From: Egibacter rhizosphaerae
GTDB lineage: Bacteria > Actinomycetota > Nitriliruptoria > Euzebyales > Egibacteraceae
Assembly: GCF_004322855.1 (NCBI RefSeq)
Contig: NZ_CP036402.1
Location: 3,596,001-3,660,000 of the forward strand
Length of the DNA stretch: 64,000 nt
Direction of reading: 5' to 3'
How positions within the stretch are numbered: position 1 is the first letter of the stretch; the number at the start of each line of letters is the position of its first letter. The translations under genes and the position numbers were made by a program. Shown piece after piece: positions 1 to 64,000 of this stretch. Below the pieces are notes generated by a model, which did no database searches, was not told the origin of the DNA, and was given only the letters and a program-made list of their open reading frames with translations.

Positions 1-588
1 GCTGCCCGAGTAGGTCGCGTAGCGGTCGAGGAGCATCACGAGCCGCGGATCGCCGAGCTCCTGCTGACCCAGCCGCCGTAGCGTGCGATGCGGCGCGATC
101 GCGGGGAGGTCCCGCAGCTGACGGCCGAGGCGCAGCGCGGCACCCGGCCCGTCCAGGGGTCGTCGCAGCACGGGACCCTCGACCGCCTGCCAGATCCGCT
201 CGCCGCGGGTCAGGATCCGTTGCCAGCGCGCGCTCGCGCCGGGGGTGAGGGCCTCCTCGAGCGCAGCGGCCGTGCGCAGGGGGTCGGCGCTGGTGTCCAG
301 GACCGTGCCGTCCGGGTAGCGGTAGCGCGCGATCGGCTCCACGGGCTCGCGCTCCAGCACGTCGTCGAGTCCCGCCCCGGTGGCTCGCAGCGCCTCGTCC
401 AGCAGGTGGGGCAACGTCAGCAGCGACGGGCCCGTGTCGAACCGGAAGCCCTCGCGCTCGGCGACCCCGAGCTTGCCCCCGACCTCGTGGTGCTGCTCGC
501 AGACGGTCACGCGGTGGCCGGCGGCGGCCAGTCGGCCCGCGGCCGCGAGGCCCCCCACCCCCGCGCCCACCACGACCACGCGCGCCAT
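1..588 (-). CDS. CrtI/CrtD-like carotenoid desaturase, FAD-dependent (3' part outside window)
   Basis: The first 196 codons are present; the gene runs off the left edge. The N-terminus is a classic FAD/NAD dinucleotide-binding fold: VVVVGAGVGGLAAAGRLA, then an acidic residue and EVGGKLG, then FDTGPSLLTLP, which is the hallmark order of phytoene and carotenoid desaturases of the CrtI/CrtD group. Such enzymes remove hydrogen from the polyene chain at the membrane using FAD. The ATG at 588 overlaps the stop of the glycosyltransferase gene (ATGA), so the two are translationally coupled. With CruF and a glycosyltransferase in the same operon, a CrtD-type 3,4-desaturase of an acyclic or C50 carotenoid is the most likely role; phytoene desaturase itself cannot be excluded because the C-terminal part is missing. 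Confidence 0.85.
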   Translation of the reverse strand, partial: MARVVVVGAGVGGLAAAGRLAAAGHRVTVCEQHHEVGGKLGVAEREGFRFDTGPSLLTLPHLLDEALRATGAGLDDVLEREPVEPIARYRYPDGTVLDTSADPLRTAAALEEALTPGASARWQRILTRGERIWQAVEGPVLRRPLDGPGAALRLGRQLRDLPAIAPHRTLRRLGQQELGDPRLVMLLDRYATYSGS

Positions 589-1769
589 CAGGCCGACCCC
601 TCGTCGGCGACGACCGGCCGGTCGCGCCACGTGAGGGTGCCGGCCCGCCGACCCGCGAGCGAGCGCGCGACCAGCCACGCGAGCACGACGATCGACAGCG
701 GGTGCGCGGCCGTGTCGACGACGTGGCCGCCGGTGCGCCGCGCGCTGACGCTCCGTCCCGCGACGCCGGCGAGGTAGCCCGCGAGGCCGCGCCACACGAG
801 GTCGTAGCGTCCACGGCGCAACCCCCAGGCCGCGGCGGCCGGCGGCAGGACGAACAGCCACAGCAGCGCGCCGACCACCGCGCCCGCGGCGCCCGGTGAC
901 CCGAACGCCGCCCACAGGCTCTTCGTGTACCCGTCGCGCAGCTCCGCCCAGGAGCGGTACATCCGGCACCACGCGACCCGGGTCCCGTCGACGACACCGG
1001 CCCGCAGCCCGGCGCGCGTGTAGGCACGGCCGAGTTCGATGTCCTCGAGCACCGCGGCGCGCACCGCCGCGTGGCCGCCCGCCCGCTCGTACGCCGTGCG
1101 GGTGGTGGCGGCGAGCTGCCCGTTCGCGGCGACGAGGGACGGGCGAGGCCAGCGCTCGGCGGCCCGCAGGGGCAGGAAGGCCAGCCACGACCACTGCAGC
1201 AGCGGTTGCACGAGCCTCGGGCCGGGCCCGGTCGCGAGCTGTCGCGGGTAGGGGCAGACGAGGTCGAGCGGCGTGCTGTCCACCGCCGCGACGGTCGCCG
1301 CGAGCCCGTCGGGCGCCAACTCCACGTCCGCGTCGCAGAACACCAGCACCTCGCCGCGGGCAGCGGAGGCGAGCTGTGCGCACGCGTGGGGCTTGCCGAG
1401 CCAACCGGGCGGCAACGGGCGGCCCCGCAGCACTCGCAGCCGCCCGTCGGTGCCACCGGCCGCGCGTGCGGCCTCGGCGGTGCCGTCGGACGAGTCGTCG
1501 TCGAGCACGAGCAGTTCGAACGTGACCTCGCGGCTCGCGAGGATCGCGCGCACGCACGGGCCGAGGCGCTCGGCCTCGTCGCGCGCGGGGACCAGGACGC
1601 TCACCCGGGGGGCGGTCGGTGGGCCCGCCGGTGGCCGTTCCGGTGTCCCCGGGTCGGCGGGCGGGTCGGCAACGGGATCGCGCAGCAGCCGCGCGTTGAT
1701 GGCGGTGTGCACCGCGACGGCGGCGGCGCCGGCCGCAGCGGCCCCCACCAGCGTTCGGGCAGGGCTCAT
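588..1769 (-). CDS. GT2-family glycosyltransferase, CruG/CruC-like, carotenoid cluster
   Basis: This 393-residue protein has a GT-A fold. After a short hydrophobic N-terminus and a Pro-rich stretch comes VSVLVPARDEAERLG, then LLVLDDDSSDGT, then a metal-binding CDADVEL (DxD-type) and an acceptor-side AVLEDIELGRAY. The C-terminal third contains two hydrophobic membrane segments, so the enzyme should sit at the membrane. Family knowledge: GT2 proteins next to CruF (CruG in cyanobacteria) attach a sugar to a hydroxylated carotenoid end group. The ATG at 1769 is preceded by GGGAGGTGA, which overlaps the stop of cruF 8 bp upstream; the stop overlaps the start of the desaturase. The sugar and exact acceptor cannot be read from sequence. 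Confidence 0.8.
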   Translation of the reverse strand: MSPARTLVGAAAAGAAAVAVHTAINARLLRDPVADPPADPGTPERPPAGPPTAPRVSVLVPARDEAERLGPCVRAILASREVTFELLVLDDDSSDGTAEAARAAGGTDGRLRVLRGRPLPPGWLGKPHACAQLASAARGEVLVFCDADVELAPDGLAATVAAVDSTPLDLVCPYPRQLATGPGPRLVQPLLQWSWLAFLPLRAAERWPRPSLVAANGQLAATTRTAYERAGGHAAVRAAVLEDIELGRAYTRAGLRAGVVDGTRVAWCRMYRSWAELRDGYTKSLWAAFGSPGAAGAVVGALLWLFVLPPAAAAWGLRRGRYDLVWRGLAGYLAGVAGRSVSARRTGGHVVDTAAHPLSIVVLAWLVARSLAGRRAGTLTWRDRPVVADEGSA

Positions 1770-1777
1770 CGCGCGGC

Positions 1778-2668
1778 TCACCTCCCGTGATCGGACCGTG
1801 GCGCCGCGGAGCGATGCTCGCGGGTGAGCGACACCGCCAGCGGTACCGCGACGACCCCCATCCCGATCCCCCCGATCATCGCCGAACCCGGGAGCCCGAA
1901 GAACACGCCGTGGGCCAGGAGCGAGGAGGCCCAGACCCACAGGTAGAGCGCGTACGGGACGCCGTCGGCGGGCGTGAGGACGTGGTCGGCGGGCGTGAGG
2001 ACCTGGTCGGTGTGGGCGCCGTCCCGGGGGCGTCCCCGCTGCCCGAGCGCCCAGAGACCCGCCGTGATCAGCGCCGAGACGAGCAGCCATCCCGCGTAGT
2101 TCGACAGCGGGATCCCGAGCAGGGCCGGTGCGTCGCCGGTCCAGCGCCAGTGCCCCTCGGCGACCATCTGCGGGTCGAGGTACAGGTCCCAGGCGGTGAG
2201 CGCCCACGCGGCGAGCGGCACCCCGAGCGTCGGACGCTGGCCCACGAGTCGCCGTGCCACGCAGTAGGCCGGATACGCCATCATCGTCCACGCGAGCGGG
2301 ATCACGAGCGGGACCCCTCCGACGCTCGGGCCCAGCCGCCCCGCGTACTCGTACGCCCCGAACGGGAACCCGGTCGCGACCCCCACGAGCTCGGCCATCA
2401 GCCCGATCCCGCCCGCGATCGCGACGAGCCCCACGGCGAAGCGCCCGCCGCGCCACGCCCACGCGTGGGTGACCGCAACGGCCGCGAACACCACGACGGT
2501 CACGACCGTCAGCGCATCGCGCGCCCCGCCGGCCGGGAGGAGCGGATAGGCGATCTGCAACAGCACCACCGCCGCGCCCAGCACGATCGGTGCGGCTCGC
2601 GCCCCGCGGGGTGGCAGTGCCCGCCGGCCCCGCTCGGCGCCCCGCGGCCCCGGGTACGTGCCGGTCAC
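1778..2668 (-). CDS. cruF: CruF-like carotenoid 1,2-hydratase (integral membrane)
   Basis: A 296-residue protein made almost entirely of hydrophobic helices (about eight). It carries conserved blocks of the CruF/DUF422 family: GFPFGAYEY, GVPLVIPLAWTMMAYP, AWDLYLDPQMV, GHWRW and GIPLSNYAGWL. The family adds water to the terminal psi-end double bond of acyclic carotenoids, giving the 1-hydroxyl group found in myxol, deinoxanthin and bacterioruberin. The GTG start at 2668 overlaps the preceding gene's TGA (GTGA). The hydrated end group would be the natural acceptor for the glycosyltransferase encoded next. A small duplication of the peptide VLTPAD lies in a loop near residue 235. Confidence 0.85.
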   Translation of the reverse strand: MTGTYPGPRGAERGRRALPPRGARAAPIVLGAAVVLLQIAYPLLPAGGARDALTVVTVVVFAAVAVTHAWAWRGGRFAVGLVAIAGGIGLMAELVGVATGFPFGAYEYAGRLGPSVGGVPLVIPLAWTMMAYPAYCVARRLVGQRPTLGVPLAAWALTAWDLYLDPQMVAEGHWRWTGDAPALLGIPLSNYAGWLLVSALITAGLWALGQRGRPRDGAHTDQVLTPADHVLTPADGVPYALYLWVWASSLLAHGVFFGLPGSAMIGGIGMGVVAVPLAVSLTREHRSAAPRSDHGR

Positions 2669-4287
2669 CGGGGTCCCCACCGCCGGGGATCCCACCGGCG
2701 CGGTCGCCGGTCGCGGAGCACCGCACGCGCCGCCGATCGGCCGCTCGCCCCGAACACGCCACCACCGGGGTGGGTGGAGGCGCCGGTCAGGTAGAGGCCG
2801 TCGACGGGACCGCGGTACTGCGCGAGCTGGGGCGCCGGGCGCCACGTGAACATCTGGTCGAGCCCCATCTCCAGGTGCATGACCTGCCCGCGCCACAGCC
2901 CGAGCTCCCGCTCGAGGTCGAGGGGCGTCTGTACGTGCATGGCCTCGACCTCCCCGGCGAAGCCCGGTGCGGCCCGGTCGACGGCGGCGACGAGCTTCTC
3001 GCCCTCCCGCTGTCCGATCGCGTCCCACGACTGGCCGCCGGCGAGCTCGTAGGGGTGCCACTGGCCCCACACGCTCACGTTGTGCCGGCCGGGGGGCGCG
3101 AGCGTGTCGTCGAAGGCGCTGAACGTCATCGCGAGCGCTGGGGGGTCGGTGGGCGGGTGCCCGGACGTGAACTCCCCGTACGCGCGGCGCAGGGACGCGC
3201 GGTCCGGGGCGAGCAGCTGCAGCGCCCGGTGCTCGCCCCCATCGCCCGGCCCGCCCGGGTAGCGGGGGAGGTCGCGCGTGGCGAGCCGCACGATCATCCC
3301 GATCCCGTTGCCGACCCGCATCCCCCTGGTGAGGCGTTCCTGCTCGGCGGCGGGTACGGCGTCGCCGAGCAGGTCGAGCGTGGTGAGCACGTGACAGCCC
3401 GCGAGCACCGCGCGGGTGGGTATCCGATCGTCCGTCCCGGTGCGTACGGCGTCGGCGCGGCCGCCACGCACCTCGATCGCCGTGGCGCCGTCGCCGAGGC
3501 GGACCGTTCCGCCGAGACGGCGCAGGCGCTCGGCGAGTGCGACGGATAACATGCCCGATCCCCCGCGCGGGTGGCCCGGGGGCCGGCGGTGCAGAAGTGC
3601 GCTCCAGCCGATCAGATCCGCCGTCCCGACCTCGTGGGTCGGCGGCCCCGACTGCGCGCCCATCCACGCGAGCGCGGTCTTCAGCCGCTCGTCGACGAAC
3701 GTCGAGTCGAGCAGGTGATCGCCGGGGGCGAGGAACTGCCGGGAGAGGTCGAGCCCCCCGAGGCCGGTCGACCGGCCGATCCCCCACAGGTGGCGGCCGA
3801 GGTGCCGGGCGGTCGGCGGCTCCTGGAAGGCGGCGAACACGCGCTCGTTGCGGTCGCCCCAGTCCTCGACGAACGCGCGGTACGCCTCGGCGTCGCGGTC
3901 GCCGCACATCCGGGCGATGTTGTCGCACGTGCGGCCGAGGTCGCCCCAGAACGTCAGGGCGTCGTCGCCGAACGGCGCGAACCCCCACGGGTCGAGGTCC
4001 TGGTACTCGAGTCCGCACTCGTCGAGTCGCAGGTCGGTGTCGATCCCGGTGTGGCGCACCATGATGTGCGCGCTCGAGCCCACGTCCATGTGGTAGCCGG
4101 GGAAGCGCTCGACGGTGGAGACCGCCCCTCCGACGACGTCGCGGGACTCGATCACCTCGACGTCGAGGCCGTCGCGGGCGAGGTAGCACGCGGCGACGAG
4201 CGCGTTGTGGCCGGCGCCGACGACCACGACGTCACGCACGACGGCGCGCGTCCCGACGCGGCCGGCCGTTCGGGCGAAGAACCTCAC
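2665..4287 (-). CDS. CrtO/PYROXD2-like FAD-dependent phytoene dehydrogenase-family oxidoreductase
   Basis: A 540-residue FAD oxidoreductase: VVVVGAGHNALVAACYLARDG with a following VVGGAVSTVERFPGYHMDVGSS, then at the C-terminus GLYLTGASTHPGGGVFGASGR, the conserved FAD-closing motif of the CrtO/PYROXD2 branch of the phytoene dehydrogenase superfamily. CrtO proteins act as carotenoid ketolases or oxidases, but many homologues have no known substrate. It is the first gene of the minus-strand carotenoid operon. The start shown is GTG 4287; a second GTG at 4239, directly before the dinucleotide fold, is equally possible and neither has a strong ribosome-binding site. The C-terminus is a short Arg/Trp/Pro-rich tail. 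Confidence 0.78.
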   Translation of the reverse strand: MRFFARTAGRVGTRAVVRDVVVVGAGHNALVAACYLARDGLDVEVIESRDVVGGAVSTVERFPGYHMDVGSSAHIMVRHTGIDTDLRLDECGLEYQDLDPWGFAPFGDDALTFWGDLGRTCDNIARMCGDRDAEAYRAFVEDWGDRNERVFAAFQEPPTARHLGRHLWGIGRSTGLGGLDLSRQFLAPGDHLLDSTFVDERLKTALAWMGAQSGPPTHEVGTADLIGWSALLHRRPPGHPRGGSGMLSVALAERLRRLGGTVRLGDGATAIEVRGGRADAVRTGTDDRIPTRAVLAGCHVLTTLDLLGDAVPAAEQERLTRGMRVGNGIGMIVRLATRDLPRYPGGPGDGGEHRALQLLAPDRASLRRAYGEFTSGHPPTDPPALAMTFSAFDDTLAPPGRHNVSVWGQWHPYELAGGQSWDAIGQREGEKLVAAVDRAAPGFAGEVEAMHVQTPLDLERELGLWRGQVMHLEMGLDQMFTWRPAPQLAQYRGPVDGLYLTGASTHPGGGVFGASGRSAARAVLRDRRPRRWDPRRWGPR

Positions 4288-4352
4288 GATCGCGGTTCAT
4301 GGCTCACCAGTCTAGATCGCGGCCCGGATCGACCCGGGGGCGGGAGCGGGGC

Positions 4353-4358
4353 TAGGCT
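4353..4358 (+). promoter_or_regulatory. -10 box TAGGCT, probable leaderless start of amidase mRNA
   Basis: TAGGCT ends 5 nt before the ATG at 4364 and no Shine-Dalgarno sequence precedes that ATG, which suggests a leaderless transcript. The 76 bp between 4288 and 4363 must also hold the divergent carotenoid promoter. Confidence 0.45.
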
Positions 4359-4363
4359 GCCCC

Positions 4364-5674
4364 ATGGTGAGTGCCCGAGCCCGTGCCGCGCGTGCCCGCT
4401 GCGCCGAGGACGACCTCGGCGCGGTCGTCGCGGTGGTCGAGGACCGTGACGGGGGGCCCGGGCCGTTGGCGGACACCCCGGTGGGGGTCAAGGACCTGTT
4501 CGCCGTGGCCGGCCATCCCCGCTACTGCGGCCTGCCCCCGGACCGGGCCGGTCGGCTGGTGGACACCGAGCCCCAGCCCGAGGACGCGGAGGCGGTCGCG
4601 CGGCTCGCTCGCGCCGGGGCGCCGATCGTCGCGCGGGTGGCCTCGCACGCCCTCGCGTTCGGCGTCATCGGGCACGGTGTCACCAATCTCGCCGCGCCCG
4701 GCCGCATCACCGGCGGTTCCTCGTCCGGCTCGGCCGCCGCGCTGGCCGCCGGCCTGGTCGACATCGCCCTCGGGACCGACACCGGGGGCAGTGTGCGGAT
4801 CCCCGCCGCCTGCTGTGGCGTGGTCGGGGTGAAGACGACGCGCGGGCTCGTGCCGCTGACCGGTGTGCAGGATCTCGCCTGGAGCCTCGACACGGTCGGC
4901 CCGCTCGCGCGCGACGTCCCGACGGCGGCAGCGGCGCTGGCCGTGTTGGCCGGGCGCGACGGGAACCGTGTCGCCGGTCACCTGTGGGACGGCAGTTCCG
5001 GCGATCCGGCGAGCGAGCCCACGCTGCCCGCACCACCGGCCGAGCCACCCGCCGCCGATCCCGAATCGCTCGTGGTGGGGGTGCCGACGGCCACGCGCCG
5101 CGAGCGCCTGGACCCGGAGGTCCGCGAGATCTGGGAGGCGCGGCTCGCCGCCTTCGGTGCCGCGGGAGCGTCCCTCGTGCCGGTGGATCTGCCGGCGCTC
5201 GAGGAGGCGCACGCGGCGAACGGGCGGGTCCTCTGCGCGGAGGCCGCGGCGGTGCACGCGAACGGGGACTGGTCCGCCGCTCCCGAGGACGTCCGTCCTC
5301 GGCTGGAGCTCGGGCACGACCTCGCCGCCACCTCGGTGGCCCGCGCCCACCGGGTCGGTCAGCGGCTGCGCGCCGAACTGCGTGCCGCGGCCGAGCGCGT
5401 GGACGTCCTGTGCACGCCGACGCTGCCGTGTCGCGTGCCGGAGGTGGGCCAGGCCACCGTCGAGATCGACGGGGTCGCCGAGGACACCACCCCGACGCTG
5501 ACGCGGCTCACGAACCCGTGGAACCTCGCGGGTGCGCCTGCGGCGTCGGTGCCCGCCGGCACGGACGCCGACGGCGTGCCGGTCGGCCTCCAGCTGATCG
5601 CGCCCCCCGGCGGCGAGCAGTCCCTGCTGCGCGGGATGGTCGCGGCCGCCGCCCTGTCGCTCGACCATCGGTGA
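4364..5674 (+). CDS. Amidase-signature family amidohydrolase
   Basis: A 436-residue enzyme with the complete Ser-cisSer-Lys triad of the amidase signature family: Lys43 in GVKDLFAV, the GGSSSGSA segment (cis-Ser about residue 119) and the nucleophile Ser143 in TDTGGSVRIP, with the 24-residue spacing usual in this family. It hydrolyses a carbon-nitrogen amide bond; substrates range from small amides to urethanes and cannot be predicted. The segment after residue 190 is Pro/Ala-rich and probably a flexible loop. It is not GatA: there is no GatB or GatC neighbour and the protein is about 40-50 residues shorter than typical GatA. The glutaryl-CoA dehydrogenase gene follows after 159 bp on the same strand, so a shared catabolic role is possible. 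Confidence 0.87.
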   Translation: MVSARARAARARCAEDDLGAVVAVVEDRDGGPGPLADTPVGVKDLFAVAGHPRYCGLPPDRAGRLVDTEPQPEDAEAVARLARAGAPIVARVASHALAFGVIGHGVTNLAAPGRITGGSSSGSAAALAAGLVDIALGTDTGGSVRIPAACCGVVGVKTTRGLVPLTGVQDLAWSLDTVGPLARDVPTAAAALAVLAGRDGNRVAGHLWDGSSGDPASEPTLPAPPAEPPAADPESLVVGVPTATRRERLDPEVREIWEARLAAFGAAGASLVPVDLPALEEAHAANGRVLCAEAAAVHANGDWSAAPEDVRPRLELGHDLAATSVARAHRVGQRLRAELRAAAERVDVLCTPTLPCRVPEVGQATVEIDGVAEDTTPTLTRLTNPWNLAGAPAASVPAGTDADGVPVGLQLIAPPGGEQSLLRGMVAAAALSLDHR

Positions 5675-5833
5675 CGCGCACGGTTCGGATGAGCTCGCGG
5701 ATGCCCTCGGACGCGGGATACTGTCCGTACCCTCTCGCTGTCGCCGCAGCGGGTCCGGCAGGCGAGCGCCCGTGCCGGTGACGACGGACCGACGCGCCGA
5801 AGCCCAGCGGCGCTACGTGCGAAGGAGCCAGCC

Positions 5834-7018
5834 ATGGCCCGTGAACCCGACCCGTACGACCTGCTCGGCCTCGACTCGTTGCTGGACGAGACCGAGCGCA
5901 TGATGCGCGACAGCGTGCGCCGCTTTGTCGCCGACCGCGTGCTGCCCGACATCGGTCGCTGGTTCGAGGAGGCGCACTTCCCGGTCGAGCTCGCCAAGGA
6001 GCTCGGCTCGCTCGGGCTGCTCGGCATGCACCTCGAGGGCTACGGGTGTGCGGGGACGTCCGCGACCGCGTATGGCCTCGCCTGCCAGGAGCTCGAGGCC
6101 GGCGACTCGTCGGTGCGCAGCTTCGCGTCGGTGCAGGGTTCGCTCGTGATGTACGCCATCCACCGCTACGGCACCGAGGAGCAGAAGCAGGCATGGTTGC
6201 CGGCCATGGCCGCGGGCGAGGCCATCGGCTGCTTCGGCCTCACCGAGGCGGACGCGGGGAGCGATCCGGCGGGGATGCGGACCACCGCGCGCCGCGACGG
6301 CGACGACTGGGTCCTCGACGGGTCGAAGATGTGGATCACCAACGGCGGGATCGCCGACGTCGCGGTGGTCTGGGCCCAAACCGACGAGATCGGGGATCCC
6401 ACGGGGATCCGCGGGTTCCTGGTCCCGACCGACGCCTCCGGGTTCACCGCGAACCCGATCCACCAGAAGCTGAGCCTGCGCGCGTCGGTCACGAGCGAGC
6501 TCGTCCTCGACGGTGTGCGGGTCCCCGCGGGCGCTCAGCTGCCGGCAGCCGAAGGGCTCGCAGGCCCGTTGCGCTGCCTCAACGAGGCGCGCCTGGGGAT
6601 CGTGTTCGGCGCCGCAGGGGCGGCACGCGCCTGCTACGAGAGCGCGCTCGAGTACGCGACGACGCGCGAGCAGTTCGGCCGCCAGATCGGCGGGTTCCAG
6701 CTGCAGCAGGGCAAGCTCGTCGACATGCTGCAGCGCGTCCAGCGTTCGCAGTTGGTCGCCCTGCACCTGGGTCGTCGCAAGGACGAGGGCACGCTGCGGC
6801 CCGAGCAGGTGAGCTTCGGCAAGCTGCACAACGTCAACGACGCGCTCGAGGTGGCGCGCACGGCCCGGCAGGTGCTCGGCGGCAACGGGATCACCCTCGA
6901 GTACCCGGTCATGCGCCACGCGAACAACCTGGAGTCGCTGGTCACCTACGAGGGCACCGCGGACGTGCACACGCTCGTGCTCGGCCGCGCGGTGACCGGG
7001 CTCAACGCGTTCGCCTGA
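5834..7018 (+). CDS. gcdH: Glutaryl-CoA dehydrogenase
   Basis: A 394-residue acyl-CoA dehydrogenase with the subfamily marks of glutaryl-CoA dehydrogenase: GCFGLTEADAGSDPAGM for flavin binding, KMWITNGGIADVAVVWA, and near the C-terminus QVLGGNGITLEYPVMRHANN followed by the catalytic-base motif YEGTADVH and LGRAVTG. The glutamate of YEGT corresponds to the catalytic Glu of the family. The enzyme oxidises and decarboxylates glutaryl-CoA to crotonyl-CoA in lysine, tryptophan and glutarate degradation and passes electrons to ETF. The start is ATG 5834 after GAAGGAGC. No other glutarate-pathway gene is in view. Confidence 0.93.
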   Translation: MAREPDPYDLLGLDSLLDETERMMRDSVRRFVADRVLPDIGRWFEEAHFPVELAKELGSLGLLGMHLEGYGCAGTSATAYGLACQELEAGDSSVRSFASVQGSLVMYAIHRYGTEEQKQAWLPAMAAGEAIGCFGLTEADAGSDPAGMRTTARRDGDDWVLDGSKMWITNGGIADVAVVWAQTDEIGDPTGIRGFLVPTDASGFTANPIHQKLSLRASVTSELVLDGVRVPAGAQLPAAEGLAGPLRCLNEARLGIVFGAAGAARACYESALEYATTREQFGRQIGGFQLQQGKLVDMLQRVQRSQLVALHLGRRKDEGTLRPEQVSFGKLHNVNDALEVARTARQVLGGNGITLEYPVMRHANNLESLVTYEGTADVHTLVLGRAVTGLNAFA

Positions 7019-7136
7019 GCGGCCCGGCCCGCCCGCCGAGCTGCCCGACCGTCCCGCATCCGGGGCTCTCAGCTGCGGTGGTCGCCGGCGAACTCGTGGG
7101 AGCGGTGGGCAAGCGAGCGTCACGGCCGGCGCTTCG

Positions 7137-7847
7137 TCAGCCGGACGCAGGGGCGTCGTCGAGGGGGTCGCGCCCGAACGCGGTGCCCGCGGTCGTCCGC
7201 ACCCGGAAGCGGGCGAAGAGCTCCTCGCGGTACCAGCCGATGCGGGGGGTCTCGGCGACCACCGAGGCGTGCGCGGGCTCCTGGTAGGCGAAGCGGCGCA
7301 GGGCGGTGTCCGACGTCCAGAGGCTGAACGTCCCCTGCAGACCGACCGGGGCCTCGCCGATTCCGACGGCGAGCCGCAGGCCGGGTTCGGCGTGCAGCGC
7401 GGCGGTCACCGGCGGGACCGCGCGCCAGAAGACGCGCATGCGCCTCGGCGCGAGGCGTGCCCGGGTGATCGCGGCCACCGGCCCCTCCACCCTCCGCGGG
7501 GCCGGGGCGCCGAACGGCTCGTGACCCGACCACCGGCCGCGCGCCGCAACGGGCTCGAGCTCGGCTCGCCACGCCTCGTCGGCGAGACGGCGCCAACCCG
7601 CCGCGACGGGGGAGTGCTCACGGAACGCGCGGGCCGGGGCCTCGTCGGCCCACACGGTCAGCAGCGCCCAGGTCCGCGGGTCGGCGTCACGGACGTCGAA
7701 CGTCCGCCCGTCGCCGGTGCCGAGCAGCTTCCAGAACAGGAGCCCCGGGGTGCGGCGCAGTCGCGTCCGATCGCGGGCCATCCGGGCGAGCGCGGCGGCC
7801 ACTCGCGCGCTCGGGACGCGGAACAGCTCGAAGACCGTGAGGCTCAC
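7137..7847 (-). CDS. CrtA-like (spheroidene monooxygenase family) protein
   Basis: A 236-residue protein matching the spheroidene monooxygenase family over its full length. Characteristic blocks appear in order: GLLFWKLLGTGDGRTFDVRD, DPRTWALLTVW, RGRWSGHEPFG, GPVAAITRARLAPRRMRVFW, VGIGEAPVGLQGTFSLW and GWYREELFARFRV. The family includes CrtA, which adds oxygen at C-2 of acyclic carotenoids; many actinobacterial members are uncharacterised and may act on other polyenes. The start is a GTG that overlaps the TGA of the kinase-like gene (GTGA at 7844-7847), so the two are translated together. It is separated from the carotenoid cluster at 1-4.3 kb by two plus-strand genes and a convergent junction. 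Confidence 0.82.
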   Translation of the reverse strand: MSLTVFELFRVPSARVAAALARMARDRTRLRRTPGLLFWKLLGTGDGRTFDVRDADPRTWALLTVWADEAPARAFREHSPVAAGWRRLADEAWRAELEPVAARGRWSGHEPFGAPAPRRVEGPVAAITRARLAPRRMRVFWRAVPPVTAALHAEPGLRLAVGIGEAPVGLQGTFSLWTSDTALRRFAYQEPAHASVVAETPRIGWYREELFARFRVRTTAGTAFGRDPLDDAPASG

Positions 7848-8821
7848 CGCGACGGGGGCGGGAAGCCCGCCCGCCCGTGCTCGGTGAGGAGGCTGTCGAC
7901 CGCGGCTCGACCGGGGAGGCTCGGCTCGGCGCCGCGGACCGTCGCCGCGTAGGCGCCAGCGCCGCAGGCCAGGTGGGCGGCCTCCTCGTAGCCGGCACCC
8001 TCCGCGAGAGCGATGGCCAACGCCGCGTTGAAGCTCGCGGTGGCGGCGGTGGTGTCGACCGTCGCGACGTCGGGTCCGTGGACGAAGCCCGCGGTCTCCT
8101 CTCCGTCGGTCGGTGCGGCCCACGCAGCGTCGTAGGCCCCGACCGTGACGACGGCACCCCGCTCCGGCGTGGCCAGGGCCCGCGCGAGCTCCTCCGGCGA
8201 GGCGCTCGTCGGGTCTTGGAGGGCGGGCAGTCCCCCGTCGGCGCCCAGACGCTCGAGAAGCGTGATGGCCTCGGGCTGGTTCGGCGCGACGATCGTCGCG
8301 TTGCTCACCAGGTCGTGGTCGATGCCGTCGACCGGGGTGGGCCGCAGGAGCACCGTGCCCCCGCGGCCGTGGATCACCCGGGCCGCGTAGAGCGATGTCG
8401 CGGCGCTCACCTCGCCCTGGAGCAGCAGCACGTCGCAGTCGGGGAGCTCGGCACAGTGGGCGGGAGCGAGGTAGCGGTTGGCGCCCGGGTACTGGACGAA
8501 CCCCGCCCGCCCGTCGGGAGTGATCAGCGGCACGGCGACCCCGGTCGACGTGCCGCGCATCTGCACCACCCGGCCCGCATCGATGCCCTCGCGTTCGAGG
8601 GCCTGCAGGAAGCCGTCCCCGTACCCGTCCGATCCGACGGCGCCGATCATCGTGACCTCCGCACCCAATCGGGCGAGGGCGACGGCCTGGTTGTAGCCGC
8701 GACCTCCCCGGAACGCGCCGAACTCGTCCGCCACGACGAGGTCGCCTGCTTCGGGGCGGTGGGCCACCCGGAAGGCCAGGTCCATGACGAGCGATCCGAC
8801 GACCAAGGCGTGCACGGCCAT
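7844..8821 (-). CDS. PfkB/ribokinase-fold protein lacking the catalytic GAGD motif (predicted pseudokinase)
   Basis: A 325-residue ribokinase-like protein: VVGSLVMDLAFRVAHRPEAGD at the N-terminus, the first signature as GGRGYNQAVALARLG (usually GGKGANQA), IGAVGSDGYGD, and NQPEAITLLERLG. The second signature, normally DTTGAGDAFNGALA with the aspartate acting as catalytic base, reads DTTAATASFNAALA (residues 256-269). All four residues of GAGD are replaced by AATA, while the flanking residues are intact. This argues for specific loss of phosphotransfer with retention of the fold, perhaps for binding or regulation. It lies downstream of the sugar ABC permeases but behind two strong hairpins, and is coupled by GTGA to the CrtA-like gene. 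ATG 8821 was chosen because it directly precedes the fold. Confidence 0.85.
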   Translation of the reverse strand: MAVHALVVGSLVMDLAFRVAHRPEAGDLVVADEFGAFRGGRGYNQAVALARLGAEVTMIGAVGSDGYGDGFLQALEREGIDAGRVVQMRGTSTGVAVPLITPDGRAGFVQYPGANRYLAPAHCAELPDCDVLLLQGEVSAATSLYAARVIHGRGGTVLLRPTPVDGIDHDLVSNATIVAPNQPEAITLLERLGADGGLPALQDPTSASPEELARALATPERGAVVTVGAYDAAWAAPTDGEETAGFVHGPDVATVDTTAATASFNAALAIALAEGAGYEEAAHLACGAGAYAATVRGAEPSLPGRAAVDSLLTEHGRAGFPPPSR

Positions 8822-8912
8822 CTGGGGGCGTCCTTTTCCGTTCCGACGGCGTTGTCTGCGCTCGTGCTCGGGCAGGGTCGGGGGAGGGCCCCTGGCGGTC
8901 CCGAGGCGCATC

Positions 8913-8947
8913 GGGGGGCGGATCCATCGAGGAGCGATCCGCCCCCC
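8913..8947. terminator. 12-bp inverted repeat between kinase-like gene and permease gene
   Basis: GGGGGGCGGATC (8913-8924) and its exact complement (8936-8947) flank an 11-nt loop. No clear T-run follows on either strand. It may stop transcription or stabilise the 3' end of the upstream ABC-transporter mRNA. Confidence 0.55.
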
Positions 8948-8977
8948 AGTCTCGCCCAGCGGGCGCGTCCACGCGAA

Positions 8978-9003
8978 CCGCCGACGCCCTTGGGCGTCGG
9001 CGG
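8978..9003. terminator. 12-bp hairpin just downstream of the ABC permease stop
   Basis: CCGCCGACGCCC (8978-8989) and GGGCGTCGGCGG (8992-9003) are perfect complements separated by TT. It lies 30 bp after the permease stop at 9034 (minus-strand sense), the expected place for an intrinsic terminator of the transporter operon. With the 8913-8947 hairpin it isolates the kinase-like gene. Confidence 0.65.
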
Positions 9004-9033
9004 CGGTGCGCCTCGGATCGCCCGCCCGGCGGG

Positions 9034-9918
9034 TCAGCCCTTCACGCTGCCGGACGTCAGGCCGGCCACGATGCGCCGCTGGAAAATCAGCGCCGCGATG
9101 ATCAACGGGATCGACACCATCGTGCAGGCCGCGGCGATCTCCCCGATCGGGTCCGCGAAGCCTTCGCGGCTCAGGGTGGCGATCGCCACGGTCGCCGGCG
9201 TGCGCGCGGGGTTCTGCGACACGAGCGAGAGCGCGATGAGGTACTCGTTCACCGCGTAGACGAACACGAGGATGGCCGCGGCGAACACCCCGGGAGCCGC
9301 CAGCGGCACGATCACCTTGCGGAACGCCTGCCACGGCGTGGCCCCGTCGACCTTCGCGGCCTCCTCCATCTCGCCGGGGATCGACGCGAAGAAGGTCGTC
9401 AGGATGAAGATCGACAGCGGCAGGGTGAGCGAGACGTACGGGATGATCATCGCCTGGTAGGTGCCCAGCCACCCCAGCGTGTTGAAGATCAGGGTGAGCG
9501 GCGGCACCAGCGACACCGGCGGGAACACCGTCGCGATGAGCGTCCCGGACAGGATGACGAGCTTGTAGGCGATCGGTAGCCGGGCGATCGCGTAGGCCGC
9601 GAGCGAGGCGAGCGCGATCGCCACCACGGTGGTGGTCGCGGCGACGAAGATCGAGTTGCCGAGGTTCCACATGAACCCCTCGTCGAACACCCGCTCGTAC
9701 GAGCCGGTCGAGAAGGGGCCGGCGAACATGTTCGTGTCCCGTCCCGCTTGGGAGCCCCGAAAGCTCGTCGACACCATCCAGACGAAGGGGAAGGTGCACC
9801 AGACGAAGAGGACGACCAGCCCGGCGACCTTGCCGAGGTTCGTGAACGCCGCCTTGCGGTCGCGGCCGCCGAGGTTGGTGTAGGTGGGCTGGGGCGCGGT
9901 TTCGGTGGTGGCCGCCAT
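9034..9918 (-). CDS. Carbohydrate ABC transporter permease, MalG type
   Basis: A 294-residue inner-membrane protein with about six hydrophobic segments. The EAA loop that docks on the ATPase reads EEAAKVDGATPWQAFRKVIVPLA-type (around residue 195), typical of the MalG branch of CUT1 sugar importers. ATG 9918 overlaps the stop of the other permease gene (ATGA). A longer in-frame start at 9954 would lie inside that gene and is less likely. It works as a heterodimer with the MalF-type permease, receiving sugar from the lipoprotein at 10857-12257 and energised by the ATPase at 12655-13857. Two hairpins follow its stop. Confidence 0.92.
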   Translation of the reverse strand: MAATTETAPQPTYTNLGGRDRKAAFTNLGKVAGLVVLFVWCTFPFVWMVSTSFRGSQAGRDTNMFAGPFSTGSYERVFDEGFMWNLGNSIFVAATTTVVAIALASLAAYAIARLPIAYKLVILSGTLIATVFPPVSLVPPLTLIFNTLGWLGTYQAMIIPYVSLTLPLSIFILTTFFASIPGEMEEAAKVDGATPWQAFRKVIVPLAAPGVFAAAILVFVYAVNEYLIALSLVSQNPARTPATVAIATLSREGFADPIGEIAAACTMVSIPLIIAALIFQRRIVAGLTSGSVKG

Positions 9919-10850
9919 CACTGATCCTCCCCCAGGATGTCGCGCCGACGCCACATGATGAACACCAGCCCGAGCCCCATGATGATCACGAACGTCAGCG
10001 CGCTGAGCGCGTTCGCCTCATCCGCGGCCGGGGCCGTGAAGATCCGCCGCTGTGTGAGCACCGAGAGGGTCTCGACGCGCCCCTCGGTCATGATGTCCGA
10101 GAGGTCGAACATCCGCAGGGCGTCGACCGACCGGAACAGCAGCGCCACGACGATCGCCGGCTTGAGCAGCGGGAGGGTGACCTTGCGGAACCGCTGGGCC
10201 CAGGTCGCCCCGTCGACCCGAGCCGCCTCGTAGAGGTCGCCCGGGATCGTCTGCAGGCCCGCCAGCAGCAGCAGCCCCACGAACGGCGCGGTCTTCCAGA
10301 CGTCGGCGAGCACGACGGCCCAGAACATGCTCTGCCCGCCGCCGAGCCAGTCGAAGTTCCCCAGCACCAACCACTGGTTGATGTAGCCCGGGTTGATCTG
10401 GAACAGGTACAGCCAGATCTGCCCGGCGATCGCGGTCGGGATCACCCAGGGCAGCAGGATGGTCGCGCGGACGATGCCCCGGCCCTTGATCGCCGCGTTC
10501 ATGAGGAGCGCGAACGCGAGGCCCAGGACGAACTCCATCGCGACCGAGACGGCCGTGAAGGAGAGCGTCGTCCAGACCGCGCCCCAGAACCGCCCGTCGG
10601 TCAGCAGGTCCACGTACGCGTCGATCCCGGCGAACTCGCCCCGGTCGACGATCGTGGGATGAGTGAACAGGCTCTCGAACAGTGCATACAGAATCGGCCC
10701 CAAGCCGAGGAGGAGCATGAGGCCGATGGCGGGTGCGAGGAAGACCTTCGCGAGCTGCCGTTCGCTCAGGCCCTCCTGCTGCGGGGCGTCCGGCGAGGCG
10801 GCAGGCCCCGCGTCGGGACCTGCCGCACCGCTCGTCGACGTGGCGGCCAT
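9918..10850 (-). CDS. Carbohydrate ABC transporter permease, MalF type
   Basis: A 310-residue membrane protein. After an Ala/Pro-rich cytoplasmic leader of about 30 residues come six predicted membrane segments, starting with FLAPAIGLMLLLGLGPILYAL. The coupling loop reads YEAARVDGATWAQRFRKVTLP, the EAA motif of CUT1-family permeases. It begins 6 bp after the binding-protein gene and its stop overlaps the MalG-type start, so the three genes form one transcription and translation unit. Transport substrate is unknown; the architecture suits oligosaccharides or alpha/beta-glucosides. Confidence 0.92.
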   Translation of the reverse strand: MAATSTSGAAGPDAGPAASPDAPQQEGLSERQLAKVFLAPAIGLMLLLGLGPILYALFESLFTHPTIVDRGEFAGIDAYVDLLTDGRFWGAVWTTLSFTAVSVAMEFVLGLAFALLMNAAIKGRGIVRATILLPWVIPTAIAGQIWLYLFQINPGYINQWLVLGNFDWLGGGQSMFWAVVLADVWKTAPFVGLLLLAGLQTIPGDLYEAARVDGATWAQRFRKVTLPLLKPAIVVALLFRSVDALRMFDLSDIMTEGRVETLSVLTQRRIFTAPAADEANALSALTFVIIMGLGLVFIMWRRRDILGEDQ

Positions 10851-10856
10851 CGTGGG

Positions 10857-12257
10857 CTACCCGTCCTCGTCATTCTCGTCGTCGCCCTCGTCGTCCTCGT
10901 CGCCCTCCTCGCCCTCGTCGTCGGGGTCGTCGGCCTCCTCGGCCTCCTCCTCGATGTCGATCTCTTCGACGAGGGCTTCTTCGGCGGCTTGGTCGACGGC
11001 TTGGAGGGCGTCGGTGGGGTCGGCGCCGGCGTCGGTGTAGACCGGGTGCAGGTTGTCCTGCGCCGCCAGCGAGAACGAGTTGTAGCCGGGCACCGGTGGG
11101 CGGGCGCGGGCGTCTTCTTGGATCTCGTTGAGTAGCCCGTAGAGCTCGTCGTCGGCGCGTTCCTCGTAGATCGAGGCCATGGTGGGTGGTGGCTGCATGT
11201 CGGCGAGGATGTTCTGCGCCTCGTCGCTGGTGGCCAGCCAGAGCACGAACTCGATGGCTTGGTCCTGGTTGTCCGACAGCGCTGAGACGGCGTTGTTCAG
11301 CCCGCCCAGCGTGCTCATGGTGCCCTCACCGTCGAAGGTGGGCAGGGGCGCGATGTCGAAGTCGTCCTCGACCTCGCTGGGGTCGTCTTCTTCCTGGCCT
11401 TCCAGCAGCGGCACCGCGTAGGGCCAGTTGCGCATGAAGATCGCGTCGCCGGCCTGGAACAGGTTGCGGGCGTCGTCCTCGACCGCGGTGTTGAACCCGG
11501 GCGCGAGGACCTCCTCGTCGAAGGCGTCCTGCAGCCAGGTGATGGCGGTCTCGGCCGCGTCGCCCTCCAGGAACGCCGAGGCGTCCTGGCCCTCGGTGAA
11601 CACCTCGCCGCCCGCGCCCCAGAACAACTCGAGGTAGTTGACCACAAAGCCCTCGTAGCTGTCGCCCTGGGCCGCGTAGCCGCCGATGTCCTCCTCTTCC
11701 TGGATCTGTTGCACCATGTCGAACAGCTCGTCCCACGTCTCGGGCGGCTCGTCGACCAGGTCGGTGCGGTAGTACAGGAACCCGAAGTTGGTCGAGTAGG
11801 GGATCGCCCACAACTCGCCCTGCCACTCCGAGGACTCGATCGCGCCGGGGATGGACACGTCCTCGATCTCGTCGCGGTACTCCTCCAAGGGCACGATCAG
11901 GTCGTTGTCGGCGAACTCGCCGGTCCAGATCACGTCCAGGCCCAGCACGTCGAAGCGGCCCTCCTCGGTGACCTGGTCCTGGAACATCTGCGCCCGCTGA
12001 TCGTCCGCCTCGGCAGGCAGCAACTCCAACTGCACCTGGTTGTCGGGGTTCTCCTCGTTCCACAGGTCCGCGATCTCCTCGTGCGTCGCCGCGTCCGCGC
12101 CGGTCACCGCCCACGTGAACTGCGGATCATCGGCCTCGACGTCGGCCTCCTCGGTGTCGTCGGGGTCCTCCCCGGGCGGGTCGCCGCATGCCGCGGCGAG
12201 CAACGCCAAGGCGCCCACGAGCCCCACGAGGCGGATGATCGTCCTCTTTCGCCCCAT
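10857..12257 (-). CDS. Extracellular sugar-binding lipoprotein of ABC importer
   Basis: A 466-residue family-1 solute-binding protein. ATG 12257 gives a lipoprotein signal: MGRKRTIIRLVGLVGALALLA followed by AACGD, with cysteine as the lipidated residue. The mature part has family marks such as FTWAVTGADAATHEEIADLWNEE, FDVLGLDVIWTGEFA, PETWDELFD and AIFMRNWPYAVPLLEG. The protein is extremely acidic, and its last 45 or so residues are almost all Asp, Glu and Gly, a tail with no counterpart in ordinary binding proteins. This acidity fits adaptation to salt. A perfect LacI-type operator lies 128 bp upstream of the start. Ligand unknown. Confidence 0.92.
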   Translation of the reverse strand: MGRKRTIIRLVGLVGALALLAAACGDPPGEDPDDTEEADVEADDPQFTWAVTGADAATHEEIADLWNEENPDNQVQLELLPAEADDQRAQMFQDQVTEEGRFDVLGLDVIWTGEFADNDLIVPLEEYRDEIEDVSIPGAIESSEWQGELWAIPYSTNFGFLYYRTDLVDEPPETWDELFDMVQQIQEEEDIGGYAAQGDSYEGFVVNYLELFWGAGGEVFTEGQDASAFLEGDAAETAITWLQDAFDEEVLAPGFNTAVEDDARNLFQAGDAIFMRNWPYAVPLLEGQEEDDPSEVEDDFDIAPLPTFDGEGTMSTLGGLNNAVSALSDNQDQAIEFVLWLATSDEAQNILADMQPPPTMASIYEERADDELYGLLNEIQEDARARPPVPGYNSFSLAAQDNLHPVYTDAGADPTDALQAVDQAAEEALVEEIDIEEEAEEADDPDDEGEEGDEDDEGDDENDEDG

Positions 12258-12384
12258 CGTTCCCTCGCTCTCATCCGGCCGGGCCGCGCAGCGGGCCCGG
12301 CGACCGTCGTCCCCTCGCCGTCGGTTACAGCCGCGTGCTCGTCGCGTTCCGGAGCGTCCGCACGTCGCGGGCGGATCACGCCGC

Positions 12385-12398
12385 TGTAATCGCTTGCA
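12385..12398. promoter_or_regulatory. LacI/GalR-type operator upstream of the ABC importer operon
   Basis: TGTAATCGCTTGCA fits the LacI/GalR consensus TGNAANCGNTTNCA at every fixed position, including the central CG. It sits in the 353 bp between the binding-protein start and the terminator at 12611. The obvious candidate to bind it is the LacI-family regulator at 13937-15013. Confidence 0.7.
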
Positions 12399-12610
12399 GC
12401 CAACCACAGCGGTCGTAGTCCCGTCAACGGCCAAACCGATACGGGGGTCGACTTGTCAGAAGTGTCCAATGCCGACCCGGACGGCCGTCAGGGCTAAAGC
12501 GGTTTCGTCGAGGCCTCGGGCGTCACGCGTCCCCCACCGCGACGCCCGGATCGCCGGTTGCCCCGATGGCCCTGCGGGCTCGGACACCTGCCTCGGTGCC
12601 GGTGCCGCAG

Positions 12611-12642
12611 GACCGTCGCGGGGCCGTGACCCCGCGACGGTC
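12611..12642 (-). terminator. 13-bp hairpin, terminator of the ABC ATPase gene
   Basis: GACCGTCGCGGGG (12611-12623) and its exact complement (12630-12642) flank CCGTGA. It lies 12 bp past the ATPase stop on the minus strand. No strong U-tract follows, as is common in high-GC actinobacteria. It separates the ATPase from the binding-protein promoter. Confidence 0.72.
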
Positions 12643-12654
12643 GTCGTCGATGCG

Positions 12655-13857
12655 CTAGTCGCGCACCTCACGCAGGGCGTGCCCCGAGTCGTAGTCGAAG
12701 AAGTGCATCTGGTCGGCCCGGAAGCCCAGCTCGACGGTGTCGCCCGGCTTGGGCGGATTGCTCGGGTCGAAGCGGCCGGTGAAGTCCTGGCCCTCGGAAG
12801 CGGTGCGCTCGAGCTCGGCGAACGCGTCCTCGTCATCGAGCGCCGACTTGATGTCCTCGCTGATCACGGGACGCGAGTCGGTCTTGAAGTGCATGAGCAT
12901 CTCGCTGCCCAGTGCCTCGACGAGCCGGACCTCGGCGCGGAACCGCATGTCCTCCGACAGCTCGTCGACCTCGCGGATGAAGTGCTCGGGCCGCATGCCC
13001 ACCGCGAGGCGGTGACCGAAGTACTCGGAGAGGCGCGGGTAGCGCTCGAACGCGGCGTCGGGCAGACGGATGTTGAACGACCCGACCTGCACGTGCGGGC
13101 CGTCGTCGCCTCGCTCGAGGTGGCCCTCGGCGATGTTCATCGACGGGGAGCCGATGAACCCGGCCACGAACAGGTTGCGCGGGTTGTCGTAGAGCTGCTG
13201 CGGTGCGTCCACTTGCTGGAGCTCACCGAGCTTGAGGACCGCGACCCGGTCGCCCATCGTCATGGCTTCGACCTGGTCGTGGGTGACGTAGAGCGTCGTG
13301 ACGCCGAGCCGCTGCTGCAGCTGCGCGATCTCGGCGCGCATCTGCACGCGCAGCTTCGCGTCGAGGTTCGACAGCGGCTCGTCCATGAGGAAGGCCATCG
13401 GGTTGCGGACGATCGCGCGCCCCATCGCGACCCGCTGGCGCTGCCCACCGGAGAGGGCCTTCGGCTTGCGGTGCAGGAACTCGGTGAGGCCGAGGATGTC
13501 CGCGGCTTCGTTCACGCGCCGCTCGATCTCGTCCTTGGGGATCTTGGCGAGCTTCAGCGCGAACCCCATGTTCTCGGCGACGGACATGTGCGGGTAGAGC
13601 GCGTAGCTCTGGAACACCATCGCGATGTCGCGCTCCTTCGGCGTGAGGTGGTTGACCACCTGGTCGCCGATGAGCATCTTGCCCTCGCTGATGTCCTCGA
13701 GCCCGGCGACCATCCGCAGCGCGGTGGACTTCCCGCAGCCCGACGGGCCAACGAGGATCACGAACTCGCCGTCGTCGATGTTGAGGTTCAGCTCCTTGAC
13801 GGCCTCCGTGCCGTCCGGGAACCGCTTCCAGATGCCGTCGAAGGTGACGGTGGCCAT
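12655..13857 (-). CDS. Sugar ABC transporter ATP-binding protein (MalK/UgpC/MsmK type)
   Basis: A 400-residue ATPase with all nucleotide-binding motifs: Walker A GPSGCGKST (about residues 37-45), Q-loop in VFQSYALYPHM, signature LSGGQRQRV, Walker B FLMDEPLSNLD and the switch histidine in TLYVTHDQVEA. The C-terminal 170 residues form the TOBE-type regulatory domain of MalK-like proteins. It energises import through the two permeases. ATG 13857 begins MATVTFDGIWKRF; longer in-frame starts lack support. The gene has its own terminator and lies between lacI (79 bp upstream) and the binding-protein promoter. Such ATPases often serve several sugar importers in actinobacteria. Confidence 0.93.
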   Translation of the reverse strand: MATVTFDGIWKRFPDGTEAVKELNLNIDDGEFVILVGPSGCGKSTALRMVAGLEDISEGKMLIGDQVVNHLTPKERDIAMVFQSYALYPHMSVAENMGFALKLAKIPKDEIERRVNEAADILGLTEFLHRKPKALSGGQRQRVAMGRAIVRNPMAFLMDEPLSNLDAKLRVQMRAEIAQLQQRLGVTTLYVTHDQVEAMTMGDRVAVLKLGELQQVDAPQQLYDNPRNLFVAGFIGSPSMNIAEGHLERGDDGPHVQVGSFNIRLPDAAFERYPRLSEYFGHRLAVGMRPEHFIREVDELSEDMRFRAEVRLVEALGSEMLMHFKTDSRPVISEDIKSALDDEDAFAELERTASEGQDFTGRFDPSNPPKPGDTVELGFRADQMHFFDYDSGHALREVRD

Positions 13858-13936
13858 GTGCTCGCTCCCTGTCGTTGGCTCTTGGCTGTGCGCTGCCGGG
13901 ATCGTGTGGTTGCCGGACCACATTGTGGACCACAGA

Positions 13937-15013
13937 TCATGGAAGGCCGCGCGGTGGACCCGCAAGGGGTCGGGCACGGCGCGGGCGGTGGGGGCCGTCG
14001 CGTCGCGCCGGATGGCGAGGCGCCGTGGTGTCGCGGACGATGAGTTTGGTGGGCGCCTCCACGTGCGTCGGCTCGGCGTCGGGTCGGTCCGCGCGCTCCA
14101 GCAGGAGCTCCGCGGCCAGCTCGCCGTGTTGCACGACGGGCTGCGCGATCGTGGTGAGGCCGACGAACTCCGCCATGTCGTGGTCGTCGAACCCCAGGAT
14201 CGAGATGTCCTCGGGCACTCGGAGTCCGGCGTCGTGGATCGTCTTGAGTGCCCCGATCGCCATCTCGTCGGATTGCGCGAACACCGCCGTCGGGGGGCGG
14301 TCGACCGCCACCAGCTGCGCCATGGCCTCGGCGCCCCCTTCGAGCGAGAAGTTGCCGGGGACGTCGAGCTCGGGGCGGAGCTCGAGATCGTGCTCGGCGA
14401 GTACGTCCTGGTACCCGCGGCGCCGGTCGACCGGGGCGTGGAAGTGCCTCGGGTCGTCGGGCAGGTTCGAGATCATGCCGATCCGCTCGTGACCGAGGTT
14501 CACCAGGTGGCGGGTCGCGGTGCACGCGGCGCCGTAGTTGTCGATCGTGATCGAGGGCGCCTGCTCGGTGCGCAGGCCGATGGTGACGATGGGCACGCCG
14601 GCCTCGCACAGGGTCGCCATCTCCGCCTCGGAGACGGGCAGGTCCACGAGCACGATCCCGTCCACGCGCTTGCGGAAGGGCAACTCGGTGAGGAAGCGCC
14701 TCCGGCTCTCGTGACTGCCGATGTTGTACAGCAGTGTCTCGTAGCCTCCCGCGGCCAGGACGCCCTCGGCCCCGGCGACGCACTGGCTGAAGAACCACTG
14801 CGTGAACAGCGGGACGACCATCCCCACCGAGCGGGTCCGGCCCGCGGCCAGCCGGGACGCGTTCGGGTCGGCGACGTAGTCGAGGTCCCGCGCCGCGTCG
14901 AGGACCCGGTCACGGGTGGAGGGCGCGACGTTCGGCAGTCCCCGCAGGGCGCGGCTCACCGTGGCGACCGAAACGCCCGCCTGGGTGGCGACGTCGCTGA
15001 TGCTGGCCGTCAT
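13937..15013 (-). CDS. LacI-family transcriptional regulator
   Basis: A 358-residue repressor. Residues 1-50 are a LacI helix-turn-helix plus hinge (SISDVATQAGVSVATVSRALRG, then DPNASRLAAGRTRSVGMVVP); the rest is a periplasmic-binding-protein-like sugar-sensing core with GIVLVDLPVSE, HLVNLGHERIGMISN, GYQDVL and ISILGFDDHDMAEF. The last 30 residues are Arg/Pro-rich and beyond the usual family end. ATG 15013 is the only start in front of the HTH. Two operators of the type this family binds are found, one in front of the binding-protein gene (12385-12398) and one in front of this gene (15088-15101), consistent with control of the importer and autoregulation. Confidence 0.92.
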   Translation of the reverse strand: MTASISDVATQAGVSVATVSRALRGLPNVAPSTRDRVLDAARDLDYVADPNASRLAAGRTRSVGMVVPLFTQWFFSQCVAGAEGVLAAGGYETLLYNIGSHESRRRFLTELPFRKRVDGIVLVDLPVSEAEMATLCEAGVPIVTIGLRTEQAPSITIDNYGAACTATRHLVNLGHERIGMISNLPDDPRHFHAPVDRRRGYQDVLAEHDLELRPELDVPGNFSLEGGAEAMAQLVAVDRPPTAVFAQSDEMAIGALKTIHDAGLRVPEDISILGFDDHDMAEFVGLTTIAQPVVQHGELAAELLLERADRPDAEPTHVEAPTKLIVRDTTAPRHPARRDGPHRPRRARPLAGPPRGLP

Positions 15014-15087
15014 GAGAGCGCTCACGCTCCGAGCGTCCGGCTGGCTCTGATGGATCCGGCTGGGACCGCGGCTCGAGCCGCCATGGA

Positions 15088-15101
15088 TGAAAGGGGTTTC
15101 A
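15088..15101. promoter_or_regulatory. LacI-type operator upstream of lacI (autoregulation) with neighbouring palindrome
   Basis: TGAAAGGGGTTTCA has perfect 5-bp arms (TGAAA/TTTCA) and matches TGNAA-N4-TTNCA, with GG in place of the central CG. It lies 75 bp before the lacI start. Immediately next to it, 15103-15113 (CAACAGTGTTG) is a second, different palindrome. Confidence 0.55.
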
Positions 15102-15206
15102 GCAACAGTGTTGTAACGGACGAGGAGTGCGCCTTGCAAGCTCTCCGCGTCCGGGTTACGGGGCGCGGGTCCGCGGTATCGGGGCTGCGCCGCGGTGGTG
15201 GATCGG

Positions 15207-15279
15207 TGCCCCCGGCAGGATTCGAACCTGCGACACCCGGTTTAGGAAACCGGTGCTCTATCCCCTGAGCTACGGGGGC
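15207..15279 (-). tRNA. tRNA-Arg (anticodon CCU)
   Basis: Read on the minus strand, a complete 73-nt cloverleaf starts GCCCCCGTAGCTCAGGGGAT. The anticodon arm is CCGGT-TTCCTAA-ACCGG with anticodon CCT (reads AGG). The T arm contains GCAGGTTCGAATCCTGC and the acceptor stem closes with CGGGGGC plus discriminator A; CCA is not encoded. The 5' half, from the anticodon loop outward, is duplicated at 38737-38775 and marks an integration site. The 5' half and everything upstream therefore appear to come from the integrated island. Confidence 0.96.
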
Positions 15280-15280
15280 G
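15242..15280. repeat. attL: left copy of 39-bp direct repeat in tRNA-Arg
   Basis: This copy lies inside the tRNA gene, from the anticodon loop to one base past the 5' end. It is identical to 38737-38775; identity stops abruptly on both sides (T versus G before, T versus G after). The recombinase gene begins 90 bp away, the usual arrangement for an integration site. Confidence 0.88.
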
Positions 15281-15347
15281 TCGGATTACGCGCCGTTGAG
15301 CGGCTTCCGTCCCTGGAACAGTCCGCAGAGAGCTAGCACAACGCTCA

Positions 15348-15370
15348 CTGAGCGGATAACCTAGGCTCAG
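15348..15370 (+). promoter_or_regulatory. Inverted repeat and -10-like box abutting the recombinase start
   Basis: CTGAGC (15348-15353) and GCTCAG (15365-15370) form an inverted repeat ending directly at the ATG at 15371. Inside it are TAACCT and TAGGCT, either of which could be a -10 box of a near-leaderless transcript. It may be a site for autoregulation or a recombinase arm site. Confidence 0.4.
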
Positions 15371-16261
15371 ATGAGTGCCCGCGCAAGCGCCCTGACCAGC
15401 CTCCTCTCCTCGTGGGAGCTGTCGCTGCGAGCCGCGAACCGCTCCGAGCGGACCATCGAGGCCTACCGCCTCGCGGTGCGCCAACTCGCCGAGTACCTCG
15501 ACGACCCCGACGCCACCGAGGTGGGGCGGGCCGACATCGAGGCCTTCCTCGCTCACGTGCTCTCCAACCGTTCGCCAGCGACGGCACGCCAACGGTACCT
15601 GAGTCTCGGCGTGTTCTTCCGCTGGCTGGTGGAGGAGGAGGAGATCGACGCCAGCCCCATGGCCAAGGTCAAGGCCCCGCACGTGCCCGAGCAGCCCGTC
15701 CCAGTGGTCAGCGATGACCACTTCGCGGCCTTGCTGAAGGCCTGCCAGGGCAAGCAGTTCCCCGAACGTCGGGACACCGCGATCCTGCGCCTCTTCTACG
15801 ACACGGGCTCACGTCTCGGGGAAGTCGCGGGCCTTGAACTCGACCATCTCGACCTCACCGACCGCGTGGTCCACGTCCTCGGCAAAGGCAAACGCGGGCG
15901 GAGCACCCCCTTCGGGATCAAGACCGCCCAGGCCCTGGATCGCTACCTCCGCGCACGCGCGCGGCACAAGGCCGCCGACACGCCGTGGCTGTGGCTGGGG
16001 GACCGAGGTCCGATGACCCCGTCGGGGATCTCGCAGATGCTCAAGCGGCGGTGCGCCGAGGCAGGCATCGAACCCCTGAACCCGCATCGGTTTCGCCACA
16101 CCTTCGCCCACCAGTGGCTGGCCAACGGCGGACAGGAGCAGGACCTCATGCGCCTCGCGGGCTGGCGTTCCCCGCAGATGCTCTCCCGCTACGGCGCGTC
16201 CGCTGCCGACGAACGGGCGCGGGACGCCTACCGCAACCGCAGCCCCGGCGACAAGTTCTAA
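15371..16261 (+). CDS. Tyrosine recombinase/integrase (XerC/D-like), island integrase
   Basis: A 296-residue recombinase. The N-terminal SAM-like core-binding domain (about residues 10-95) contains ERTIEAYRLAVRQLAEYLDD; the catalytic domain has the arginine in TGSRLGEVAGLEL, the lysine region GKGKRGRSTPFG, HRFRHTFAH (box II His-x-x-Arg), LMRLAGWRSPQML and the nucleophilic tyrosine in SRYGAS. All catalytic residues are present. It lies 90 bp from attL, making it the best candidate for the enzyme that placed the island in tRNA-Arg. No excisionase is recognisable next to it. No Shine-Dalgarno sequence precedes the ATG, consistent with the promoter-like boxes touching the start. Confidence 0.92.
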   Translation: MSARASALTSLLSSWELSLRAANRSERTIEAYRLAVRQLAEYLDDPDATEVGRADIEAFLAHVLSNRSPATARQRYLSLGVFFRWLVEEEEIDASPMAKVKAPHVPEQPVPVVSDDHFAALLKACQGKQFPERRDTAILRLFYDTGSRLGEVAGLELDHLDLTDRVVHVLGKGKRGRSTPFGIKTAQALDRYLRARARHKAADTPWLWLGDRGPMTPSGISQMLKRRCAEAGIEPLNPHRFRHTFAHQWLANGGQEQDLMRLAGWRSPQMLSRYGASAADERARDAYRNRSPGDKF

Positions 16262-16296
16262 CCCCGAGCGGAGAGGGCAAGTCCGGAGCCCTCGGA

Positions 16297-17238
16297 CTAT
16301 TCGAGGTCGAGGAAGAAGTCCTCGTCGATGCGTTTGACGGGGTAGGTGTGGCGGGTGCTGACCCCGACGTGGTGCTCGATCATGAGTTGGGCGAGGTGCT
16401 GGCCGTCCACCAGCACGATGTGGTTGCCGATGTCGGCGGCGTAGCGGCGCGCTTCGTCGCTGAAGCGCGCGGTGGTGAGGAACACGCCCTTGCTCGCGCG
16501 GCGGCCTTGGAGCGCGCCGACGAAGGCTTGGACGTCGGGGCGGCCCACGGCGTGGTGGGGTTGCCAGCGTTTGGCTTGGATGTAGATGGCGTCCAGGCCG
16601 AGGCGGTCTTCGCGGATGACGCCGTCGATGCCGCCGTCGGCCACGCGTCCCAGGCGTTCCCCGGCTTCGGTGCGCGAGCCCCCGTAGCCCATGGCCAGCA
16701 GCAGGTCCACCACGATCTGCTCGAACTGCTCCGGGGCGACTTGGGTGAGCCGCTCACGCAGGTCGTCGGCGAGGGTGGCTTGCAGCTCGGCCCAGGCGGC
16801 TTGCAGCGCTTCTTCGGGCGTCGCGGTCTCGCTCGGTGTCGAGGGGGCGTGCTCAGGTCCGGACGGCGCGGGTGGGGTGTCGGTGCCCTTGCTCGTACTG
16901 CCGACGAACTCGCCGAACTCGGGGAACTGGAGCAGCACACTGCGGTCGATGCGCTCGTGGTTGTCGCCGAGAACTTGCTGGCCCCGCTCGGTGAGTCGGG
17001 TCACCCCACGGCCGGTGCGCTCGAGACAGCCCGCCTTGACGAGGTAGGTCACCGCCCAGTTGACCCGACTGTCGAAGTAGCGGAGCTGACCGCTAGGCAA
17101 CATGAGGTGGCGTTGCTCGTCGGAGAGGTCGAAGCGCTCGGCCAGGCGGTTGCGTAGTTCTGCGCGCCGCACCTCGTCGTGATGGGTGTGCTCGTCGAGG
17201 ACCGGGCGCATCAGCGTCTGAAAGTCGGGCAGGTCCAC
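16297..17238 (-). CDS. mrr: Mrr-type restriction endonuclease
   Basis: A 313-residue protein of Mrr architecture. Residues 1-95 form the Mrr N-terminal winged helix (DFQTLMRPVLDEHTHHDEVR, AGCLERTGRGVTRLTERG); a Pro/Ser/Thr linker follows (about 115-140); the C-terminal half is a PD-(D/E)xK nuclease with FEQIVVDLLLAMGYGG, the catalytic aspartate in ADGGIDGVI and the QAK motif in IYIQAKRW. Such enzymes cut DNA, often only when it carries foreign methylation (type IV restriction). It is convergent with the recombinase. A decayed relative of its C-terminus lies at 26061-26419 beside hsdR. The start ATG 17238 is the only one in front of the winged helix. Confidence 0.9.
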   Translation of the reverse strand: MDLPDFQTLMRPVLDEHTHHDEVRRAELRNRLAERFDLSDEQRHLMLPSGQLRYFDSRVNWAVTYLVKAGCLERTGRGVTRLTERGQQVLGDNHERIDRSVLLQFPEFGEFVGSTSKGTDTPPAPSGPEHAPSTPSETATPEEALQAAWAELQATLADDLRERLTQVAPEQFEQIVVDLLLAMGYGGSRTEAGERLGRVADGGIDGVIREDRLGLDAIYIQAKRWQPHHAVGRPDVQAFVGALQGRRASKGVFLTTARFSDEARRYAADIGNHIVLVDGQHLAQLMIEHHVGVSTRHTYPVKRIDEDFFLDLE

Positions 17239-17285
17239 CAGTTCGCTCCCGTCTCGGGTGCGCCGGGGATCCTAACCGGTGCGGC

Positions 17286-18266
17286 TCACGCCCCCACCGG
17301 GATGGCCCCGAGGGTGCGGGCGAGGCGGGGCATACGCCGAAGTCCCCAGACCCGTTCGATCCGTTGCTCTCGTGGTGATCGCGGAGTCGTCTCGTCCTGC
17401 TGCTGCTGCTGGTGGTGGTGGAGTTGTTGATCGACGTGGGCGGTGCGATCGGTGGGCACGAGCAGTTGGTAGCCGGGGCCGACGCGTTTCTTGATCGCGA
17501 CCGCGTCGTCGCGCAAGGCGCGTTGGGGGGCGGGGGCGGTGGCGTCAATCCACAGCTCGCCGCGTACGGGGTCGAGGCGCAGCGCGGACATCGCGACGAA
17601 CCCCACCAGGCCCATCCTCAAGTGGCGGACTTCGCGGTCAGCGAGGACGGGACCGCGACGCGGCCGGGTCAGCCAGCGGCGTTCCATATGCCCCAAGAGC
17701 CCTTCGTGAACGGCGCGGCTTGCCCAGGTGACTTCGGTGCGCAGCAGCCCGGACACGTCAGCGAGCGACAACTCGCGCGCGTCGGCGCTGAGCGCGGCAT
17801 GGCCCTCGCACAACGCGACGACCTGGAGCAACCCGCGCGGGAGTCGGGTGTCGGCGGCGAACAGGCCGGCGGGCGGGGCGGGCAGGTCCTCGTCGAGGGG
17901 GCACAGCGGACACCAGGCCAGCACGGCCGCGCCGAGCACGCGCTGCTCAGCAGCCCGGATGCCGTCGGGTCCGGCCAGTTCCACGCCGCCGAACTCGGCA
18001 TCCAGCAGTGCCATGCCCGCAAGTGCGGAGACCGAGGGTCGCAGTAGATCGAGGAGCTGGGTGGGCGTGTCGGTGGCGTAGAACCCACACGAGCACTCGG
18101 GGTCGGGCACCGCGTGGCGGCCCCGGAGGGTGCACACCGCGTGCTGCTCGGCGCGGTAAGGCGTGGTCTGGCCCCACGGCACGAACAGGCCCTCGCCGAC
18201 CTTGAGGTCAACTGCGAGGCTGGCGAACTTGACCCCCGCGCGCGGGGTGGCAAGCTCGGCGCTCAC
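17286..18266 (-). CDS. Unknown protein with CxCGFYA motif, island cargo
   Basis: A 326-residue soluble protein not assigned to a family. The N-terminal 70 residues contain LFVPWGQTTPYRAEQHAVC and PECSCGFYATDTPTQLL, a Cys-rich motif (CxC plus CPLC at about residues 138-141) that could bind zinc; this phrase recurs in actinobacterial plasmid and phage proteins. The middle is helical; the C-terminus has a striking HHHQQQQQ tract followed by an Arg-rich end. The GTG at 18266 overlaps the stop of the 47-residue gene (GTGA), and a 148-residue gene sharing a similar style lies just upstream, so the three form an operon. Function unknown. Confidence 0.7.
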   Translation of the reverse strand: MSAELATPRAGVKFASLAVDLKVGEGLFVPWGQTTPYRAEQHAVCTLRGRHAVPDPECSCGFYATDTPTQLLDLLRPSVSALAGMALLDAEFGGVELAGPDGIRAAEQRVLGAAVLAWCPLCPLDEDLPAPPAGLFAADTRLPRGLLQVVALCEGHAALSADARELSLADVSGLLRTEVTWASRAVHEGLLGHMERRWLTRPRRGPVLADREVRHLRMGLVGFVAMSALRLDPVRGELWIDATAPAPQRALRDDAVAIKKRVGPGYQLLVPTDRTAHVDQQLHHHQQQQQDETTPRSPREQRIERVWGLRRMPRLARTLGAIPVGA

Positions 18267-18406
18267 CGTGCCTCCACAGCGGGCTGTGACGCCTCCCCAT
18301 CGGCGGTGTCGCGCGGGTGTTCCGGAAGCGGTTCAAGCGCGGGCGGGTCGATGGTGGTGAGCACGCTCCTGCGGATGGTCTGCTGCTGTGGGGTGCCGAT
18401 GTCCAT
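18263..18406 (-). CDS. Small 47-residue protein, first partner of a coupled gene pair
   Basis: ATG 18406 is preceded by GGAAAGG with an 8-nt spacer and the reading frame ends with a TGA overlapping the next GTG start (18263-18266), which supports real translation. The peptide, beginning MDIGTPQQQTIRRSVLTTID, is Pro- and acid-rich in its second half and has no membrane segment or cysteine. No family recognised. It may mainly serve to couple translation of the 326-residue gene. Confidence 0.6.
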   Translation of the reverse strand: MDIGTPQQQTIRRSVLTTIDPPALEPLPEHPRDTADGEASQPAVEAR

Positions 18407-18458
18407 ACAAATACCTTTCCAGTTGGGTGAGCGCTTGGCGGGTGAGCTAGGGGCAGGG

Positions 18459-18905
18459 CTAGGGGTGGACTGGCCCAGGGGGTCGCCGCGTGGCGATGTC
18501 CGGACGACAGGCGCAGGGCCGGATCGGCGAGTCGCACCCGGTGCCAGCGATCGCGCGCCACTGGTCAAGCGCGTGCCAGTCCACCGCCGTGGCCCGCAGG
18601 TCCTCGCCGACATCCGCGCGCAGGGGACCGCGCACCGACACGAGCGCCTTGCCGTAGCCCAGCAAGCTCCAGCGCCGCGTGTGCTCGGCGGGCAGCCGGC
18701 CGGTCAGCGCGAGCCGCTCGCGAAGCCGAAGAGGGATGCAGTCCGACAGGCAGGCCAGTCCAAAGCGGTCATACGGGTTGACACCGACGACCAACAAGTC
18801 CACCCCGACCTCGAAGACCCACACCGCTCGCCACGACTCGCGGTCCTCGATAGCCCGCTTGGCCTGGATCCAGTGCACGTGATTGCCCGGTGAGAAGTAC
18901 CCCAC
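18459..18905 (-). CDS. Unknown 148-residue protein, island cargo
   Basis: The GTG at 18905 has a perfect GAGGAGG box 7 nt upstream, which decides the start against longer frames. The protein begins VGYFSPGNHVHWIQAKRA and continues with WRAVWVFEVGVDLLVVGVNPYDRF and SDCIPLRLRERLALTGRLPA, looking like a small alpha/beta fold; near the C-terminus are three cysteines (CDSPIRPCACR) that might bind metal. The 52-bp gap to the 47-residue gene suggests one operon running 18905 to 17286. No function can be assigned. It is divergent from the hsd operon. Confidence 0.65.
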   Translation of the reverse strand: MGYFSPGNHVHWIQAKRAIEDRESWRAVWVFEVGVDLLVVGVNPYDRFGLACLSDCIPLRLRERLALTGRLPAEHTRRWSLLGYGKALVSVRGPLRADVGEDLRATAVDWHALDQWRAIAGTGCDSPIRPCACRPDIATRRPPGPVHP

Positions 18906-19259
18906 GCCGGGACCTCCTCGGGCTCTGGAGACCCCGCGCCCGCTACCCAACGGCAGCGAGGGGTGATCTCGCCCTTGCCCCGCACCGAATGGTGCGAAGC
19001 CCGCTCTTCCCCTGGGGCACCCGAACGCGAGTTTGGGGTTGCCGGGGCGGCCAGCCAGGTACCGATGACCGCCCTCTCTTGAGCTGACGCCAGTGTACGC
19101 CACCCAGGACCGTCAGGTGGACCCGCGACGGAGCCTTCTGGGGCACCGCGCTTTGCCCGGAGGGCCTGCCTCTTCACATGTCACGGACCTTTGCGAGGAT
19201 GGGGCGTGAACGTTCCGGGGGCGGGGGGCGGCCCTCGCATCACGCATAGGGGCGGAGAG
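18906..19259. other. 354-bp divergent intergenic region upstream of the hsd operon
   Basis: This stretch separates the minus-strand unknown-gene operon from the plus-strand hsd operon and should hold both promoters. No convincing gene or strong inverted repeat was found. In-frame TTG (19191) and GTG (19206) codons precede the chosen hsdM start. Confidence 0.5.
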
Positions 19260-21275
19260 TTGGCAGACAGCGAGACCATCAACAACCACGCAGCGTTCAT
19301 CTGGTCGGTCGCCGACCTGCTGCGCGGCGACTACAAGCAGTCCGAGTACGGGCGGGTGATCCTGCCGATGGTGGTGTTGCGCCGTCTGGACTGCGTCCTG
19401 GAACCCACAAAGCAACAAGTCCTTGCACGCGCCGAACAACTGTCGGGGAAGGTCGAGAACACCGAGCCGCTACTGCGCCAGGCCGCCGGGGAGCGGTTCT
19501 TCAACACCTCAAAGCTCACCCTGCCCAAGCTCCTCGACGACCCGACCAACATCGCCGATCAGCTCCATGCCTACCTGCTGGGGTTCTCCCCGGCCGCCAA
19601 GGATGTGCTGGAGAAGTTCGACCTGCCCGGCCACATCGACCGGCTCGACCGCGCCGATCTGCTGTACCTGGTGGTGTCACGGTTCTGCGACATCGACTTG
19701 CACCCGGAGCGGGTGTCGAACCTGGAGATGGGCTATCTGTACGAGGAGCTGATCCGCCGGTTCTCCGAGCTGTCCAACGAAACCGCCGGGGAGCACTTCA
19801 CTCCCCGCGAGGTCATCCGGCTGATGGTCAACCTGCTCTTCAGCGAGGACGACGCTGCCCTGTCCCGCCCCGGCGTCGTGTCCACCCTCTTCGACCCCGC
19901 CTGCGGAACCGGGGGGATGCTGTCGGTCGCCGAGGACCACCTGCGCCACCTCAACCCCGAGGCGCACCTGGAAGCCTACGGACAAGAACTGAACGCCGAG
20001 ACCTACGCGATCTGCCGCTCGGACATGATGCTCAAAGGCCAAGACGCCTCCCGCATCCAGCTCGGCAACAGCTTCTCCGACGACGCCTTCGGTGGCCTGG
20101 CCTTCGATTACATGCTCGCCAACCCCCCGTTCGGGGTCGAGTGGAAGAAGGTCGAAAAGCCCATCAAGGACGAGGCGGAGTCGAAGGGGTTCGCGGGCCG
20201 GTTCGGGGCGGGGCTGCCGCGCATCAACGACGGCAGCTTCCTGTTCTTGCAGCACATGATCTCCAAGATGAAACCCCCCGAGCAGGGCGGCTCCCGGTTA
20301 GCGATCGTGTTCAACGGCTCCCCGCTGTTCACGGGCAGCGCAGGCTCCGGCGAGTCGGAGATCCGCCGCTGGATCATCGAAAGCGACTGGCTCGAAGCCG
20401 TCATCGCCCTGCCCGACCAGCTCTTCTACAACACCGGGATCTCCACCTACTTCTGGGTGGTCACCAACCGCAAACGCCCCGAACGGCGCGGCAAGGTCCA
20501 GCTCATCGACGCCCGCGACTACTGGACCAAGATGCGCAAGTCTCTCGGCGAGAAGCGCAAGGAACTCTCCCCCGACCACATCGCCGACATCACCCGCATC
20601 TACGGCGACTTCGAAGAAGGCGAGCACTCCAAGATCCTGCCCAACGAAGCGCTCGGGTTCCTGCGCATCACCGTCGAACGACCCCTCAGGCTGCGCTGGG
20701 AGGTCACCGAGCACACGCTGGCCGCCCTGCGGGCCGCCAAGCCGCTCGCCAAGCTCGACCCCAACATCCTCGACGACCTCGCAGGCGCGCTCGCCAACCA
20801 CACCGGCCTGACCTCCACCGACCGCGCCGACCTCGAACCCGCCGTCACCCCGGTGATCTCCGCCGCCGGGCTCACCAAGCCGCAGACCAAAGCGGTGTGG
20901 GACGCCCTCGCCGTCCGCGACCCCCACGCACCGGTCATCACCAACCGCAAAGGCGACCCCGAACCCGACCCCGAACTCCGCGACCAAGAGAACGTCGCCC
21001 TCCCCCAGCGGCCGGTCCGCTACGAAGCCGACCCCACCGCCCGACTGGACACCATCGAGCACCGCACCGCCATCGACAACCACCTCGAAACAGAGATCCG
21101 CCCCTACGTCCCCGACGCCTGGATCGACCACACCAAAACCAAAATCGGTTACGAGATCCCCCTCACCCGCCACTTCTATAAATACCAGCCACCCCGGCCC
21201 CTCGACGAGATCGACACCGAGATCAGACAACTCGAAGCCGAGATCCAGCAACTCCTCAACGAGGTCACGGAGTGA
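19260..21275 (+). CDS. hsdM: Type I restriction-modification DNA methyltransferase subunit
   Basis: A 671-residue N6-adenine methyltransferase. The N-terminal helical domain opens ADSETINNHAAFIWSVADLLRG and contains SEYGRVILPMVVLRRLDCVL, typical of HsdM; the catalytic part has HFTPREVIRLMVNLL, the SAM motif DPACGTGGML (about residue 215) and motif IV NPPFG (about residue 290). A coiled-coil-like C-terminus ends in ETEIRQLEAEIQQLLNEV. The TTG at 19260 after GGCGGAGAG is preferred because homologues begin at this position; upstream TTG 19191 or GTG 19206 would add up to 23 unmatched residues. It forms the methylase with HsdS and the restriction complex with HsdR. The stop overlaps the hsdS GTG. 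Confidence 0.93.
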   Translation: MADSETINNHAAFIWSVADLLRGDYKQSEYGRVILPMVVLRRLDCVLEPTKQQVLARAEQLSGKVENTEPLLRQAAGERFFNTSKLTLPKLLDDPTNIADQLHAYLLGFSPAAKDVLEKFDLPGHIDRLDRADLLYLVVSRFCDIDLHPERVSNLEMGYLYEELIRRFSELSNETAGEHFTPREVIRLMVNLLFSEDDAALSRPGVVSTLFDPACGTGGMLSVAEDHLRHLNPEAHLEAYGQELNAETYAICRSDMMLKGQDASRIQLGNSFSDDAFGGLAFDYMLANPPFGVEWKKVEKPIKDEAESKGFAGRFGAGLPRINDGSFLFLQHMISKMKPPEQGGSRLAIVFNGSPLFTGSAGSGESEIRRWIIESDWLEAVIALPDQLFYNTGISTYFWVVTNRKRPERRGKVQLIDARDYWTKMRKSLGEKRKELSPDHIADITRIYGDFEEGEHSKILPNEALGFLRITVERPLRLRWEVTEHTLAALRAAKPLAKLDPNILDDLAGALANHTGLTSTDRADLEPAVTPVISAAGLTKPQTKAVWDALAVRDPHAPVITNRKGDPEPDPELRDQENVALPQRPVRYEADPTARLDTIEHRTAIDNHLETEIRPYVPDAWIDHTKTKIGYEIPLTRHFYKYQPPRPLDEIDTEIRQLEAEIQQLLNEVTE

Positions 21276-22531
21276 ACTGGCACCCCGGCCCCCTCAAGTA
21301 CTGGCTGGAACTAAATGACTCCGGAACTTGGGGAGAGGACCCAGTCGGGACCGACGATACGGCCGTGGTCCGATCCACAGACATCAACCTTGATGGTTCC
21401 TGGAACATCGATGATGTCGCGCGGCGTTCACTTCACCCAGGCGAAAAGATCGCCAAGCGACTAAGTAGAGGGGACCTCGTCGTTGTGAAGTCCAGCGGGT
21501 CGGCGGATCACCTCGGAAAGACGGCCATCGTTGGGTCCGATGTGGAGGCTTTGGAAGCCTGTTTTTCCAACTTTGTTCAGAGACTGCGACCCTGTGGGCA
21601 GGCGGACCCACGGTACGTATGGTACCTATTAAACTCCAAGAAAGCCGCGTCAGAACTGCAATTGTTGGGTACCACCGCCACCGGTCTGCGCAACCTCAAT
21701 GGCGGGATCATTGGGTCGGTCACTTTTCCCGGTCCACGGCTTGCCGAGCAGCGGGCGATCGCGGACTTCCTCGACGCCGAGACCGCTCGTATCGACGCTC
21801 TAATCGCGTCCAAGGAGAGACTAGCCAGTGCACTAGCGGCTCGAAGTCAAGCCATCACGGACCGGTCAATGGTTCCTCGTCAGTTGGGTGGCGTGGCGGA
21901 CGACGGACGGGACGAGTGGCCCGTTATCAAGTTGAAGCATATAGCCACCTACTACACGGATGGGGATTGGATCGAAACTCCATACATCACGGATGATGGA
22001 ATCCGTCTTATTCAAACGGGCAACATTGGACCAGGAAGATTCAAAGATCAAGGGTTTCGCTTCATCAGTGAGCCGACGTTCCAAGAGCTCCGGTGCACCG
22101 AGGTGTTCCCTGGCGATGTCCTTATCTCCCGCCTGGCGGGCACTCTAGGCCAAGCTTGTGTTGCTCCCGATCTCGGCACGCGGATGATTACCGCCGTGGA
22201 TGTAGTGATCTTGCGCCCCACTTCATGGGTGGATCCGGAGTTCTTGGTTATGTATTTGTCCACCTCAAGACACCTGGGTGTGGCTGAACTTAATGCGAGA
22301 GGCACGACCATGCTGCGGCTATCACGCTCACAGGTGGGTGATATGCACGCACCGCTCCCACCGGTCGACATCCAACGTCAAGCGGTCTGGCGCGTTCACC
22401 GATCTCTAGATGCTGTCAACCGTGTGTTGGACAAGCTATCAAGCCAGTTGGGTCTTCTCCGTGAACGCCGGCAGGCGCTGATCACCTCGGCAGTATCGGG
22501 GGAGTTGGAGGGTTCGGGGGTGGCGGCGTGA
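21272..22531 (+). CDS. hsdS: Type I restriction-modification specificity subunit
   Basis: A 419-residue HsdS with two target-recognition domains, each followed by a conserved helix. The first TRD (about 1-150) ends in TFPGPRLAEQRAIADFLDAETARIDALI, the second (about 215-365) ends in APLPPVDIQRQAVWRVHRSLDAV, matching the usual LPPLxEQ pattern and spacer helices. It decides the bipartite DNA sequence methylated and cut. GTG 21272 overlaps the hsdM stop, and its own stop overlaps the hsdR start. Codons in both TRDs are visibly richer in A and T than the flanking hsdM and hsdR genes, as expected when target domains are exchanged by recombination. The recognition sequence cannot be predicted. Confidence 0.93.
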   Translation: MNWHPGPLKYWLELNDSGTWGEDPVGTDDTAVVRSTDINLDGSWNIDDVARRSLHPGEKIAKRLSRGDLVVVKSSGSADHLGKTAIVGSDVEALEACFSNFVQRLRPCGQADPRYVWYLLNSKKAASELQLLGTTATGLRNLNGGIIGSVTFPGPRLAEQRAIADFLDAETARIDALIASKERLASALAARSQAITDRSMVPRQLGGVADDGRDEWPVIKLKHIATYYTDGDWIETPYITDDGIRLIQTGNIGPGRFKDQGFRFISEPTFQELRCTEVFPGDVLISRLAGTLGQACVAPDLGTRMITAVDVVILRPTSWVDPEFLVMYLSTSRHLGVAELNARGTTMLRLSRSQVGDMHAPLPPVDIQRQAVWRVHRSLDAVNRVLDKLSSQLGLLRERRQALITSAVSGELEGSGVAA

Positions 22532-25500
22532 GTGGGGTGGATGAGAGCGCATTTGAGGGGTTCATCTGCGGCCGGCTCGGCACGCACGGGGGCTATGGGG
22601 CGGTCAAGGACGGGCAGGACTTCGACGCCGGGCTGGGGTTGGACTTCGTGGATTTGTTCGGGTTCGTGGAGGAGACCCAGGCTGAGCGGTGGGTGGAGTT
22701 GGTGAAGCGATACGGGGGCGAGGCGGGGGTGGCGCGGGATCGGTTCTCAGCCCGTTTGGGGGCCGAACTGGACAAGCGGGGTGTGGTGGATGTGCTGCGC
22801 GGGGGGCTGGTGGATCAGGGGGTGACGTTCCGACTGGCGTTCTTCCGCCCCGCGCATGGGCTGACGTCGGACCTGGTGGCCAGGTATGAGGCGAACCGCG
22901 TGACGGTGACCCGCCAGCTCGGCTATGAGCCTGGGTCGAGCAAGTCGGTGGACCTGGGCCTGTTGGTCAACGGGATCCCGGTCGCCACGGCGGAGTTGAA
23001 GAACCCGCTGACCGGGCAGGGGGTGGACGAAGCGATCGCTCAGTACCGCAAGCGAGATGCGAAGAACCTAACGTTGGCTCGGGCGGTGGTGCACTTCGCG
23101 GTGGACCCCCAGCGGGTGGCGATGACCACACGCCTGGCAGGGCCACGGACTCGGTTTCTGCCGTTCAACCGGGGTCACGGGCGGGGGGCGGGCAACCCGG
23201 CGAACCCGGAGGGGCATGCGTCGTCATATCTGTGGGAGCGGGTGTGGCAGCGCGACGCCTGGTTGGATCTACTCTCCCGGTTCGTGCACGTCGAGAAGCC
23301 CGGCAAGGGGTCGCGCAGACCGGCTTCGGTGATCTTTCCCCGGTTTCATCAGTGGGAGGCGGTGCGGGTCTTGGAGGACGCCGCTGCCGAGGAAGGGGCC
23401 GGGCACAACTATCTGGTGCAGCACTCCGCCGGATCCGGGAAGTCGAACACGATCGCGTGGCTGGCGCATCGCCTGTCGACCTTGCACGCCGGGGACGCGA
23501 AGGTGTTCGACAAGGTGGTGGTGATCACCGACCGGGTGGTACTCGACCGCCAGCTTCAGGAGACGATCTATCAGTTCGAGCACGCCCACGGGGTAGTCGA
23601 GCGGATCGAGCAGTCCTCCGCCCAGCTCGCGGAGGCGTTGGCCGGTGAGCGGGCGCGGATCGTGGTGACGACATTACAGAAGTTCCCGTTCGTGCTCACC
23701 CACGTCGAGGGGCTGCCCGACCGGCGGTATGCAGTGCTGGTGGACGAGGCGCACTCCTCCCAGACCGGGGAGGCCGCCAAGGAACTCCGCCGGGTGCTCG
23801 GCGCAGCCACCCCCACCGCCAGCTCAACCGACGGGGACGGTGAGGATGCGGAACTGGCTCCGGGGGATGTGGAGGAGGCGCTGGCCGACGCGGTCGCCGC
23901 CAGAGGGCGACAGTCGAATATGAGCTTCTTCGCGTTCACCGCCACGCCGAAGGGCAAGACCCTGGAGCTGTTCGGCCGCTACGACCCCTCGACGGGGCGG
24001 CATGAGCCGTTTCATCTGTACTCGATGCGCCAGGCGATCGAGGAGGGGTTCATCCACGACGTGCTGGCCAACTTCACCACCTACCAGACGTTTTGGCGGT
24101 TGGAGAAGGCCATCGGCGAGGACCCGGCGTATGAGACCGCCAAGGCCCGCAAGGCCATCGCCCGGTTCGTGACCTTGCATGAGCACAACCTCTCCCAGAA
24201 GGCCGCGATCGTCGTCGACCACTTCCAAGAGCATGTCGCGCACAAGGTGGCCGGGCAGGCCAAGGCGATGGTGGTGTGCTCCTCGCGCGCGCACGCGGTG
24301 CGGTTCTTCTGGGCTCTGCGCGCCCATGTCGACGAGCACGGCCATGATCTCGGGGTGCTGGTCGCGTTCTCAGGGGCGGTGACCCCCAACGGCGGCGAGC
24401 CGGTCACCGAAGCTCAGTGCAACGGCTTCGGGGAGTCGGAGACCGCCGCGCGGTTCGACACCGACGACTACCAGATCATGGTCGTGGCGGAGAAGTTCCA
24501 GACCGGCTTCGATCAACCCAAGCTGTACGCGATGTACGTGGACAAGCCACTAACCGGGCTAGCGGCGGTGCAGACCCTCTCACGGCTCAACCGCACCCAC
24601 CCCGACAAGGACGGCACGTTCGTACTCGACTTCGTCAACGACGCCGACGACATCGCCGAGGCGTTCGAGCCCTACTACGGCGAGACCGTCGCCCCGCCCA
24701 GCGACCCCAACCTGCTGTACGACACCCGCCATCAACTCGACGAGTTCGGGGTGCTGCGCACCGACGAGGCCACCGCCGTCGCGGGGTTCCTGCTCGCGCC
24801 AGAGGACAACCACGACCGCGTGCATGCCGCCCTGACCCCGGCGATCGACCGGTTCTGGGACCTCGAAGAGAGCGAGCAGGAGCGGTTCCGCGACGCGCTC
24901 GGCCGGTTCGTGCGCACCTACGCCTTCCTGTCCCAGATCGTCTCGTTCACCGACACCACCCTGGAGCGCGACTACCTCTACACCAAAGCCCTGGGCCAGT
25001 TCATCAAAGCCGCGCCCGGCGAATCGGTCGACCTCGGCGACGAAGTCGAGCTGACCCACCTACGTCACGAGCAACGCTTCACCGGGTCGGTCGCCCTCGA
25101 CGTTGACACTGGCGAGGTCTCCACCATCTACTCAGGGCAAGGACGCACCACCGAGCCCGACCCGGAGCCGCTGTCGGAGATCATCCACCGGCTCAACGCC
25201 CAATACGGCACCGACTGGTCCGAGCAAGACCGGCTCGTATTCGACGCCGCCCTCGAAGACCTCGTCGCCGATGCCGACTTCCAGGTCACCGCCGTCAACA
25301 ACACCCCAGAGAACTTCTCGGTCGTGTTCCCCGACCTGTACCAGAACAAGCTGCTCGGGCGGCTCGACCGCAACGAGAAAGTCGTCTTCGGCTACCTCGA
25401 CGACCCCGACCTGCAAGCCGAGATCCACAAAGTCTATGCCACCCTCGCTCAAGCCCGCGCCAAAGTCGCCTACCAAGAACACTGCCCCATCGCCGAGCTG

Positions 25501-26037
25501 CTCGGCTCAGACCAAGAGTCCGCCCACCTCGAATACAAGGCGACCCTGCGCACCCACGCCGACACCGGCGAAGTCTTCAAACCCCTAGAGACCGCCACCC
25601 TGAAAACCATCGCCGCGTTCGCCAACAGCCGCCACGGCGGCACCCTGCTCATCGGCGTCGCCGACGACGGCACCGTCACCGGCCTCGACCCCGACTACGC
25701 CAGTCTCGCCAAGCCCGGCAAGGACCCCCGCGACCTGTTCCGGTTGCACCTGACCAACATCCTCGTCCAAGCGATGGGCGAGACCGTCGCAGCGCAGACC
25801 TCCACCCAGATCCACACCATCAACGGCCACGACCTCGCCCGCGTCCACGTGCACCCCGCAACCTTCCCCGTCGACGCCACCGTGACCATCGACAAGCAGG
25901 GCCAACACGAGAAAAAGACCGCCTTCTACATCCGCATCGGCAACGCCACCCGCGAAATCACCGCCGCCGAAGAGCGCCAACGCTACATCGCCACTCGCTG
26001 GGGCAACGGAAGCCACGACAGTGACGGCGACAGTTGA
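22528..26037 (+). CDS. hsdR: Type I restriction endonuclease subunit with C-terminal AlbA_2 (Schlafen-like) domain
   Basis: An 1169-residue HsdR. Residues 1-180 carry the PD-(D/E)xK nuclease with NGIPVATAELKNPLTGQG; the helicase motor follows with Walker A SAGSGKSNT (about 303), LVDEAHSSQTGE (about 407), FFAFTATPKGKTLELFG, VVAEKFQTGFDQPKLYAMYVD and QTLSRLNRTHPDKDGTFVLDFVN. After a helical region, residues from about 990 to the end form a second module: SAHLEYKATLRT, TIAAFANSRHGGTLLIGVADDG and YIRIGNATREI, the pattern of the AlbA_2/Schlafen ATP-binding-like domain, absent from classical HsdR. GTG 22528 overlaps the hsdS stop. The appended domain could bind nucleic acid or nucleotide and modulate restriction; that is inference. 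Confidence 0.93.
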   Translation: MSGVDESAFEGFICGRLGTHGGYGAVKDGQDFDAGLGLDFVDLFGFVEETQAERWVELVKRYGGEAGVARDRFSARLGAELDKRGVVDVLRGGLVDQGVTFRLAFFRPAHGLTSDLVARYEANRVTVTRQLGYEPGSSKSVDLGLLVNGIPVATAELKNPLTGQGVDEAIAQYRKRDAKNLTLARAVVHFAVDPQRVAMTTRLAGPRTRFLPFNRGHGRGAGNPANPEGHASSYLWERVWQRDAWLDLLSRFVHVEKPGKGSRRPASVIFPRFHQWEAVRVLEDAAAEEGAGHNYLVQHSAGSGKSNTIAWLAHRLSTLHAGDAKVFDKVVVITDRVVLDRQLQETIYQFEHAHGVVERIEQSSAQLAEALAGERARIVVTTLQKFPFVLTHVEGLPDRRYAVLVDEAHSSQTGEAAKELRRVLGAATPTASSTDGDGEDAELAPGDVEEALADAVAARGRQSNMSFFAFTATPKGKTLELFGRYDPSTGRHEPFHLYSMRQAIEEGFIHDVLANFTTYQTFWRLEKAIGEDPAYETAKARKAIARFVTLHEHNLSQKAAIVVDHFQEHVAHKVAGQAKAMVVCSSRAHAVRFFWALRAHVDEHGHDLGVLVAFSGAVTPNGGEPVTEAQCNGFGESETAARFDTDDYQIMVVAEKFQTGFDQPKLYAMYVDKPLTGLAAVQTLSRLNRTHPDKDGTFVLDFVNDADDIAEAFEPYYGETVAPPSDPNLLYDTRHQLDEFGVLRTDEATAVAGFLLAPEDNHDRVHAALTPAIDRFWDLEESEQERFRDALGRFVRTYAFLSQIVSFTDTTLERDYLYTKALGQFIKAAPGESVDLGDEVELTHLRHEQRFTGSVALDVDTGEVSTIYSGQGRTTEPDPEPLSEIIHRLNAQYGTDWSEQDRLVFDAALEDLVADADFQVTAVNNTPENFSVVFPDLYQNKLLGRLDRNEKVVFGYLDDPDLQAEIHKVYATLAQARAKVAYQEHCPIAELLGSDQESAHLEYKATLRTHADTGEVFKPLETATLKTIAAFANSRHGGTLLIGVADDGTVTGLDPDYASLAKPGKDPRDLFRLHLTNILVQAMGETVAAQTSTQIHTINGHDLARVHVHPATFPVDATVTIDKQGQHEKKTAFYIRIGNATREITAAEERQRYIATRWGNGSHDSDGDS

Positions 26038-26060
26038 TTGGTCCGAGGCACGTGAGGAAA

Positions 26061-26419
26061 CTATTGCGCCTGGAAAAAGGCTTCGTCGACCCGCTTGAGC
26101 GAATAGGCGTCTTGGGTCTCAGCTCCGACGCTGTGCTCGACCATGAGCCTTCCGAGTTCGTTGCCGTCGATGAGTACCACTCTGGCCGATACCTGGTCGG
26201 CGTACTGCTGAGCGCCCTGACCGAAACGGCTCGTAGTGATGAACACGCTCGATCGTCCTGCCCCACCTGCAGAACAGCGATGAACCGTTGCATGTCCGAG
26301 CGAGCCACCGTAGGCACGTCTCCTCGCAGCGCAACCTGCCGGACGAGTGGTTCACGGAGACGGTCCTTATGGGGGCAACGGCTGACATGGGTATGTGAAG
26401 CGGCGTCACGCCGCCTCAC
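26061..26419 (-). pseudogene. Remnant of a second mrr-like endonuclease gene, frameshifted
   Basis: The last 61 codons (from 26246) read FITTSRFGQGAQQYADQ, VVLIDGNELGRLMVEH and YSLKRVDEAFFQAQ, aligning with the C-terminus of the Mrr protein at 16297-17238 (FLTTARFSDEARRYA, IVLVDGQHLAQLMIEHHVG, YPVKRIDEDFF). Just upstream a different frame continues the homology with TVARSDMQRFIAVLQVG. One extra G in the run at 26261-26264 (C on the plus strand) would join the two frames. The catalytic QAK region and everything N-terminal to it are missing or unrecognisable. It lies convergent to hsdR, 24 bp after its stop. Confidence 0.75.
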
Positions 26420-26506
26420 CTACATCCTGTCGCGCGTTCTCGACTCTATGACCTCCGGTTGCTTCGCCCGCCAGACAGGCGGCCGAACGAACGTAGGGGG
26501 AATCTG

Positions 26507-28465
26507 ATGCGGCTAGTCTCAGTGTCAGTAGAAGGTTACCGACGGATCGCTGAGCGGTCCACGGTTCGCCTTTCCGAGAAGCTCATCGCCATCGTCGGTT
26601 CGAACGAGGCCGGCAAGAGTTCCTTCCTGGATGCTCTCGCGGAGTTGAACCATGAGGATCCAATCGCGCGACGGGACCGAACCCGAGGGAAGCACCTCGC
26701 CGCCCGAATCGCCGCAACCTTCGAAGTAGAGAAATCAGACCACGACCAAATGTATGGCATCGACGGTGCGCAGGCTATTAAACGATGCACCATCGAGAAG
26801 AGGGGTGAAGGGACTCTGGTCGTAGAACTGGATCCCTCGCCGGCTCACGATCTCATGCCCCGCCGACGGGTTGCCGAGCGTTGGGAGCACGCGGAGGAGT
26901 TCTTGCCGATCAAGGGCAACGACAAACAACAGAGATCTCAGCAGCGATTGCGGGCGCAAGTTCGCGAGCGACTCGCGAGCGAAGACGAATTCCTCGGAGA
27001 TGAAGGTATCGAACAGCTGAGGAGCGTCGCCTCACTTGTGAAGGAGTACATCGACGAGGAGAGCGACGGCGAGGAAGAGGCGGATGAACGAGGGTCTACG
27101 CCATGGCTGCGTGAAACCGTCCAGCTTCTCAGCGACCTAGCTGACTTCGAAGCTCGATGCCCTCCCGAAAGGGCTCGTCGTTGGCTTCACTCGGTGCGAC
27201 CACGCTTCGCTCAGTTCGATGATGAGGCACGTGATCTCCGCAAGGCTTACGACTTGACGTCCGAGCCTAGCCAAAAGAAGGCTCTCGCGAGCCTGGCCCA
27301 TTTGTGCGAGCTGCCCTTGGAAGAAGTGTACGCTGCAGCGTCGGAGGACGACGTCCCGAGGGTCCGGGTCCTCGTCCAGGCAGCCAATCGGATCTTGAAG
27401 GAGACGTTCTCCAAGGCGTGGGTTCGCGAGGAGGTAGTCCCCGAACTCGATGTGCAGGGCACCACCCTCCATCTCATGGTTAGGTCACCCGACGGTGATG
27501 GCCTCTCGTGGATCGATGAGCGCAGCGACGGGCTGAGATGGTTCATCGCACTTCTGGCGTTCCTCAACGCTGAACAGACTGATCAGCGACCCGTGCTGCT
27601 GATCGATGAGGCAGAGAGCCACCTCAGCTACGACGCCCAAGCAAGCCTCATCGATGTCCTGGAAACCCAGGACCTTGCCAGCACCGTCATCTATACGACC
27701 CACTCGGCAGGGTGCCTACCATCAGACCTCGGTACCGGCATCCGCCCCGTCATGCCGCAGTACGGCGAGCGCAGCAAGGTCATCAACTCCTTTTGGACCC
27801 AGGGGGTTGGATTCTCTCCGATACTCCTCGCAATGGGCCTCGCGCCACTCGCGTTCACCACTGGGCGTAACCAGCTGATCGGGGAGGGGCCGAGCGAGTG
27901 TTTGCTGCTGCCAACCTTGCTGCGAGAGGCGGTAGGGGCGAGCAACTTGCAGTTTCAGGTAGCACCTGGAGCCTCGAACGTACCGATGGACGAGCTTGCT
28001 GAGCTGGTAACGGAGGCAGGGAAGGTGGCGTTCCTACTGGACGGGGATGATGCTGGTGTCAAGCGAGCGTCCAGACTTCGAAATGTCGAGTTTATGCCCG
28101 ACGAAGCTGTGATAACCTACGCTGACTTCGGTGGCGAGGGTCTCGTGCTTGAGGATCTGATCGAAGCCCACGTTTTCGCGAACGCGGTAAGTCGTGAGGC
28201 TCGACGCTGGCAGGGGGCGGAGGTCGAGTTCACTACCGCTGATATTGCCGCGAAGGGCCGTCTCGCCTCTGTGACGAGCTGGTGCGACGCGAACGGACTG
28301 CAACCCGTGTCGAAGGCGACCCTTTGTCAAGCGGTCGTGGAGTTGGCCGCCGAAGGCCAAGGCGTCGTCGACCACGCACATCGGGAGCTTCTCGCTCGCG
28401 TGCATGCCTGGGCGACTGACCAGCTGCCGCTCCCACGCTTCGTGGGGAGCACTTCCACTTCATAG
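26507..28465 (+). CDS. OLD-family ATPase/TOPRIM nuclease
   Basis: A 652-residue protein. The ABC-type ATPase half has VSVEGYRRIAERSTVRL, Walker A IVGSNEAGKSSF (about residues 28-39), a long acidic coiled-coil insertion (about 130-200) and Walker B LLIDEAESHLS (about 363), with a following THSAGCLPSD. The C-terminal half is TOPRIM: IGEGPSECLLLP (catalytic Glu, about 460) and AFLLDGDDAGV (Asp-x-Asp, about 510). OLD nucleases act in phage defence. No UvrD-like helicase gene follows, so this is not an obvious Gabija pair; it looks like a stand-alone OLD. Start ATG 26507 follows AGGGGGAA. Codon use is richer in A and T than the hsd genes, suggesting separate acquisition. Confidence 0.85.
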   Translation: MRLVSVSVEGYRRIAERSTVRLSEKLIAIVGSNEAGKSSFLDALAELNHEDPIARRDRTRGKHLAARIAATFEVEKSDHDQMYGIDGAQAIKRCTIEKRGEGTLVVELDPSPAHDLMPRRRVAERWEHAEEFLPIKGNDKQQRSQQRLRAQVRERLASEDEFLGDEGIEQLRSVASLVKEYIDEESDGEEEADERGSTPWLRETVQLLSDLADFEARCPPERARRWLHSVRPRFAQFDDEARDLRKAYDLTSEPSQKKALASLAHLCELPLEEVYAAASEDDVPRVRVLVQAANRILKETFSKAWVREEVVPELDVQGTTLHLMVRSPDGDGLSWIDERSDGLRWFIALLAFLNAEQTDQRPVLLIDEAESHLSYDAQASLIDVLETQDLASTVIYTTHSAGCLPSDLGTGIRPVMPQYGERSKVINSFWTQGVGFSPILLAMGLAPLAFTTGRNQLIGEGPSECLLLPTLLREAVGASNLQFQVAPGASNVPMDELAELVTEAGKVAFLLDGDDAGVKRASRLRNVEFMPDEAVITYADFGGEGLVLEDLIEAHVFANAVSREARRWQGAEVEFTTADIAAKGRLASVTSWCDANGLQPVSKATLCQAVVELAAEGQGVVDHAHRELLARVHAWATDQLPLPRFVGSTSTS

Positions 28466-28968
28466 ATCGGCCTGGATACCGACGCTCTTCCGGTGGCGAC
28501 GTCATCAGCCTCAGGATGGGCGGCAGAGTCACTGGGCAGGAGCCGGGCTCGATGGGCCGGACCCCTGGAAGCGGTGGCCCCCCGGACACCCAGCTCCTTG
28601 CGGACGACCTGCCCCTCCCGTCCGCAGATCAATGGGCGGCGCTCCTTCCCTTGCGCCTCGCTCATATCAATCCTCTCCGTCCCACACATGGACAATTCCC
28701 TGTCCATCGCAAGATCCGAATCTTCGCGTGTGCAACCTGGCCCCCACCTCTAGGTCAAGCTTTCTTAACGGTGGGGGTCGAAGCATGACGACTTGCTGGG
28801 CAATAAAGCTCCCGTCGCGGCGGCCATACGTAACGACCCGATGATCATTAAGGATGACACGGTTTTCACCGTCTCGGTTCGCGTGGGCTCCAGGTCCGGC
28901 TGGCTCCGAATGGAAGCCAGAGCCTCTTCCGGGCAGGATTGAAAGCCAAGCCAGCATCCATCTCTGCT
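28466..28968. other. About 500 bp without a convincing gene
   Basis: Located between the OLD gene and the second recombinase. A minus-strand frame at 28667-28957 (96 codons, beginning MLAWLSILPGRG) is open, but its composition is unlike neighbouring genes and no motif was recognised. It may hold degraded DNA from an earlier insertion. Confidence 0.4.
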
Positions 28969-28997
28969 AGCGCATAATGACTGTTATGCGCTATACT
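28969..28997 (+). promoter_or_regulatory. Perfect 9-bp operator palindrome overlapping the -10 box of recombinase 2
   Basis: AGCGCATAA (28969-28977) and TTATGCGCT (28984-28992) flank TGACTG. The last T is the first base of a strong -10 box, TATACT (28992-28997), 7 nt before the ATG at 29005, so a protein bound here would block a leaderless promoter. The binding factor is unknown; the recombinase itself is one candidate. Confidence 0.6.
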
Positions 28998-29004
28998 TGG
29001 AACC

Positions 29005-29949
29005 ATGGACAGTAGCCTCGGGATACCTTCGCACGGCACCATTGAGGTTCTTGGTGATGGCCTTCCCGAGCGGACCGGGGTCACCGCGCAAGACGTTGCC
29101 ATCGCGTGGTTGCTCGGCTACGCCAACGAACGAACCCGCAATGCCTATCAGGCTGACCTCCGCGACTGGTCGGCATGGTGCCGCACGCACGAAGTTGATC
29201 CTCTGGGTGGAGCGACGCGCGCGCATGTGAACATCTACTCGCGATGGCTTGAGGGCCAGGGCCGCAGCCGCGCCACCATTGCCCGCCGGTTGGCGACTTT
29301 GTCCTCGTACTACCGCTACTGCGTGATTGAGGGCCACCTTGAGCGCAACCCCGTCGAGCACGTCCGACGCCCCAAGATCGATGACGCGAGCCACACCAAG
29401 GGCCTTGACACGCGAGACGCGATCGCGCTGCTCGACGCCGCCGAAGACGCCAGCGCACGCGACCACGCGCTGGCGTGCCTGCTGCTATTGAACGGGCTGC
29501 GTGTTGGCGAAGCCTGCGGGCTGGACATCCAGGACGTCGGCGAGCAGCGAGGCCACCGCACCATCACGATCAGGCGCAAGGGCGGCAAACGCGTGACCCG
29601 CGCGCTGGCTCCTCGCGCGGCCGGGGCCGTGCACGAGACCGTCGGGGACCGGGAAGCCGGGCCGGTGTTGTGTGACCTGGACGGGGCGCGTCTGGACCGT
29701 CACGACGCCACCCGCGTGGTGCGCAGGCTGGCTCGCGAGGTTCTGCCTCGGGCTCGGGCAGATCGGATCACTCCGCACAGCCTGCGGCACAGCGCCGCAA
29801 CCATCGCCCTGGACGCCGGGGTGCCGCTGCACCGGGTGCAAGATCTGCTTGGGCACGCCGACCCGCGCACCACGCGACGGTACGACCGCGCCCGCGACAG
29901 CCTCGACTCCGACGCTACCTACGCCCTCGCGGGGCACCTCGCCCGCTGA
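29005..29949 (+). CDS. Second tyrosine recombinase (XerD-like) inside the island
   Basis: A 314-residue recombinase. N-terminal core-binding domain: NERTRNAYQADLRDWSAWC and RSRATIARRLATLSSYYRYC, ending ERNPVEHVRRPK. Catalytic domain: arginine in LLNGLRVGEACGLDI, beta-hairpin lysine in IRRKGGKRVTRAL, HSLRHSAATIALD, LGHADPRTTRRYDR with the nucleophile tyrosine. All active-site residues are present. It differs clearly from the integrase at 15371. It lies in mid-island, directly before one copy of the 130-nt repeat, so it may have arrived with the following cargo or may act on sites inside the island. The operator over its promoter indicates regulated expression. Confidence 0.92.
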   Translation: MDSSLGIPSHGTIEVLGDGLPERTGVTAQDVAIAWLLGYANERTRNAYQADLRDWSAWCRTHEVDPLGGATRAHVNIYSRWLEGQGRSRATIARRLATLSSYYRYCVIEGHLERNPVEHVRRPKIDDASHTKGLDTRDAIALLDAAEDASARDHALACLLLLNGLRVGEACGLDIQDVGEQRGHRTITIRRKGGKRVTRALAPRAAGAVHETVGDREAGPVLCDLDGARLDRHDATRVVRRLAREVLPRARADRITPHSLRHSAATIALDAGVPLHRVQDLLGHADPRTTRRYDRARDSLDSDATYALAGHLAR

Positions 29950-30035
29950 ACGGCGCGTATTGATCGTGCTGACGGCGGGCCGCACGGACACGCTTGCACT
30001 CTCCCGGATCGCCCTGGGTCGGAGTACAGTGCGTG

Positions 30036-30165
30036 TACGAGTGGCGGGGCGACCCATGGGGCTCGGGGCGGTTTGATTGAGGCGCGCAAACCACTGGCAG
30101 CAGGAGCATTCGAAGATCGAAGTGTCGCTGGTGCCAGTTGCACGTCGGGAGGTTCTCCCTGCGGC
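30036..30165. ncRNA. Structured-looking conserved repeat, copy A (candidate cis-regulatory RNA)
   Basis: About 80 percent identical to 32917-33043 over 127-130 nt, with conserved blocks TACGAGTGG, GGGGCGACCCATGGG, GCTCGGGGCGG, GGAGCATTCGA, GATCGA and CTGCGGC separated by variable stretches. Conserved GC-rich blocks with variable loops are more like a structured RNA than a gene or a recent duplication. On the plus strand no gene follows within 150 bp, so copy A would be an orphan unless a downstream gene was lost when the surface-protein gene was inserted. The blocks loosely recall the ydaO/c-di-AMP riboswitch core, which is only a hypothesis. Confidence 0.4.
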
Positions 30166-30321
30166 TACCCGCGTACCCTCGGGATTCGCGCGCGCACCGC
30201 GCTGGCTCCCTCACCCAGGCAACCTCGCCGAGGGCGTTCCCGACGAGTAGCACCAATCATCTCGTTCAGTACGTAGTTCCTGCGGGTGCCTTCGACCCGC
30301 TTCTTTGCTTGACAATCACCC

Positions 30322-32637
30322 TTAGGATGCGTCCTGATTGATGTCGTGGAGGCCCCCTTGGAAGTTGGCGTCCTCCAGTGTCATCTCCGGTTCGCCGATG
30401 ACAGGGTCAACTTGGCTTGCCGTGCCCTCTAGGGCACATGAGATGACCATCCCGTTGTTCTGGCCTACGAGCGCGCCAACGATGTCGCCGTCGCCAGCGA
30501 CGCCCCCCTTAGCGGTCGAGCCTTCGAGGCGTCCCTCAAAGTTGTAGCCCACGAGACCGCCAATCCGGGCCCCCGTCCCGGTCACGCCTCCTTCGGCTGT
30601 GCCATCGATGACCACGGCCCCGCTGACGATTCCAGCGGCGTTGTTGAGACCAACGAGGCCACCGACGTCGTTCAGGCCGGTGACGTCGCCCGTCGCTACA
30701 GCGGTGTCGATCGAACCGCCCTCGTTGTGCCCGACGAGTCCGCCCACTTGGGCTTCTTCTCCGGTGACGTGGCCTTGTGCGGTGGACTCTGCGATCTCTC
30801 CCAAGTTGGATCCGACGAGGCCGCCGATCGTCGAATCCCCGCTGACCTCTCCGTGGGCTGACGAGTGGCTCACGAGTCCGGAGTCGGGACCGGGAAAGTG
30901 GATGCCGATGAGCCCGCCCACCTGGCTGCCCCCGGTGGCCGCGCCTTGCGCTTCGGAGCCCGTGACGTACCCGGAGTTGTAGCCGACGAGGCCGCCGACA
31001 CTCAAGTCCCCTCTCACTTCCGTAGCGGTTGTGGATTCGTCGATGGTCGCATGGTGGAAGTTTTGGCCCGTGAGCCCACCCACTCTCGAGTTCCCGCTCA
31101 CCGTCCCGTCCGTGACCGAGTGGCTGATCGACCCGCCGTTCTTGCCCACGAGGCCACCGACCCAGTTCATGCCTGCCACGTTGACGTTGGTGAGGTGAAC
31201 GTCTGCGATGGCTGCGTCGATACCGGTTTCGCTGAACAGCCCGACACCGTCGTCGCCAGAACGGTCGATTGTCAGACCATCGATCGCATACCCCTGGCCA
31301 TCCAAGCTGCCGGTGAAGGGGTCGTCGTCGAACGTGCCGATCGGGTCCCACCCCGCGTCTTCGGCGTAGACCCCGGCACCGAGGTCAATGTCGTTGACCA
31401 GGACGTAGCTGCCGTCCAGGTCGTCACGTATCCCGTCCAGGTCCTCCGGCGTGCTGATGTGCACAGGACTCGGGTCTGGCTCGGGGTCCGGGTCTGGATC
31501 GGGGTTCGGGTCTGGCTCGGGGTCCGGGTCTGGCTCGGGGTCCGGGTCTGGCTCGGGGTCCGGGTCTGGCTCGGGGTCCGGGTCTGGCTCGGGGTCCGGG
31601 TCTGGATCGGGCTCACTCTCGGTGGAAGCAGCCGTATACAGTTGAGCGGCCACCGTGTCACTGATGGCGGCTTGCCCGCCCAGGACATAGACGTCGCTGA
31701 CGCGTTCCGCGTGTTCCACCAAGAACGCCTCGGTGTAGCCGCTGACCTGCTGACCTGGGGTAAGCAGAAGGATCCCGCCCAGGCGTGCGGCTACAGCAGT
31801 GCCCGACAGCGCGTCAGGGAAAGCGCCGCCGGTGGCCATAACGACAGGCACCGTCCCGTCTTGCCGGTCAAGTGCCTCGGAGGCCGCATAGGCAGAAGTC
31901 TGATAACGGTCGGTTCCTGCTAGCCGCTCCGGCTGGGCGCCGATGCCTGCAACCTCAACATCGATGGTGTCATCGAGTACTGCCGAGCCTCCCATGACGT
32001 ACACCTGCGACACCGCAAGGGGACCCTCTAACGTGTCCAAGGTTGCCTGGGGTGCTCCAGTACTTCTCGCGAGCAAGACAGGTAGACGGTCGGGGCTGGC
32101 CGCCAGGGTCCCCGCTGAGACTGCGTCGGGAAAGTCGGTGCCCACCGCCACCGTTGCCGCGTTCGCGGGCGCGGCCACTTCCGTCGCGACCTCGACAGCG
32201 GTCGCGTATCGGTCTCTCCCCGAAAGCCGGGTTGCCCCTACACCCATCGCATCGAGGTCGTCGGCCACGTGATCACCGATCACCGCATCCCCACCGACGA
32301 TCCACACAGTTTCAGCGCCCAGCCGGTCTATCTCGTCGGTGACCCTGCCGTCCAGCTCGTCCCCCGGAGTGAGCAGAAGGGGGGCGTCAAGGTGCGCTGT
32401 GAGCGCCCCCGCCGCAAGGGCATCGGGAAAGTCGGTGGAGACCGCGAGGACCACGTGCTCGCTGGTCTCCCATAGCTGGCTGGTGGCCACGGCGGTAGCA
32501 ATCCGATCAGGCCCGTGTAAACGCTCAGGCCCTTCGTCTCCGATGGCCGTGCCCGATAACGTGATAAGACCCACTGTGATCACGGCGATGATGAGACCCA
32601 TCCCCAAGAGCGCGGGTGCTACCCCTCGATACGTCAT
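30322..32637 (-). CDS. Surface protein: CWB2 repeats, Pro-Asp linker, GLUG repeats
   Basis: A 771-residue exported protein. A signal segment (VAPALLGMGLIIAVITVGLITL) is followed by three cell-wall-binding-2 repeats (about 40-330), each with the GxDRYxTA and FPDALxxG motifs and VYVLGGxAAIS ends. Residues of about 342-390 are a Pro-Asp/Glu-Pro linker encoded by 18-bp tandem DNA repeats. The C-terminal 370 residues begin HISTPEDLDGIRDDLDGSYVLVNDIDLG and contain about seven GLUG repeats (VGGLVGxN), a module of adhesins and IgA-protease-like proteins. The CWB2 part should anchor it to the cell envelope, displaying the GLUG region outward. ATG 32637 follows GGGGGATCT. It is bracketed by the two structured repeats. 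Confidence 0.9.
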   Translation of the reverse strand: MTYRGVAPALLGMGLIIAVITVGLITLSGTAIGDEGPERLHGPDRIATAVATSQLWETSEHVVLAVSTDFPDALAAGALTAHLDAPLLLTPGDELDGRVTDEIDRLGAETVWIVGGDAVIGDHVADDLDAMGVGATRLSGRDRYATAVEVATEVAAPANAATVAVGTDFPDAVSAGTLAASPDRLPVLLARSTGAPQATLDTLEGPLAVSQVYVMGGSAVLDDTIDVEVAGIGAQPERLAGTDRYQTSAYAASEALDRQDGTVPVVMATGGAFPDALSGTAVAARLGGILLLTPGQQVSGYTEAFLVEHAERVSDVYVLGGQAAISDTVAAQLYTAASTESEPDPDPDPEPDPDPEPDPDPEPDPDPEPDPDPEPDPNPDPDPDPEPDPSPVHISTPEDLDGIRDDLDGSYVLVNDIDLGAGVYAEDAGWDPIGTFDDDPFTGSLDGQGYAIDGLTIDRSGDDGVGLFSETGIDAAIADVHLTNVNVAGMNWVGGLVGKNGGSISHSVTDGTVSGNSRVGGLTGQNFHHATIDESTTATEVRGDLSVGGLVGYNSGYVTGSEAQGAATGGSQVGGLIGIHFPGPDSGLVSHSSAHGEVSGDSTIGGLVGSNLGEIAESTAQGHVTGEEAQVGGLVGHNEGGSIDTAVATGDVTGLNDVGGLVGLNNAAGIVSGAVVIDGTAEGGVTGTGARIGGLVGYNFEGRLEGSTAKGGVAGDGDIVGALVGQNNGMVISCALEGTASQVDPVIGEPEMTLEDANFQGGLHDINQDAS
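31470..31615. repeat. 18-bp in-frame tandem repeats encoding the Pro-Asp linker
   Basis: About eight units of CTCGGGGTCCGGGTCTGG with a few changes (CTGGATCGGGG variants). Each unit encodes six residues of the PDPEPD type. Such arrays change copy number by slippage, altering linker length without breaking the frame. Confidence 0.85.
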
Positions 32638-32916
32638 AGATCCCCCGCTGCCAGGCGCATCCGCCCCTGCACCAAAGGCGCGAGGTTCGCATTTGCGCAG
32701 ACCTTCCCGCCTATCGATCAGCAGAGCGCCATGCTGGGCCCACCGCCCCAAGCGAACGCCCCCGATCCCCAGCACTGTACTACCCGCCGAGCCCCTTGCG
32801 TGGGTGATGCCGTTGTCCGCCGGACGGTAGGACCACTGCCGTTGCCTACGCCGACGGCGATCCCTAGGGCTACCTCGTGTCCCAGCCAGATCGGCGCGGG
32901 GCCACTACACTCTGCT

Positions 32917-33043
32917 TACGAGTGGTGGGGCGACCCATGGGGGCTCGGGGCGGCTCGATCGAGGCGGGTTCCGTTTAGGCGGGAGCATTCGAGATCGAGG
33001 CGTCACTGGTACTGAGCGCACGCTGAGGGGTTCTCTCTGCGGC
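32917..33043 (+). ncRNA. Structured-looking conserved repeat, copy B, leader of the lipoprotein gene
   Basis: Partner of 30036-30165. This copy ends 25 nt before the GTG start of the plus-strand lipoprotein gene, the position of a 5'-UTR regulatory RNA. Differences from copy A include several T/C changes at regularly spaced positions (CGGTTTGATTGAGG versus CGGCTCGATCGAGG) compatible with preserved pairing through G-U/G-C changes. It could be a riboswitch for envelope genes; the ligand class is not identified. Confidence 0.5.
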
Positions 33044-33068
33044 AGCTCTGTCGAGATTGGAACCCGAA

Positions 33069-34145
33069 GTGCGGTACGCGTCCTGGCTGCTGCTCCTGGC
33101 TGGCTCCGTGTTGTTGCTCGTGGGCTGTGCAGCCGATGATCCTGTCGCCTCGGCGGCCGAGGGCATGTGCGAGGCCATCGATGCCGAGCCGTCCGACGAG
33201 CTGGCGTTCGAGGAGTACGAGCGGTCGATGGCGCGCGAACGCCGTGGAGGTCTTGACGAGGACGAGCTGCGCGACGCGGTCGAGGACCGGTGTGCCCGCG
33301 CGGTGTTTGCCATCACCGAGGCCGCAGAACTGGCTGAGGCGAAGGCCGACGAGTCGGACGCCCGTGACGAACCCGAAGAAGGCGACGAGGAGCCCGACGA
33401 CGAACCGGTCGATCTGCGAGAGATCGCCTGGGCCGAGCAGCAGTGGCGCACCGACTGCGCCGAGTCGGGCAACGTGACCACAGTGAGCCTCACCCCCGTA
33501 CCGGAGGAAGAGGGCCGCTACTGGCACAACCCTGACCCTGACAACGGGCCCGGCGCGGGCATGACCTACACCGTCGAGGTGGACAGTGTCGTCTACGGCG
33601 ATGTCACCGGCGACGGGATCGACGACGCGGTGTTCGCCAGCCAGTGCTTCCTCGGCAACGACTTCGACTTCCGCATCGAGGTGTGGAGCCACGACGAACA
33701 GGGCGAACCCGCACTGCTGGCTCCAGTTCTCACCTACACCAAGTGGGACGGAGTGGTCGAGGACTTCGACGCCGAGGACGATCGCCTGCGCATCCACACC
33801 TCGGAACCCGCGCCCGACGAACAGCAGCCGCATCTGAACGGCTACGCGGTCGAGGTCGTGACCGACTGGCACTTCGACGGCACCGCCTGGGTCGCCGAGG
33901 AGGTCTCACGAACCGACACGACCCCCGAGCCCGAGCCAGCACCCGAGCCTGCTCCGGACACGACCCTGACTGCCTGCGAGCAGCTTGGCTTTCCCGAAAG
34001 CGACGACGAAGAGTGGTGCGCCCAAACGATCCGGGACATGGAAGAGTGCCAGCGCGAGATCGACAGCGACCCGAACTGGGTGCCGTATGATGGAGCGCTC
34101 TACGAGAACCTCGTGACCGGCGAGATCACCACCTGCGACATCTAG
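33069..34145 (+). CDS. Acidic lipoprotein with FG-GAP-like calcium loop
   Basis: A 358-residue lipoprotein. GTG 33069 gives MRYASWLLLLAGSVLLL followed by the lipobox VGCA; a TTG 12 bp upstream is an alternative. Residues 30-115 are a very acidic helical segment; the central domain (about 120-280) contains VYGDVTGDGIDDAVFASQC, a DxTGDGxDD loop typical of FG-GAP/VCBS calcium-binding repeats, and a Thr/Tyr/Trp-rich beta-sandwich sequence; a Pro-Glu linker and a small Cys-containing C-terminal domain (CEQLGF, WCAQTIRDMEECQ, ITTCDI) follow. It should be anchored on the outer face of the membrane. The structured repeat copy B forms its leader. Function unknown. Confidence 0.75.
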   Translation: MRYASWLLLLAGSVLLLVGCAADDPVASAAEGMCEAIDAEPSDELAFEEYERSMARERRGGLDEDELRDAVEDRCARAVFAITEAAELAEAKADESDARDEPEEGDEEPDDEPVDLREIAWAEQQWRTDCAESGNVTTVSLTPVPEEEGRYWHNPDPDNGPGAGMTYTVEVDSVVYGDVTGDGIDDAVFASQCFLGNDFDFRIEVWSHDEQGEPALLAPVLTYTKWDGVVEDFDAEDDRLRIHTSEPAPDEQQPHLNGYAVEVVTDWHFDGTAWVAEEVSRTDTTPEPEPAPEPAPDTTLTACEQLGFPESDDEEWCAQTIRDMEECQREIDSDPNWVPYDGALYENLVTGEITTCDI

Positions 34146-34774
34146 CGGGCCGAAACCAAGCAACAGGACTCACCGTCCCGACAAGCGCCTGCCCCGGACT
34201 GACCGGCCGTCGTTCGCGACGGGGCTATTGCCAGTTCCCTACGTCGGGAAGCGGTCTTGGGCGGGCGTGAGACCAAGCCAGGGCTCTCCGTGGGCTGCGG
34301 GAGAAGCTGCTCACGCACATGAAGCCATCCCAGGATGTACTGCTCAGCAACAACTGCTTTCCAGGAGTCTTAGGACCGCAAGAGGCGAGACGATCGGGGT
34401 TCCAGACCCTCATTCGCTTGCGATAGTTACTCGCAAAGGGGCGGAACAATGTTGAGCGGGGGCGGAACCCTGGGGTGGCAAGTAGGTATTGGACCGAGAC
34501 CAATCCATACCGGCAGGTCCAACGTCGGCCACGGCCGATAGTTGACGCGGAGCGGGACCAATCCTCCAGCTCGCCCATCTCCTCCTGGCCGATAGCCGTG
34601 GAGACCGTCAACAAGTCGCGGGGCTCTTGCTCTTCGGGTCTGGTGCCGGCCGGCGGGGATCGCCCGAACGCTGCGGGGGCAGCTATGGGGTCCTCACGCG
34701 CATCGAGCCGAGCGGCGAGGAGGATGCCTGGGGCGGGCTTAGTGTGACGGTGGACCGGTGTCGCGGTGCGAGGC
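34146..34774. other. 629-bp region without a convincing gene
   Basis: Convergent interval between the lipoprotein and the AlbA_2 gene. Short frames exist on both strands, but none has a plausible start or recognisable motif. Given the nearby replication genes, an origin or transfer-related site is conceivable, but no iteron array was seen. Confidence 0.4.
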
Positions 34775-35590
34775 TCAGGGCCCGAGGGTGCACGGCTGGC
34801 GGTGAGCCTCGCCGTGTTGATCTTCCCACGTCACTGTCAAGTCCCATGTCAGGCCGTGTCCCGCGAGACCGCCAGCCAGCGGGAACCTGACCGAGGACTG
34901 GGGCGCGAGCGCCGAGATGGGCTCGAAGCCTCCGACCGTGCGTGCGCCCTCCCCGGTTTCGATGTTCACGTTGTAGGCGGTGGTGTCGCCGATGTTGCGC
35001 AGGACGAGCTTGGGGTGGGTCTTGTGCTTGATCTGTCCCTTGCTGTTGGTTTCGGAGCGTCGGTCCGGATCGACTTCGGCGGTGATCTGCGCGGGGCGGC
35101 TGGTGTTGAGGGAGAACTCCGCTGCGAAACCGGGACGGGAAGCGAAGGCTGTCCCGAGTTCGTGGACGGTCATCGGGCGGTTCGACGGGCCTGAGCGTAG
35201 GTAGCCGCGACCGGCGACGAGGTGGGGACGGCGCTCACTGCTCTCCACCCGCACGACGAGTACGCCCCTCCCGTCGTCTTGGATCGCGACCTCCTCGGCC
35301 TCCACAAGTACCAGCGGCTCATCGACTGAATCGCGAGCGATGTTGGCGAGCTTCTCGGCGGCACCGTCAAGATCGATTGGAGTGATAGTCTCGGCAAGGT
35401 TGCGGGGGGCGCTGAGACCGAAGATCAACACGCCCCCGGCCGTGTTCGCCATCGCCGCGAGAGTCCTGGCGCTGGTGTTGGTGTCGATCTCGGTCTTGAA
35501 GTCGCGCCACACACTCTCCTGGGCTTTCTCGCTGACGAGCTGGCGCACCTCCTCGGGAGTGCGTGGCATGTGGATGGCCTCGTTCCTCAT
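34775..35590 (-). CDS. AlbA_2 (Schlafen-like) domain protein
   Basis: A 271-residue protein. The N-terminal 150 residues form an AlbA_2 domain: ESVWRDFKTEIDTNTSARTLAAMANTAGG, with VLIFGLSAPRN, then VLVVRVESSERRPHLV and GYLRSGPSNRPM. This matches the fold appended to HsdR in the same island (E-x-K then AFANS-GG-LLIGV). The C-terminal 100 residues look like a beta-sandwich (LVLRNIGDTTAYNVNIETGE, LTWDLTVTWEDQ). AlbA_2 proteins are seen as nucleic-acid or ATP-binding regulators and in defence-related contexts. It follows the Rep gene by 91 bp on the same strand, so it may be co-transcribed with the replication module. ATG 35590 is shown; ATG 35569 is an alternative. Confidence 0.75.
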   Translation of the reverse strand: MRNEAIHMPRTPEEVRQLVSEKAQESVWRDFKTEIDTNTSARTLAAMANTAGGVLIFGLSAPRNLAETITPIDLDGAAEKLANIARDSVDEPLVLVEAEEVAIQDDGRGVLVVRVESSERRPHLVAGRGYLRSGPSNRPMTVHELGTAFASRPGFAAEFSLNTSRPAQITAEVDPDRRSETNSKGQIKHKTHPKLVLRNIGDTTAYNVNIETGEGARTVGGFEPISALAPQSSVRFPLAGGLAGHGLTWDLTVTWEDQHGEAHRQPCTLGP

Positions 35591-35681
35591 GGCCCGGCTC
35601 GTTCCACCTTCGATCAGCCTTCCCTGCCACGCCGGAGTGTACGGGCCGGTGCTGATTGAGCGCGAGCCGGTTCAGTCGCGC

Positions 35682-36803
35682 TTAACGTCTCCTTCTTGGC
35701 CTGGCGCTCTGGATTTCAACCCCGGACTCCAGATCGAGTCGCCTAGCGCCTCGCCCGTCCAGTACCGGAGCGCCTCCGACTTGGTCTAGAAGGTCGCGAT
35801 ACTTCTTGCGGGTAGCCGAGGCTCGGCTGGGCTGGCGGCCGTTGATCTGCCGGTACATGTCTGCGATGAGTGCGTCCTCTGTACGTGGGTCGAGATCGAG
35901 CTTTGCGATAGCGTCCAGGAAGGAGCGCGGGCTATATAGCCATGCTCCCATCCTCGCGTGGTCCCACCGGTTGAGGAACAAGTCTGTGGCCTTGGCAGCG
36001 GTGAGGTCACACGGCGCTTTGATGCCCCCGTACCGAGTGAGCCAGCCACGCTTGCGGGCTTGAAGCTCGACGCGCAGGGTCTTCGACCTCCGGAATCCCG
36101 AGTCGTAGACGCGGAACGTGCCCGCCGTCTTCGTGCCCACATACAGGGTGGAGGCTTCGCCGGTCTCGGTCTCGCTGAACACCCGCAACATGGACGCGCG
36201 GGGACGAGGTACGCGCCTGAGGGCCTCGATGAGAACCTCGGGCTTGGACTCGATGGAGAAGTCCCGAGCGATGTCCACTCGGGTGACTGACCCCTGGTCT
36301 TGAACCTCCTCAAGGTCCAACACGGGGCGAAGCTCCCGCTCTACCACCGCCCAGATCTCCGCCAACAAATCCGGGAGCACCTCGGATAGGGAAGACACCG
36401 CGCACCTCGGGTTGAAGCTGAGCACTCCATAAAACCTCTCGTAGAAGGGGTGCACAAACTCTCCTAGCCGAGGATTGAAGGCACCCAAACTGAAGTCGTG
36501 GCCACCGGTTGTACTTCTCCTGCGCCGCCAGTACTGCGACGCCTTGGGTTCTCTTATGGGAAAGGACAACTCGACCTTGTCAACCAAGAGTTCGCGGGCG
36601 TGGGCGGTGAGGTCTACTTCGCGGGCGGCTTGTTCGCTTCGTGAAGTGGTTCCGGGGGTGTTACTAGGGCCGTGGAATAGGGTTGGGGTATCGCTAGGAC
36701 TTGCTTCTTTCTGCTTGCGAGGAGTCCGTGCGTGCGTTGTCGGGGGCTTAGCTGGGTTATTGACGAAGCGGACGCGTCGGCGTGGCACTCTGGAAGTGCT
36801 CAT
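35682..36803 (-). CDS. Rep-like replication initiation protein of the island
   Basis: The 373-residue frame from ATG 36803 contains GSVTRVDIARDFSIE, ASTLYVGTKTAGTFRVYDSGFRRSKTLRVELQARKRG and WDHARMGAWL, the order seen in replication-initiation factors of rolling-circle plasmids (an Arg-x-Asp strand, then GS/T-x-RxYDK, then RxEL). A basic N-terminal tail (VPRRRVRFVNN) precedes the domain. It should start replication of an excised circular form. Upstream of 36803 the same frame stays coding-like as far as a G/C run at 37063-37068, where it would join the prim-pol frame if one base were removed, so the two may be a single polypeptide. Family assignment is by pattern only. Confidence 0.6.
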   Translation of the reverse strand: MSTSRVPRRRVRFVNNPAKPPTTHARTPRKQKEASPSDTPTLFHGPSNTPGTTSRSEQAAREVDLTAHARELLVDKVELSFPIREPKASQYWRRRRSTTGGHDFSLGAFNPRLGEFVHPFYERFYGVLSFNPRCAVSSLSEVLPDLLAEIWAVVERELRPVLDLEEVQDQGSVTRVDIARDFSIESKPEVLIEALRRVPRPRASMLRVFSETETGEASTLYVGTKTAGTFRVYDSGFRRSKTLRVELQARKRGWLTRYGGIKAPCDLTAAKATDLFLNRWDHARMGAWLYSPRSFLDAIAKLDLDPRTEDALIADMYRQINGRQPSRASATRKKYRDLLDQVGGAPVLDGRGARRLDLESGVEIQSARPRRRR

Positions 36804-36903
36804 CGGGAGCAAACCAAGGGGGTCTTGGGAGCCAGATCTTGCGAGTTGCCTGGCCGGCTCGGGTGCTTCGTGGTCGGAGCACTGTGCAACGAACTGCCCA
36901 CCA

Positions 36904-38001
36904 TCAACGGTCTCGTTCGAGGGGTTCTCGCCTCGAAGCAGTTGGCCGGACTCCCCGAGGTCGGTGTGCGCCTCGACGTCTTGCGGCGCTGCCGTCTCGG
37001 CGGTCGGGAATCTCGCTGCGGGTTCTCTGTTTGCGCGGTGTGGGACACCAACACCGTGCTGCGGGGGGCCCGTCGGTGAACTTGGCGATTGCGCCGTGGA
37101 CGGCCCGATCGAACTCGCCCAGAGTGGGGCGGTCGCGCGCGGCATGCTCGAAGGCGTCGCGCAGGATCCTCAGTGCCGATCGGACGCCGCGATGCCCGTC
37201 TTGTGCCGCCCGAATCAGCCGAGCGGACCCCACAAGCATCGCGTGGTGCCGCGAGCCGCCGCCCCTCAGTTCTTCACAAGCATCCTCGGTCAGCCGGCAG
37301 GTCTTGGCGCACACGGGCTCGTCGTCAAGGAGTCCAAGCCACGCCTCACCTGCGTGAGCATCAACGACCGCCGGACTGCCGGCCTCGCAAGACAGCGCTC
37401 GTATCCAGACCACCGGAAGCTGAGCGAGGTCGGAGGGGCGAGGTAGACCCTCGAGCGGGATCGTCTCCCCGCTGGCCTCGTGCACCCACCGATATCGGGT
37501 CCGACTTAGGGGATTCCAGGAAGGTGCGGTAACCGCGTACCGGTGGCCTTCGTGAATGACCTCGACGCCATCACCCACGTCCTGCCAGCCCAGGCCCACT
37601 GGAACGCCGAACCAACGGATCCCCGAGGGCAATGGCCGGGAGGTCGAAACAAGGGTCTGCGGGAGCGGGCCGAGTTCTCGCTCCCACAACTCGAGTGTCG
37701 CGCCGCCACGCTTGTCGCCGTAGTTATCGACATCGATGCCGAGGACGCCCTGCGGTGGACGCAGGGCAATGTTGCCGCTCGGCTGCTCCCGAGCCCACCT
37801 CCGAGCTTGCTTCTCGCTGACCGCCTTGCCGCCCCACCCGGTAAAGCCCCGTGGTGGCGGTGTCTTCTTCCTGGGCGGCAGAAGCAACGTGTTCGACCAG
37901 CCGCGCGCCTGATAGGCCTCAAACGCACTAGCGAACGGGGTACGGTGGCCCTTTCGAGGAGATGGTCTCCTACGACCGCGCTTTCGGGTAAGATCGGCCA
38001 C
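36904..38001 (-). CDS. Bifunctional DNA primase/polymerase (prim-pol) of the island
   Basis: A 365-residue frame starting at GTG 38001 with AAGGAGA 8 nt upstream. The prim-pol domain is clear: FASAFEAYQARGWSNTLLLPPRKKTPPPRGFTGW, GNIALRPPQGVLGIDVDNYGDKRGG with the catalytic Asp-x-Asp, TSRPLPSGIRWFGV and GHRYAVTAPSWNP. Such proteins prime and copy DNA in actinobacterial integrative plasmids and phages. The last 55 or so residues (after KFTDGPP) become Arg-rich and shadow-like, while the alternate frame downstream of the C6 run looks natural and leads into Rep, suggesting a frame break at 37063-37068. Confidence 0.8.
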   Translation of the reverse strand: MADLTRKRGRRRPSPRKGHRTPFASAFEAYQARGWSNTLLLPPRKKTPPPRGFTGWGGKAVSEKQARRWAREQPSGNIALRPPQGVLGIDVDNYGDKRGGATLELWERELGPLPQTLVSTSRPLPSGIRWFGVPVGLGWQDVGDGVEVIHEGHRYAVTAPSWNPLSRTRYRWVHEASGETIPLEGLPRPSDLAQLPVVWIRALSCEAGSPAVVDAHAGEAWLGLLDDEPVCAKTCRLTEDACEELRGGGSRHHAMLVGSARLIRAAQDGHRGVRSALRILRDAFEHAARDRPTLGEFDRAVHGAIAKFTDGPPAARCWCPTPRKQRTRSEIPDRRDGSAARRRGAHRPRGVRPTASRREPLERDR

Positions 38002-38043
38002 AGCTGATCTCCTTCACGCAGGGGGAGTTACAGTGATCGCTAG

Positions 38044-38074
38044 AAGGCCCCGAGGACTAAGTGCTCGGGGCCTT
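38044..38074. terminator. Strong 11-bp terminator hairpin containing the stop of the 128-residue gene
   Basis: AAGGCCCCGAG (38044-38054) and CTCGGGGCCTT (38064-38074) flank a 9-nt loop, with TTCTTC following on the plus strand. The last codons and the TAG stop (38057-38059) of the minus-strand gene are read from inside this hairpin. Confidence 0.8.
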
Positions 38075-38443
38075 CTTCATCGCCGGGTTCGGAACGAATC
38101 GCGGGCGCCGACGCTGACGCCTAGGAGCAACCTCGGCGACTGGGGTCTCTTCTCGGCGATGACGCGCGTCCCGTTTGCCACGTTTCTGCTCGCTCCGCTT
38201 GCGGCTCGACTCGAAGGAGAGTCGCGCCATGTAGGAGGCGCGGGCGTGCTCGGCCCGGCGGATCCGTTCGGCCTCGGGAAGCTCGCGATCAGGGTCAACC
38301 TCGTCGCTGAAGCGCTCGAGGAACGCCTCCCGGCCAGGCTGCGTGGCCGCGCGGGGGTCACGCTCCTTGGCCCAGCGGGCGTGGGCCGCCATGCGGGCGC
38401 GCAGAACGCGCTGTTCTGGCGTAAGTGAGTTCGAGGACGCCAT
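38057..38443 (-). CDS. Small basic protein of actinobacterial plasmid/phage type
   Basis: A 128-residue, strongly charged, helical protein: SNSLTPEQRVLRARMAAHARWAKERDPR at the N-terminus, then PGREAFLERFSDEVDPDRELPEAERIRRAEHARASYMARLSFES and an Arg/Lys-rich tail. The LTPEQR...RMAAHARWAK phrase is common in unnamed proteins of actinobacterial mobile elements. The basic tail suggests nucleic-acid binding; a regulatory role in replication or excision is possible but unproven. It precedes the prim-pol gene on the same strand, separated by the terminator in which its own C-terminus is encoded. Confidence 0.7.
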   Translation of the reverse strand: MASSNSLTPEQRVLRARMAAHARWAKERDPRAATQPGREAFLERFSDEVDPDRELPEAERIRRAEHARASYMARLSFESSRKRSEQKRGKRDARHRREETPVAEVAPRRQRRRPRFVPNPAMKKAPST

Positions 38444-38575
38444 GGGAACCTCCGTAGTCCGGGCACAGGTAGCGGAACCGCGCGGGTGCCTCGGATACGG
38501 AGTTCTGCTTCGGCGGCTACAGGAATAGTAGCATCACGGCGCTGCTAGCCCGCACGATCGCTCGTGTCCCACTTT

Positions 38576-38637
38576 CCCTTGCCGAGTACGGCCCCTAATG
38601 GCCGCCCAACGTCCCGTCGGCTCGCGCTCGGCAAGGG
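38576..38637. repeat. 11-bp perfect inverted repeat near attR
   Basis: CCCTTGCCGAG (38576-38586) and CTCGGCAAGGG (38627-38637) are separated by 40 bp, about 100 bp inside attR in a gene-free stretch (38444-38736). Possible recombinase arm sites, a replication or nicking site, or a hairpin. Confidence 0.5.
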
Positions 38638-38736
38638 CGTCATGAACGGATCCACAATTCAGCACATAACCTTGCCGCAAGAGGCTGCCGAAAAGTTGTT
38701 AACGCCCTGGTTAGCATGGCGGATAGTCCGGCATTG

Positions 38737-38775
38737 TTAGGAAACCGGTGCTCTATCCCCTGAGCTACGGGGGCG
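38737..38775. repeat. attR: right copy of the 39-bp repeat (tRNA-Arg 5' half only)
   Basis: Identical to 15242-15280 but not followed by the 3' half of a tRNA. It marks the right edge of the island. The sequence to the right should be the tRNA gene's original upstream region, now cut off from it by 23.5 kb. Confidence 0.88.
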
Positions 38776-38893
38776 GGACTTCCGCGCGAAGCTCGGTGCG
38801 GACCTCCGCGCGAGTGCCGGGGACCGTGGCGACCCCTCGACGCACCGCAACCAGCCTACTCACCGCGCTCGTGATCGGACGTGATCGGAGTAT

Positions 38894-38929
38894 AGACAAA
38901 TTTGTGTTTGTCATTTGTCTGTCTATGCT
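38894..38929 (+). promoter_or_regulatory. Operator/promoter of the 115-residue winged-helix gene
   Basis: AGACAAAT (38894-38901) and ATTTGTCT (38913-38920) form an 8-bp inverted repeat; nested in it is ACAAATTTGT (38896-38905). A -10 box, TATGCT (38924-38929), ends 6 nt before the ATG at 38936, implying a leaderless mRNA, with TTTGTG (38901-38906) in the -35 position inside the palindrome. Confidence 0.6.
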
Positions 38930-38935
38930 GGTGGC

Positions 38936-39283
38936 ATGAGCCGCACCGACCGGATCACCGAGCTCGAGCGCGAGATCGCCGTCGAGATGGAGCAGGCGTC
39001 GCTGCACTTCGCGCGCGCGGCCGCGCTGCGCGAGGAGGTCCGCTTGTTGCGCGAGGGCGCGCAGGTCGCCACCGACGTCGCGGCCATGTCGCGCGTGGAC
39101 GCGATCGTGGCGGTGCTGCGCCATGCCGGCGCGCCGATGTCGCCGACCGAGATCGGCCGCGCGCTGGTCGCCGCCGGCCGCGCCGAGGACTCGCGGCAGA
39201 CGCTCACCGCGTCGCTGGACTACCTACGCAAGCAGGAACGGATCGTGCGCGTCGGGCGCGGGCAGTACGCTGTGGCCGCTTGA
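38936..39283 (+). CDS. Winged-helix/coiled-coil putative DNA-binding protein
   Basis: A 115-residue protein. Residues 1-45 form a coiled coil (DRITELEREIAVEMEQASLHFARAAALREEVRLL type heptads); residues 50-112 resemble a winged helix: SRVDAIVAVLRHAGAPMSPTEIGRALVAAGR, then QTLTASLDYLRKQERIVRVGRGQYAV, the helix-turn-helix and wing typical of small regulators. It lies just outside attR and is read away from it. The palindromic site over its own promoter suggests autoregulation. No closer family assignment can be made. Confidence 0.7.
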   Translation: MSRTDRITELEREIAVEMEQASLHFARAAALREEVRLLREGAQVATDVAAMSRVDAIVAVLRHAGAPMSPTEIGRALVAAGRAEDSRQTLTASLDYLRKQERIVRVGRGQYAVAA

Positions 39284-39304
39284 GTTCGACGGCGGCGCGC
39301 CGGG

Positions 39305-39907
39305 TCAGAGCGCGATGGGGGCCCACAGCTGTTGCTGCTGCGCACCGAGGTGTCCGTAGGTGCGGATAGTGGTGGCGTGCTTGGTGGCGTCCGCGCCGAC
39401 CACGTCGCGGTTCGCCCAGAGGTGGTGCACAGCGCCGAGGAGCTCTCCCACGCGCATGCTGATGTCGGCCGAGACCGCCTGGTGGGCGCGTTCGCGTCGC
39501 TGCGGGTCGCCACTTAACAGCGCGTCGCGGACCTCGGGCCGGGCGTCGATGACGGCGCGTTCGAGTTCGGATTCCCAACGGCGGTTGGGGTCGTCGTCAG
39601 CGGGGTGGCGTCGCTGGTCTCCGGTGAGAAGGTCGAGGAAGTGGTAGCGATCGCGGAGCGCGGCGGCGCTGAGCAGCTTGAGCAGCAGGCGGGTTACCGG
39701 CTCGTCGCGCTGCTCCAGCAGTCGTGAGGCGTGTGGTTCGCTGATGGCGGCGACGTAGTCGATCGCCTTGTGTAGGTCGTGGGAGATGCCCGAGCGAGGC
39801 TTCAGTTCGCTGGGCTGGGGCGCGGCGCCGGTCCGGTGGATGGTGGCGACGACGTAGGTCAGTTTGAGTAGTCGCTCCAAGCCCTGGGCGAGTAGGAGCA
39901 TCGGCAC
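39305..39907 (-). CDS. HEPN-like unknown protein, start uncertain
   Basis: A 200-residue helical protein from GTG 39907. The opening DNFTVPMLLLAQGLERLLKLTYVV and GISHDLHKAIDYVA resemble HEPN-type helical bundles (GLE-LLK followed by a G-HDL helix), a fold of RNases and helper proteins in stress and defence systems; the RxxxxH catalytic motif was not recognised. The frame stays coding-like for about 25 codons before 39907 (RRATRVLDGSSDNFT) but contains no ATG, GTG or TTG before an in-frame TGA, so the natural start is lost, frameshifted or unusual. It is convergent with the winged-helix gene, 21 bp away. Confidence 0.55.
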   Translation of the reverse strand: MPMLLLAQGLERLLKLTYVVATIHRTGAAPQPSELKPRSGISHDLHKAIDYVAAISEPHASRLLEQRDEPVTRLLLKLLSAAALRDRYHFLDLLTGDQRRHPADDDPNRRWESELERAVIDARPEVRDALLSGDPQRRERAHQAVSADISMRVGELLGAVHHLWANRDVVGADATKHATTIRTYGHLGAQQQQLWAPIAL

Positions 39908-40355
39908 CGTGAAGTTGTCGCTGCTGCCGTCGAGGACGCGGGTGGCGCGGCGCCCTCGGCGGCTTTCGCCGACCGGCGGTCATGTGGCGGGCTCCTCCTC
40001 CGCGGCCGCGCCCTGGTCCGCCCGAACGGGGACTATGGCCCGGACATCGCCACCTTCTGGTGGCGCTTGCTTTCGCGCGACGAAGCTGTGCGCTCAGGAT
40101 CGCGCGGCAAGCGAGCATCACCCTCGGGAGGGACATCCGCCACGCCCACTTCCGGGCCCTCAGCTTTGGACAGCCACCGACCGTGATCGCGAGAGAGTCC
40201 GATCGATGTCCTGACTAACCCGCCATAGGTTGAGCTCACCGGTCTGTCCGTGGGAGGTTGGACCGAACTCGCTCGGCCCTGTCGCGGTTCTGGGGCCGAC
40301 TCGATGGTTGGGTCGTACTAGCTGGACACGTGCGTCGCTGTCGGCACTTCGGTGC
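39908..40355. other. About 450 bp without a recognisable gene
   Basis: Lies between the HEPN-like and Clp-N genes. Frames here are Arg/Pro/Ser-rich and look non-coding. It may contain the lost N-terminal part of the HEPN-like gene. Confidence 0.4.
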
Positions 40356-40841
40356 TCATGCCGAGGAGGTGAAGCCGGCGCGAGCGAGTACTTCATCGGC
40401 TGTAGTGCCGAGCTCCTCGAGCAGCTGTGGAGTCCTGCCGGTATCAGCGCTGACGATGGCTGTAAGGAGGTGCCTGTTGGAGATGCGTCGAGCACCTTCT
40501 GCGGAAGCGAGCCCGAGGGTGCGTTCCAGCGCGAGCTTTGCCGACGGAGCGAACCGGGTGGTTCGACCACGTCGCAGTCGGGACGTTGGCGACGGGAGGG
40601 GTCGATGTGTGTCGACGCCGACGGCGGAGAGGGCGGACTGAAACTCGCGGTCTCGTGCGGAGCGAATCGCCTCGGAGGTGATGCCGGCGTCGACCAGCGA
40701 CTGTCCCACGGGTTCGCGGGCAGGGTCGACGATGGCTGTGAGGAGATGTTCGGCTTGTACGACGGATGCATGCTCCCCTTCGGCGATCTCCGCAGCTCGG
40801 CGGACCGCTTCTCGGGTCTCTCGGGCGAACCGTTCGAACAA
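40356..40841 (-). CDS. Stand-alone Clp N-terminal (Clp_N) domain protein
   Basis: A 161-residue protein made of two Clp_N repeats and nothing else: repeat 1 MFERFARETREAVRRAAEIAEGEHASVVQAEHLLTAI, repeat 2 FAPSAKLALERTLGLASAEGARRISNRHLLTAI, each with the helix-H-LL-AI signature. In ClpA/B/C this domain binds substrates or adaptors; without the AAA+ motor it could act as adaptor or inhibitor of ClpC or as a sensor. It is co-oriented with, and 15 bp downstream of, a small HTH gene under a twin operator, a pairing seen in other actinobacteria. Start ATG 40841. Confidence 0.85.
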   Translation of the reverse strand: MFERFARETREAVRRAAEIAEGEHASVVQAEHLLTAIVDPAREPVGQSLVDAGITSEAIRSARDREFQSALSAVGVDTHRPLPSPTSRLRRGRTTRFAPSAKLALERTLGLASAEGARRISNRHLLTAIVSADTGRTPQLLEELGTTADEVLARAGFTSSA

Positions 40842-40856
40842 GGCTGTCTCCTCGTG

Positions 40857-41066
40857 TCAGTCCACAGGGCGGTTCCGATGGCCGTGCTTCTTCTGTACTG
40901 CTTGTCGGGTCACGTCGAGGGCTTCGGCAACACGAGCCCAGGGCCAGCCTTCGGCAAGGGCTCGTGCGACGTGCTCGGCCTCGAGGTCATCGGCAAGAAC
41001 GCGGAGGGCTTGGACGGCACGGAGTCCGTCGTTCGGGCTGAGGTCGTCCACTGCCATGGTGCTCAT
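40857..41066 (-). CDS. Small helix-turn-helix regulator paired with Clp_N protein
   Basis: A 69-residue protein. Residues 15-65 read GLRAVQALRVLADDLEAEHVARALAEGWPWARVAEALDVTRQAVQKKHGHR, a helix-turn-helix in which ARVAEALDVTRQAVQKKH is the recognition part. ATG 41066 lies 6 nt from a -10 box, TAAGGT on the minus strand, so the mRNA is probably leaderless. Two identical-arm palindromes cover its -35 and -10 boxes, making autoregulation likely, with the Clp_N protein a possible partner or effector. Confidence 0.78.
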   Translation of the reverse strand: MSTMAVDDLSPNDGLRAVQALRVLADDLEAEHVARALAEGWPWARVAEALDVTRQAVQKKHGHRNRPVD

Positions 41067-41069
41067 GTG

Positions 41070-41111
41070 GCAACCTTAGTTGCCTGCGGCGTCCTACGCA
41101 ACCTAAGTTGC
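41070..41111 (-). promoter_or_regulatory. Twin operators GCAACCTWAGTTGC over the HTH/Clp_N promoter
   Basis: Two near-identical palindromes, 41070-41083 and 41098-41111, both with arms GCAAC/GTTGC, are 28 bp apart. On the minus strand the -35 box TTGCGT (41096-41101) overlaps one and the -10 box TAAGGT (41073-41078) lies within the other, with an exact 17-bp spacer. A protein on these sites would shut the promoter. Confidence 0.75.
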
Positions 41112-41474
41112 CCTCGCGGTCAGGCGAGCGCATCGTTCGCCGCTTTTGAGCGCCGCCGGCAGGCACGAAGGCGGGCCCGTGAACGGGCCTGCGGCCTTTG
41201 AGCCCCAGCCCGGCGCCCGGCCGACCCCGCATGCTCCCGACCTGCGCACAACGATGACCAAACTCGACCGAGCGACTCGGGGCAGACCCCATCGCCGTCG
41301 TCGCGGTCGATGGGTGCGTCCTTGCGGTCGGTGGATCGAGGGTCGGTACACCCGAAAGGCCCTTGATCAGCCTCACGATCCCCTGCAACGCGGATCACAG
41401 ACAACACTTCAGGTTGATCGCACGGCAGTCGATGATCTCATGAAGCAGGAGTCCATCGGCGGAGGGGTCTGGCC
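41112..41474. other. 363-bp region without a gene
   Basis: Holds a short GC hairpin (GGCCCGT at 41174-41180, ACGGGCC at 41183-41189). No frame with a plausible start and protein-like composition was found. Confidence 0.4.
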
Positions 41475-41711
41475 TTGGGTAGCATCATCATGGCCCCACT
41501 CGGGCTCGTGGCCTACATCCATTTTCTCGTCACCATGCTCGCGACTGACTCCCTCGGCTGGGCCATCGCCGGGACCCTCGGCTTTCCGGTCGTGTCGGTC
41601 CTCTGGCCCGTAGTTGCGTTCTTCAGCGGTATGCTGGCCGGATTCTACGCTGTCCTCTTCTACGCAGCGATGGGCTTCGGCCTGTGGCTAAATGCCCAAA
41701 CGCACGGGTGA
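41475..41711 (+). CDS. Small membrane protein
   Basis: A 78-residue protein with two or three hydrophobic segments (LGLVAYIHFLVTML, GWAIAGTLGFPVVSVLWPVVAFF, GMLAGFYAVLFYAAMGFGLWL). The TTG at 41475 is preceded by GGAGGGG with a 7-nt spacer and is preferred; ATG 41490 would remove five residues. Function unknown. Confidence 0.6.
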   Translation: MGSIIMAPLGLVAYIHFLVTMLATDSLGWAIAGTLGFPVVSVLWPVVAFFSGMLAGFYAVLFYAAMGFGLWLNAQTHG

Positions 41712-41827
41712 GACTTCGACCTTTGGTCGGCTGCTCGCGGGCCGACACGCGCGGTATCTGGTCTTCCTAGAGAACCGACGTTCACCGCTCAAATGCGGCA
41801 CATTCGAGCGGAAGGGGAGGGAGCATA

Positions 41828-42543
41828 GTGTTTGGATCGAACAAGGAACGGTGGGACGGGATCGAGAGGGAACTTACGGCGCTGCGCGACCAGGTTTCTC
41901 GCCACGAAGACCGACTCGACGGCCACGAGGTCCGGCTTGGCGCACTCGAGACGGTCCACAGTGCGCTCGACGAGTTCAGTGGCTACAGGGACATGACCCG
42001 CGACGAACTGCTGCGAATCCAAGGCGTGCTGGACGTCCACGAGCAGACGCTGGAGTCGCTGATCGAATGGGCCACGACCGAGGACTACCGGGAGAGGGTC
42101 AAGCAGCTCCGTTACCGCTTCCGCCACCATCAGACGCAGCCGGAACGCACTGGCGGCGCTGGATGGTTGACCGTACCCCCCGGCGGTCCGAACTGCTGCG
42201 TGAAGCGCAGGACTTGGCTGTGGACAGCAGAACCAAGCTTGGCTTCGAGGTCCATGAGGCAGCCGACGAGATGCAGCCGCTCCAGAAGCCGACCCGGCGG
42301 CCCTGGCTCGAGGACGTGGTGCTCGACCTGCTCGCGGACCAGGACGACCGATGCGCGCTGTGCGACGGCACACTCGAACTCGATGAGCACGAGGTCGATC
42401 ACATCGTCCCGTTCGTCTACGGCGGCGGCAACGAGCAGGCGAACATCCAGTTGGTGCATCCGCGCTGCAATCGCAGCAAGGGCGCAGACATCCCCCCCGA
42501 GGCCCTGCTACGGCACCTCGAGGACCTGCACATGAACCGCTGA
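41828..42543 (+). pseudogene. Coiled-coil/HNH endonuclease gene split by a frame break
   Basis: From the start at 41828 the frame encodes a natural-looking coiled coil: ERWDGIERELTALRDQVSRHEDRLDGHEVRLGALE-type heptads, then DELLRIQGVLDVHEQTLESLIEWATTEDYRERVKQLRYR. After about 42180 this frame is a shadow, while another frame encodes an HNH nuclease domain. One additional C in the C6 run at 42176-42181 would join both halves into a protein of about 238 residues. It may be a genuine pseudogene, a sequencing error, or a shifty site. The HNH part is also listed separately. Confidence 0.6.
42163..42543 (+). CDS. HNH endonuclease domain (C-terminal half of split gene)
   Basis: From ATG 42163 a 126-residue frame encodes RSELLREAQDLAVDSRTKLGFEVHEA, then RPWLEDVVLDLLADQDDRCALCDG with the first zinc-binding CxxC, LELDEHEVDHIVPFVYGGGNEQANIQLVHPRCNRSKG, the complete HNH motif (DH, N and the second metal-site cysteine in HPRCN). 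HNH proteins cut DNA in homing, restriction and phage contexts. The ATG has only a weak ribosome-binding site, so the true product probably includes the upstream coiled coil. Confidence 0.7.
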   Translation: MVDRTPRRSELLREAQDLAVDSRTKLGFEVHEAADEMQPLQKPTRRPWLEDVVLDLLADQDDRCALCDGTLELDEHEVDHIVPFVYGGGNEQANIQLVHPRCNRSKGADIPPEALLRHLEDLHMNR

Positions 42544-42815
42544 CCACCCGGCCAGAATCATGAGCAGGGTCACAAGCACGCCTGCAGCAGCAGCCGGGGA
42601 ACAACCGCGCTCTGCCTCCACCTGACCCAGCCTTCCGATAGCGGCTGATGTAGCTCATCGGATCTGTGAGGCGGGCTCTCAGAATACGTGCTCGATAGGC
42701 CGCAAGGCGTCGGGAAGCGGGCTATTCAGCCTGCTGACCGGCCAGTTCCCCGATAAGGCCGCTTCTGTCGAAGTGATTTGCAGCGCGATGGTGCGCGAAG
42801 GCTGGGCTCGGGGCC

Positions 42816-43166
42816 GTGCTGTTCGTCGCCCCCGAGGCCTCGGATGCGTGGTGGCCGTGGGATCTCACGGCGTTGACCGGGCGGGCCGTAGGCGCCTGGT
42901 TGACCGGCATCGGTACCGCCGCCGCGCACGCGGCGCTCGAGAACGACTGGCGCCGTGTCGAGATCTTGCTGCACACCTACTGGATCTTCGCAGCGCTCCA
43001 GTTCGTCGCGATCGGCCGGTACGCCGACGCCCTCGCCTGGAACGGTGCCGAGGCGTGGCTCTATGCCGCGTTCATGGCGAGCGCCCTGGGGGTGGGCGCA
43101 TACGGCTGGCGAGTCGCTCGCCGTGTCGTCGCGGAGGAGGCAACGCCCAGTCGTGGCGGCTCGTGA
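42816..43166 (+). pseudogene. C-terminal remnant of a multi-pass membrane protein
   Basis: About 116 codons starting LFVAPEASDAWWPWDLTALTGRAVGAW, then RRVEILLHTYWIFAALQFVAIGRY and LYAAFMASALGVGAYGWRVARRV, typical of the last two or three helices of a larger protein. The homology-like frame begins abruptly (AGLGAVLFVAP) with no start codon or ribosome-binding site other than an internal GTG at 42816. The 272 bp before it show no gene. Probably a 5'-deleted gene. Confidence 0.55.
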
Positions 43167-43409
43167 GGACCGTGACTGACCAGATGCGGTCGTGACCTTG
43201 CCGGTTGAGATGGTCACCGAGGATGTCGTCGTCAAACCCGCGGGTCATCCCTCCTCGGCGGGGAAGAGGCGGTCGGGTAGCTCCCTGCGCGACGAGGCCG
43301 TCGGCCCGCAGTCGCGGGGTCACCTCCTGGGGCCAGGCGAGCTCCACCACTCCGTCGCCGGGGTGCTCGCGCGGCACGACGTCGGGCTCGACCTCGGGAC
43401 GGTGGGACG

Positions 43410-43733
43410 GTGCCTGTCGGCGAGCTCGCGGCCGAGCTGGGCTGGAGCGGACGCCACCTCACCCGGCGGTTCCGCCAACACGTGGGCCTGCCACCCAAGC
43501 GTTTCGCCCGGCTGGTCCGGTTCCGTCGAGCCCTCGCGCTGCTCGAGCAGGCCGACGGGCCCAGCCCGGCGGAGGTGGCTCTCCTCGCCGGCTACTACGA
43601 CCAAGCGCACCTCGCCAACGAGGTGCGCGCGATGGGCGGGCGCACGCCGGCTGAGATCCGCGGGAGCGTGACGATCGATCCCTCCCCGGAGGAGGTCGCA
43701 TTCGTCCAAGACCCCAAGCAGGGCGGTTCGTAG
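43410..43733 (+). pseudogene. AraC-family regulator, 5'-truncated and frameshifted by an 8-bp duplication
   Basis: The 107-residue frame is an AraC/XylS DNA-binding domain: VGELAAELGWSGRHLTRRFRQHVGLPPKRFARLVRFRRAL, then AEVALLAGYYDQAHLANEVRAMGGRTPAE. Just upstream, another frame reads GVLARHDVGLDLGTV. The two are separated by a perfect 8-bp tandem duplication, GGGACGGT at 43396-43403 and 43404-43411; deleting one copy gives a continuous LDLGTVPVGELAAELG. No full-length sensor domain is visible further upstream. The VOC gene follows 55 bp later; AraC and VOC genes often pair. Confidence 0.7.
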
Positions 43734-43788
43734 CGTCGGCAGCGAGCCGGAACGCCCGACGTTCCCGGCCGGACAGAGAGGAGGCAGC

Positions 43789-44196
43789 ATGACCTCGGCA
43801 GTGATCCCGACGCTGCGCTACCACGACGCACCGAAGGCGATCGATTGGTTGGTCGAGGCCTTCGGCTTCGAGCGCCAGTTCGTCGTCGAAGGAGCAGGCG
43901 GCCGCATCGACCACGCGCAACTGACCTTCGGCGACGGGATGCTGATGTGCGGCAGCCACGACGACGGCGGCGACTACGGCGACTTCGTCAGCACGGTGCG
44001 GCTGACCGGGGCGCCCACCGGCGGCTTCTACGTGCGGGTCGACGACGTCAATGCGCACGCCGAGCGTGCCCAGCAGGCCGGCGCCGAGATCGTCCAGCCA
44101 CCCGAGGACCAGGACTACGGCGGTCGCCGGTACACCTGCCGCGATATCGAGGGCAATGTGTGGACGTTCGGAGACTACGACCCGTGGGCCACCTGA
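43789..44196 (+). CDS. VOC (glyoxalase/bleomycin-resistance) family protein
   Basis: A 135-residue protein with the beta-alpha-beta-beta-beta repeats of the VOC fold: VIPTLRYHDAPKAIDWLVEAFGFERQF, then GGFYVRVDDVNAHAERAQQAGAEIVQPPEDQDYGGRRYTCRDIEGNVWTFGDY. The second half carries the usual D-EGN-W-F motif. ATG 43789 has a perfect GAGGAGG upstream. Its substrate is unknown; single-domain members of this type are annotated as glyoxalases or resistance proteins without proof. Confidence 0.88.
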   Translation: MTSAVIPTLRYHDAPKAIDWLVEAFGFERQFVVEGAGGRIDHAQLTFGDGMLMCGSHDDGGDYGDFVSTVRLTGAPTGGFYVRVDDVNAHAERAQQAGAEIVQPPEDQDYGGRRYTCRDIEGNVWTFGDYDPWAT

Positions 44197-44270
44197 CCGC
44201 GCTCTGGTCGCCGTCGGCCGCACGTCGCCGTCGCCCCACAGCCTCGGCGTGACGCTCCGGGCGCCGAGGC

Positions 44271-45194
44271 TCAGCCAAGGACGGCGTACGCGCGAACGGG
44301 GAAGGTCCCCATGCCGCGGATCGGTGCCGGAACGGCGCTGAACCGGAACCCCTCAACGGGCAACCGCTCGAGGTTGGTGAGGTGCTCGCAGACGGGGATG
44401 CCGGCGCCGAGCAGCGCGGTGTGCACAGGGCGCTGGCCGTCCGAGGTGTCGTCGATGTTGAGCGCGTCGATTCCGACGAGCCGAGCGCGCTGGTCGACGA
44501 GGTGGTCGGCTGCCCCTCCGGTCAGGAAGGGATGGGTTCCATCGGCGTAGTGGCCGGTCCCCCAGTGACGGGCCCAGCCAGTGTGGAGCAGCACCGCTCG
44601 GTCGGTGACGTCGTACGGCAGGAGGTGCGCCCGGGTGATGGCGCGGCCGGTGCTGCCGGTCACATCGATGCGCACCGCGTCGAGGTCGGCGAGACCGTCG
44701 AGCGGGAGCGCGGCCAAGTCCGTGCCGTCGGCATACCGGTGGAACGGGCTGTCGACGTAGGTGCCGGTATTGCCGCACAGCGTGATCGAGCCGATCTGGA
44801 ACTCGGTCCCCGGTGCGTACCGATCGCGACTCTGTTCGCGGGTCAGCACCTCGCCGATGGTCGGGGTCGGTAGCCCCGGGTAGGTCTCGGTACCGTCCGC
44901 GATGGGATGGCTGAGGTCGATGCGCGCCCGTCCGTCGGCGCCCTCGCCACGAGGGTCGGCACGAGCGCTGCGCTTGTGGCGCTCCCGCAGGATCTCCTTG
45001 TTGAGGATGCGCACCTCACCGACCATCAACAGGCGCAGGTCGCGGACGATGTGCTCGGCGAGCTCCCGGTCGCTGATGTCATCGCTGTCGATGTCGAGGC
45101 GGAAGTCCTGGCCCTGGATGCCCCCGCCGTTGGTGAAGTCGATCTCGAAGTCGAACCGCACCCGGCGGTCCGTCGCCTCGGGATGGGTGGCCAC
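44271..45194 (-). CDS. Cyclase-family (KynB-like) metal-dependent hydrolase with N-terminal extension
   Basis: A 307-residue protein. Residues 1-85 are an unusual extension rich in Asp (DFEIDFTNGGGIQGQDFRLDID). The C-terminal 220 residues are a cyclase domain: IDLSHPIADGTETYPGLP, CGNTGTYVDSPFHRY (variant of the metal motif HxGTHxDxPxH, with Asn and Tyr where His is common), LLHTGWARHWG, FLTGGAADHLVD, LVGIDALNIDD and GIPVCEHLTNLERLP. Relatives include kynurenine formamidases; the changed metal residues make the exact activity uncertain. GTG 45194 is fixed by AAAGGAGGTC 6 nt upstream. It is divergent from the MOSC gene. Confidence 0.82.
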   Translation of the reverse strand: MATHPEATDRRVRFDFEIDFTNGGGIQGQDFRLDIDSDDISDRELAEHIVRDLRLLMVGEVRILNKEILRERHKRSARADPRGEGADGRARIDLSHPIADGTETYPGLPTPTIGEVLTREQSRDRYAPGTEFQIGSITLCGNTGTYVDSPFHRYADGTDLAALPLDGLADLDAVRIDVTGSTGRAITRAHLLPYDVTDRAVLLHTGWARHWGTGHYADGTHPFLTGGAADHLVDQRARLVGIDALNIDDTSDGQRPVHTALLGAGIPVCEHLTNLERLPVEGFRFSAVPAPIRGMGTFPVRAYAVLG

Positions 45195-45234
45195 GCCTGA
45201 CCTCCTTTGGAGAACCCTCATGCCCGCCCACCGG

Positions 45235-45334
45235 CGCACGCGGGCCCGGCCGAAGGGGACGCGTAGCTCACGATACCCGGGACGGGAGCAGCCCCGTTCC
45301 CGTCCCAGACGGGAGGGTCGCGCGCGTGCTGAGC
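45235..45334. repeat. Dispersed direct repeat, copy 1
   Basis: Strong similarity to 47865-47962: the first 62 bp (45235-45296) match with few changes, sharing CGCACGCGG, CCCGGCCGA, CTCACGATACCCGGGAC and GGAGCAGCCCCG; the last 35 bp are looser. It lies between the divergent cyclase and MOSC genes. Confidence 0.75.
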
Positions 45335-45359
45335 ACTACGATTCGCAGAGGAGGATCGG

Positions 45360-46169
45360 GTGCGAGCGAATGGAGACACGATGGCGGCCGTCGCGCGGCT
45401 CTCCACTGCCGCGGTGAAGGGCACCGCGCTCACCCATCCCGACGCCGTCGAGCTGACCGCCGGCGGGGCTCGCGGCGACCGTGTCGTCCATCTCATCGAC
45501 GAGCGTGGTCGGTTGGTCAACGGCAAGCAGGCGCCCCCGCTCGCGACGGTGCACAGCCGCCTCGACGGAGACGAGCTGACCCTCGAGCTGCCCGAGGGCG
45601 ACGTCGTGACCGGTCCGCTGGCGCTCGCCGAGCAGGTGACGACCAGCTTCTACGGCCGTCCCGTGCCCGGCCGGATCGTCGCCGGCTCCTTCGCCGATGC
45701 GTTGAGCGAGGTCGCCGGCCGGGCAGTGCGGCTGGTGCGGCCCGCCTACGAGGTCGCCGCGGTCGACGCTGCCCCGGTGTCGCTGGTCTCTCGTGCGACG
45801 CTCGCGGCCTTCCGAGTCGCCAGCGATGGTCCCGAGGTCCACTGGGCCGACCGGTTCCGCATCCTCGTCGAGATCGACGGCGTCGATGGCCGCGAGGAGG
45901 AGACGTGGCAGGGCGAGCACATCGCCGTCGGGGAGGCCGTGATCGAGATCGACGCGCCGATCCCGCGCTGCTCGGTCACCACCGTCGATCCTGCCCGCGG
46001 CGTGTCGGACTTCGACACGCTCGCTCGGTTGCGGGACTGGCGCGATGACGGGGAGGTCACCCTCGGGATGTGGGGGTCCGTGGTACGGCCGGGCCGCGTG
46101 ACGTGCGGCGACACCGTGTCCATCGCATCCTCGCCCAGCGACGCTACCTCGGATCGTGGTCGGCGGTGA
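45360..46169 (+). CDS. MOSC-domain protein
   Basis: A 269-residue protein. The N-terminal part (VARLSTAAVKGTALTHPDAVELTAGGARGDRVVHLIDERGRLV) is the MOSC beta-barrel domain and the C-terminal part the MOSC domain proper, ending IDAPIPRCSVTTVDPARG with the conserved Cys of the molybdenum-cofactor-sulfurase C-terminal family. MOSC proteins move sulfur or bind molybdenum cofactor in reductive or detoxifying enzymes. GTG 45360 is chosen because AGAGGAGG lies 6 nt upstream; ATG 45381 would shorten it by seven residues. Confidence 0.85.
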   Translation: MRANGDTMAAVARLSTAAVKGTALTHPDAVELTAGGARGDRVVHLIDERGRLVNGKQAPPLATVHSRLDGDELTLELPEGDVVTGPLALAEQVTTSFYGRPVPGRIVAGSFADALSEVAGRAVRLVRPAYEVAAVDAAPVSLVSRATLAAFRVASDGPEVHWADRFRILVEIDGVDGREEETWQGEHIAVGEAVIEIDAPIPRCSVTTVDPARGVSDFDTLARLRDWRDDGEVTLGMWGSVVRPGRVTCGDTVSIASSPSDATSDRGRR

Positions 46170-46316
46170 GCGAGGCGGGTCATGGCCCGAGCAGAGCCGC
46201 TGGGATGACGGCGATGCCATCGCCGCGACGGTAGGTACGCTTCCGAGTGGTTATCACCGCGGGGTCGGGCAGTGATGCTGGTTCCCCCACCGTCGCCGTT
46301 GTGCTACGATCGTCGC

Positions 46317-46565
46317 ATGGTGGATGTTGCCTCGCGCGAGCTGCGCAATCAGACGCGTGAGCTCCTCGCCCGAGTCGAGGCGGGCGAGGAGGTGCGGATC
46401 ACCGTGGCCGGCCGGCCGGTCGCCGAGCTGCGACCTCTCGGCGACCGGCCGCGGTGGGTGTCCCGCTCGGAGTTCGTAGCGTGGCTCGGGCGTCAGGCTG
46501 ACCCTGCGCTGGCCGAGGATCTGACCGACCTGGCGCCGGACACGACCGACGAGTTGGAGTGGTGA
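46317..46565 (+). CDS. vapB: Phd/YefM-type antitoxin, partner of VapC
   Basis: An 82-residue antitoxin: MVDVASRELRNQTRELLARVEAGEEVRITVAGRPVAELRP is the Phd/YefM DNA-binding region; the acidic C-terminus (ALAEDLTDLAPDTTDELEW) would wrap the toxin. A TACGAT box (46304-46309) ends 7 nt before the ATG, suggesting a leaderless transcript under autoregulation by the complex. The stop overlaps the toxin GTG. Confidence 0.85.
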   Translation: MVDVASRELRNQTRELLARVEAGEEVRITVAGRPVAELRPLGDRPRWVSRSEFVAWLGRQADPALAEDLTDLAPDTTDELEW

Positions 46566-46951
46566 CCCGCGGGCTCGCACACACCAGCCTGTTCGTCGCC
46601 CGCGAGCATGGCCGGTCGCTGGAGGTCGAGCGGCTTCCCGAGGAGTTGGCCGTATCGGTGATCACGATCGGTGAGTTGCGTGCTGGGGTACTGGCGGCGC
46701 ACGACGTGGCAACCCGCGACCGGCGGCTGGCCACGCTGGCACAGGCATCACGGCTCGACCCGCTGACTGTTGATCGGGCGGTGGCCGACGTGTGGGCGAG
46801 GCTGCGGGTGGAGCTGCGCGACGCGGGCCAGCGGATGCCGGTCAATGACGCGTGGATCGCCGCGACGGCCCTCGCCTGGGAGGTTCCGGTGGTCACCCGG
46901 GACGACGACTTCGACGTGACGGTTACCGGGCTCGACACGATCCGCGTGTGA
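46562..46951 (+). CDS. vapC: VapC-type PIN-domain toxin with first catalytic Asp changed to His
   Basis: A 129-residue PIN domain starting at a GTG that overlaps the antitoxin stop. Family order is visible: LAHTSLFVAREHGR, VSVITIGELRAGVL (motif II Glu), MPVNDAWIAATAL (Asp) and VVTRDDDFD. The first motif in this family is normally DTS; here codon 7 is CAC (His, 46580-46582), one base from GAC. That aspartate coordinates the catalytic magnesium, so ribonuclease activity is probably reduced or lost while antitoxin binding may remain. Confidence 0.85.
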   Translation: MTRGLAHTSLFVAREHGRSLEVERLPEELAVSVITIGELRAGVLAAHDVATRDRRLATLAQASRLDPLTVDRAVADVWARLRVELRDAGQRMPVNDAWIAATALAWEVPVVTRDDDFDVTVTGLDTIRV

Positions 46952-47089
46952 CCCGGCGCCGTCGTCGGTGACAACGAACACGCCGGCCACGGTCGGCTTC
47001 CTTTCGCGCATCGGGTGAGATGCTGGCCATCTCGACCAGCCGCGGACCGCCGACGAGCTGCTGGCGCACGCCAACACGCGGTTCGTACG

Positions 47090-47761
47090 CTACTGGCCGG
47101 CGATGGCTGAGTTCACGATCTCGGCGAGTCCATCGGGGCACGACACGTGCGGGCAGTGGCCAGTGTCGACCTCGATCGGTTCGACACCGAGGCGGTCCCG
47201 AGCGGCGCGGCGCAGCCAGTCGGGACGGATCGTGCGGTCCTGGCTGGCGACGAGCACGGTCGAAGCACGAACGTCCTCGCCACGATGCATGGCCACTTCG
47301 GCGGCAGCCCCGGGATGCCAGAGGCGTTGCCTGGGCAACGCCCACTGAAAGGTCTCGTCGTCACAGTCGTGGTAGAGGAAGAAGGCAGCCGCTTCGGGAT
47401 CGGAGGTCGGATCGACACCAAGCCAGTCGGCGTTGAAGACGGCGGTGAGGTCCTCGTCGACGAGGCTCATGCCATCGGCCGGAATGTAGGCGGCCAGCCA
47501 CACGAGGTGGGCCGCGTCGAGTGCGTGCCCGACGGCCTCGAGGATCAGCCCAGCTCCCGAATGACCCAGCACGACCGGCCGGTCCACCTCGTCCAAGTGC
47601 TCGGCCAGAAACGCTGCGTGCTCGTCCGCGCGCCACTCCGGACGGTCGACCGGCAGGTCGACGCCGTGGACCGTCCATCCTCGGTTGGAGAGCGCGGCGG
47701 CGAACGGCGCGTAGCTCGCTTGCCCCGCCGTCGTCCCGTGCAGCAGAACGATGTCGTTCAT
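47090..47761 (-). CDS. Alpha/beta hydrolase
   Basis: A 223-residue alpha/beta hydrolase: IVLLHGTTAGQASYAPFAAALSNRG with the oxyanion-hole region, the nucleophile in LGHSGAGL, acid in VASQDRTI and histidine in TGHCPHVSCPDGLAEI, a full Ser-Asp-His triad. The sequence around HLVWLAAYIPADGMSL resembles hydroxynitrile-lyase/esterase-like members. ATG 47761 is preferred over 47773. Substrate unknown. Confidence 0.85.
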   Translation of the reverse strand: MNDIVLLHGTTAGQASYAPFAAALSNRGWTVHGVDLPVDRPEWRADEHAAFLAEHLDEVDRPVVLGHSGAGLILEAVGHALDAAHLVWLAAYIPADGMSLVDEDLTAVFNADWLGVDPTSDPEAAAFFLYHDCDDETFQWALPRQRLWHPGAAAEVAMHRGEDVRASTVLVASQDRTIRPDWLRRAARDRLGVEPIEVDTGHCPHVSCPDGLAEIVNSAIAGQ

Positions 47762-47864
47762 GACGCCAGTCAAGCACGCCTGTTCGATCCTGTGCTCGCC
47801 GGGCTCTTCGTCCGTGGCGCGTCGACCGTCGGGAAGTCACGACGCGGTTCTGTTGGCCCGACCG

Positions 47865-47962
47865 CGCACGCGGACCCGGCCGAGGGACGTGAACCTCACG
47901 ATACCCGGGACAGGAGCAGCCCCGCTGCCGGCCTTGACGGGACGGTTGGGCGCGTGGTGAGC
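47865..47962. repeat. Dispersed direct repeat, copy 2, reaching into the GGDEF-EAL gene
   Basis: Partner of 45235-45334, same orientation, 2.6 kb away. The stop (47896-47898) and about the last 21 codons of the GGDEF-EAL gene lie inside it. Between the copies lie MOSC, VapBC and the hydrolase. Confidence 0.75.
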
Positions 47963-50640
47963 CGATCCGCCAGGGCGGCGGCCGGCTGCGGCTCGCCGAA
48001 GTGGAAGCCCTGGGCTCGGTGGCACCCCAACTGCCGCAGCCGCTCGGCCTGGGTGGGGCGCTCGACGCCGGTGGCAACGACCTCCAACCCCATCGTCTCG
48101 GCGAGGCGCAGGAGACCGGCCGCTAGCGGCGAGGCGCTCGGCTCCCCGTCGAGGTCGTCGATGACCTGACGGCTGAGCTTCACGCCCGACACCGGCAGGT
48201 ACCGCAACGCATGCAGGGCGTTGGGGCCGGCGGGAAAGTCGTCCACAACCAGCTTCATCCCCAGCGAGGCGAGCCGCTGGAGCGTGGGTCGGGCAGCCGT
48301 GAGGTCGTCGGGGCGCGTCGAGGAGTTGAGCTCGATCTGCAGCTCCGACGGGCAACGGCCGGTGTCTCGGAGCAGGGTCTGGAGCAGCCCGTCGAGGTAC
48401 TGGGCACGCAGCTCGGAGGCCGAGATGTTCAGGCTCAACGTCGAGGGTGACCCCTCCGGCGTGAGCCAAGCCGCGCTTTCCGCGCACGCCCGGGACAGCA
48501 CCTCGCGGCCGATCGAGGTCATGAGGCGGGCGCTCTCGGCCAACGGGAGGAAGTGCTCGGCCTCGAGCACTCCTTGGTGCGGGTGTTCCCAACGCACGAG
48601 CACCTCGGCGCCGACCGTCCGGCCGGTCTGGAGTTCCACGATCGGCTGGTAGTAGGGGAGGAACTCGCCGGTGGGGGACCCGCTCTCGAGCTCGGTGCGC
48701 AGCTGCAGCCGCTGCTGCGCGGTGGTCGAGAAGTCGAGGTGGAACGGTTCCACCCGGCCCTTGCCCGCGTCCTTCGCGCGGTACATCGCGAGGTCGGCGT
48801 GGGCGAGGAACTCGTCGACGGACTCGTGGCCGCGGCTGAGCACCACCCCGACGCTCACCCCGACGGGCGCGTCGGTGCCGTTCAGCCGCACCGGTTCGCT
48901 GAGTGCGTCGAGGGTCCGCTGGCCGATCTGGTGCAGCTCGACCTCGTCCGCGACTGGGTCGACGACGACGGCGAACTCGTCCCCACCGAGTCGGGCGCAC
49001 GTGTCGGAGGCGCGGGCGGTGGCCTGCAGCCGTTGGGACACGGTGCGCAGGACCTCGTCGCCGGCGGCGTGGCCGAGCCCGTCGTTCAGCGTCTTGAAGT
49101 CGTCCACGTCGAGGAAGAGCAAGCCGACGTGGTCCCCTTCACGGCCTTGCCGCGCCAGGGCATGGCCGACCCGGTCAGTGAACAGGTTGCGGTTGGGCAA
49201 CCCCGTGAGCCCGTCGTGCAGTGCCTGCTCACGCAGCTGCTCCTCGAGCCGATGACGCTCGGTGACGTCCCGGTAGTTGATGACGATCCCACCCACGGCC
49301 GGATCGTCGAGCAGGTTGCGCAGGGCGCCCTCGACGTGTCGCCAGGACCCGTCCGCGTGGCGCATCCGCAGCTGGGTGGTTACCGGCCGGTCGGGGTTCT
49401 CGAACAGCGTGGGCAGTAGCTGTTCGGCCCTTGGCCGGTCGTCGGGGTGGATGAGCTCGAACCCCGAGCGTCCCACGAGCTCTTGGGGCTCGTGTCCGAG
49501 CACGTGGCGCACGGCCTCACTCTCGTAGAGGATCGTCGCGTCCGCGGCGATCACCCGGGACACGTCGCTCGCACGCGCCGCCAGCGAGCTGAAGAGTGCC
49601 TCGCTCGCCGCCACTCCCGCGGTGGCCCGCACCCGATCGAGGGCGAGCGTGGTCTGCGCCGCCAGGGAGGCGAGGGGGACCTCCAGTCCCTGATCCCCGG
49701 TCTCGGCCAGCAGCATCCCGCCCGACGAGCCGTTGGAGAGGGGAGCTACCAGGGCTGCATCCCAGGGCAGCCCGAGCACCCTCACCGCGTCAGCTTCCAC
49801 TCGGCGTGGACCGTTGGCGGCTCCCAGATCGGTGTTTGCCCCTCCGGCCGTCGGGTCCAGCACGAGGCCGACCAATGCGGGGTCGGACGCGGCGCGCACG
49901 GTCAGGCCCCGGTCCTCGTGCAGGGCGACCGCGGCGCCACGCGGGCGATCCCGGCTCGCGAGCGCCGCCGCTCCCCGCTGCGCCGCCTCGAGCACGTCGC
50001 CGGCACGTTGGGCTCCCGTGAAGGTGACCCCGGTCTCGGTGAGTATCTCCTGCGCGCGCTGCTCACGGTCGCGGCGGTCGGCGATCGCGACGAGGACGCG
50101 CATCACCACGACGGTGAGGGCGAAGCCGGGGACCTGTGTGAGCACGACCGGGGAGAGCAGCGTCGTGGCGGGCCCGGCCGTGCCGGCGGCCTCGGCGACG
50201 GCGACCGCGACGAGATGGGAGAGCAGATAGCTGACCCCGAGCGCGGCTGCCGCGCGCGTGCTCCCGTACATGGCCCGGAAGTTCAGCGCGACGTACATGA
50301 GGCCGAGGGTCATCGCCGGGTCGCCGGTGCCGATGGCGACCACCGCGAGCGCCGGCGCTTCGATCGCGAGCCCCGACACCGGCATCCGGCCGCGCCGTCG
50401 GCCTCGAACCCACCAGCCGAGGACGACGAGCATGCTCGCGAGCCCGGCCAGGCGGAGCGCGGTGGGAGCCTCGCTGCCGAGCAGCATGGTGACGACGAAG
50501 GCCATGTTGAGCACCGCGAAACGGAAGAACAGGGTGCGGACGACGCCCACGAGGTCGCCGGGTCGGTGTTGACCAAGGCCGAGCACGCCCTTGAGCAGGC
50601 GGCTGAAGGATTCGGCGGTCGCGGCTCGGGGAGCCTTCAT
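47896..50640 (-). CDS. Membrane GAF-PAS-GGDEF-EAL protein, diguanylate cyclase with degenerate EAL
   Basis: A 914-residue signalling protein. Residues 30-190 hold about six membrane helices; 195-340 a GAF-like domain; 345-460 a PAS domain (SEAVRHVLGHEPQELVGRSGFELIHPDDR) with a PAC end; 461-630 a GGDEF domain with intact LGGDEFAV at 552-556 and an inhibitory I-site RASD exactly five residues before it; 645-895 an EAL domain that is degenerate: EVL at 679-681 in place of EAL, Ser773 in place of the second Glu of E-x-T-E, and Thr857 in place of Glu in AEGVE, although Asn738, Asp800-Asp801 and Lys821 remain. It is predicted to make c-di-GMP but not degrade it; the EAL part may bind c-di-GMP or GTP. 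Confidence 0.88.
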   Translation of the reverse strand: MKAPRAATAESFSRLLKGVLGLGQHRPGDLVGVVRTLFFRFAVLNMAFVVTMLLGSEAPTALRLAGLASMLVVLGWWVRGRRRGRMPVSGLAIEAPALAVVAIGTGDPAMTLGLMYVALNFRAMYGSTRAAAALGVSYLLSHLVAVAVAEAAGTAGPATTLLSPVVLTQVPGFALTVVVMRVLVAIADRRDREQRAQEILTETGVTFTGAQRAGDVLEAAQRGAAALASRDRPRGAAVALHEDRGLTVRAASDPALVGLVLDPTAGGANTDLGAANGPRRVEADAVRVLGLPWDAALVAPLSNGSSGGMLLAETGDQGLEVPLASLAAQTTLALDRVRATAGVAASEALFSSLAARASDVSRVIAADATILYESEAVRHVLGHEPQELVGRSGFELIHPDDRPRAEQLLPTLFENPDRPVTTQLRMRHADGSWRHVEGALRNLLDDPAVGGIVINYRDVTERHRLEEQLREQALHDGLTGLPNRNLFTDRVGHALARQGREGDHVGLLFLDVDDFKTLNDGLGHAAGDEVLRTVSQRLQATARASDTCARLGGDEFAVVVDPVADEVELHQIGQRTLDALSEPVRLNGTDAPVGVSVGVVLSRGHESVDEFLAHADLAMYRAKDAGKGRVEPFHLDFSTTAQQRLQLRTELESGSPTGEFLPYYQPIVELQTGRTVGAEVLVRWEHPHQGVLEAEHFLPLAESARLMTSIGREVLSRACAESAAWLTPEGSPSTLSLNISASELRAQYLDGLLQTLLRDTGRCPSELQIELNSSTRPDDLTAARPTLQRLASLGMKLVVDDFPAGPNALHALRYLPVSGVKLSRQVIDDLDGEPSASPLAAGLLRLAETMGLEVVATGVERPTQAERLRQLGCHRAQGFHFGEPQPAAALADRLTTRPTVPSRPAAGLLLSRVS

Positions 50641-50774
50641 CTGCAGTCCTTGCCTTCGGCAACCCGGCTGACCGCGTGGGTCCCGTGGCTTTGCGTCCCC
50701 GCCTCGCGACGGGTTTGCCCTTTTCGCTGCACTCGTCCCGTCGACCGTGAATCACGCTGTGTAAGCTCCGACCC

Positions 50775-51338
50775 TCAGTCTCGGGCGTCCTCGTCCGGGG
50801 GCTCCGGGCTCGCTGCTGCACGTGTCCGGCGCCGCCGCTCGCGGAAGGCGATCACGAGAGCGCCGAGTGCGATGACCCCGAGGCCGAACGCGCCGCCCTG
50901 CGCGGCGCCTCGCAGAAAGCTCTCGATCGTCGAGGGTGCGTCGAACTGGGCCGCAGCGACCGTCACCCCGCTCGCGGCGGCGGCGACCACGAGCGCGAAG
51001 AGGCTCAACCGCAGGGGCTGGGCACTGGTCGACTCGACGTGCCGAGGATCGACGCCGCGCCGCCGGGCGTAGGTGAGCGTCGTCACGACGGCCACCGCCC
51101 ACGGCACCAGCAGGGCGGCCACCGGCACGAGTGCCGAGGCGCGGACGGTCCACAGCAGCACCGTGGCCACGAGAGGGACGCCCCACAGCAGCACCTGGAA
51201 CCCGACCGCGCTGGCCTCGTTCCACACGTCGCGTTGGCGCTCCTCGGCGTAGAAGTCGCTGTCGAGGTCGCCCACGGTGGCGGCGAACCGCTCGAACCGG
51301 TCCGTGGGGTTGGCGGGATCGGGCGAGTGATCGGTCAT
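50775..51338 (-). CDS. Membrane protein co-encoded with XRE regulator
   Basis: A 187-residue protein with an N-terminal soluble segment (DRFERFAATVGDLDSDFYAEERQRDVWNEAS) and four hydrophobic segments (VGFQVLLWGVPLVATVLLW, ALVPVAALLVPWAVAVV, LSLFALVVAAAASGVTVAAA, GAFGLGVIALGALVIAF), then an Arg-rich acidic tail. Its ATG overlaps the stop of the XRE gene (ATGA). Such membrane-protein/XRE pairs are common in bacteria, but the role is unknown. Confidence 0.75.
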   Translation of the reverse strand: MTDHSPDPANPTDRFERFAATVGDLDSDFYAEERQRDVWNEASAVGFQVLLWGVPLVATVLLWTVRASALVPVAALLVPWAVAVVTTLTYARRRGVDPRHVESTSAQPLRLSLFALVVAAAASGVTVAAAQFDAPSTIESFLRGAAQGGAFGLGVIALGALVIAFRERRRRTRAAASPEPPDEDARD

Positions 51339-51595
51339 GGCTGGAAGCTCCCTGCGTGCGGCGGCTCGGGCGTGGCGGGCCGGGCGGGTCGGAACAGCGC
51401 CTCGACGCTCGTGCCGAGCGCGTCGGCCAGCGCGAGCGCGAGGTACACCGACGGCGCGTAGCCCCCGTTCTCGATCGCGATGATCGTCTGGCGACTCACC
51501 CCGACCTGCTCGGCGAGCACTGCTTGGGTGAGCTCGAGGGCGCGCCGGGTGCGCCGCACGTCATTCTGCTGCGCTTCGGGCGAGGATCTAGTCAT
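51335..51595 (-). CDS. XRE-family (YozG-like) transcriptional regulator
   Basis: An 86-residue helix-turn-helix protein: RRTRRALELTQAVLAEQVGVSRQTIIAIENGGYAPSVYLALALADALGTSVEALF is a full XRE domain. ATG 51595 is chosen; a longer frame lacks support. The stop overlaps the membrane-protein start. A palindrome, GTAAA-N6-TTTAC, begins 11 bp upstream. Confidence 0.88.
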   Translation of the reverse strand: MTRSSPEAQQNDVRRTRRALELTQAVLAEQVGVSRQTIIAIENGGYAPSVYLALALADALGTSVEALFRPARPATPEPPHAGSFQP

Positions 51596-51605
51596 CGTGG
51601 GTAAT

Positions 51606-51621
51606 GTAAAACACGGTTTAC
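51606..51621. promoter_or_regulatory. Probable XRE operator
   Basis: GTAAA-ACACGG-TTTAC, 10 bp before the XRE start, in an A/T-rich patch; another TTTAC lies at 51638-51642. The position suits autoregulation. Confidence 0.5.
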
Positions 51622-51773
51622 GAGAGGTCAAAGACCCTTTACTTAATTCGGCGCGGCGTGTGGGGACGCGGTCGATGTCCCCCGCCCTCTATGCTGTTCG
51701 CACACGCCAACGGTCGGGCAGCGCGGCACGCACGCCTGCGGGACTCGGCCGCCGTCGAGCGGAAGGGGGGCCG

Positions 51774-53336
51774 ATGCCTCCGGCAACGGCGGGCGAGGTG
51801 GCCGCGGGAACGGGCAGGATCGCGGGCTCGATGCTGGTCCGATGGGCCATTGCGAGCGTCGTGGCGCTGGCCATCGCGGTCGGGCTGGTGGCTCCTGCGG
51901 CGGCTGAACGACTGGCGGGGGGCGACCGCCTTGAGACGGCGATCGAGGTCGCCCGGGACTCGTACCCTGCGGACGGCTCCGCCGGCGCGGTCGTGCTCGC
52001 GCGGGCCGACGTGTTCGCCGACGCGCTCGCGGGCACGCCGCTCGCGGTTGACCGCGCGGCACCGATGCTCATCACCTCCCCCCAGGGGCTCGCCGAACCG
52101 GTGGCCGCCGAGATCGAGCGGGCGCTCGGGGACGAGGCCTCCAAGACCGTGTACCTCCTGGGCGGCGAGGCCGCGTTGTCGACGGAGGTCGAGCAACAGG
52201 TCCGTGCCCTGGATTACCAGGTGGAGCGCCTCGAGGGTGCGACGCGGTTCGAGACCGCGGTCGCCATCGCCGAGGAGATCGGCGAGGTCGAGCGCTACCT
52301 GATGACCACCGGCAGAGCGTTCCCCGACGCGCTCGCCGCCGGCCCCGCGGCCGCAGCGGCCGACGGCGCGGTGTTGCTCACCGACGACGAGGACTCTGCC
52401 GGCCCGACCGACGACGTGCTCGACGCGAACCCGGACACCGAGCGGGTCGCGATCGGAGGGCCGGCCGCGCAGGCCCACCCCGAGGCCGACGCGATCGTCG
52501 GCGCGACTCGCGAGCACACCGCGGTGGAGGTCGCCGAGCGCTTCTTCGACGATCCACCGGCCGCGGGCCTCGCTCGGTCCGGAGCCTTCCCCGACGCCTT
52601 GACCGGTGGGGCGCACATCGGCGCACTGACCGCCCACCCCGGCGAGGGTGGTGGGCCGATGCTGCTGACCCCCACGAACCGCCTCGCCGGTCCGGTGGCC
52701 GACTACCTCTGCGCCGGCGATGTTGCCGAGACCTCCGTCTACGGGGGCACGGCCGCGATCAGCGAACGGATCGAGGCCGCCGTGGACACCGCGGTCGAGG
52801 GGGCCGGCTGCTCGGGTGAGGACCCTGCGGACGCCTCGCTGACCGACACGTCCGTCCTTCACCCGCGCGGCGTCGGCCTGGCGCAGGCCGGGATGACCCT
52901 GCACGAGGTCGAGGCGACCACCGGCACGTCGCTGGAGGTGCTCGAGTTCGAGACGTTCGGTGGGCACTGCTACTACGCGCAGCCGGAGGGCGTCTCAGGG
53001 TTCAGCCTGATGGTCGGGGCTTCCGGGGACGCGCCGCCGCAAGACCCCCGGGACGGCGTGGTGTGGCGTGCGACCACCTCGTCGATCGACGGATCGAGCG
53101 TGGCGACGTCGGCCGGCGTGCGCCCCGGCGACTCGCGGGCGGACGTGGGGGACGCCTACGGCGCCGAGAACCTCACCGAGCGCGAGCACGTCTATCAGCC
53201 CGACGGGGTGTACCTCGACTACCGCACCGACGACGGCGAGCACGGGCTGCGCTTCGAGATCGGCGGGGACGGCGAGGTCCAGATGATCCACGGTGGCGAG
53301 GGTGACGCGATTACCGCCCCCGAGGGCTGTGCCTAG
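51774..53336 (+). CDS. Cell-wall-binding repeat 2 (CWB2) surface protein
   Basis: A 520-residue exported protein. A long N-terminus precedes the signal segment ASVVALAIAVGLVAPAAA; three CWB2 repeats follow (about 45-345) with GGDRLETAIEVA, DVFADALAGTPLA, TVYLLGGEAALS, GATRFETAVAIA, FPDALAAGPAA and FPDALTGGAHIG. The C-terminal 165 residues form a different domain, GVGLAQAGMTLHEVEATTG ... CYYAQPEGVSGFSLMV ... VRPGDSRADVGDAYG, resembling a small secreted beta domain. The repeats should bind secondary wall polymers. ATG 51774 follows GGAAGGGGGG; a start at 51831 is possible. Unrelated in its C-terminus to the island's CWB2-GLUG protein. Confidence 0.88.
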   Translation: MPPATAGEVAAGTGRIAGSMLVRWAIASVVALAIAVGLVAPAAAERLAGGDRLETAIEVARDSYPADGSAGAVVLARADVFADALAGTPLAVDRAAPMLITSPQGLAEPVAAEIERALGDEASKTVYLLGGEAALSTEVEQQVRALDYQVERLEGATRFETAVAIAEEIGEVERYLMTTGRAFPDALAAGPAAAAADGAVLLTDDEDSAGPTDDVLDANPDTERVAIGGPAAQAHPEADAIVGATREHTAVEVAERFFDDPPAAGLARSGAFPDALTGGAHIGALTAHPGEGGGPMLLTPTNRLAGPVADYLCAGDVAETSVYGGTAAISERIEAAVDTAVEGAGCSGEDPADASLTDTSVLHPRGVGLAQAGMTLHEVEATTGTSLEVLEFETFGGHCYYAQPEGVSGFSLMVGASGDAPPQDPRDGVVWRATTSSIDGSSVATSAGVRPGDSRADVGDAYGAENLTEREHVYQPDGVYLDYRTDDGEHGLRFEIGGDGEVQMIHGGEGDAITAPEGCA

Positions 53337-53356
53337 CCCGATCGCCGGCGGGCGGC

Positions 53357-54106
53357 CTACGACGCGGGGGCGAGGGCCTCGAGGGCCTCGCGATCGGCGA
53401 TCTTGATCCAGCGCCGTCCGGTTTCGAGGACCTCGTCGCGTTGGAGGCGGGCGAGGGTCCGGCTCGCGGTCTCGGGGGCGCAGCCCGCGAGATCGGCGAG
53501 GTCGTCGCGGGCGATGGGCGCGTTGATGAGCGTGCCGCCATCGCGGCGGACGCCGAGCCGGTCGGCAAGCAGGAGCAAGGCGGCGGCGAGGCGCTGCTCC
53601 GCGGTGGCGGCGGCGAGCCGATGCGCGGTCGCCTGGCTGTCGCGCAGCCGACCCCCGACCACGGCCAGTCCCGCGCGTGCCACGCTGGGGTGGTTGCGCA
53701 GCACGACGTCGAGGTCGGGACCGGTGAGGCTGAGCAGACAGGCGGGCACCAGCGCCCAGGCGCTGTCGGGGTAGCGGTCCTCGCCGAGGGCGGGCAGGAC
53801 ACCGAGGTAGTCCCCGGGCGCGAGGACGTCGGAGAGGAGTTCCTCGCCCTCGGATGTGGGTCGGGTGATCTTGGCCGCGCCCTGCGCGAGCACGTAGAGA
53901 CGCTCGGCGGGCTGTCCGGCGCGGTAGATGGCCTCGCCGGCTTGAACGCTGCGCATGCCGCAGCGGTGGTCAACGTCGGCGATCGAGCGCTCGTCGAGGT
54001 CGGCGAACAGCGGAGCGCGCGCGAGTGCGCGGACCCGCACGTCGTGGGTGCACGTGCGCGGGTCCGCATCGGCGATTTGCAAGGGGGTCCGTCGTGGGCT
54101 GCTCAC
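53357..54106 (-). CDS. Crp/Fnr-family regulator, last gene of the metal operon
   Basis: A 249-residue regulator: cNMP-binding-like N-terminal domain (ALARAPLFADLDERSIADVDHRC, VQAGEAIYRAGQPAERLYVLAQGAAKI, LSDVLAPGDYLGVLPALG), a long helix and a Crp-type winged helix (IARDDLADLAGCAPETASRTLARLQRDEVLE). GTG 54106 overlaps the ATPase stop (GTGA). A CRP/FNR-type palindrome lies in front of the operon's first gene, so the product probably regulates its own operon. No Fe-S cysteine cluster of the classical FNR type is visible. Confidence 0.88.
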   Translation of the reverse strand: MSSPRRTPLQIADADPRTCTHDVRVRALARAPLFADLDERSIADVDHRCGMRSVQAGEAIYRAGQPAERLYVLAQGAAKITRPTSEGEELLSDVLAPGDYLGVLPALGEDRYPDSAWALVPACLLSLTGPDLDVVLRNHPSVARAGLAVVGGRLRDSQATAHRLAAATAEQRLAAALLLLADRLGVRRDGGTLINAPIARDDLADLAGCAPETASRTLARLQRDEVLETGRRWIKIADREALEALAPAS

Positions 54107-56070
54107 GAGGTCAGCATCGCCTCCTCGTCGTCGGTGACGCGGCGCCGGGCACCAGCTGTCGCGCTTTCGGGCTCCTCGTTCTCGTGGCTGTTGCGCTCGT
54201 GGCTGTTGCGACTCGAGCGCAGCAGCCGCAGTGCGTTGAGGATGACGGCGAGCACCGAGGCCTGGTGGACCAGCATGCCACCGGCCATGTGCACCTCGCC
54301 GGCGAGCACGCCCGTCAGCAGGACCGCGACGGTGGCCAGCGCGATCGTGACGTTCTGGCGCATGATGCGCACGGTCCGGCGGGCGAGGTGGATCGCTTCG
54401 CTCGCGCGGACCAGGCGCCCGGTGGTCAGCGCGACGTCGGCGGTCTCCATGGCCACGGGCGTGGCGGTGGCGCCCACGGCGATGCCGACATCGGCGGTGG
54501 CCAGTGCCGGCGCGTCGTTGACGCCGTCGCCGAACATCGCCACCCGCTCGCCCTCGGCTTGCAGCGCCCGGATCACCGCGAGCTTGTCCTCGGGCGAGAG
54601 CTCAGCGTGGACCTCGTCGATGCCGACCTGCTCGGCAACGGCGTGGCCCACGGCGGCGGCGTCGCCGGTGAGCATCACCCGACGGCGCACACCGGCCCGG
54701 GCCAGGTCGGCCACGGCGCGGGCGGCGTCGTCGCGAACCCGGTCGGCCAGCGCGATCACCCCCACGACCCGGGCGCCGCGGGCGAGGAGCACGGTCGTGC
54801 GCCCCGCGGAGCGGTGCCGCTCCAGGGCGGCACTGGCCTCGGGACCCACGTCGATCCCCGCCGACGACAGCAGCATGGGCGTCCCGACCAGCACCTCGCT
54901 GCCGTCGACGGTGGCCTGCACGCCGCCGCCCTCGTGGGCGACGAACGCGTCCGGGCGCTCGGGCAGCCCGAGACCGGCGGCCCGGGCGCGCTCGATGATG
55001 GGGGTGGCCAAGGGGTGCTCGGAGCCCAGCTCGACGGTCGCGGCCCACCGCAGGAGCTCGTCGGCCTCGATCCCGTCGTCGAGCGGTTCGACGGCGGCGA
55101 CCTCGGGCCGGCCTTCGGTGAGCGTGCCGGTCTTGTCGAACGCGACCGCGGTGACCTTCGCGGCCTGCTCGAGGTGCTCGCCGCCCTTGACGAGGATGCC
55201 TCGACGGGCGCCCCGACCCACGCCGGCGACGACCGAGATGGGGATGGAGATCACCAGGGCACCGGGGCAGGCGATGACCAGCAGCGTGAGCGCGAGCCGC
55301 ACGTCGCCGGTCAGCAGTCCCGCGACGACGGCCAGGACCACCACGCCCGGGGTGTACCAGCGGGCGAAGCGCTCGAGGAACCGCTGGGCGGGGACCTTGT
55401 GCTCCTGGGCCTCCTCGACGCGGTGAATGATGCGGCCCAGGGCGGTGTCGGCGCCCACGCGATCGGCGCGGACCTCCAGCACGCCGCCGGCGGCGGTCGT
55501 GCCGGCGTACACCTCGCTGCCCGGCTGCTTCTCCACCGGCATGGACTCGCCGGTGACGGTCTGCTCGTCGACCGCGGCGCGGCCGAGCAGCACCTGGCCG
55601 TCGACCGGGATGCGGTGGCCGGGCCGCACGATCACGGTCTCGCCCTCACCCACCTCGGCGGGGGCGACGGCCACCTCGGCGCCGTCGCGGCGGACGGTCG
55701 CGGTCTCGGGCACCAGCTCCAGCAGCAGTGCCAGGGCGCGCCGGGTCCGGCCCATGGTCATGGCCTCCAGCGCGCCGCCGAGGGCGAACAGCCCCGTGAC
55801 CGCCGCGGCCTCCCACACCTCGCCGATCACCACCGCGCCGATCGCGGCGATGGTCACCAGCGCCTCGATGCCCACCCGACGGATCCGCAGGTCGCGGACC
55901 GCGCGCACCGCGATCGGGGTGCCGGCGACGGCCGCTGCGGTGATCAGCAAGCCGGCGTACACCGGCTCCGACCAGGCTCGCAGCGCGAAGCCGGCCGCGA
56001 TCAGGATCGCGGCGACGGCGACCTGGACCCACCGCCGCTGCATCCTCGTGGACTCCATCGATCCGGCCAT
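54103..56070 (-). CDS. Heavy-metal P1B-type ATPase with CPG motif
   Basis: A 655-residue transporter with all P-type marks: TGES (about 173-176), the intramembrane metal motif ACPGALVISIP (Cys268, with CPG in place of the commoner CPC), DKTGTLT (312-318), HPLATP, GDGVNDAPAL. It has about eight membrane helices and no N-terminal HMA domain; that domain is supplied as the separate protein encoded just upstream. Substrate is probably Zn, Cd, Co or Pb rather than Cu, but the CPG variant makes prediction uncertain. ATG 56070 lies 2 bp after the HMA stop. Confidence 0.9.
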   Translation of the reverse strand: MAGSMESTRMQRRWVQVAVAAILIAAGFALRAWSEPVYAGLLITAAAVAGTPIAVRAVRDLRIRRVGIEALVTIAAIGAVVIGEVWEAAAVTGLFALGGALEAMTMGRTRRALALLLELVPETATVRRDGAEVAVAPAEVGEGETVIVRPGHRIPVDGQVLLGRAAVDEQTVTGESMPVEKQPGSEVYAGTTAAGGVLEVRADRVGADTALGRIIHRVEEAQEHKVPAQRFLERFARWYTPGVVVLAVVAGLLTGDVRLALTLLVIACPGALVISIPISVVAGVGRGARRGILVKGGEHLEQAAKVTAVAFDKTGTLTEGRPEVAAVEPLDDGIEADELLRWAATVELGSEHPLATPIIERARAAGLGLPERPDAFVAHEGGGVQATVDGSEVLVGTPMLLSSAGIDVGPEASAALERHRSAGRTTVLLARGARVVGVIALADRVRDDAARAVADLARAGVRRRVMLTGDAAAVGHAVAEQVGIDEVHAELSPEDKLAVIRALQAEGERVAMFGDGVNDAPALATADVGIAVGATATPVAMETADVALTTGRLVRASEAIHLARRTVRIMRQNVTIALATVAVLLTGVLAGEVHMAGGMLVHQASVLAVILNALRLLRSSRNSHERNSHENEEPESATAGARRRVTDDEEAMLTS

Positions 56071-56072
56071 GG

Positions 56073-56300
56073 CTAGAACCCCCGCGGCGCTGCGGTGTAG
56101 CCGGCTTCGCCGACCGCGGCCACCAGATCGGCGACCGAGACCGCCTCGGGGTCGTGGCGGACCTCGATCCGCCCGGTCGTGGTGTGCACGCTGGCCTGCT
56201 CGACGCCGGCCAGTGCGTGCAGCCGCCCCTCGATCTTGCCGATGCACGAGGGGCACGAGAGCTCGTTGCTGTACAGGTTCGTCGTTCGCAGTGTCTGCAT
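56073..56300 (-). CDS. HMA metallochaperone
   Basis: A 75-residue heavy-metal-associated domain: SNELSCPSCIGKIEGRLHALAGVEQASVHTTTGRIEVRHDP with the CPSC metal-binding cysteines. ATG 56300 has AGGAGG upstream. It precedes the P-type ATPase, which lacks its own HMA domain, and should deliver metal to it or regulate it. Confidence 0.9.
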   Translation of the reverse strand: MQTLRTTNLYSNELSCPSCIGKIEGRLHALAGVEQASVHTTTGRIEVRHDPEAVSVADLVAAVGEAGYTAAPRGF

Positions 56301-56382
56301 CACAGCCTCCTGGTTCTTTGGTTTGGCGGGCCGGCTCTCACCGGCCTTGCTCACAGCATCGCCAGGTCGCCCAGGGGGCTGC

Positions 56383-56396
56383 GTGACCCAGATCAC
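56383..56396. promoter_or_regulatory. CRP/FNR-type site upstream of the HMA-ATPase-regulator operon
   Basis: GTGA-CCCAGA-TCAC is a perfect GTGA-N6-TCAC palindrome, 83 bp before the HMA gene and 99 bp before copD. The Crp/Fnr protein encoded at the end of the operon is the natural ligand; the site could also affect the divergent cop genes. Confidence 0.68.
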
Positions 56397-56494
56397 GTAA
56401 CCGCGGTGATTCCTCGCCCCACGCCTGAGCTGGAGCCGCGCGCGCAGCGCCGACGCGCTCCTCGGAGGGGCAAGGCGATGGCACTATTCGGCGC

Positions 56495-57622
56495 ATGCGA
56501 GAGGACATGGAGGCCCCGCTCGGTCAGCGCCCCTCCGCGCGCCGGGGGCTCGGGGTGGCGATGGCGATCGCGGTCTCCGTGGGGGTAGTTGCTGCGGGCG
56601 CGCTGCAGCTCGTCCACGGCGACGGGGAAGGGATCGGGCTCGCCGCTGCCCTGGTGCGGTTCGCCCGGTACCTCACCACTACGCTGGCCGTCGGCGGCGT
56701 GATCTTCCTCACCATCGTGCGGCCGCCGGCGCTCCCGGTGGCGCCGGCAGCACGCCGGATCACCATGGTCGTTGCTGGGGTCAGCGGGGTCGTCGCGGCG
56801 CTCGGCGTCCCCTCGCAGGCCGCCTACCTCGCAGCTCGTCCCAGCGCCGTCGTCGACCCGTCCGCGATCGCCGGGGTGCTCGGCAGCGGGTTCGGTCAGA
56901 GCGCGGCACTGGGGGTCGTGGGCGCGGTGGCGCTGCTCTTCGCCGCCCGGAGCGCCCCAGCGCCGCTCTCGGGCGCACTCGGTGCTCCTGCGGTGCTCGT
57001 CGCGCTCGGCGCGTTCCTGCTCACCGGCCACACCGCCACCAGCGAGCCGCGACTGCTCGTCCTCGGGGCCAACCTCGTCCACACCGCCGCGGCGGCCGTC
57101 TGGCTCGGTGGCCTCGTGCTGCTGCCTGTCGCGCTGCGGGAGCGTCGCCGCGCGGACGATCTCGCCGGGGCCGCGCGCCTGCTCGCGGGGTTCTCGACCG
57201 CAGCGACGTGGGCGATCGTGGCGGTGGCTGTCGCCGGTGGGGCACTGACGTGGGTCGAGGTCCGCGCCGTGGAGGCGATGGCCACCCCCTACGGCCTCGT
57301 GCTCGGTGGCAAGGTTGGCGTGGTCGCGTTCGTGGCCGCGCTCGGCACGTACAACAACCGCCGCCTCGTGCCGCAACTCACCTCGCCGGGGACCGAGCCG
57401 GAAGGGTGGGACCGCCTGCGCGTCATCGTGCGCCTCGAGGCCGCCCTGCTCGTGGTGGCGCTCGCGCTCACCGCGGTGCTGGTGAACGTCACGCCGGCGC
57501 GCGTCGATGCGGAGATCGACCAGGCGACCGAGGGCCCCGGCATTGCGGTCGACACGACCGTTGAGCGCTTCGTCGAGACGAGAGCCGGATCACCCCAAGG
57601 ATCGCAGCCGGGGATGAGGTGA
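56495..57622 (+). CDS. CopD-family membrane protein (copper import/resistance)
   Basis: A 375-residue polytopic membrane protein of the CopD family with about eight helices: FARYLTTTLAVGGVIFLTIV, LVHTAAAAVWLGGLVLLPVAL (typical His-x-x-Ala-x-x-x-W), FSTAATWAIVAVAVAGG and LGGKVGVVAFVAALGTYNNRRLVPQ. CopD works with CopC in copper uptake across the membrane. It is divergent from the HMA operon and 117 bp before copC. Confidence 0.85.
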   Translation: MREDMEAPLGQRPSARRGLGVAMAIAVSVGVVAAGALQLVHGDGEGIGLAAALVRFARYLTTTLAVGGVIFLTIVRPPALPVAPAARRITMVVAGVSGVVAALGVPSQAAYLAARPSAVVDPSAIAGVLGSGFGQSAALGVVGAVALLFAARSAPAPLSGALGAPAVLVALGAFLLTGHTATSEPRLLVLGANLVHTAAAAVWLGGLVLLPVALRERRRADDLAGAARLLAGFSTAATWAIVAVAVAGGALTWVEVRAVEAMATPYGLVLGGKVGVVAFVAALGTYNNRRLVPQLTSPGTEPEGWDRLRVIVRLEAALLVVALALTAVLVNVTPARVDAEIDQATEGPGIAVDTTVERFVETRAGSPQGSQPGMR

Positions 57623-57739
57623 GAGGGACCCTCACCGGCGAGACGTCCGATCGGACGTGCGCGCCCTGGCCACCACGGTCAGACTGACGACTCGTTCGCA
57701 ACGGATAGCCGCTCGCAGGAGGGCTAGGAAGGCATCGCC

Positions 57740-58465
57740 ATGCACCGGGTCGTGACTGCGGCAACCCTCGTGACCGTGCCGCTCGCCCTGTTGGCGACTC
57801 TCGTTTTGCTGGCGTGGTGGGCGGGCCCGGCGGGTGCCCACGCTGCACTCTTGGAGTCGCAACCGGATGAGGGGGAGGAGATCGAGGGCGGCCCCGACGT
57901 GCTCGTGCTCGTGTTCAACGAGGACATCGACGAGCCGGCCATCATCGAGGTCACCGATCCGGCGGGGGAGGAGGTCACCGACCCCGATGCCGAGATCGAC
58001 GGTGCCGAGGCGCGTCTCGACCTCGTCGACGTCCTCGCGGAGGACGGCACGTACGAGGTCGCGTGGCGCGTCGTCTCCGTCGACGACCATTCGGTCGAGG
58101 GCGAGTTCAGCTTCGAGGCCGTCAACGTGGCCGATGACGAGGCCGCTGACGATGAGGATGACGAGGAGTCGGACAGCGAGGTCGCCGCCACGGACGACGA
58201 GGGTGCCGAGGATGCCGCCACTGATGAGGACCTGTCCGACGACGATGCCGACGAGGACGAGCACGCCCACGACGAGGGTGCCGAGGACGAGGACGCCGAG
58301 GACGAGAGCACCGATGACGACCTCGCCGCGCTCGACGACGCCGACGAGACCGCAGCGGAGGGTGGGACGACCACCGCGTGGGTCGTGGGGCTCGTGATCG
58401 TGCTGGGACTCGCTGCGCTCGCGGGCGGCCTGGTGCTCGGCCGCCGTCGAGGCGCCGACCGCTAG
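57740..58465 (+). CDS. CopC-domain protein with acidic stalk and C-terminal membrane anchor
   Basis: A 241-residue protein. A signal segment ends at GPAGAHA, which exposes the N-terminal His of the mature CopC copper site; the CopC beta-barrel spans about 33-130 (LESQPDEGEEIEG, LVFNEDIDEPAIIEV, YEVAWRVVSVDDHSVEGEFSFEA, with the second His). Residues 130-205 are an extremely Asp/Glu-rich stalk; a final membrane helix (AWVVGLVIVLGLAALAGGLVL) anchors it. The acidic stalk fits a saline habitat. ATG 57740 chosen. Confidence 0.88.
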   Translation: MHRVVTAATLVTVPLALLATLVLLAWWAGPAGAHAALLESQPDEGEEIEGGPDVLVLVFNEDIDEPAIIEVTDPAGEEVTDPDAEIDGAEARLDLVDVLAEDGTYEVAWRVVSVDDHSVEGEFSFEAVNVADDEAADDEDDEESDSEVAATDDEGAEDAATDEDLSDDDADEDEHAHDEGAEDEDAEDESTDDDLAALDDADETAAEGGTTTAWVVGLVIVLGLAALAGGLVLGRRRGADR

Positions 58466-58620
58466 GAGCGATGCGCCTCTGCCTCGCTCGCTCCACTACG
58501 GGACGACGGCACCTGAGCCGGATACTTGCGGCCGCCGGTGCGGCGGCGTCTCACCTGGCGTGGCCCGCGGGGCAGGGGAGTGACTGCTCATGCCGACACG
58601 AGCGCAGGGCCGGCTGGTCA

Positions 58621-59583
58621 TCATTCGCCGCTCATGGCTCGGGCGCGGGCCCAGCCGACGATGAGCTCGTGACGCTCGCCGGTGAGCTCGTGCCCTCCGT
58701 CCATGACGCGGCACTCGAGGGCGTCGGCCGCTCCCGTCGCGGCGTAGGCAGCGGCAGCCGAGGCCGCGACCTCGCTGGCGTCGATGGCATGCCGGTCGTC
58801 GGTGCCGGCGACCAGCAGGGCCGGCCGGGGCGCGATGCAGGCGACCACGGTGTCCATGTCCAGCCGATGGGCGATACCCGGCACGACGAGGGCGCGCTCG
58901 AGGCTCACCTCGGCTGCGATCTTCGCGCGATAGGTCGCGGCCGCCCCGCTGGCGCAGGCGAAGCGGATCCGCTCATCGATGGCGCTCAGCAGGAGGGTGT
59001 TGTGACCACCATAGGAGTGGCCGACCGCCCCGAGCCTGGTGGGGTCGACGCCGGGGACGGCGCTCAGGACCGACACCGCCTCGACGGCGTCCTGCAGCAC
59101 CTTGCGCGCCAGCGTGTCCCCGGCGACGAGCCGGTAGGCGAGCTCGTTGTCGTGCTGGTGTAGGTCGTCGTGGTGTCGCTCGAGGCCGTCGGTCTGTCGC
59201 CGCCGGTCCTCGAAGCACACCGAGTCCGGGGCGAGCACGGTGATCCCGGCGCGGGCCAGCGGGGGCCCGAGGGCCTGCAGCGGCTCGCCGGCGAGGCCGG
59301 CGACCTCGCTCTTGCCGAGATGCCATTGGCTGGCGTGCTGATGGAAGACCACGATGCCCGGCGAGGCCGTGGCCTCGGGCTCACCCACGCCGGCCCCGGG
59401 TCGCAGGAGGTACGCGGGGACACGGTCGCCGTCGGACACCTCGTACACGATGCGCGCCAACGTGTAGTCCGACTGCGGCTCGACCCACTCGGTCTCGTAG
59501 GCGGGCGGGCTCGACGGGGTGTCGACACCGAGGAAGTCCCGGATCTCGGCCGGGGAGTCGAGGCGTTGCTCGGACGCTGACAC
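58621..59583 (-). CDS. Alpha/beta hydrolase (acetyl-xylan-esterase/dienelactone-hydrolase-like)
   Basis: A 320-residue hydrolase: VPAYLLRPGAG and GIVVFHQHASQWHLGKSEVAGL, the nucleophile in GAVGHSYGGHN, an acid in LLVAGTDDRHA and the histidine in DGGHELTGER, a full catalytic triad with a long insertion before the nucleophile (FEDRRRQTDGLERHHDDLHQH). This shape is common in acyl-peptidase or prolyl-oligopeptidase-like esterases. GTG 59583 follows AAAGGATGAG. It lies 61 bp after metE on the same strand, so the two may be co-transcribed. Confidence 0.82.
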   Translation of the reverse strand: MSASEQRLDSPAEIRDFLGVDTPSSPPAYETEWVEPQSDYTLARIVYEVSDGDRVPAYLLRPGAGVGEPEATASPGIVVFHQHASQWHLGKSEVAGLAGEPLQALGPPLARAGITVLAPDSVCFEDRRRQTDGLERHHDDLHQHDNELAYRLVAGDTLARKVLQDAVEAVSVLSAVPGVDPTRLGAVGHSYGGHNTLLLSAIDERIRFACASGAAATYRAKIAAEVSLERALVVPGIAHRLDMDTVVACIAPRPALLVAGTDDRHAIDASEVAASAAAAYAATGAADALECRVMDGGHELTGERHELIVGWARARAMSGE

Positions 59584-59644
59584 CGCTCATCCTTTCGCGC
59601 TCGAGCTCGACGATCACGTCGAGCTGAACGAGGGCATCCCGCGG

Positions 59645-61921
59645 CTACCGGAGCCGTCGGGCGGCGTCGACCATGCGCGCGAGCGCCGGCTCGACCTCGT
59701 CGTAGTCGCGGGTCTTGAGACCGCAGTCGGGGTTGACCCACAGACGCTCGGCGGGGATGCGCTGCAGGCCGAGGCGCAGCAGTTCCTCCATCTCCTCGGC
59801 CGTGGGGACGCGAGGGGAGTGGATGTCGTAGACGCCGGGGCCGATCTCGCGCTCGAACGCGATCTCGTCGAGCTCGTCGACCACCGCCATGCGCGAGCGG
59901 GCCGCCTCCACGCTGGTGACGTCGGCATCGAGCGCGTCGATCGCGTCGAGGACGTCGCCGAACTCGGCGTAGCACATGTGGGTGTGGATCTGGGTCGCGT
60001 CGCCGACGCCGCTGGTGGCCAGCCGGAAGGCCTCCACGGCCCACTCGAGGTACGCGGGCCGCTCGGCCGCGCGCAGCGGGAGCAACTCCCGCAACGCCGG
60101 CTCGTCCACCTGGATGACCCCGATCCCGGCAGCCTCCAGATCGCGTGCCTCGTCGCGGACCGCGAGCGCGACCTGTCGCGCCGTGTCCGCCAGCGGCTGG
60201 TCGTCGCGCACGAACGACCAGGCCAGCATCGTGACCGGCCCGGTGAGCATCCCCTTCATCGGGCGGTCGGTGAGGCTCTGGGCGTAGGTCGCCCAGCCGA
60301 CGGTCATCGGCGCGTCTCGGACGACGTCGTCGTGCAGGATCGGGGGCCGCACGCAGCTGGTCCCGAACGACTGCACCCAGCCGTGCTCGGTGGCGGCGTA
60401 GCCCGACAGTTGCTCGGCGAAGTACTGCACCATGTCGTTGCGCTCGGGCTCCCCGTGCACCAGGACGTCGAGCTCCAAGGACTCCTGTAGCTCCACGACG
60501 CGGGCGACCTCGTCGCGCATGGCCTGCGCGTACTCCTCCTCGCTCTGGCGCCCCGCCCGGTGAGCGGCTCGCGCCTGGCGGATCTCCCGGGTCTGCGGGA
60601 ACGAGCCGATCGTGGTGGTCGGCAGCGCGGGCAAGGCGAGGCGGCGTCGCTGCGCCACGGCGCGGGTCTCGTAGGGAGCCCGCCGCGCGTCCTCAGGGGT
60701 GAGGGCGGCGACGCGCCGGCGCACGTCCTCGTCGCCGCGCGGAGCGGGGTCGGCAGCGGAGGTCTCGCCACGCCGACCCTGGCGGTGGGCGTCGGCCAGC
60801 TCGACCACTTCGGCGAGCTTCTGATCGGCGAACGCCAGGCGCTGGCGCAGCTCATGGGGCAGGTGCGCCTCGCGGGTGACGTCGTGGGGAACGTGCAACA
60901 GGGGGGAGGCGGTGCCCACGGCAGTCGCACCCGCGAGGGCGCCGACGCGCTCGAGCTGCCCGAGTGCGCGCTCGGGGTCGGTGCGCCAGACGTTGCGGCC
61001 GTCGACAACGCCGGTGACCACGGTCTTGTCCGCCAGGCCGCCCACGGTGCCGTGGTCGCTGCGGTCGCCCGGCACCGCGCCCTCGACCAGGTCGAGGGCG
61101 ATCGCCTCGACCGGGCTGGCCGCCAGCGTGCCGAGGGCTGGGCCGAGATCGCCGTAGTAGCCGGCGACCAGCAGCGCCGGGCGTCGCGCGGGCTGGGCGA
61201 GGACGCGATAGGCGTGCTCCAGCGCGGCGAGCTCACCGTCGCTGCGGTCGGCGACGAACGCGGGCTCGTCGAGCTGCACCCACGCCGCTCCCTCGACGGC
61301 CAAGCGCTCGAGGAGGTCGACGTAGGCGGTGAGGACGTCGTCGAGTCGGTCCACGGGGTGGAATCCCTCGGGGGCCTCGGGTGCCCGTGCCGCGAGCAGC
61401 AGATAGGTCACCGGGCCCAACACGACCGGACGTGTGTCGAGGCCGAGGTCGCGTGCCTCCCGATACTCGGCGACGGGCTTGTCGCCCGCCAAGGAGATCG
61501 GCGTGTCGGGGCCGATCTCGGGCACGAGGTAGTGGTAGTTGGTGTCGAACCACTTCGTGAGCTCGAGCGGCGGGGCGTCCCCGTGCCCGCGGGCCATGGC
61601 GAAGTAGGTGTCGAGGTCGCTGAGGTCGAGCGCGGCGAACCGCGGGGGCACGGCTCCGAGCATGTCGGTCGTGTCGAGCACGTGGTCGTAGAGCGAGTGC
61701 GTGTTGCTCGGCACCGAGTCGAGGCCGGCGTCGTCGAGGCGGCTCCAGGTGGCCGAGCGCAACTCCCGGGTCGCTGCCGCGAGGTCCTCGACGGCGAGGT
61801 CGCCACGCCAGTAGCCCTCGAGCGCGGCCTTGAGCTCGCGGTTCGGGCCGATCCTCGGGTAGCCGAGGATGGTCGCTCCCACGGCTGGCGGCCCGATCCT
61901 GCTGGTGTCCTCGTCACTCAT
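59645..61921 (-). CDS. metE: Cobalamin-independent methionine synthase
   Basis: A 758-residue enzyme with both barrels of MetE: N-terminal GYPRIGPNRELKAALEGYWRG and the catalytic C-terminal barrel with TTTIGSFPQTREIR, VHGEPERNDMVQYFAEQL, GWVQSFGTSCVRPPI, the zinc ligands in IHTHMCY and NPDCGLKTR. It transfers the methyl group of methyltetrahydrofolate to homocysteine. ATG 61921 has GGAAGGTGAG upstream; a longer frame is not supported. No cobalamin riboswitch was recognised in the 227 bp upstream, which also hold the divergent MFS promoter and a palindrome at 61961-61983. Confidence 0.96.
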   Translation of the reverse strand: MSDEDTSRIGPPAVGATILGYPRIGPNRELKAALEGYWRGDLAVEDLAAATRELRSATWSRLDDAGLDSVPSNTHSLYDHVLDTTDMLGAVPPRFAALDLSDLDTYFAMARGHGDAPPLELTKWFDTNYHYLVPEIGPDTPISLAGDKPVAEYREARDLGLDTRPVVLGPVTYLLLAARAPEAPEGFHPVDRLDDVLTAYVDLLERLAVEGAAWVQLDEPAFVADRSDGELAALEHAYRVLAQPARRPALLVAGYYGDLGPALGTLAASPVEAIALDLVEGAVPGDRSDHGTVGGLADKTVVTGVVDGRNVWRTDPERALGQLERVGALAGATAVGTASPLLHVPHDVTREAHLPHELRQRLAFADQKLAEVVELADAHRQGRRGETSAADPAPRGDEDVRRRVAALTPEDARRAPYETRAVAQRRRLALPALPTTTIGSFPQTREIRQARAAHRAGRQSEEEYAQAMRDEVARVVELQESLELDVLVHGEPERNDMVQYFAEQLSGYAATEHGWVQSFGTSCVRPPILHDDVVRDAPMTVGWATYAQSLTDRPMKGMLTGPVTMLAWSFVRDDQPLADTARQVALAVRDEARDLEAAGIGVIQVDEPALRELLPLRAAERPAYLEWAVEAFRLATSGVGDATQIHTHMCYAEFGDVLDAIDALDADVTSVEAARSRMAVVDELDEIAFEREIGPGVYDIHSPRVPTAEEMEELLRLGLQRIPAERLWVNPDCGLKTRDYDEVEPALARMVDAARRLR

Positions 61922-61960
61922 GCGATGCTCACCTTCCGCTCGTGCGTTCTCGTCGTCGCG

Positions 61961-61983
61961 GACCGACCGCGACACGGTCGGTC
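61961..61983. repeat. 8-bp inverted repeat upstream of metE
   Basis: GACCGACC-GCGACAC-GGTCGGTC, 40 bp before the metE start. It may form a hairpin in the leader or be a regulator site. Confidence 0.4.
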
Positions 61984-62148
61984 GCGGGGTCGCGCCCGAC
62001 CATGGTGGCGCGCCACTGGATCCAGGCGAGGGTGACGTATTGGACAGGGGTCCGAAGTTTATGGGAGAGTGGCGAGGCCGGAACGGTCGGGTGATCGGAG
62101 GACGCCCCGGGCGCGCGGTGGCGCCTCGGGAATCCGCATCGAGGGGCG

Positions 62149-63396
62149 ATGGCGCGGACGGGTGACGAGCAGGAGGCTGCGCAGGAGGCCGCCGGGCCCC
62201 GTGACCGGGTTGCCGCCGGGGCCGTCGTGGGCGCGCACACCCTGCAGCACCTCTACCAGCACGGGTTCTACGTCATCCTGCCCGAGGTGTACGCGGCCTT
62301 GTCGCTGACCCCGATCGCGGGGGGCGCCATCGAGACGGCGCGTCGCGTGGCCGGCGGCGTCGCGAGCATGGGCGGCGGGTTCGTGCTCGATCGCTTCCAG
62401 GACAAGCGCATCCTCGTGCTGTACTTGAGCCTGCTCACGATGGGGCTCGGGTACCTGCTGGTCGGGGTCGCGCCCACGTACGTCGTGATCCTGGTCGCGG
62501 TCGCATTGGCCAACGCGGCTGGCTCGATCTGGCACCCGGCCGCGCTCAGCCTGCTGTCGCAGCGCTACCCGCACCGGCGAGGTTTCTGGCTCGCGCTGCA
62601 CCGTGCGGCCGGCAGCGTGGGCGACGTTACGGGTCCGCTGCTGGTCGGCGCCCTGCTCACGGTGCTCGTGTGGCAGGGGGTGTTGTACGGGGCGCTGCCC
62701 CTGGCCCTCGTCTTCGCGCTCCTGCTGTGGGTCGTGCTCCGCAAAGCACCTCAGTGGCAGGCCACGACGCAGGCACCGACGGGCGAGCGGCGCTCCTTCC
62801 GCGAACAGTCCAAGGCGCTCGGGGCGATGCTCCGCGGGCGGAGTCTGCGGCGGTTGCTGCTGGTGGGCGCCTTCAACGGTCTCGGACAGGGCGGCCTGCT
62901 CGTCTGGCTCGGGATCTACCTGAGCGAGACCCAGGGCATGGGCAGCGTCGGCATCGGTGTGCATACCGCGTTGCTGACCGGGTTCGGGATCGTAGCCGGC
63001 CCACTCACCGGCATGCTCTCCGACCGCGTGGGCCGCAAGCCGGTGATCGCCGGGGTGCTCGCGGCGAAGTCCCTGATCGCGGTCGGCATGGCGCTCGCCG
63101 GCAGCGGCGTGCTGCTGAGCCTGCTCGTGGCGCTCATGGGCACGGTCATGTTCGGCGCCAACTCGCTCATCCAGGCCGGGGCACTCGACGTCGCCGACGG
63201 CCACGACCTCGAAGGCTCCATGATCGGGCTCCTGTGGGGCGTGAACGCGCTGTTCGCCGGCCTGTCGCCGCTCGTGCTCGGCGTCCTCGTCCAGGGGATC
63301 GGCTTCGCCGTGCTCTTCTGGTACGTCGCCGCGGTCAATGCCCTGGCCACCGTCATGGCGCTCATGCTCCCACGTTTGGAGCGACGGGGTCGCTGA
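62149..63396 (+). CDS. MFS transporter, Fsr-like
   Basis: A 415-residue protein with 12 predicted helices. HTLQHLYQHGFYVILPEVYAALSLT near the N-terminus and SMGGGFVLDRFQDKR between helices 2 and 3 resemble the fosmidomycin-resistance/YfnC-like branch; the second half repeats GPLTGMLSDRVGRKPVI. Probably an exporter; substrate not predictable. ATG 62149 after GAGGGGCG. Confidence 0.85.
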   Translation: MARTGDEQEAAQEAAGPRDRVAAGAVVGAHTLQHLYQHGFYVILPEVYAALSLTPIAGGAIETARRVAGGVASMGGGFVLDRFQDKRILVLYLSLLTMGLGYLLVGVAPTYVVILVAVALANAAGSIWHPAALSLLSQRYPHRRGFWLALHRAAGSVGDVTGPLLVGALLTVLVWQGVLYGALPLALVFALLLWVVLRKAPQWQATTQAPTGERRSFREQSKALGAMLRGRSLRRLLLVGAFNGLGQGGLLVWLGIYLSETQGMGSVGIGVHTALLTGFGIVAGPLTGMLSDRVGRKPVIAGVLAAKSLIAVGMALAGSGVLLSLLVALMGTVMFGANSLIQAGALDVADGHDLEGSMIGLLWGVNALFAGLSPLVLGVLVQGIGFAVLFWYVAAVNALATVMALMLPRLERRGR

Positions 63397-63475
63397 AGAC
63401 AGCCAAGGGGCGTCCCGAGGCGGCGGCGCGGACCGGCGGAGGACCGCAGGCTTGGGGGCGGGACCTACTCTCTTG

Positions 63476-63487
63476 ACTGGTTCCAGT
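63476..63487. promoter_or_regulatory. Palindrome upstream of the Fur-family gene
   Basis: ACTGG-TT-CCAGT, 22 bp before the GTG at 63510; it may be the autoregulatory site of the Fur-family repressor. Confidence 0.4.
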
Positions 63488-63509
63488 TTGGGTGTGAGCC
63501 TTCTACGCC

Positions 63510-63971
63510 GTGAGCGACTCTGACGGCCCGGATGTGACCGGGCACCTGCGCGAGGTGGGGCTCCGGGCGACCGCCCCTCGCAGGGCGGTCCTGGAGTGGC
63601 TGGCCGAGCACCCGCATGCGACCGCTGAGCAGGTGGCAGAGGGCGCGCGTCAGCGCCTGGGAGCCATCTCGAAGCAGGGCGTCTACGACGTTCTCGCCGC
63701 TTGCGCCGACGCCGGCCTGGTCCGGCAGATCCGCCCGGCCGGGCATCCTGCCCGGTTCGAGCGGCGCACCGGTGACAATCACCACCACCTCGTGTGCCGC
63801 AGCTGCGGCACCGTCGACGATGTCGACTGCGTCACCGGCGAGGCGCCGTGCGTGACCCCCGAGGACCACCGGGGCTACGAGGTCGACGAGGCCGAAGTGG
63901 TGCTCTGGGGGCTCTGCGCTCACTGCCGTTCCGGTGCCCGGAGCGCTCCGTCCCCGCCGCCCGCTGGCTGA
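63510..63971 (+). CDS. Fur-family transcriptional repressor (FurA/PerR/CatR-like)
   Basis: A 153-residue regulator: winged helix LREVGLRATAPRRAVLEWLAEHPHATAEQVAEGARQRLGAISKQGVYDVLAA, then FERRTGDNHHHLVCRSCGTVDDVDC and the C-terminal CxxC (LCAHCRSG) forming a structural zinc site with CRSCG. NHHHLVC supplies metal-sensing histidines. Members of this branch in actinobacteria often precede katG; the window ends 29 bp after the stop, so this cannot be seen. GTG 63510 is used; the ribosome-binding site is weak. Confidence 0.88.
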   Translation: MSDSDGPDVTGHLREVGLRATAPRRAVLEWLAEHPHATAEQVAEGARQRLGAISKQGVYDVLAACADAGLVRQIRPAGHPARFERRTGDNHHHLVCRSCGTVDDVDCVTGEAPCVTPEDHRGYEVDEAEVVLWGLCAHCRSGARSAPSPPPAG

Positions 63972-64000
63972 CCACGCCGCACGGACCGGCCGGGTGGCAC

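Follow-up and report, generated by a model that had tools for sequence, protein, structure and literature searches.

A defence island inserted from the 5' side of the tRNA-Arg(CCU) gene of Egibacter rhizosphaerae

A 23.5 kb mobile island carrying defence genes sits in an arginine tRNA gene of Egibacter rhizosphaerae and was inserted from the 5' side of this gene. We demonstrate here the anatomy of its junctions, the empty site in relatives and the mirror-image relation of the element to the rest of its integrase family. Integrase-driven recombination with tRNA-Arg(CCU), in which the element brought its own copy of the tRNA 5' half, is by far the most probable origin of this arrangement.

Attachment repeats and the site in relatives

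The window, i.e. the whole 64 kb stretch of DNA analysed here, contains a single tRNA gene according to ARAGORN, annotated as tRNA-Arg(CCT). This tRNA-Arg(CCU) is intact, lies on the minus strand at 15205-15279 and was also recognised by comparison with relatives. The exact 39 bp repeat that the original prediction had placed at 15242-15280 and 38737-38775 is present, with both copies in the same orientation; a chance occurrence of an exact 39-mer is not expected within 64 kb. On the minus strand, the left copy spans positions 1-38 of the tRNA and the base just upstream; its inner limit, position 38, is where the 7-nt anticodon loop ends. The right copy, also on the minus strand, is an orphan 5' half of the same tRNA. 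When the genome was searched with its own tRNA region, high-identity matches were limited to the intact copy and the orphan half, the other matches being tRNA-Arg(CCG), tRNA-Arg(UCU) and tRNA-Lys(CUU). The tyrosine recombinase expected beside the left copy was found as well: it starts at 15371, 91 bp from the repeat, reads away from the 5' end of the tRNA and has all its catalytic residues.

Relatives lacking the island indicate which half of the gene is original. The DNA left of the tRNA was syntenic in same-family relatives (L219 and L224), mostly at 66-76% identity, up to the same tRNA, and this synteny ended at tRNA-Arg(CCU) in genomes G009 and G018. At the 5' side of the tRNA, the island was absent and the gene joined sequence similar to the window right of 38775, over 86 bp at 91% in L219, 534 bp at 74% in L221 and 296 bp at 72% in L222, apparently a misbinned contig. 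L221 has its tRNA and 3' flank in common with L219, as L222 has with L224. The comparison genomes were drafts from other genera, and among them no long similarity to both flanks was found on one contig. An island-free relative in which the tRNA is joined to the DNA right of 38775, the comparison proposed along with the original prediction, was seen in these three loci. Because relatives show this junction, the central claim is supported too: the 3' half stayed in place, and the element gave the current 5' half together with the DNA upstream of it. Relatives have kept the native leader, in which CGCGGA motifs recur and a TAnnnT stands 83-106 bp upstream. In the window, this leader (38776-38858, minus strand) now precedes the orphan half, which is the original chromosomal one. 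The native leader and its promoter thus lie 23.5 kb away from the tRNA, whose working 5' half, together with whichever promoter now drives it, comes from the island.

A repeat of this kind could also have arisen without the integrase, by homologous recombination or by a segmental duplication. Such an origin is highly improbable, since the repeat ends exactly with the anticodon loop, as the integrase-family rule has it, an intact integrase adjoins the repeat and the insert is absent from relatives. A different objection, which we also consider improbable but would take more seriously, is that an older island, inserted at the same tRNA, makes up the region right of 38775; the promoter taken here as native would then come from an earlier insertion. 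It draws on the end of upstream similarity among relatives after 58-86 bp in L219, L220 and L223, on two contigs of G009 with identical tRNA and 3' flank but differing upstream DNA, on a weak match of 38915-39283 to a defence-system HTH (HTH_IX) and on the island-like G+C at 40-43 kb. However, the leader and the -10 beside the tRNA are kept across genera, whatever stands further out, and no relatives of the window integrase were found in L219, L221 and L222.

Some features of the surrounding DNA are recorded here in their own right. The stretch 38915-39283, just right of the orphan half, encodes a small HTH-like protein, and in relatives DNA resembling it is found in several different settings. 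At 40000-43000, G+C drops to 64-66% and an HNH endonuclease gene is found (41692-42543), a region that looks island-like yet lies outside the repeats. The two G009 contigs, L219 and L221, differ in a way that suggests either another insertion on the 5' side or variation between strains. In L226 (G018:C62, 1130-4633), DNA like that of 39048-39398 directly adjoins DNA like that of 53365-56412, at 87%; judging from this junction, the stretch from 39.4 to 53.4 kb may have been inserted or rearranged as well.

Integrase family and cargo

The integrase (15371-16261, plus strand; PF00589, PF13495; phrog_1) is a Xer-like protein of 296 aa without an arm-binding domain. Its catalytic set is complete (R148, K172, H239, R242, W265, Y274), and the nearest relatives found were about 60% identical. 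Among the tree members with a tRNA close upstream of the integrase, the tRNA 3' end is directed toward the integrase gene in 28, the 5' end in three (the window, L229 and L081). Where both repeat ends were readable, the limits of the repeats could be compared. Those of the 3' type start exactly with the anticodon loop (L061, 32-74; L089, 33-77) or one base earlier (L078, L168, L235) and extend to the tRNA 3' end or near it. Those of the 5' type, in the window and in L081/L260 from Chloroflexi, stop at the last base of the loop. Both types overlap in essentially just the 7 bp of the loop, with near-symmetric stem arms around it. Judged from these sequences, the window element is the mirror image of the family norm, in which the 5' half is retained and the 3' half rebuilt, and the Chloroflexi element is a second proven 5'-type case in this integrase family. 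Because the two types of repeat have only the loop in common, we infer that the loop, TTCCTAA in the window (15242-15248, minus strand, between the arms gcaccggt / accgggtg), is the crossover segment. Strand exchange would thus occur inside the anticodon loop, and polarity would be set by the tRNA half carried in attP.

L229/L047 and L232/L058 were not retained as proven 5'-type elements: the arrangement is present, but an orphan 5' half was not found in these draft genomes. The integrase of L232 is broken. The integrase tree requires two changes of polarity, for which reason we did not adopt a single origin of 5' use, with which the tree would also be compatible. In G021 and G023, two contigs with tRNA-Arg(ACG) break at the anticodon loop (L255-L258), and 3'-half and 5'-half fragments of this tRNA are both present in G021. 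In these two genomes tRNA-Arg(ACG) is likely a hotspot used from both sides.

The element of about 23.5 kb has a G+C content of mostly 60-70%, as compared to 67-77% in the flanks. Its cargo had been described as plasmid-type, and this holds in part. A replication gene of the bifunctional primase-polymerase (Prim-Pol) type and a second recombinase are indeed present, but most of the cargo is concerned with defence, and a scan of the larger island ORFs and part of the small ones gave no conjugation or transfer gene, including any with an FtsK/TraB-like domain. Next to the integrase, on the minus strand, lie a gene for a Mrr-like type IV restriction enzyme (16297-17238; PF04471, PF14338; mREase_IV, 6e-85) and an ORF of unknown function to which the family search gave no match (17286-18266). 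Family matches on the plus strand identified a type I restriction-modification system, composed of the methyltransferase HsdM (19191-21275), the specificity subunit HsdS (21272-22531) and the restriction subunit HsdR with a C-terminal Schlafen AlbA_2 domain (22528-26037), followed by an OLD/GajA/AriA-like AAA ATPase, probably a defence protein (26459-28465). The second tyrosine recombinase, XerC-like and 25% identical to the first, is encoded on the same strand at 29005-29949, without an associated repeat or tRNA. The remaining genes are on the minus strand. They encode a surface protein with CWB2 and GLUG repeats (30322-32775) and a Schlafen AlbA_2 domain protein (34775-35590), both from family matches, the Prim-Pol (36904-38001; PF09250; phrog_1156, 1e-45), whose relatives belong to actinobacterial phages (up to 37% identity) and a few plasmids, and a small ORF (38057-38443) with a weak phage-family match (phrog_2842, 7e-5). 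The ORF at 35682-37145, also on the minus strand, might be guessed from its position to be a replication protein; it had neither a family nor a plasmid match, and we dropped it as a plasmid Rep after the plasmid search had given nothing.

From this gene content we would call the island an integrative element that replicates, or once did, and carries defence genes as cargo. Among known systems it can be compared with the actinomycete integrative elements that have Prim-Pol replication, the AICEs (PMC3218068). AICEs carry an integrase, a Rep of the RepSA, RepAM or Prim-Pol type and an FtsK/TraB-like transfer protein, and their attB lies in the 3' end of a tRNA gene. The window element resembles them in its integrase beside a tRNA, its Prim-Pol-type replication gene and its actinobacterial relatives. 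It differs in using the 5' and not the 3' half, and an FtsK/TraB-type gene was absent among the ORFs examined.

Promoter exchange and the insertion model

During insertion, the Xer-like integrase would recombine the 23.5 kb element, with its Prim-Pol and defence genes, into tRNA-Arg(CCU). The crossover would fall within the 7-bp anticodon loop, the flanking stem arms serving as a near-symmetric core. The attP of the element would be a copy of the tRNA 5' half plus loop, and the 3' half would therefore be left in place. Insertion would rebuild an identical tRNA with the element-borne 5' half, while pushing the original 5' half, the native leader and the promoter to the far end (38737 on). There, the native promoter would now read the orphan half and point into the island end with the minus-strand Prim-Pol gene. 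Integration may in this way have swapped promoters between tRNA and element.

The original prediction had located the new tRNA promoter in 15281-15370, a region shared with the divergent integrase gene. A candidate does lie there, and it overlaps a candidate -10 of the integrase gene by 5 bp in the motif TAACCTA (15357-15363, both strands). On the tRNA strand, TAGGTT (15358-15363) is the sole TAnnnT in 15280-15371 and stands 84 bp before the tRNA. On the other strand, TAACCT stands 8 bp before the ATG of the integrase gene, as would suit the -10 of a leaderless gene; such genes are common in actinobacteria (PMC3898074). Both assignments are motif matches; a consensus scan recognised no -35 element, and promoter and terminator consensus scans gave nothing at either island junction. 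The native -10-like TAGGCT (38853-38858) stands 84 bp before the orphan half, and the same distance occurs in L032. An exact match at 84 bp has a chance of about 1 in 110, with 0.77 TAnnnT expected over 87 positions, and of about 1 in 30 if the native distances of 83, 95 and 106 are also allowed. The -10 match is short. Across relatives, native tRNA-Arg(CCU) -10-like motifs (38853-38858, L219-L223, L032) are found upstream of the tRNA at distances of 83/84, 95 or 106 bp; in this set of only seven sequences, the spacing grows by about 11 bp, roughly one helical turn, at a time.

These motifs make a promoter shared between integrase and tRNA a serious possibility, if one still somewhat short of probable. 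The tRNA would then be transcribed from the minus-strand -10 at 15358-15363, and this putative -10 would be common to the tRNA and the divergent integrase gene, itself probably leaderless; RNA polymerase could then transcribe either gene but not both at once. The overlap might instead be coincidental, with the tRNA promoter situated inside the integrase gene, in antisense, or elsewhere in 15281-15370, such as at TGTGCTA 61 bp upstream of the tRNA; we find this conceivable but rather doubtful. L229 and L232 also have TGTGCTA at exactly 61 bp, and in both it continues into a good -10 (TACCAT, TAGGGT). In the window, however, this site reads TAGCTC and thus misses the final T, and in L229 and L232 the motif is part of a leader that is also found in G021 and G023, on contigs without integrase match. 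This last observation led us to discard TGTGCTA as the main promoter candidate. Starting from the shared -10, one may go further and propose that transcription of a needed tRNA competes with that of the integrase gene and so keeps the island integrated, and that the near-symmetric core lets the family switch between 3' and 5' use by the half carried in attP, if a 5'-type element brings a promoter at the native distance. Taken as a whole, this extended proposal is unlikely.

The original prediction had also raised the concern that excision might endanger AGG decoding. This worry appears weak. In the inferred attB the tRNA is intact and has its native leader, so that precise excision would rebuild an identical tRNA under its native promoter at no cost to AGG decoding. 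Furthermore, the genome has a tRNA-Arg(UCU), which can read AGG by wobble, and of the Arg codons, AGG makes up 14 of 399 in the flank genes sampled and 26 of 514 in those of the island.

Precedents and significance

Use of the 5' half has known precedents. In Islander, 159 of 3919 islands leave a 5' tDNA fragment, as against 3760 with a 3' fragment, and 2083 sites are anticodon-centred (PMC4383910). Islander-type 5' tDNA islands have the same tyrosine integrase, anticodon-loop crossover, displaced 5' fragment and regenerated tRNA (PMC4383910). The window element likewise combines a tyrosine integrase, an intact tRNA at one end with a same-orientation 5' fragment upstream at the other, and an uninterrupted site in relatives; no structural difference could be demonstrated. 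It is a well-resolved addition to a rare, already known insertion type, and what goes beyond the Islander-type description is the promoter arrangement and the integrase-family context examined here.

Rebuilt bacterial tRNAs nearly always retain their original promoter (reviewed in PMC8371274). The archaeal pTN3-like elements, the other precedent, use the tRNA 5' half, and their tRNA is expressed from the promoter of the integrase, which is rarely the case in bacteria (PMC8371274, PMC5495485). With these integrases, too, attB is the 5' half and the rebuilt tRNA is severed from its original promoter; their integrase gene, however, is disrupted on integration, whereas that of the window is intact and divergent. 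As to expression of the rebuilt tRNA from the integrase promoter region, the window offers overlapping candidate -10 motifs only. Phages with tRNA-dependent lysogeny also supply tRNA function after integration at a tRNA, but they leave the tRNA broken and carry a whole one, whereas the window tRNA is rebuilt (PMC10865867).

In conclusion, the island provides a clean bacterial example of a tRNA gene whose promoter and leader an element appears to have taken over, and the comparison within its integrase family lets both polarities meet in the same 7 bp. It also suggests a testable explanation for the rarity of 5'-type islands, namely that the promoter must come along.
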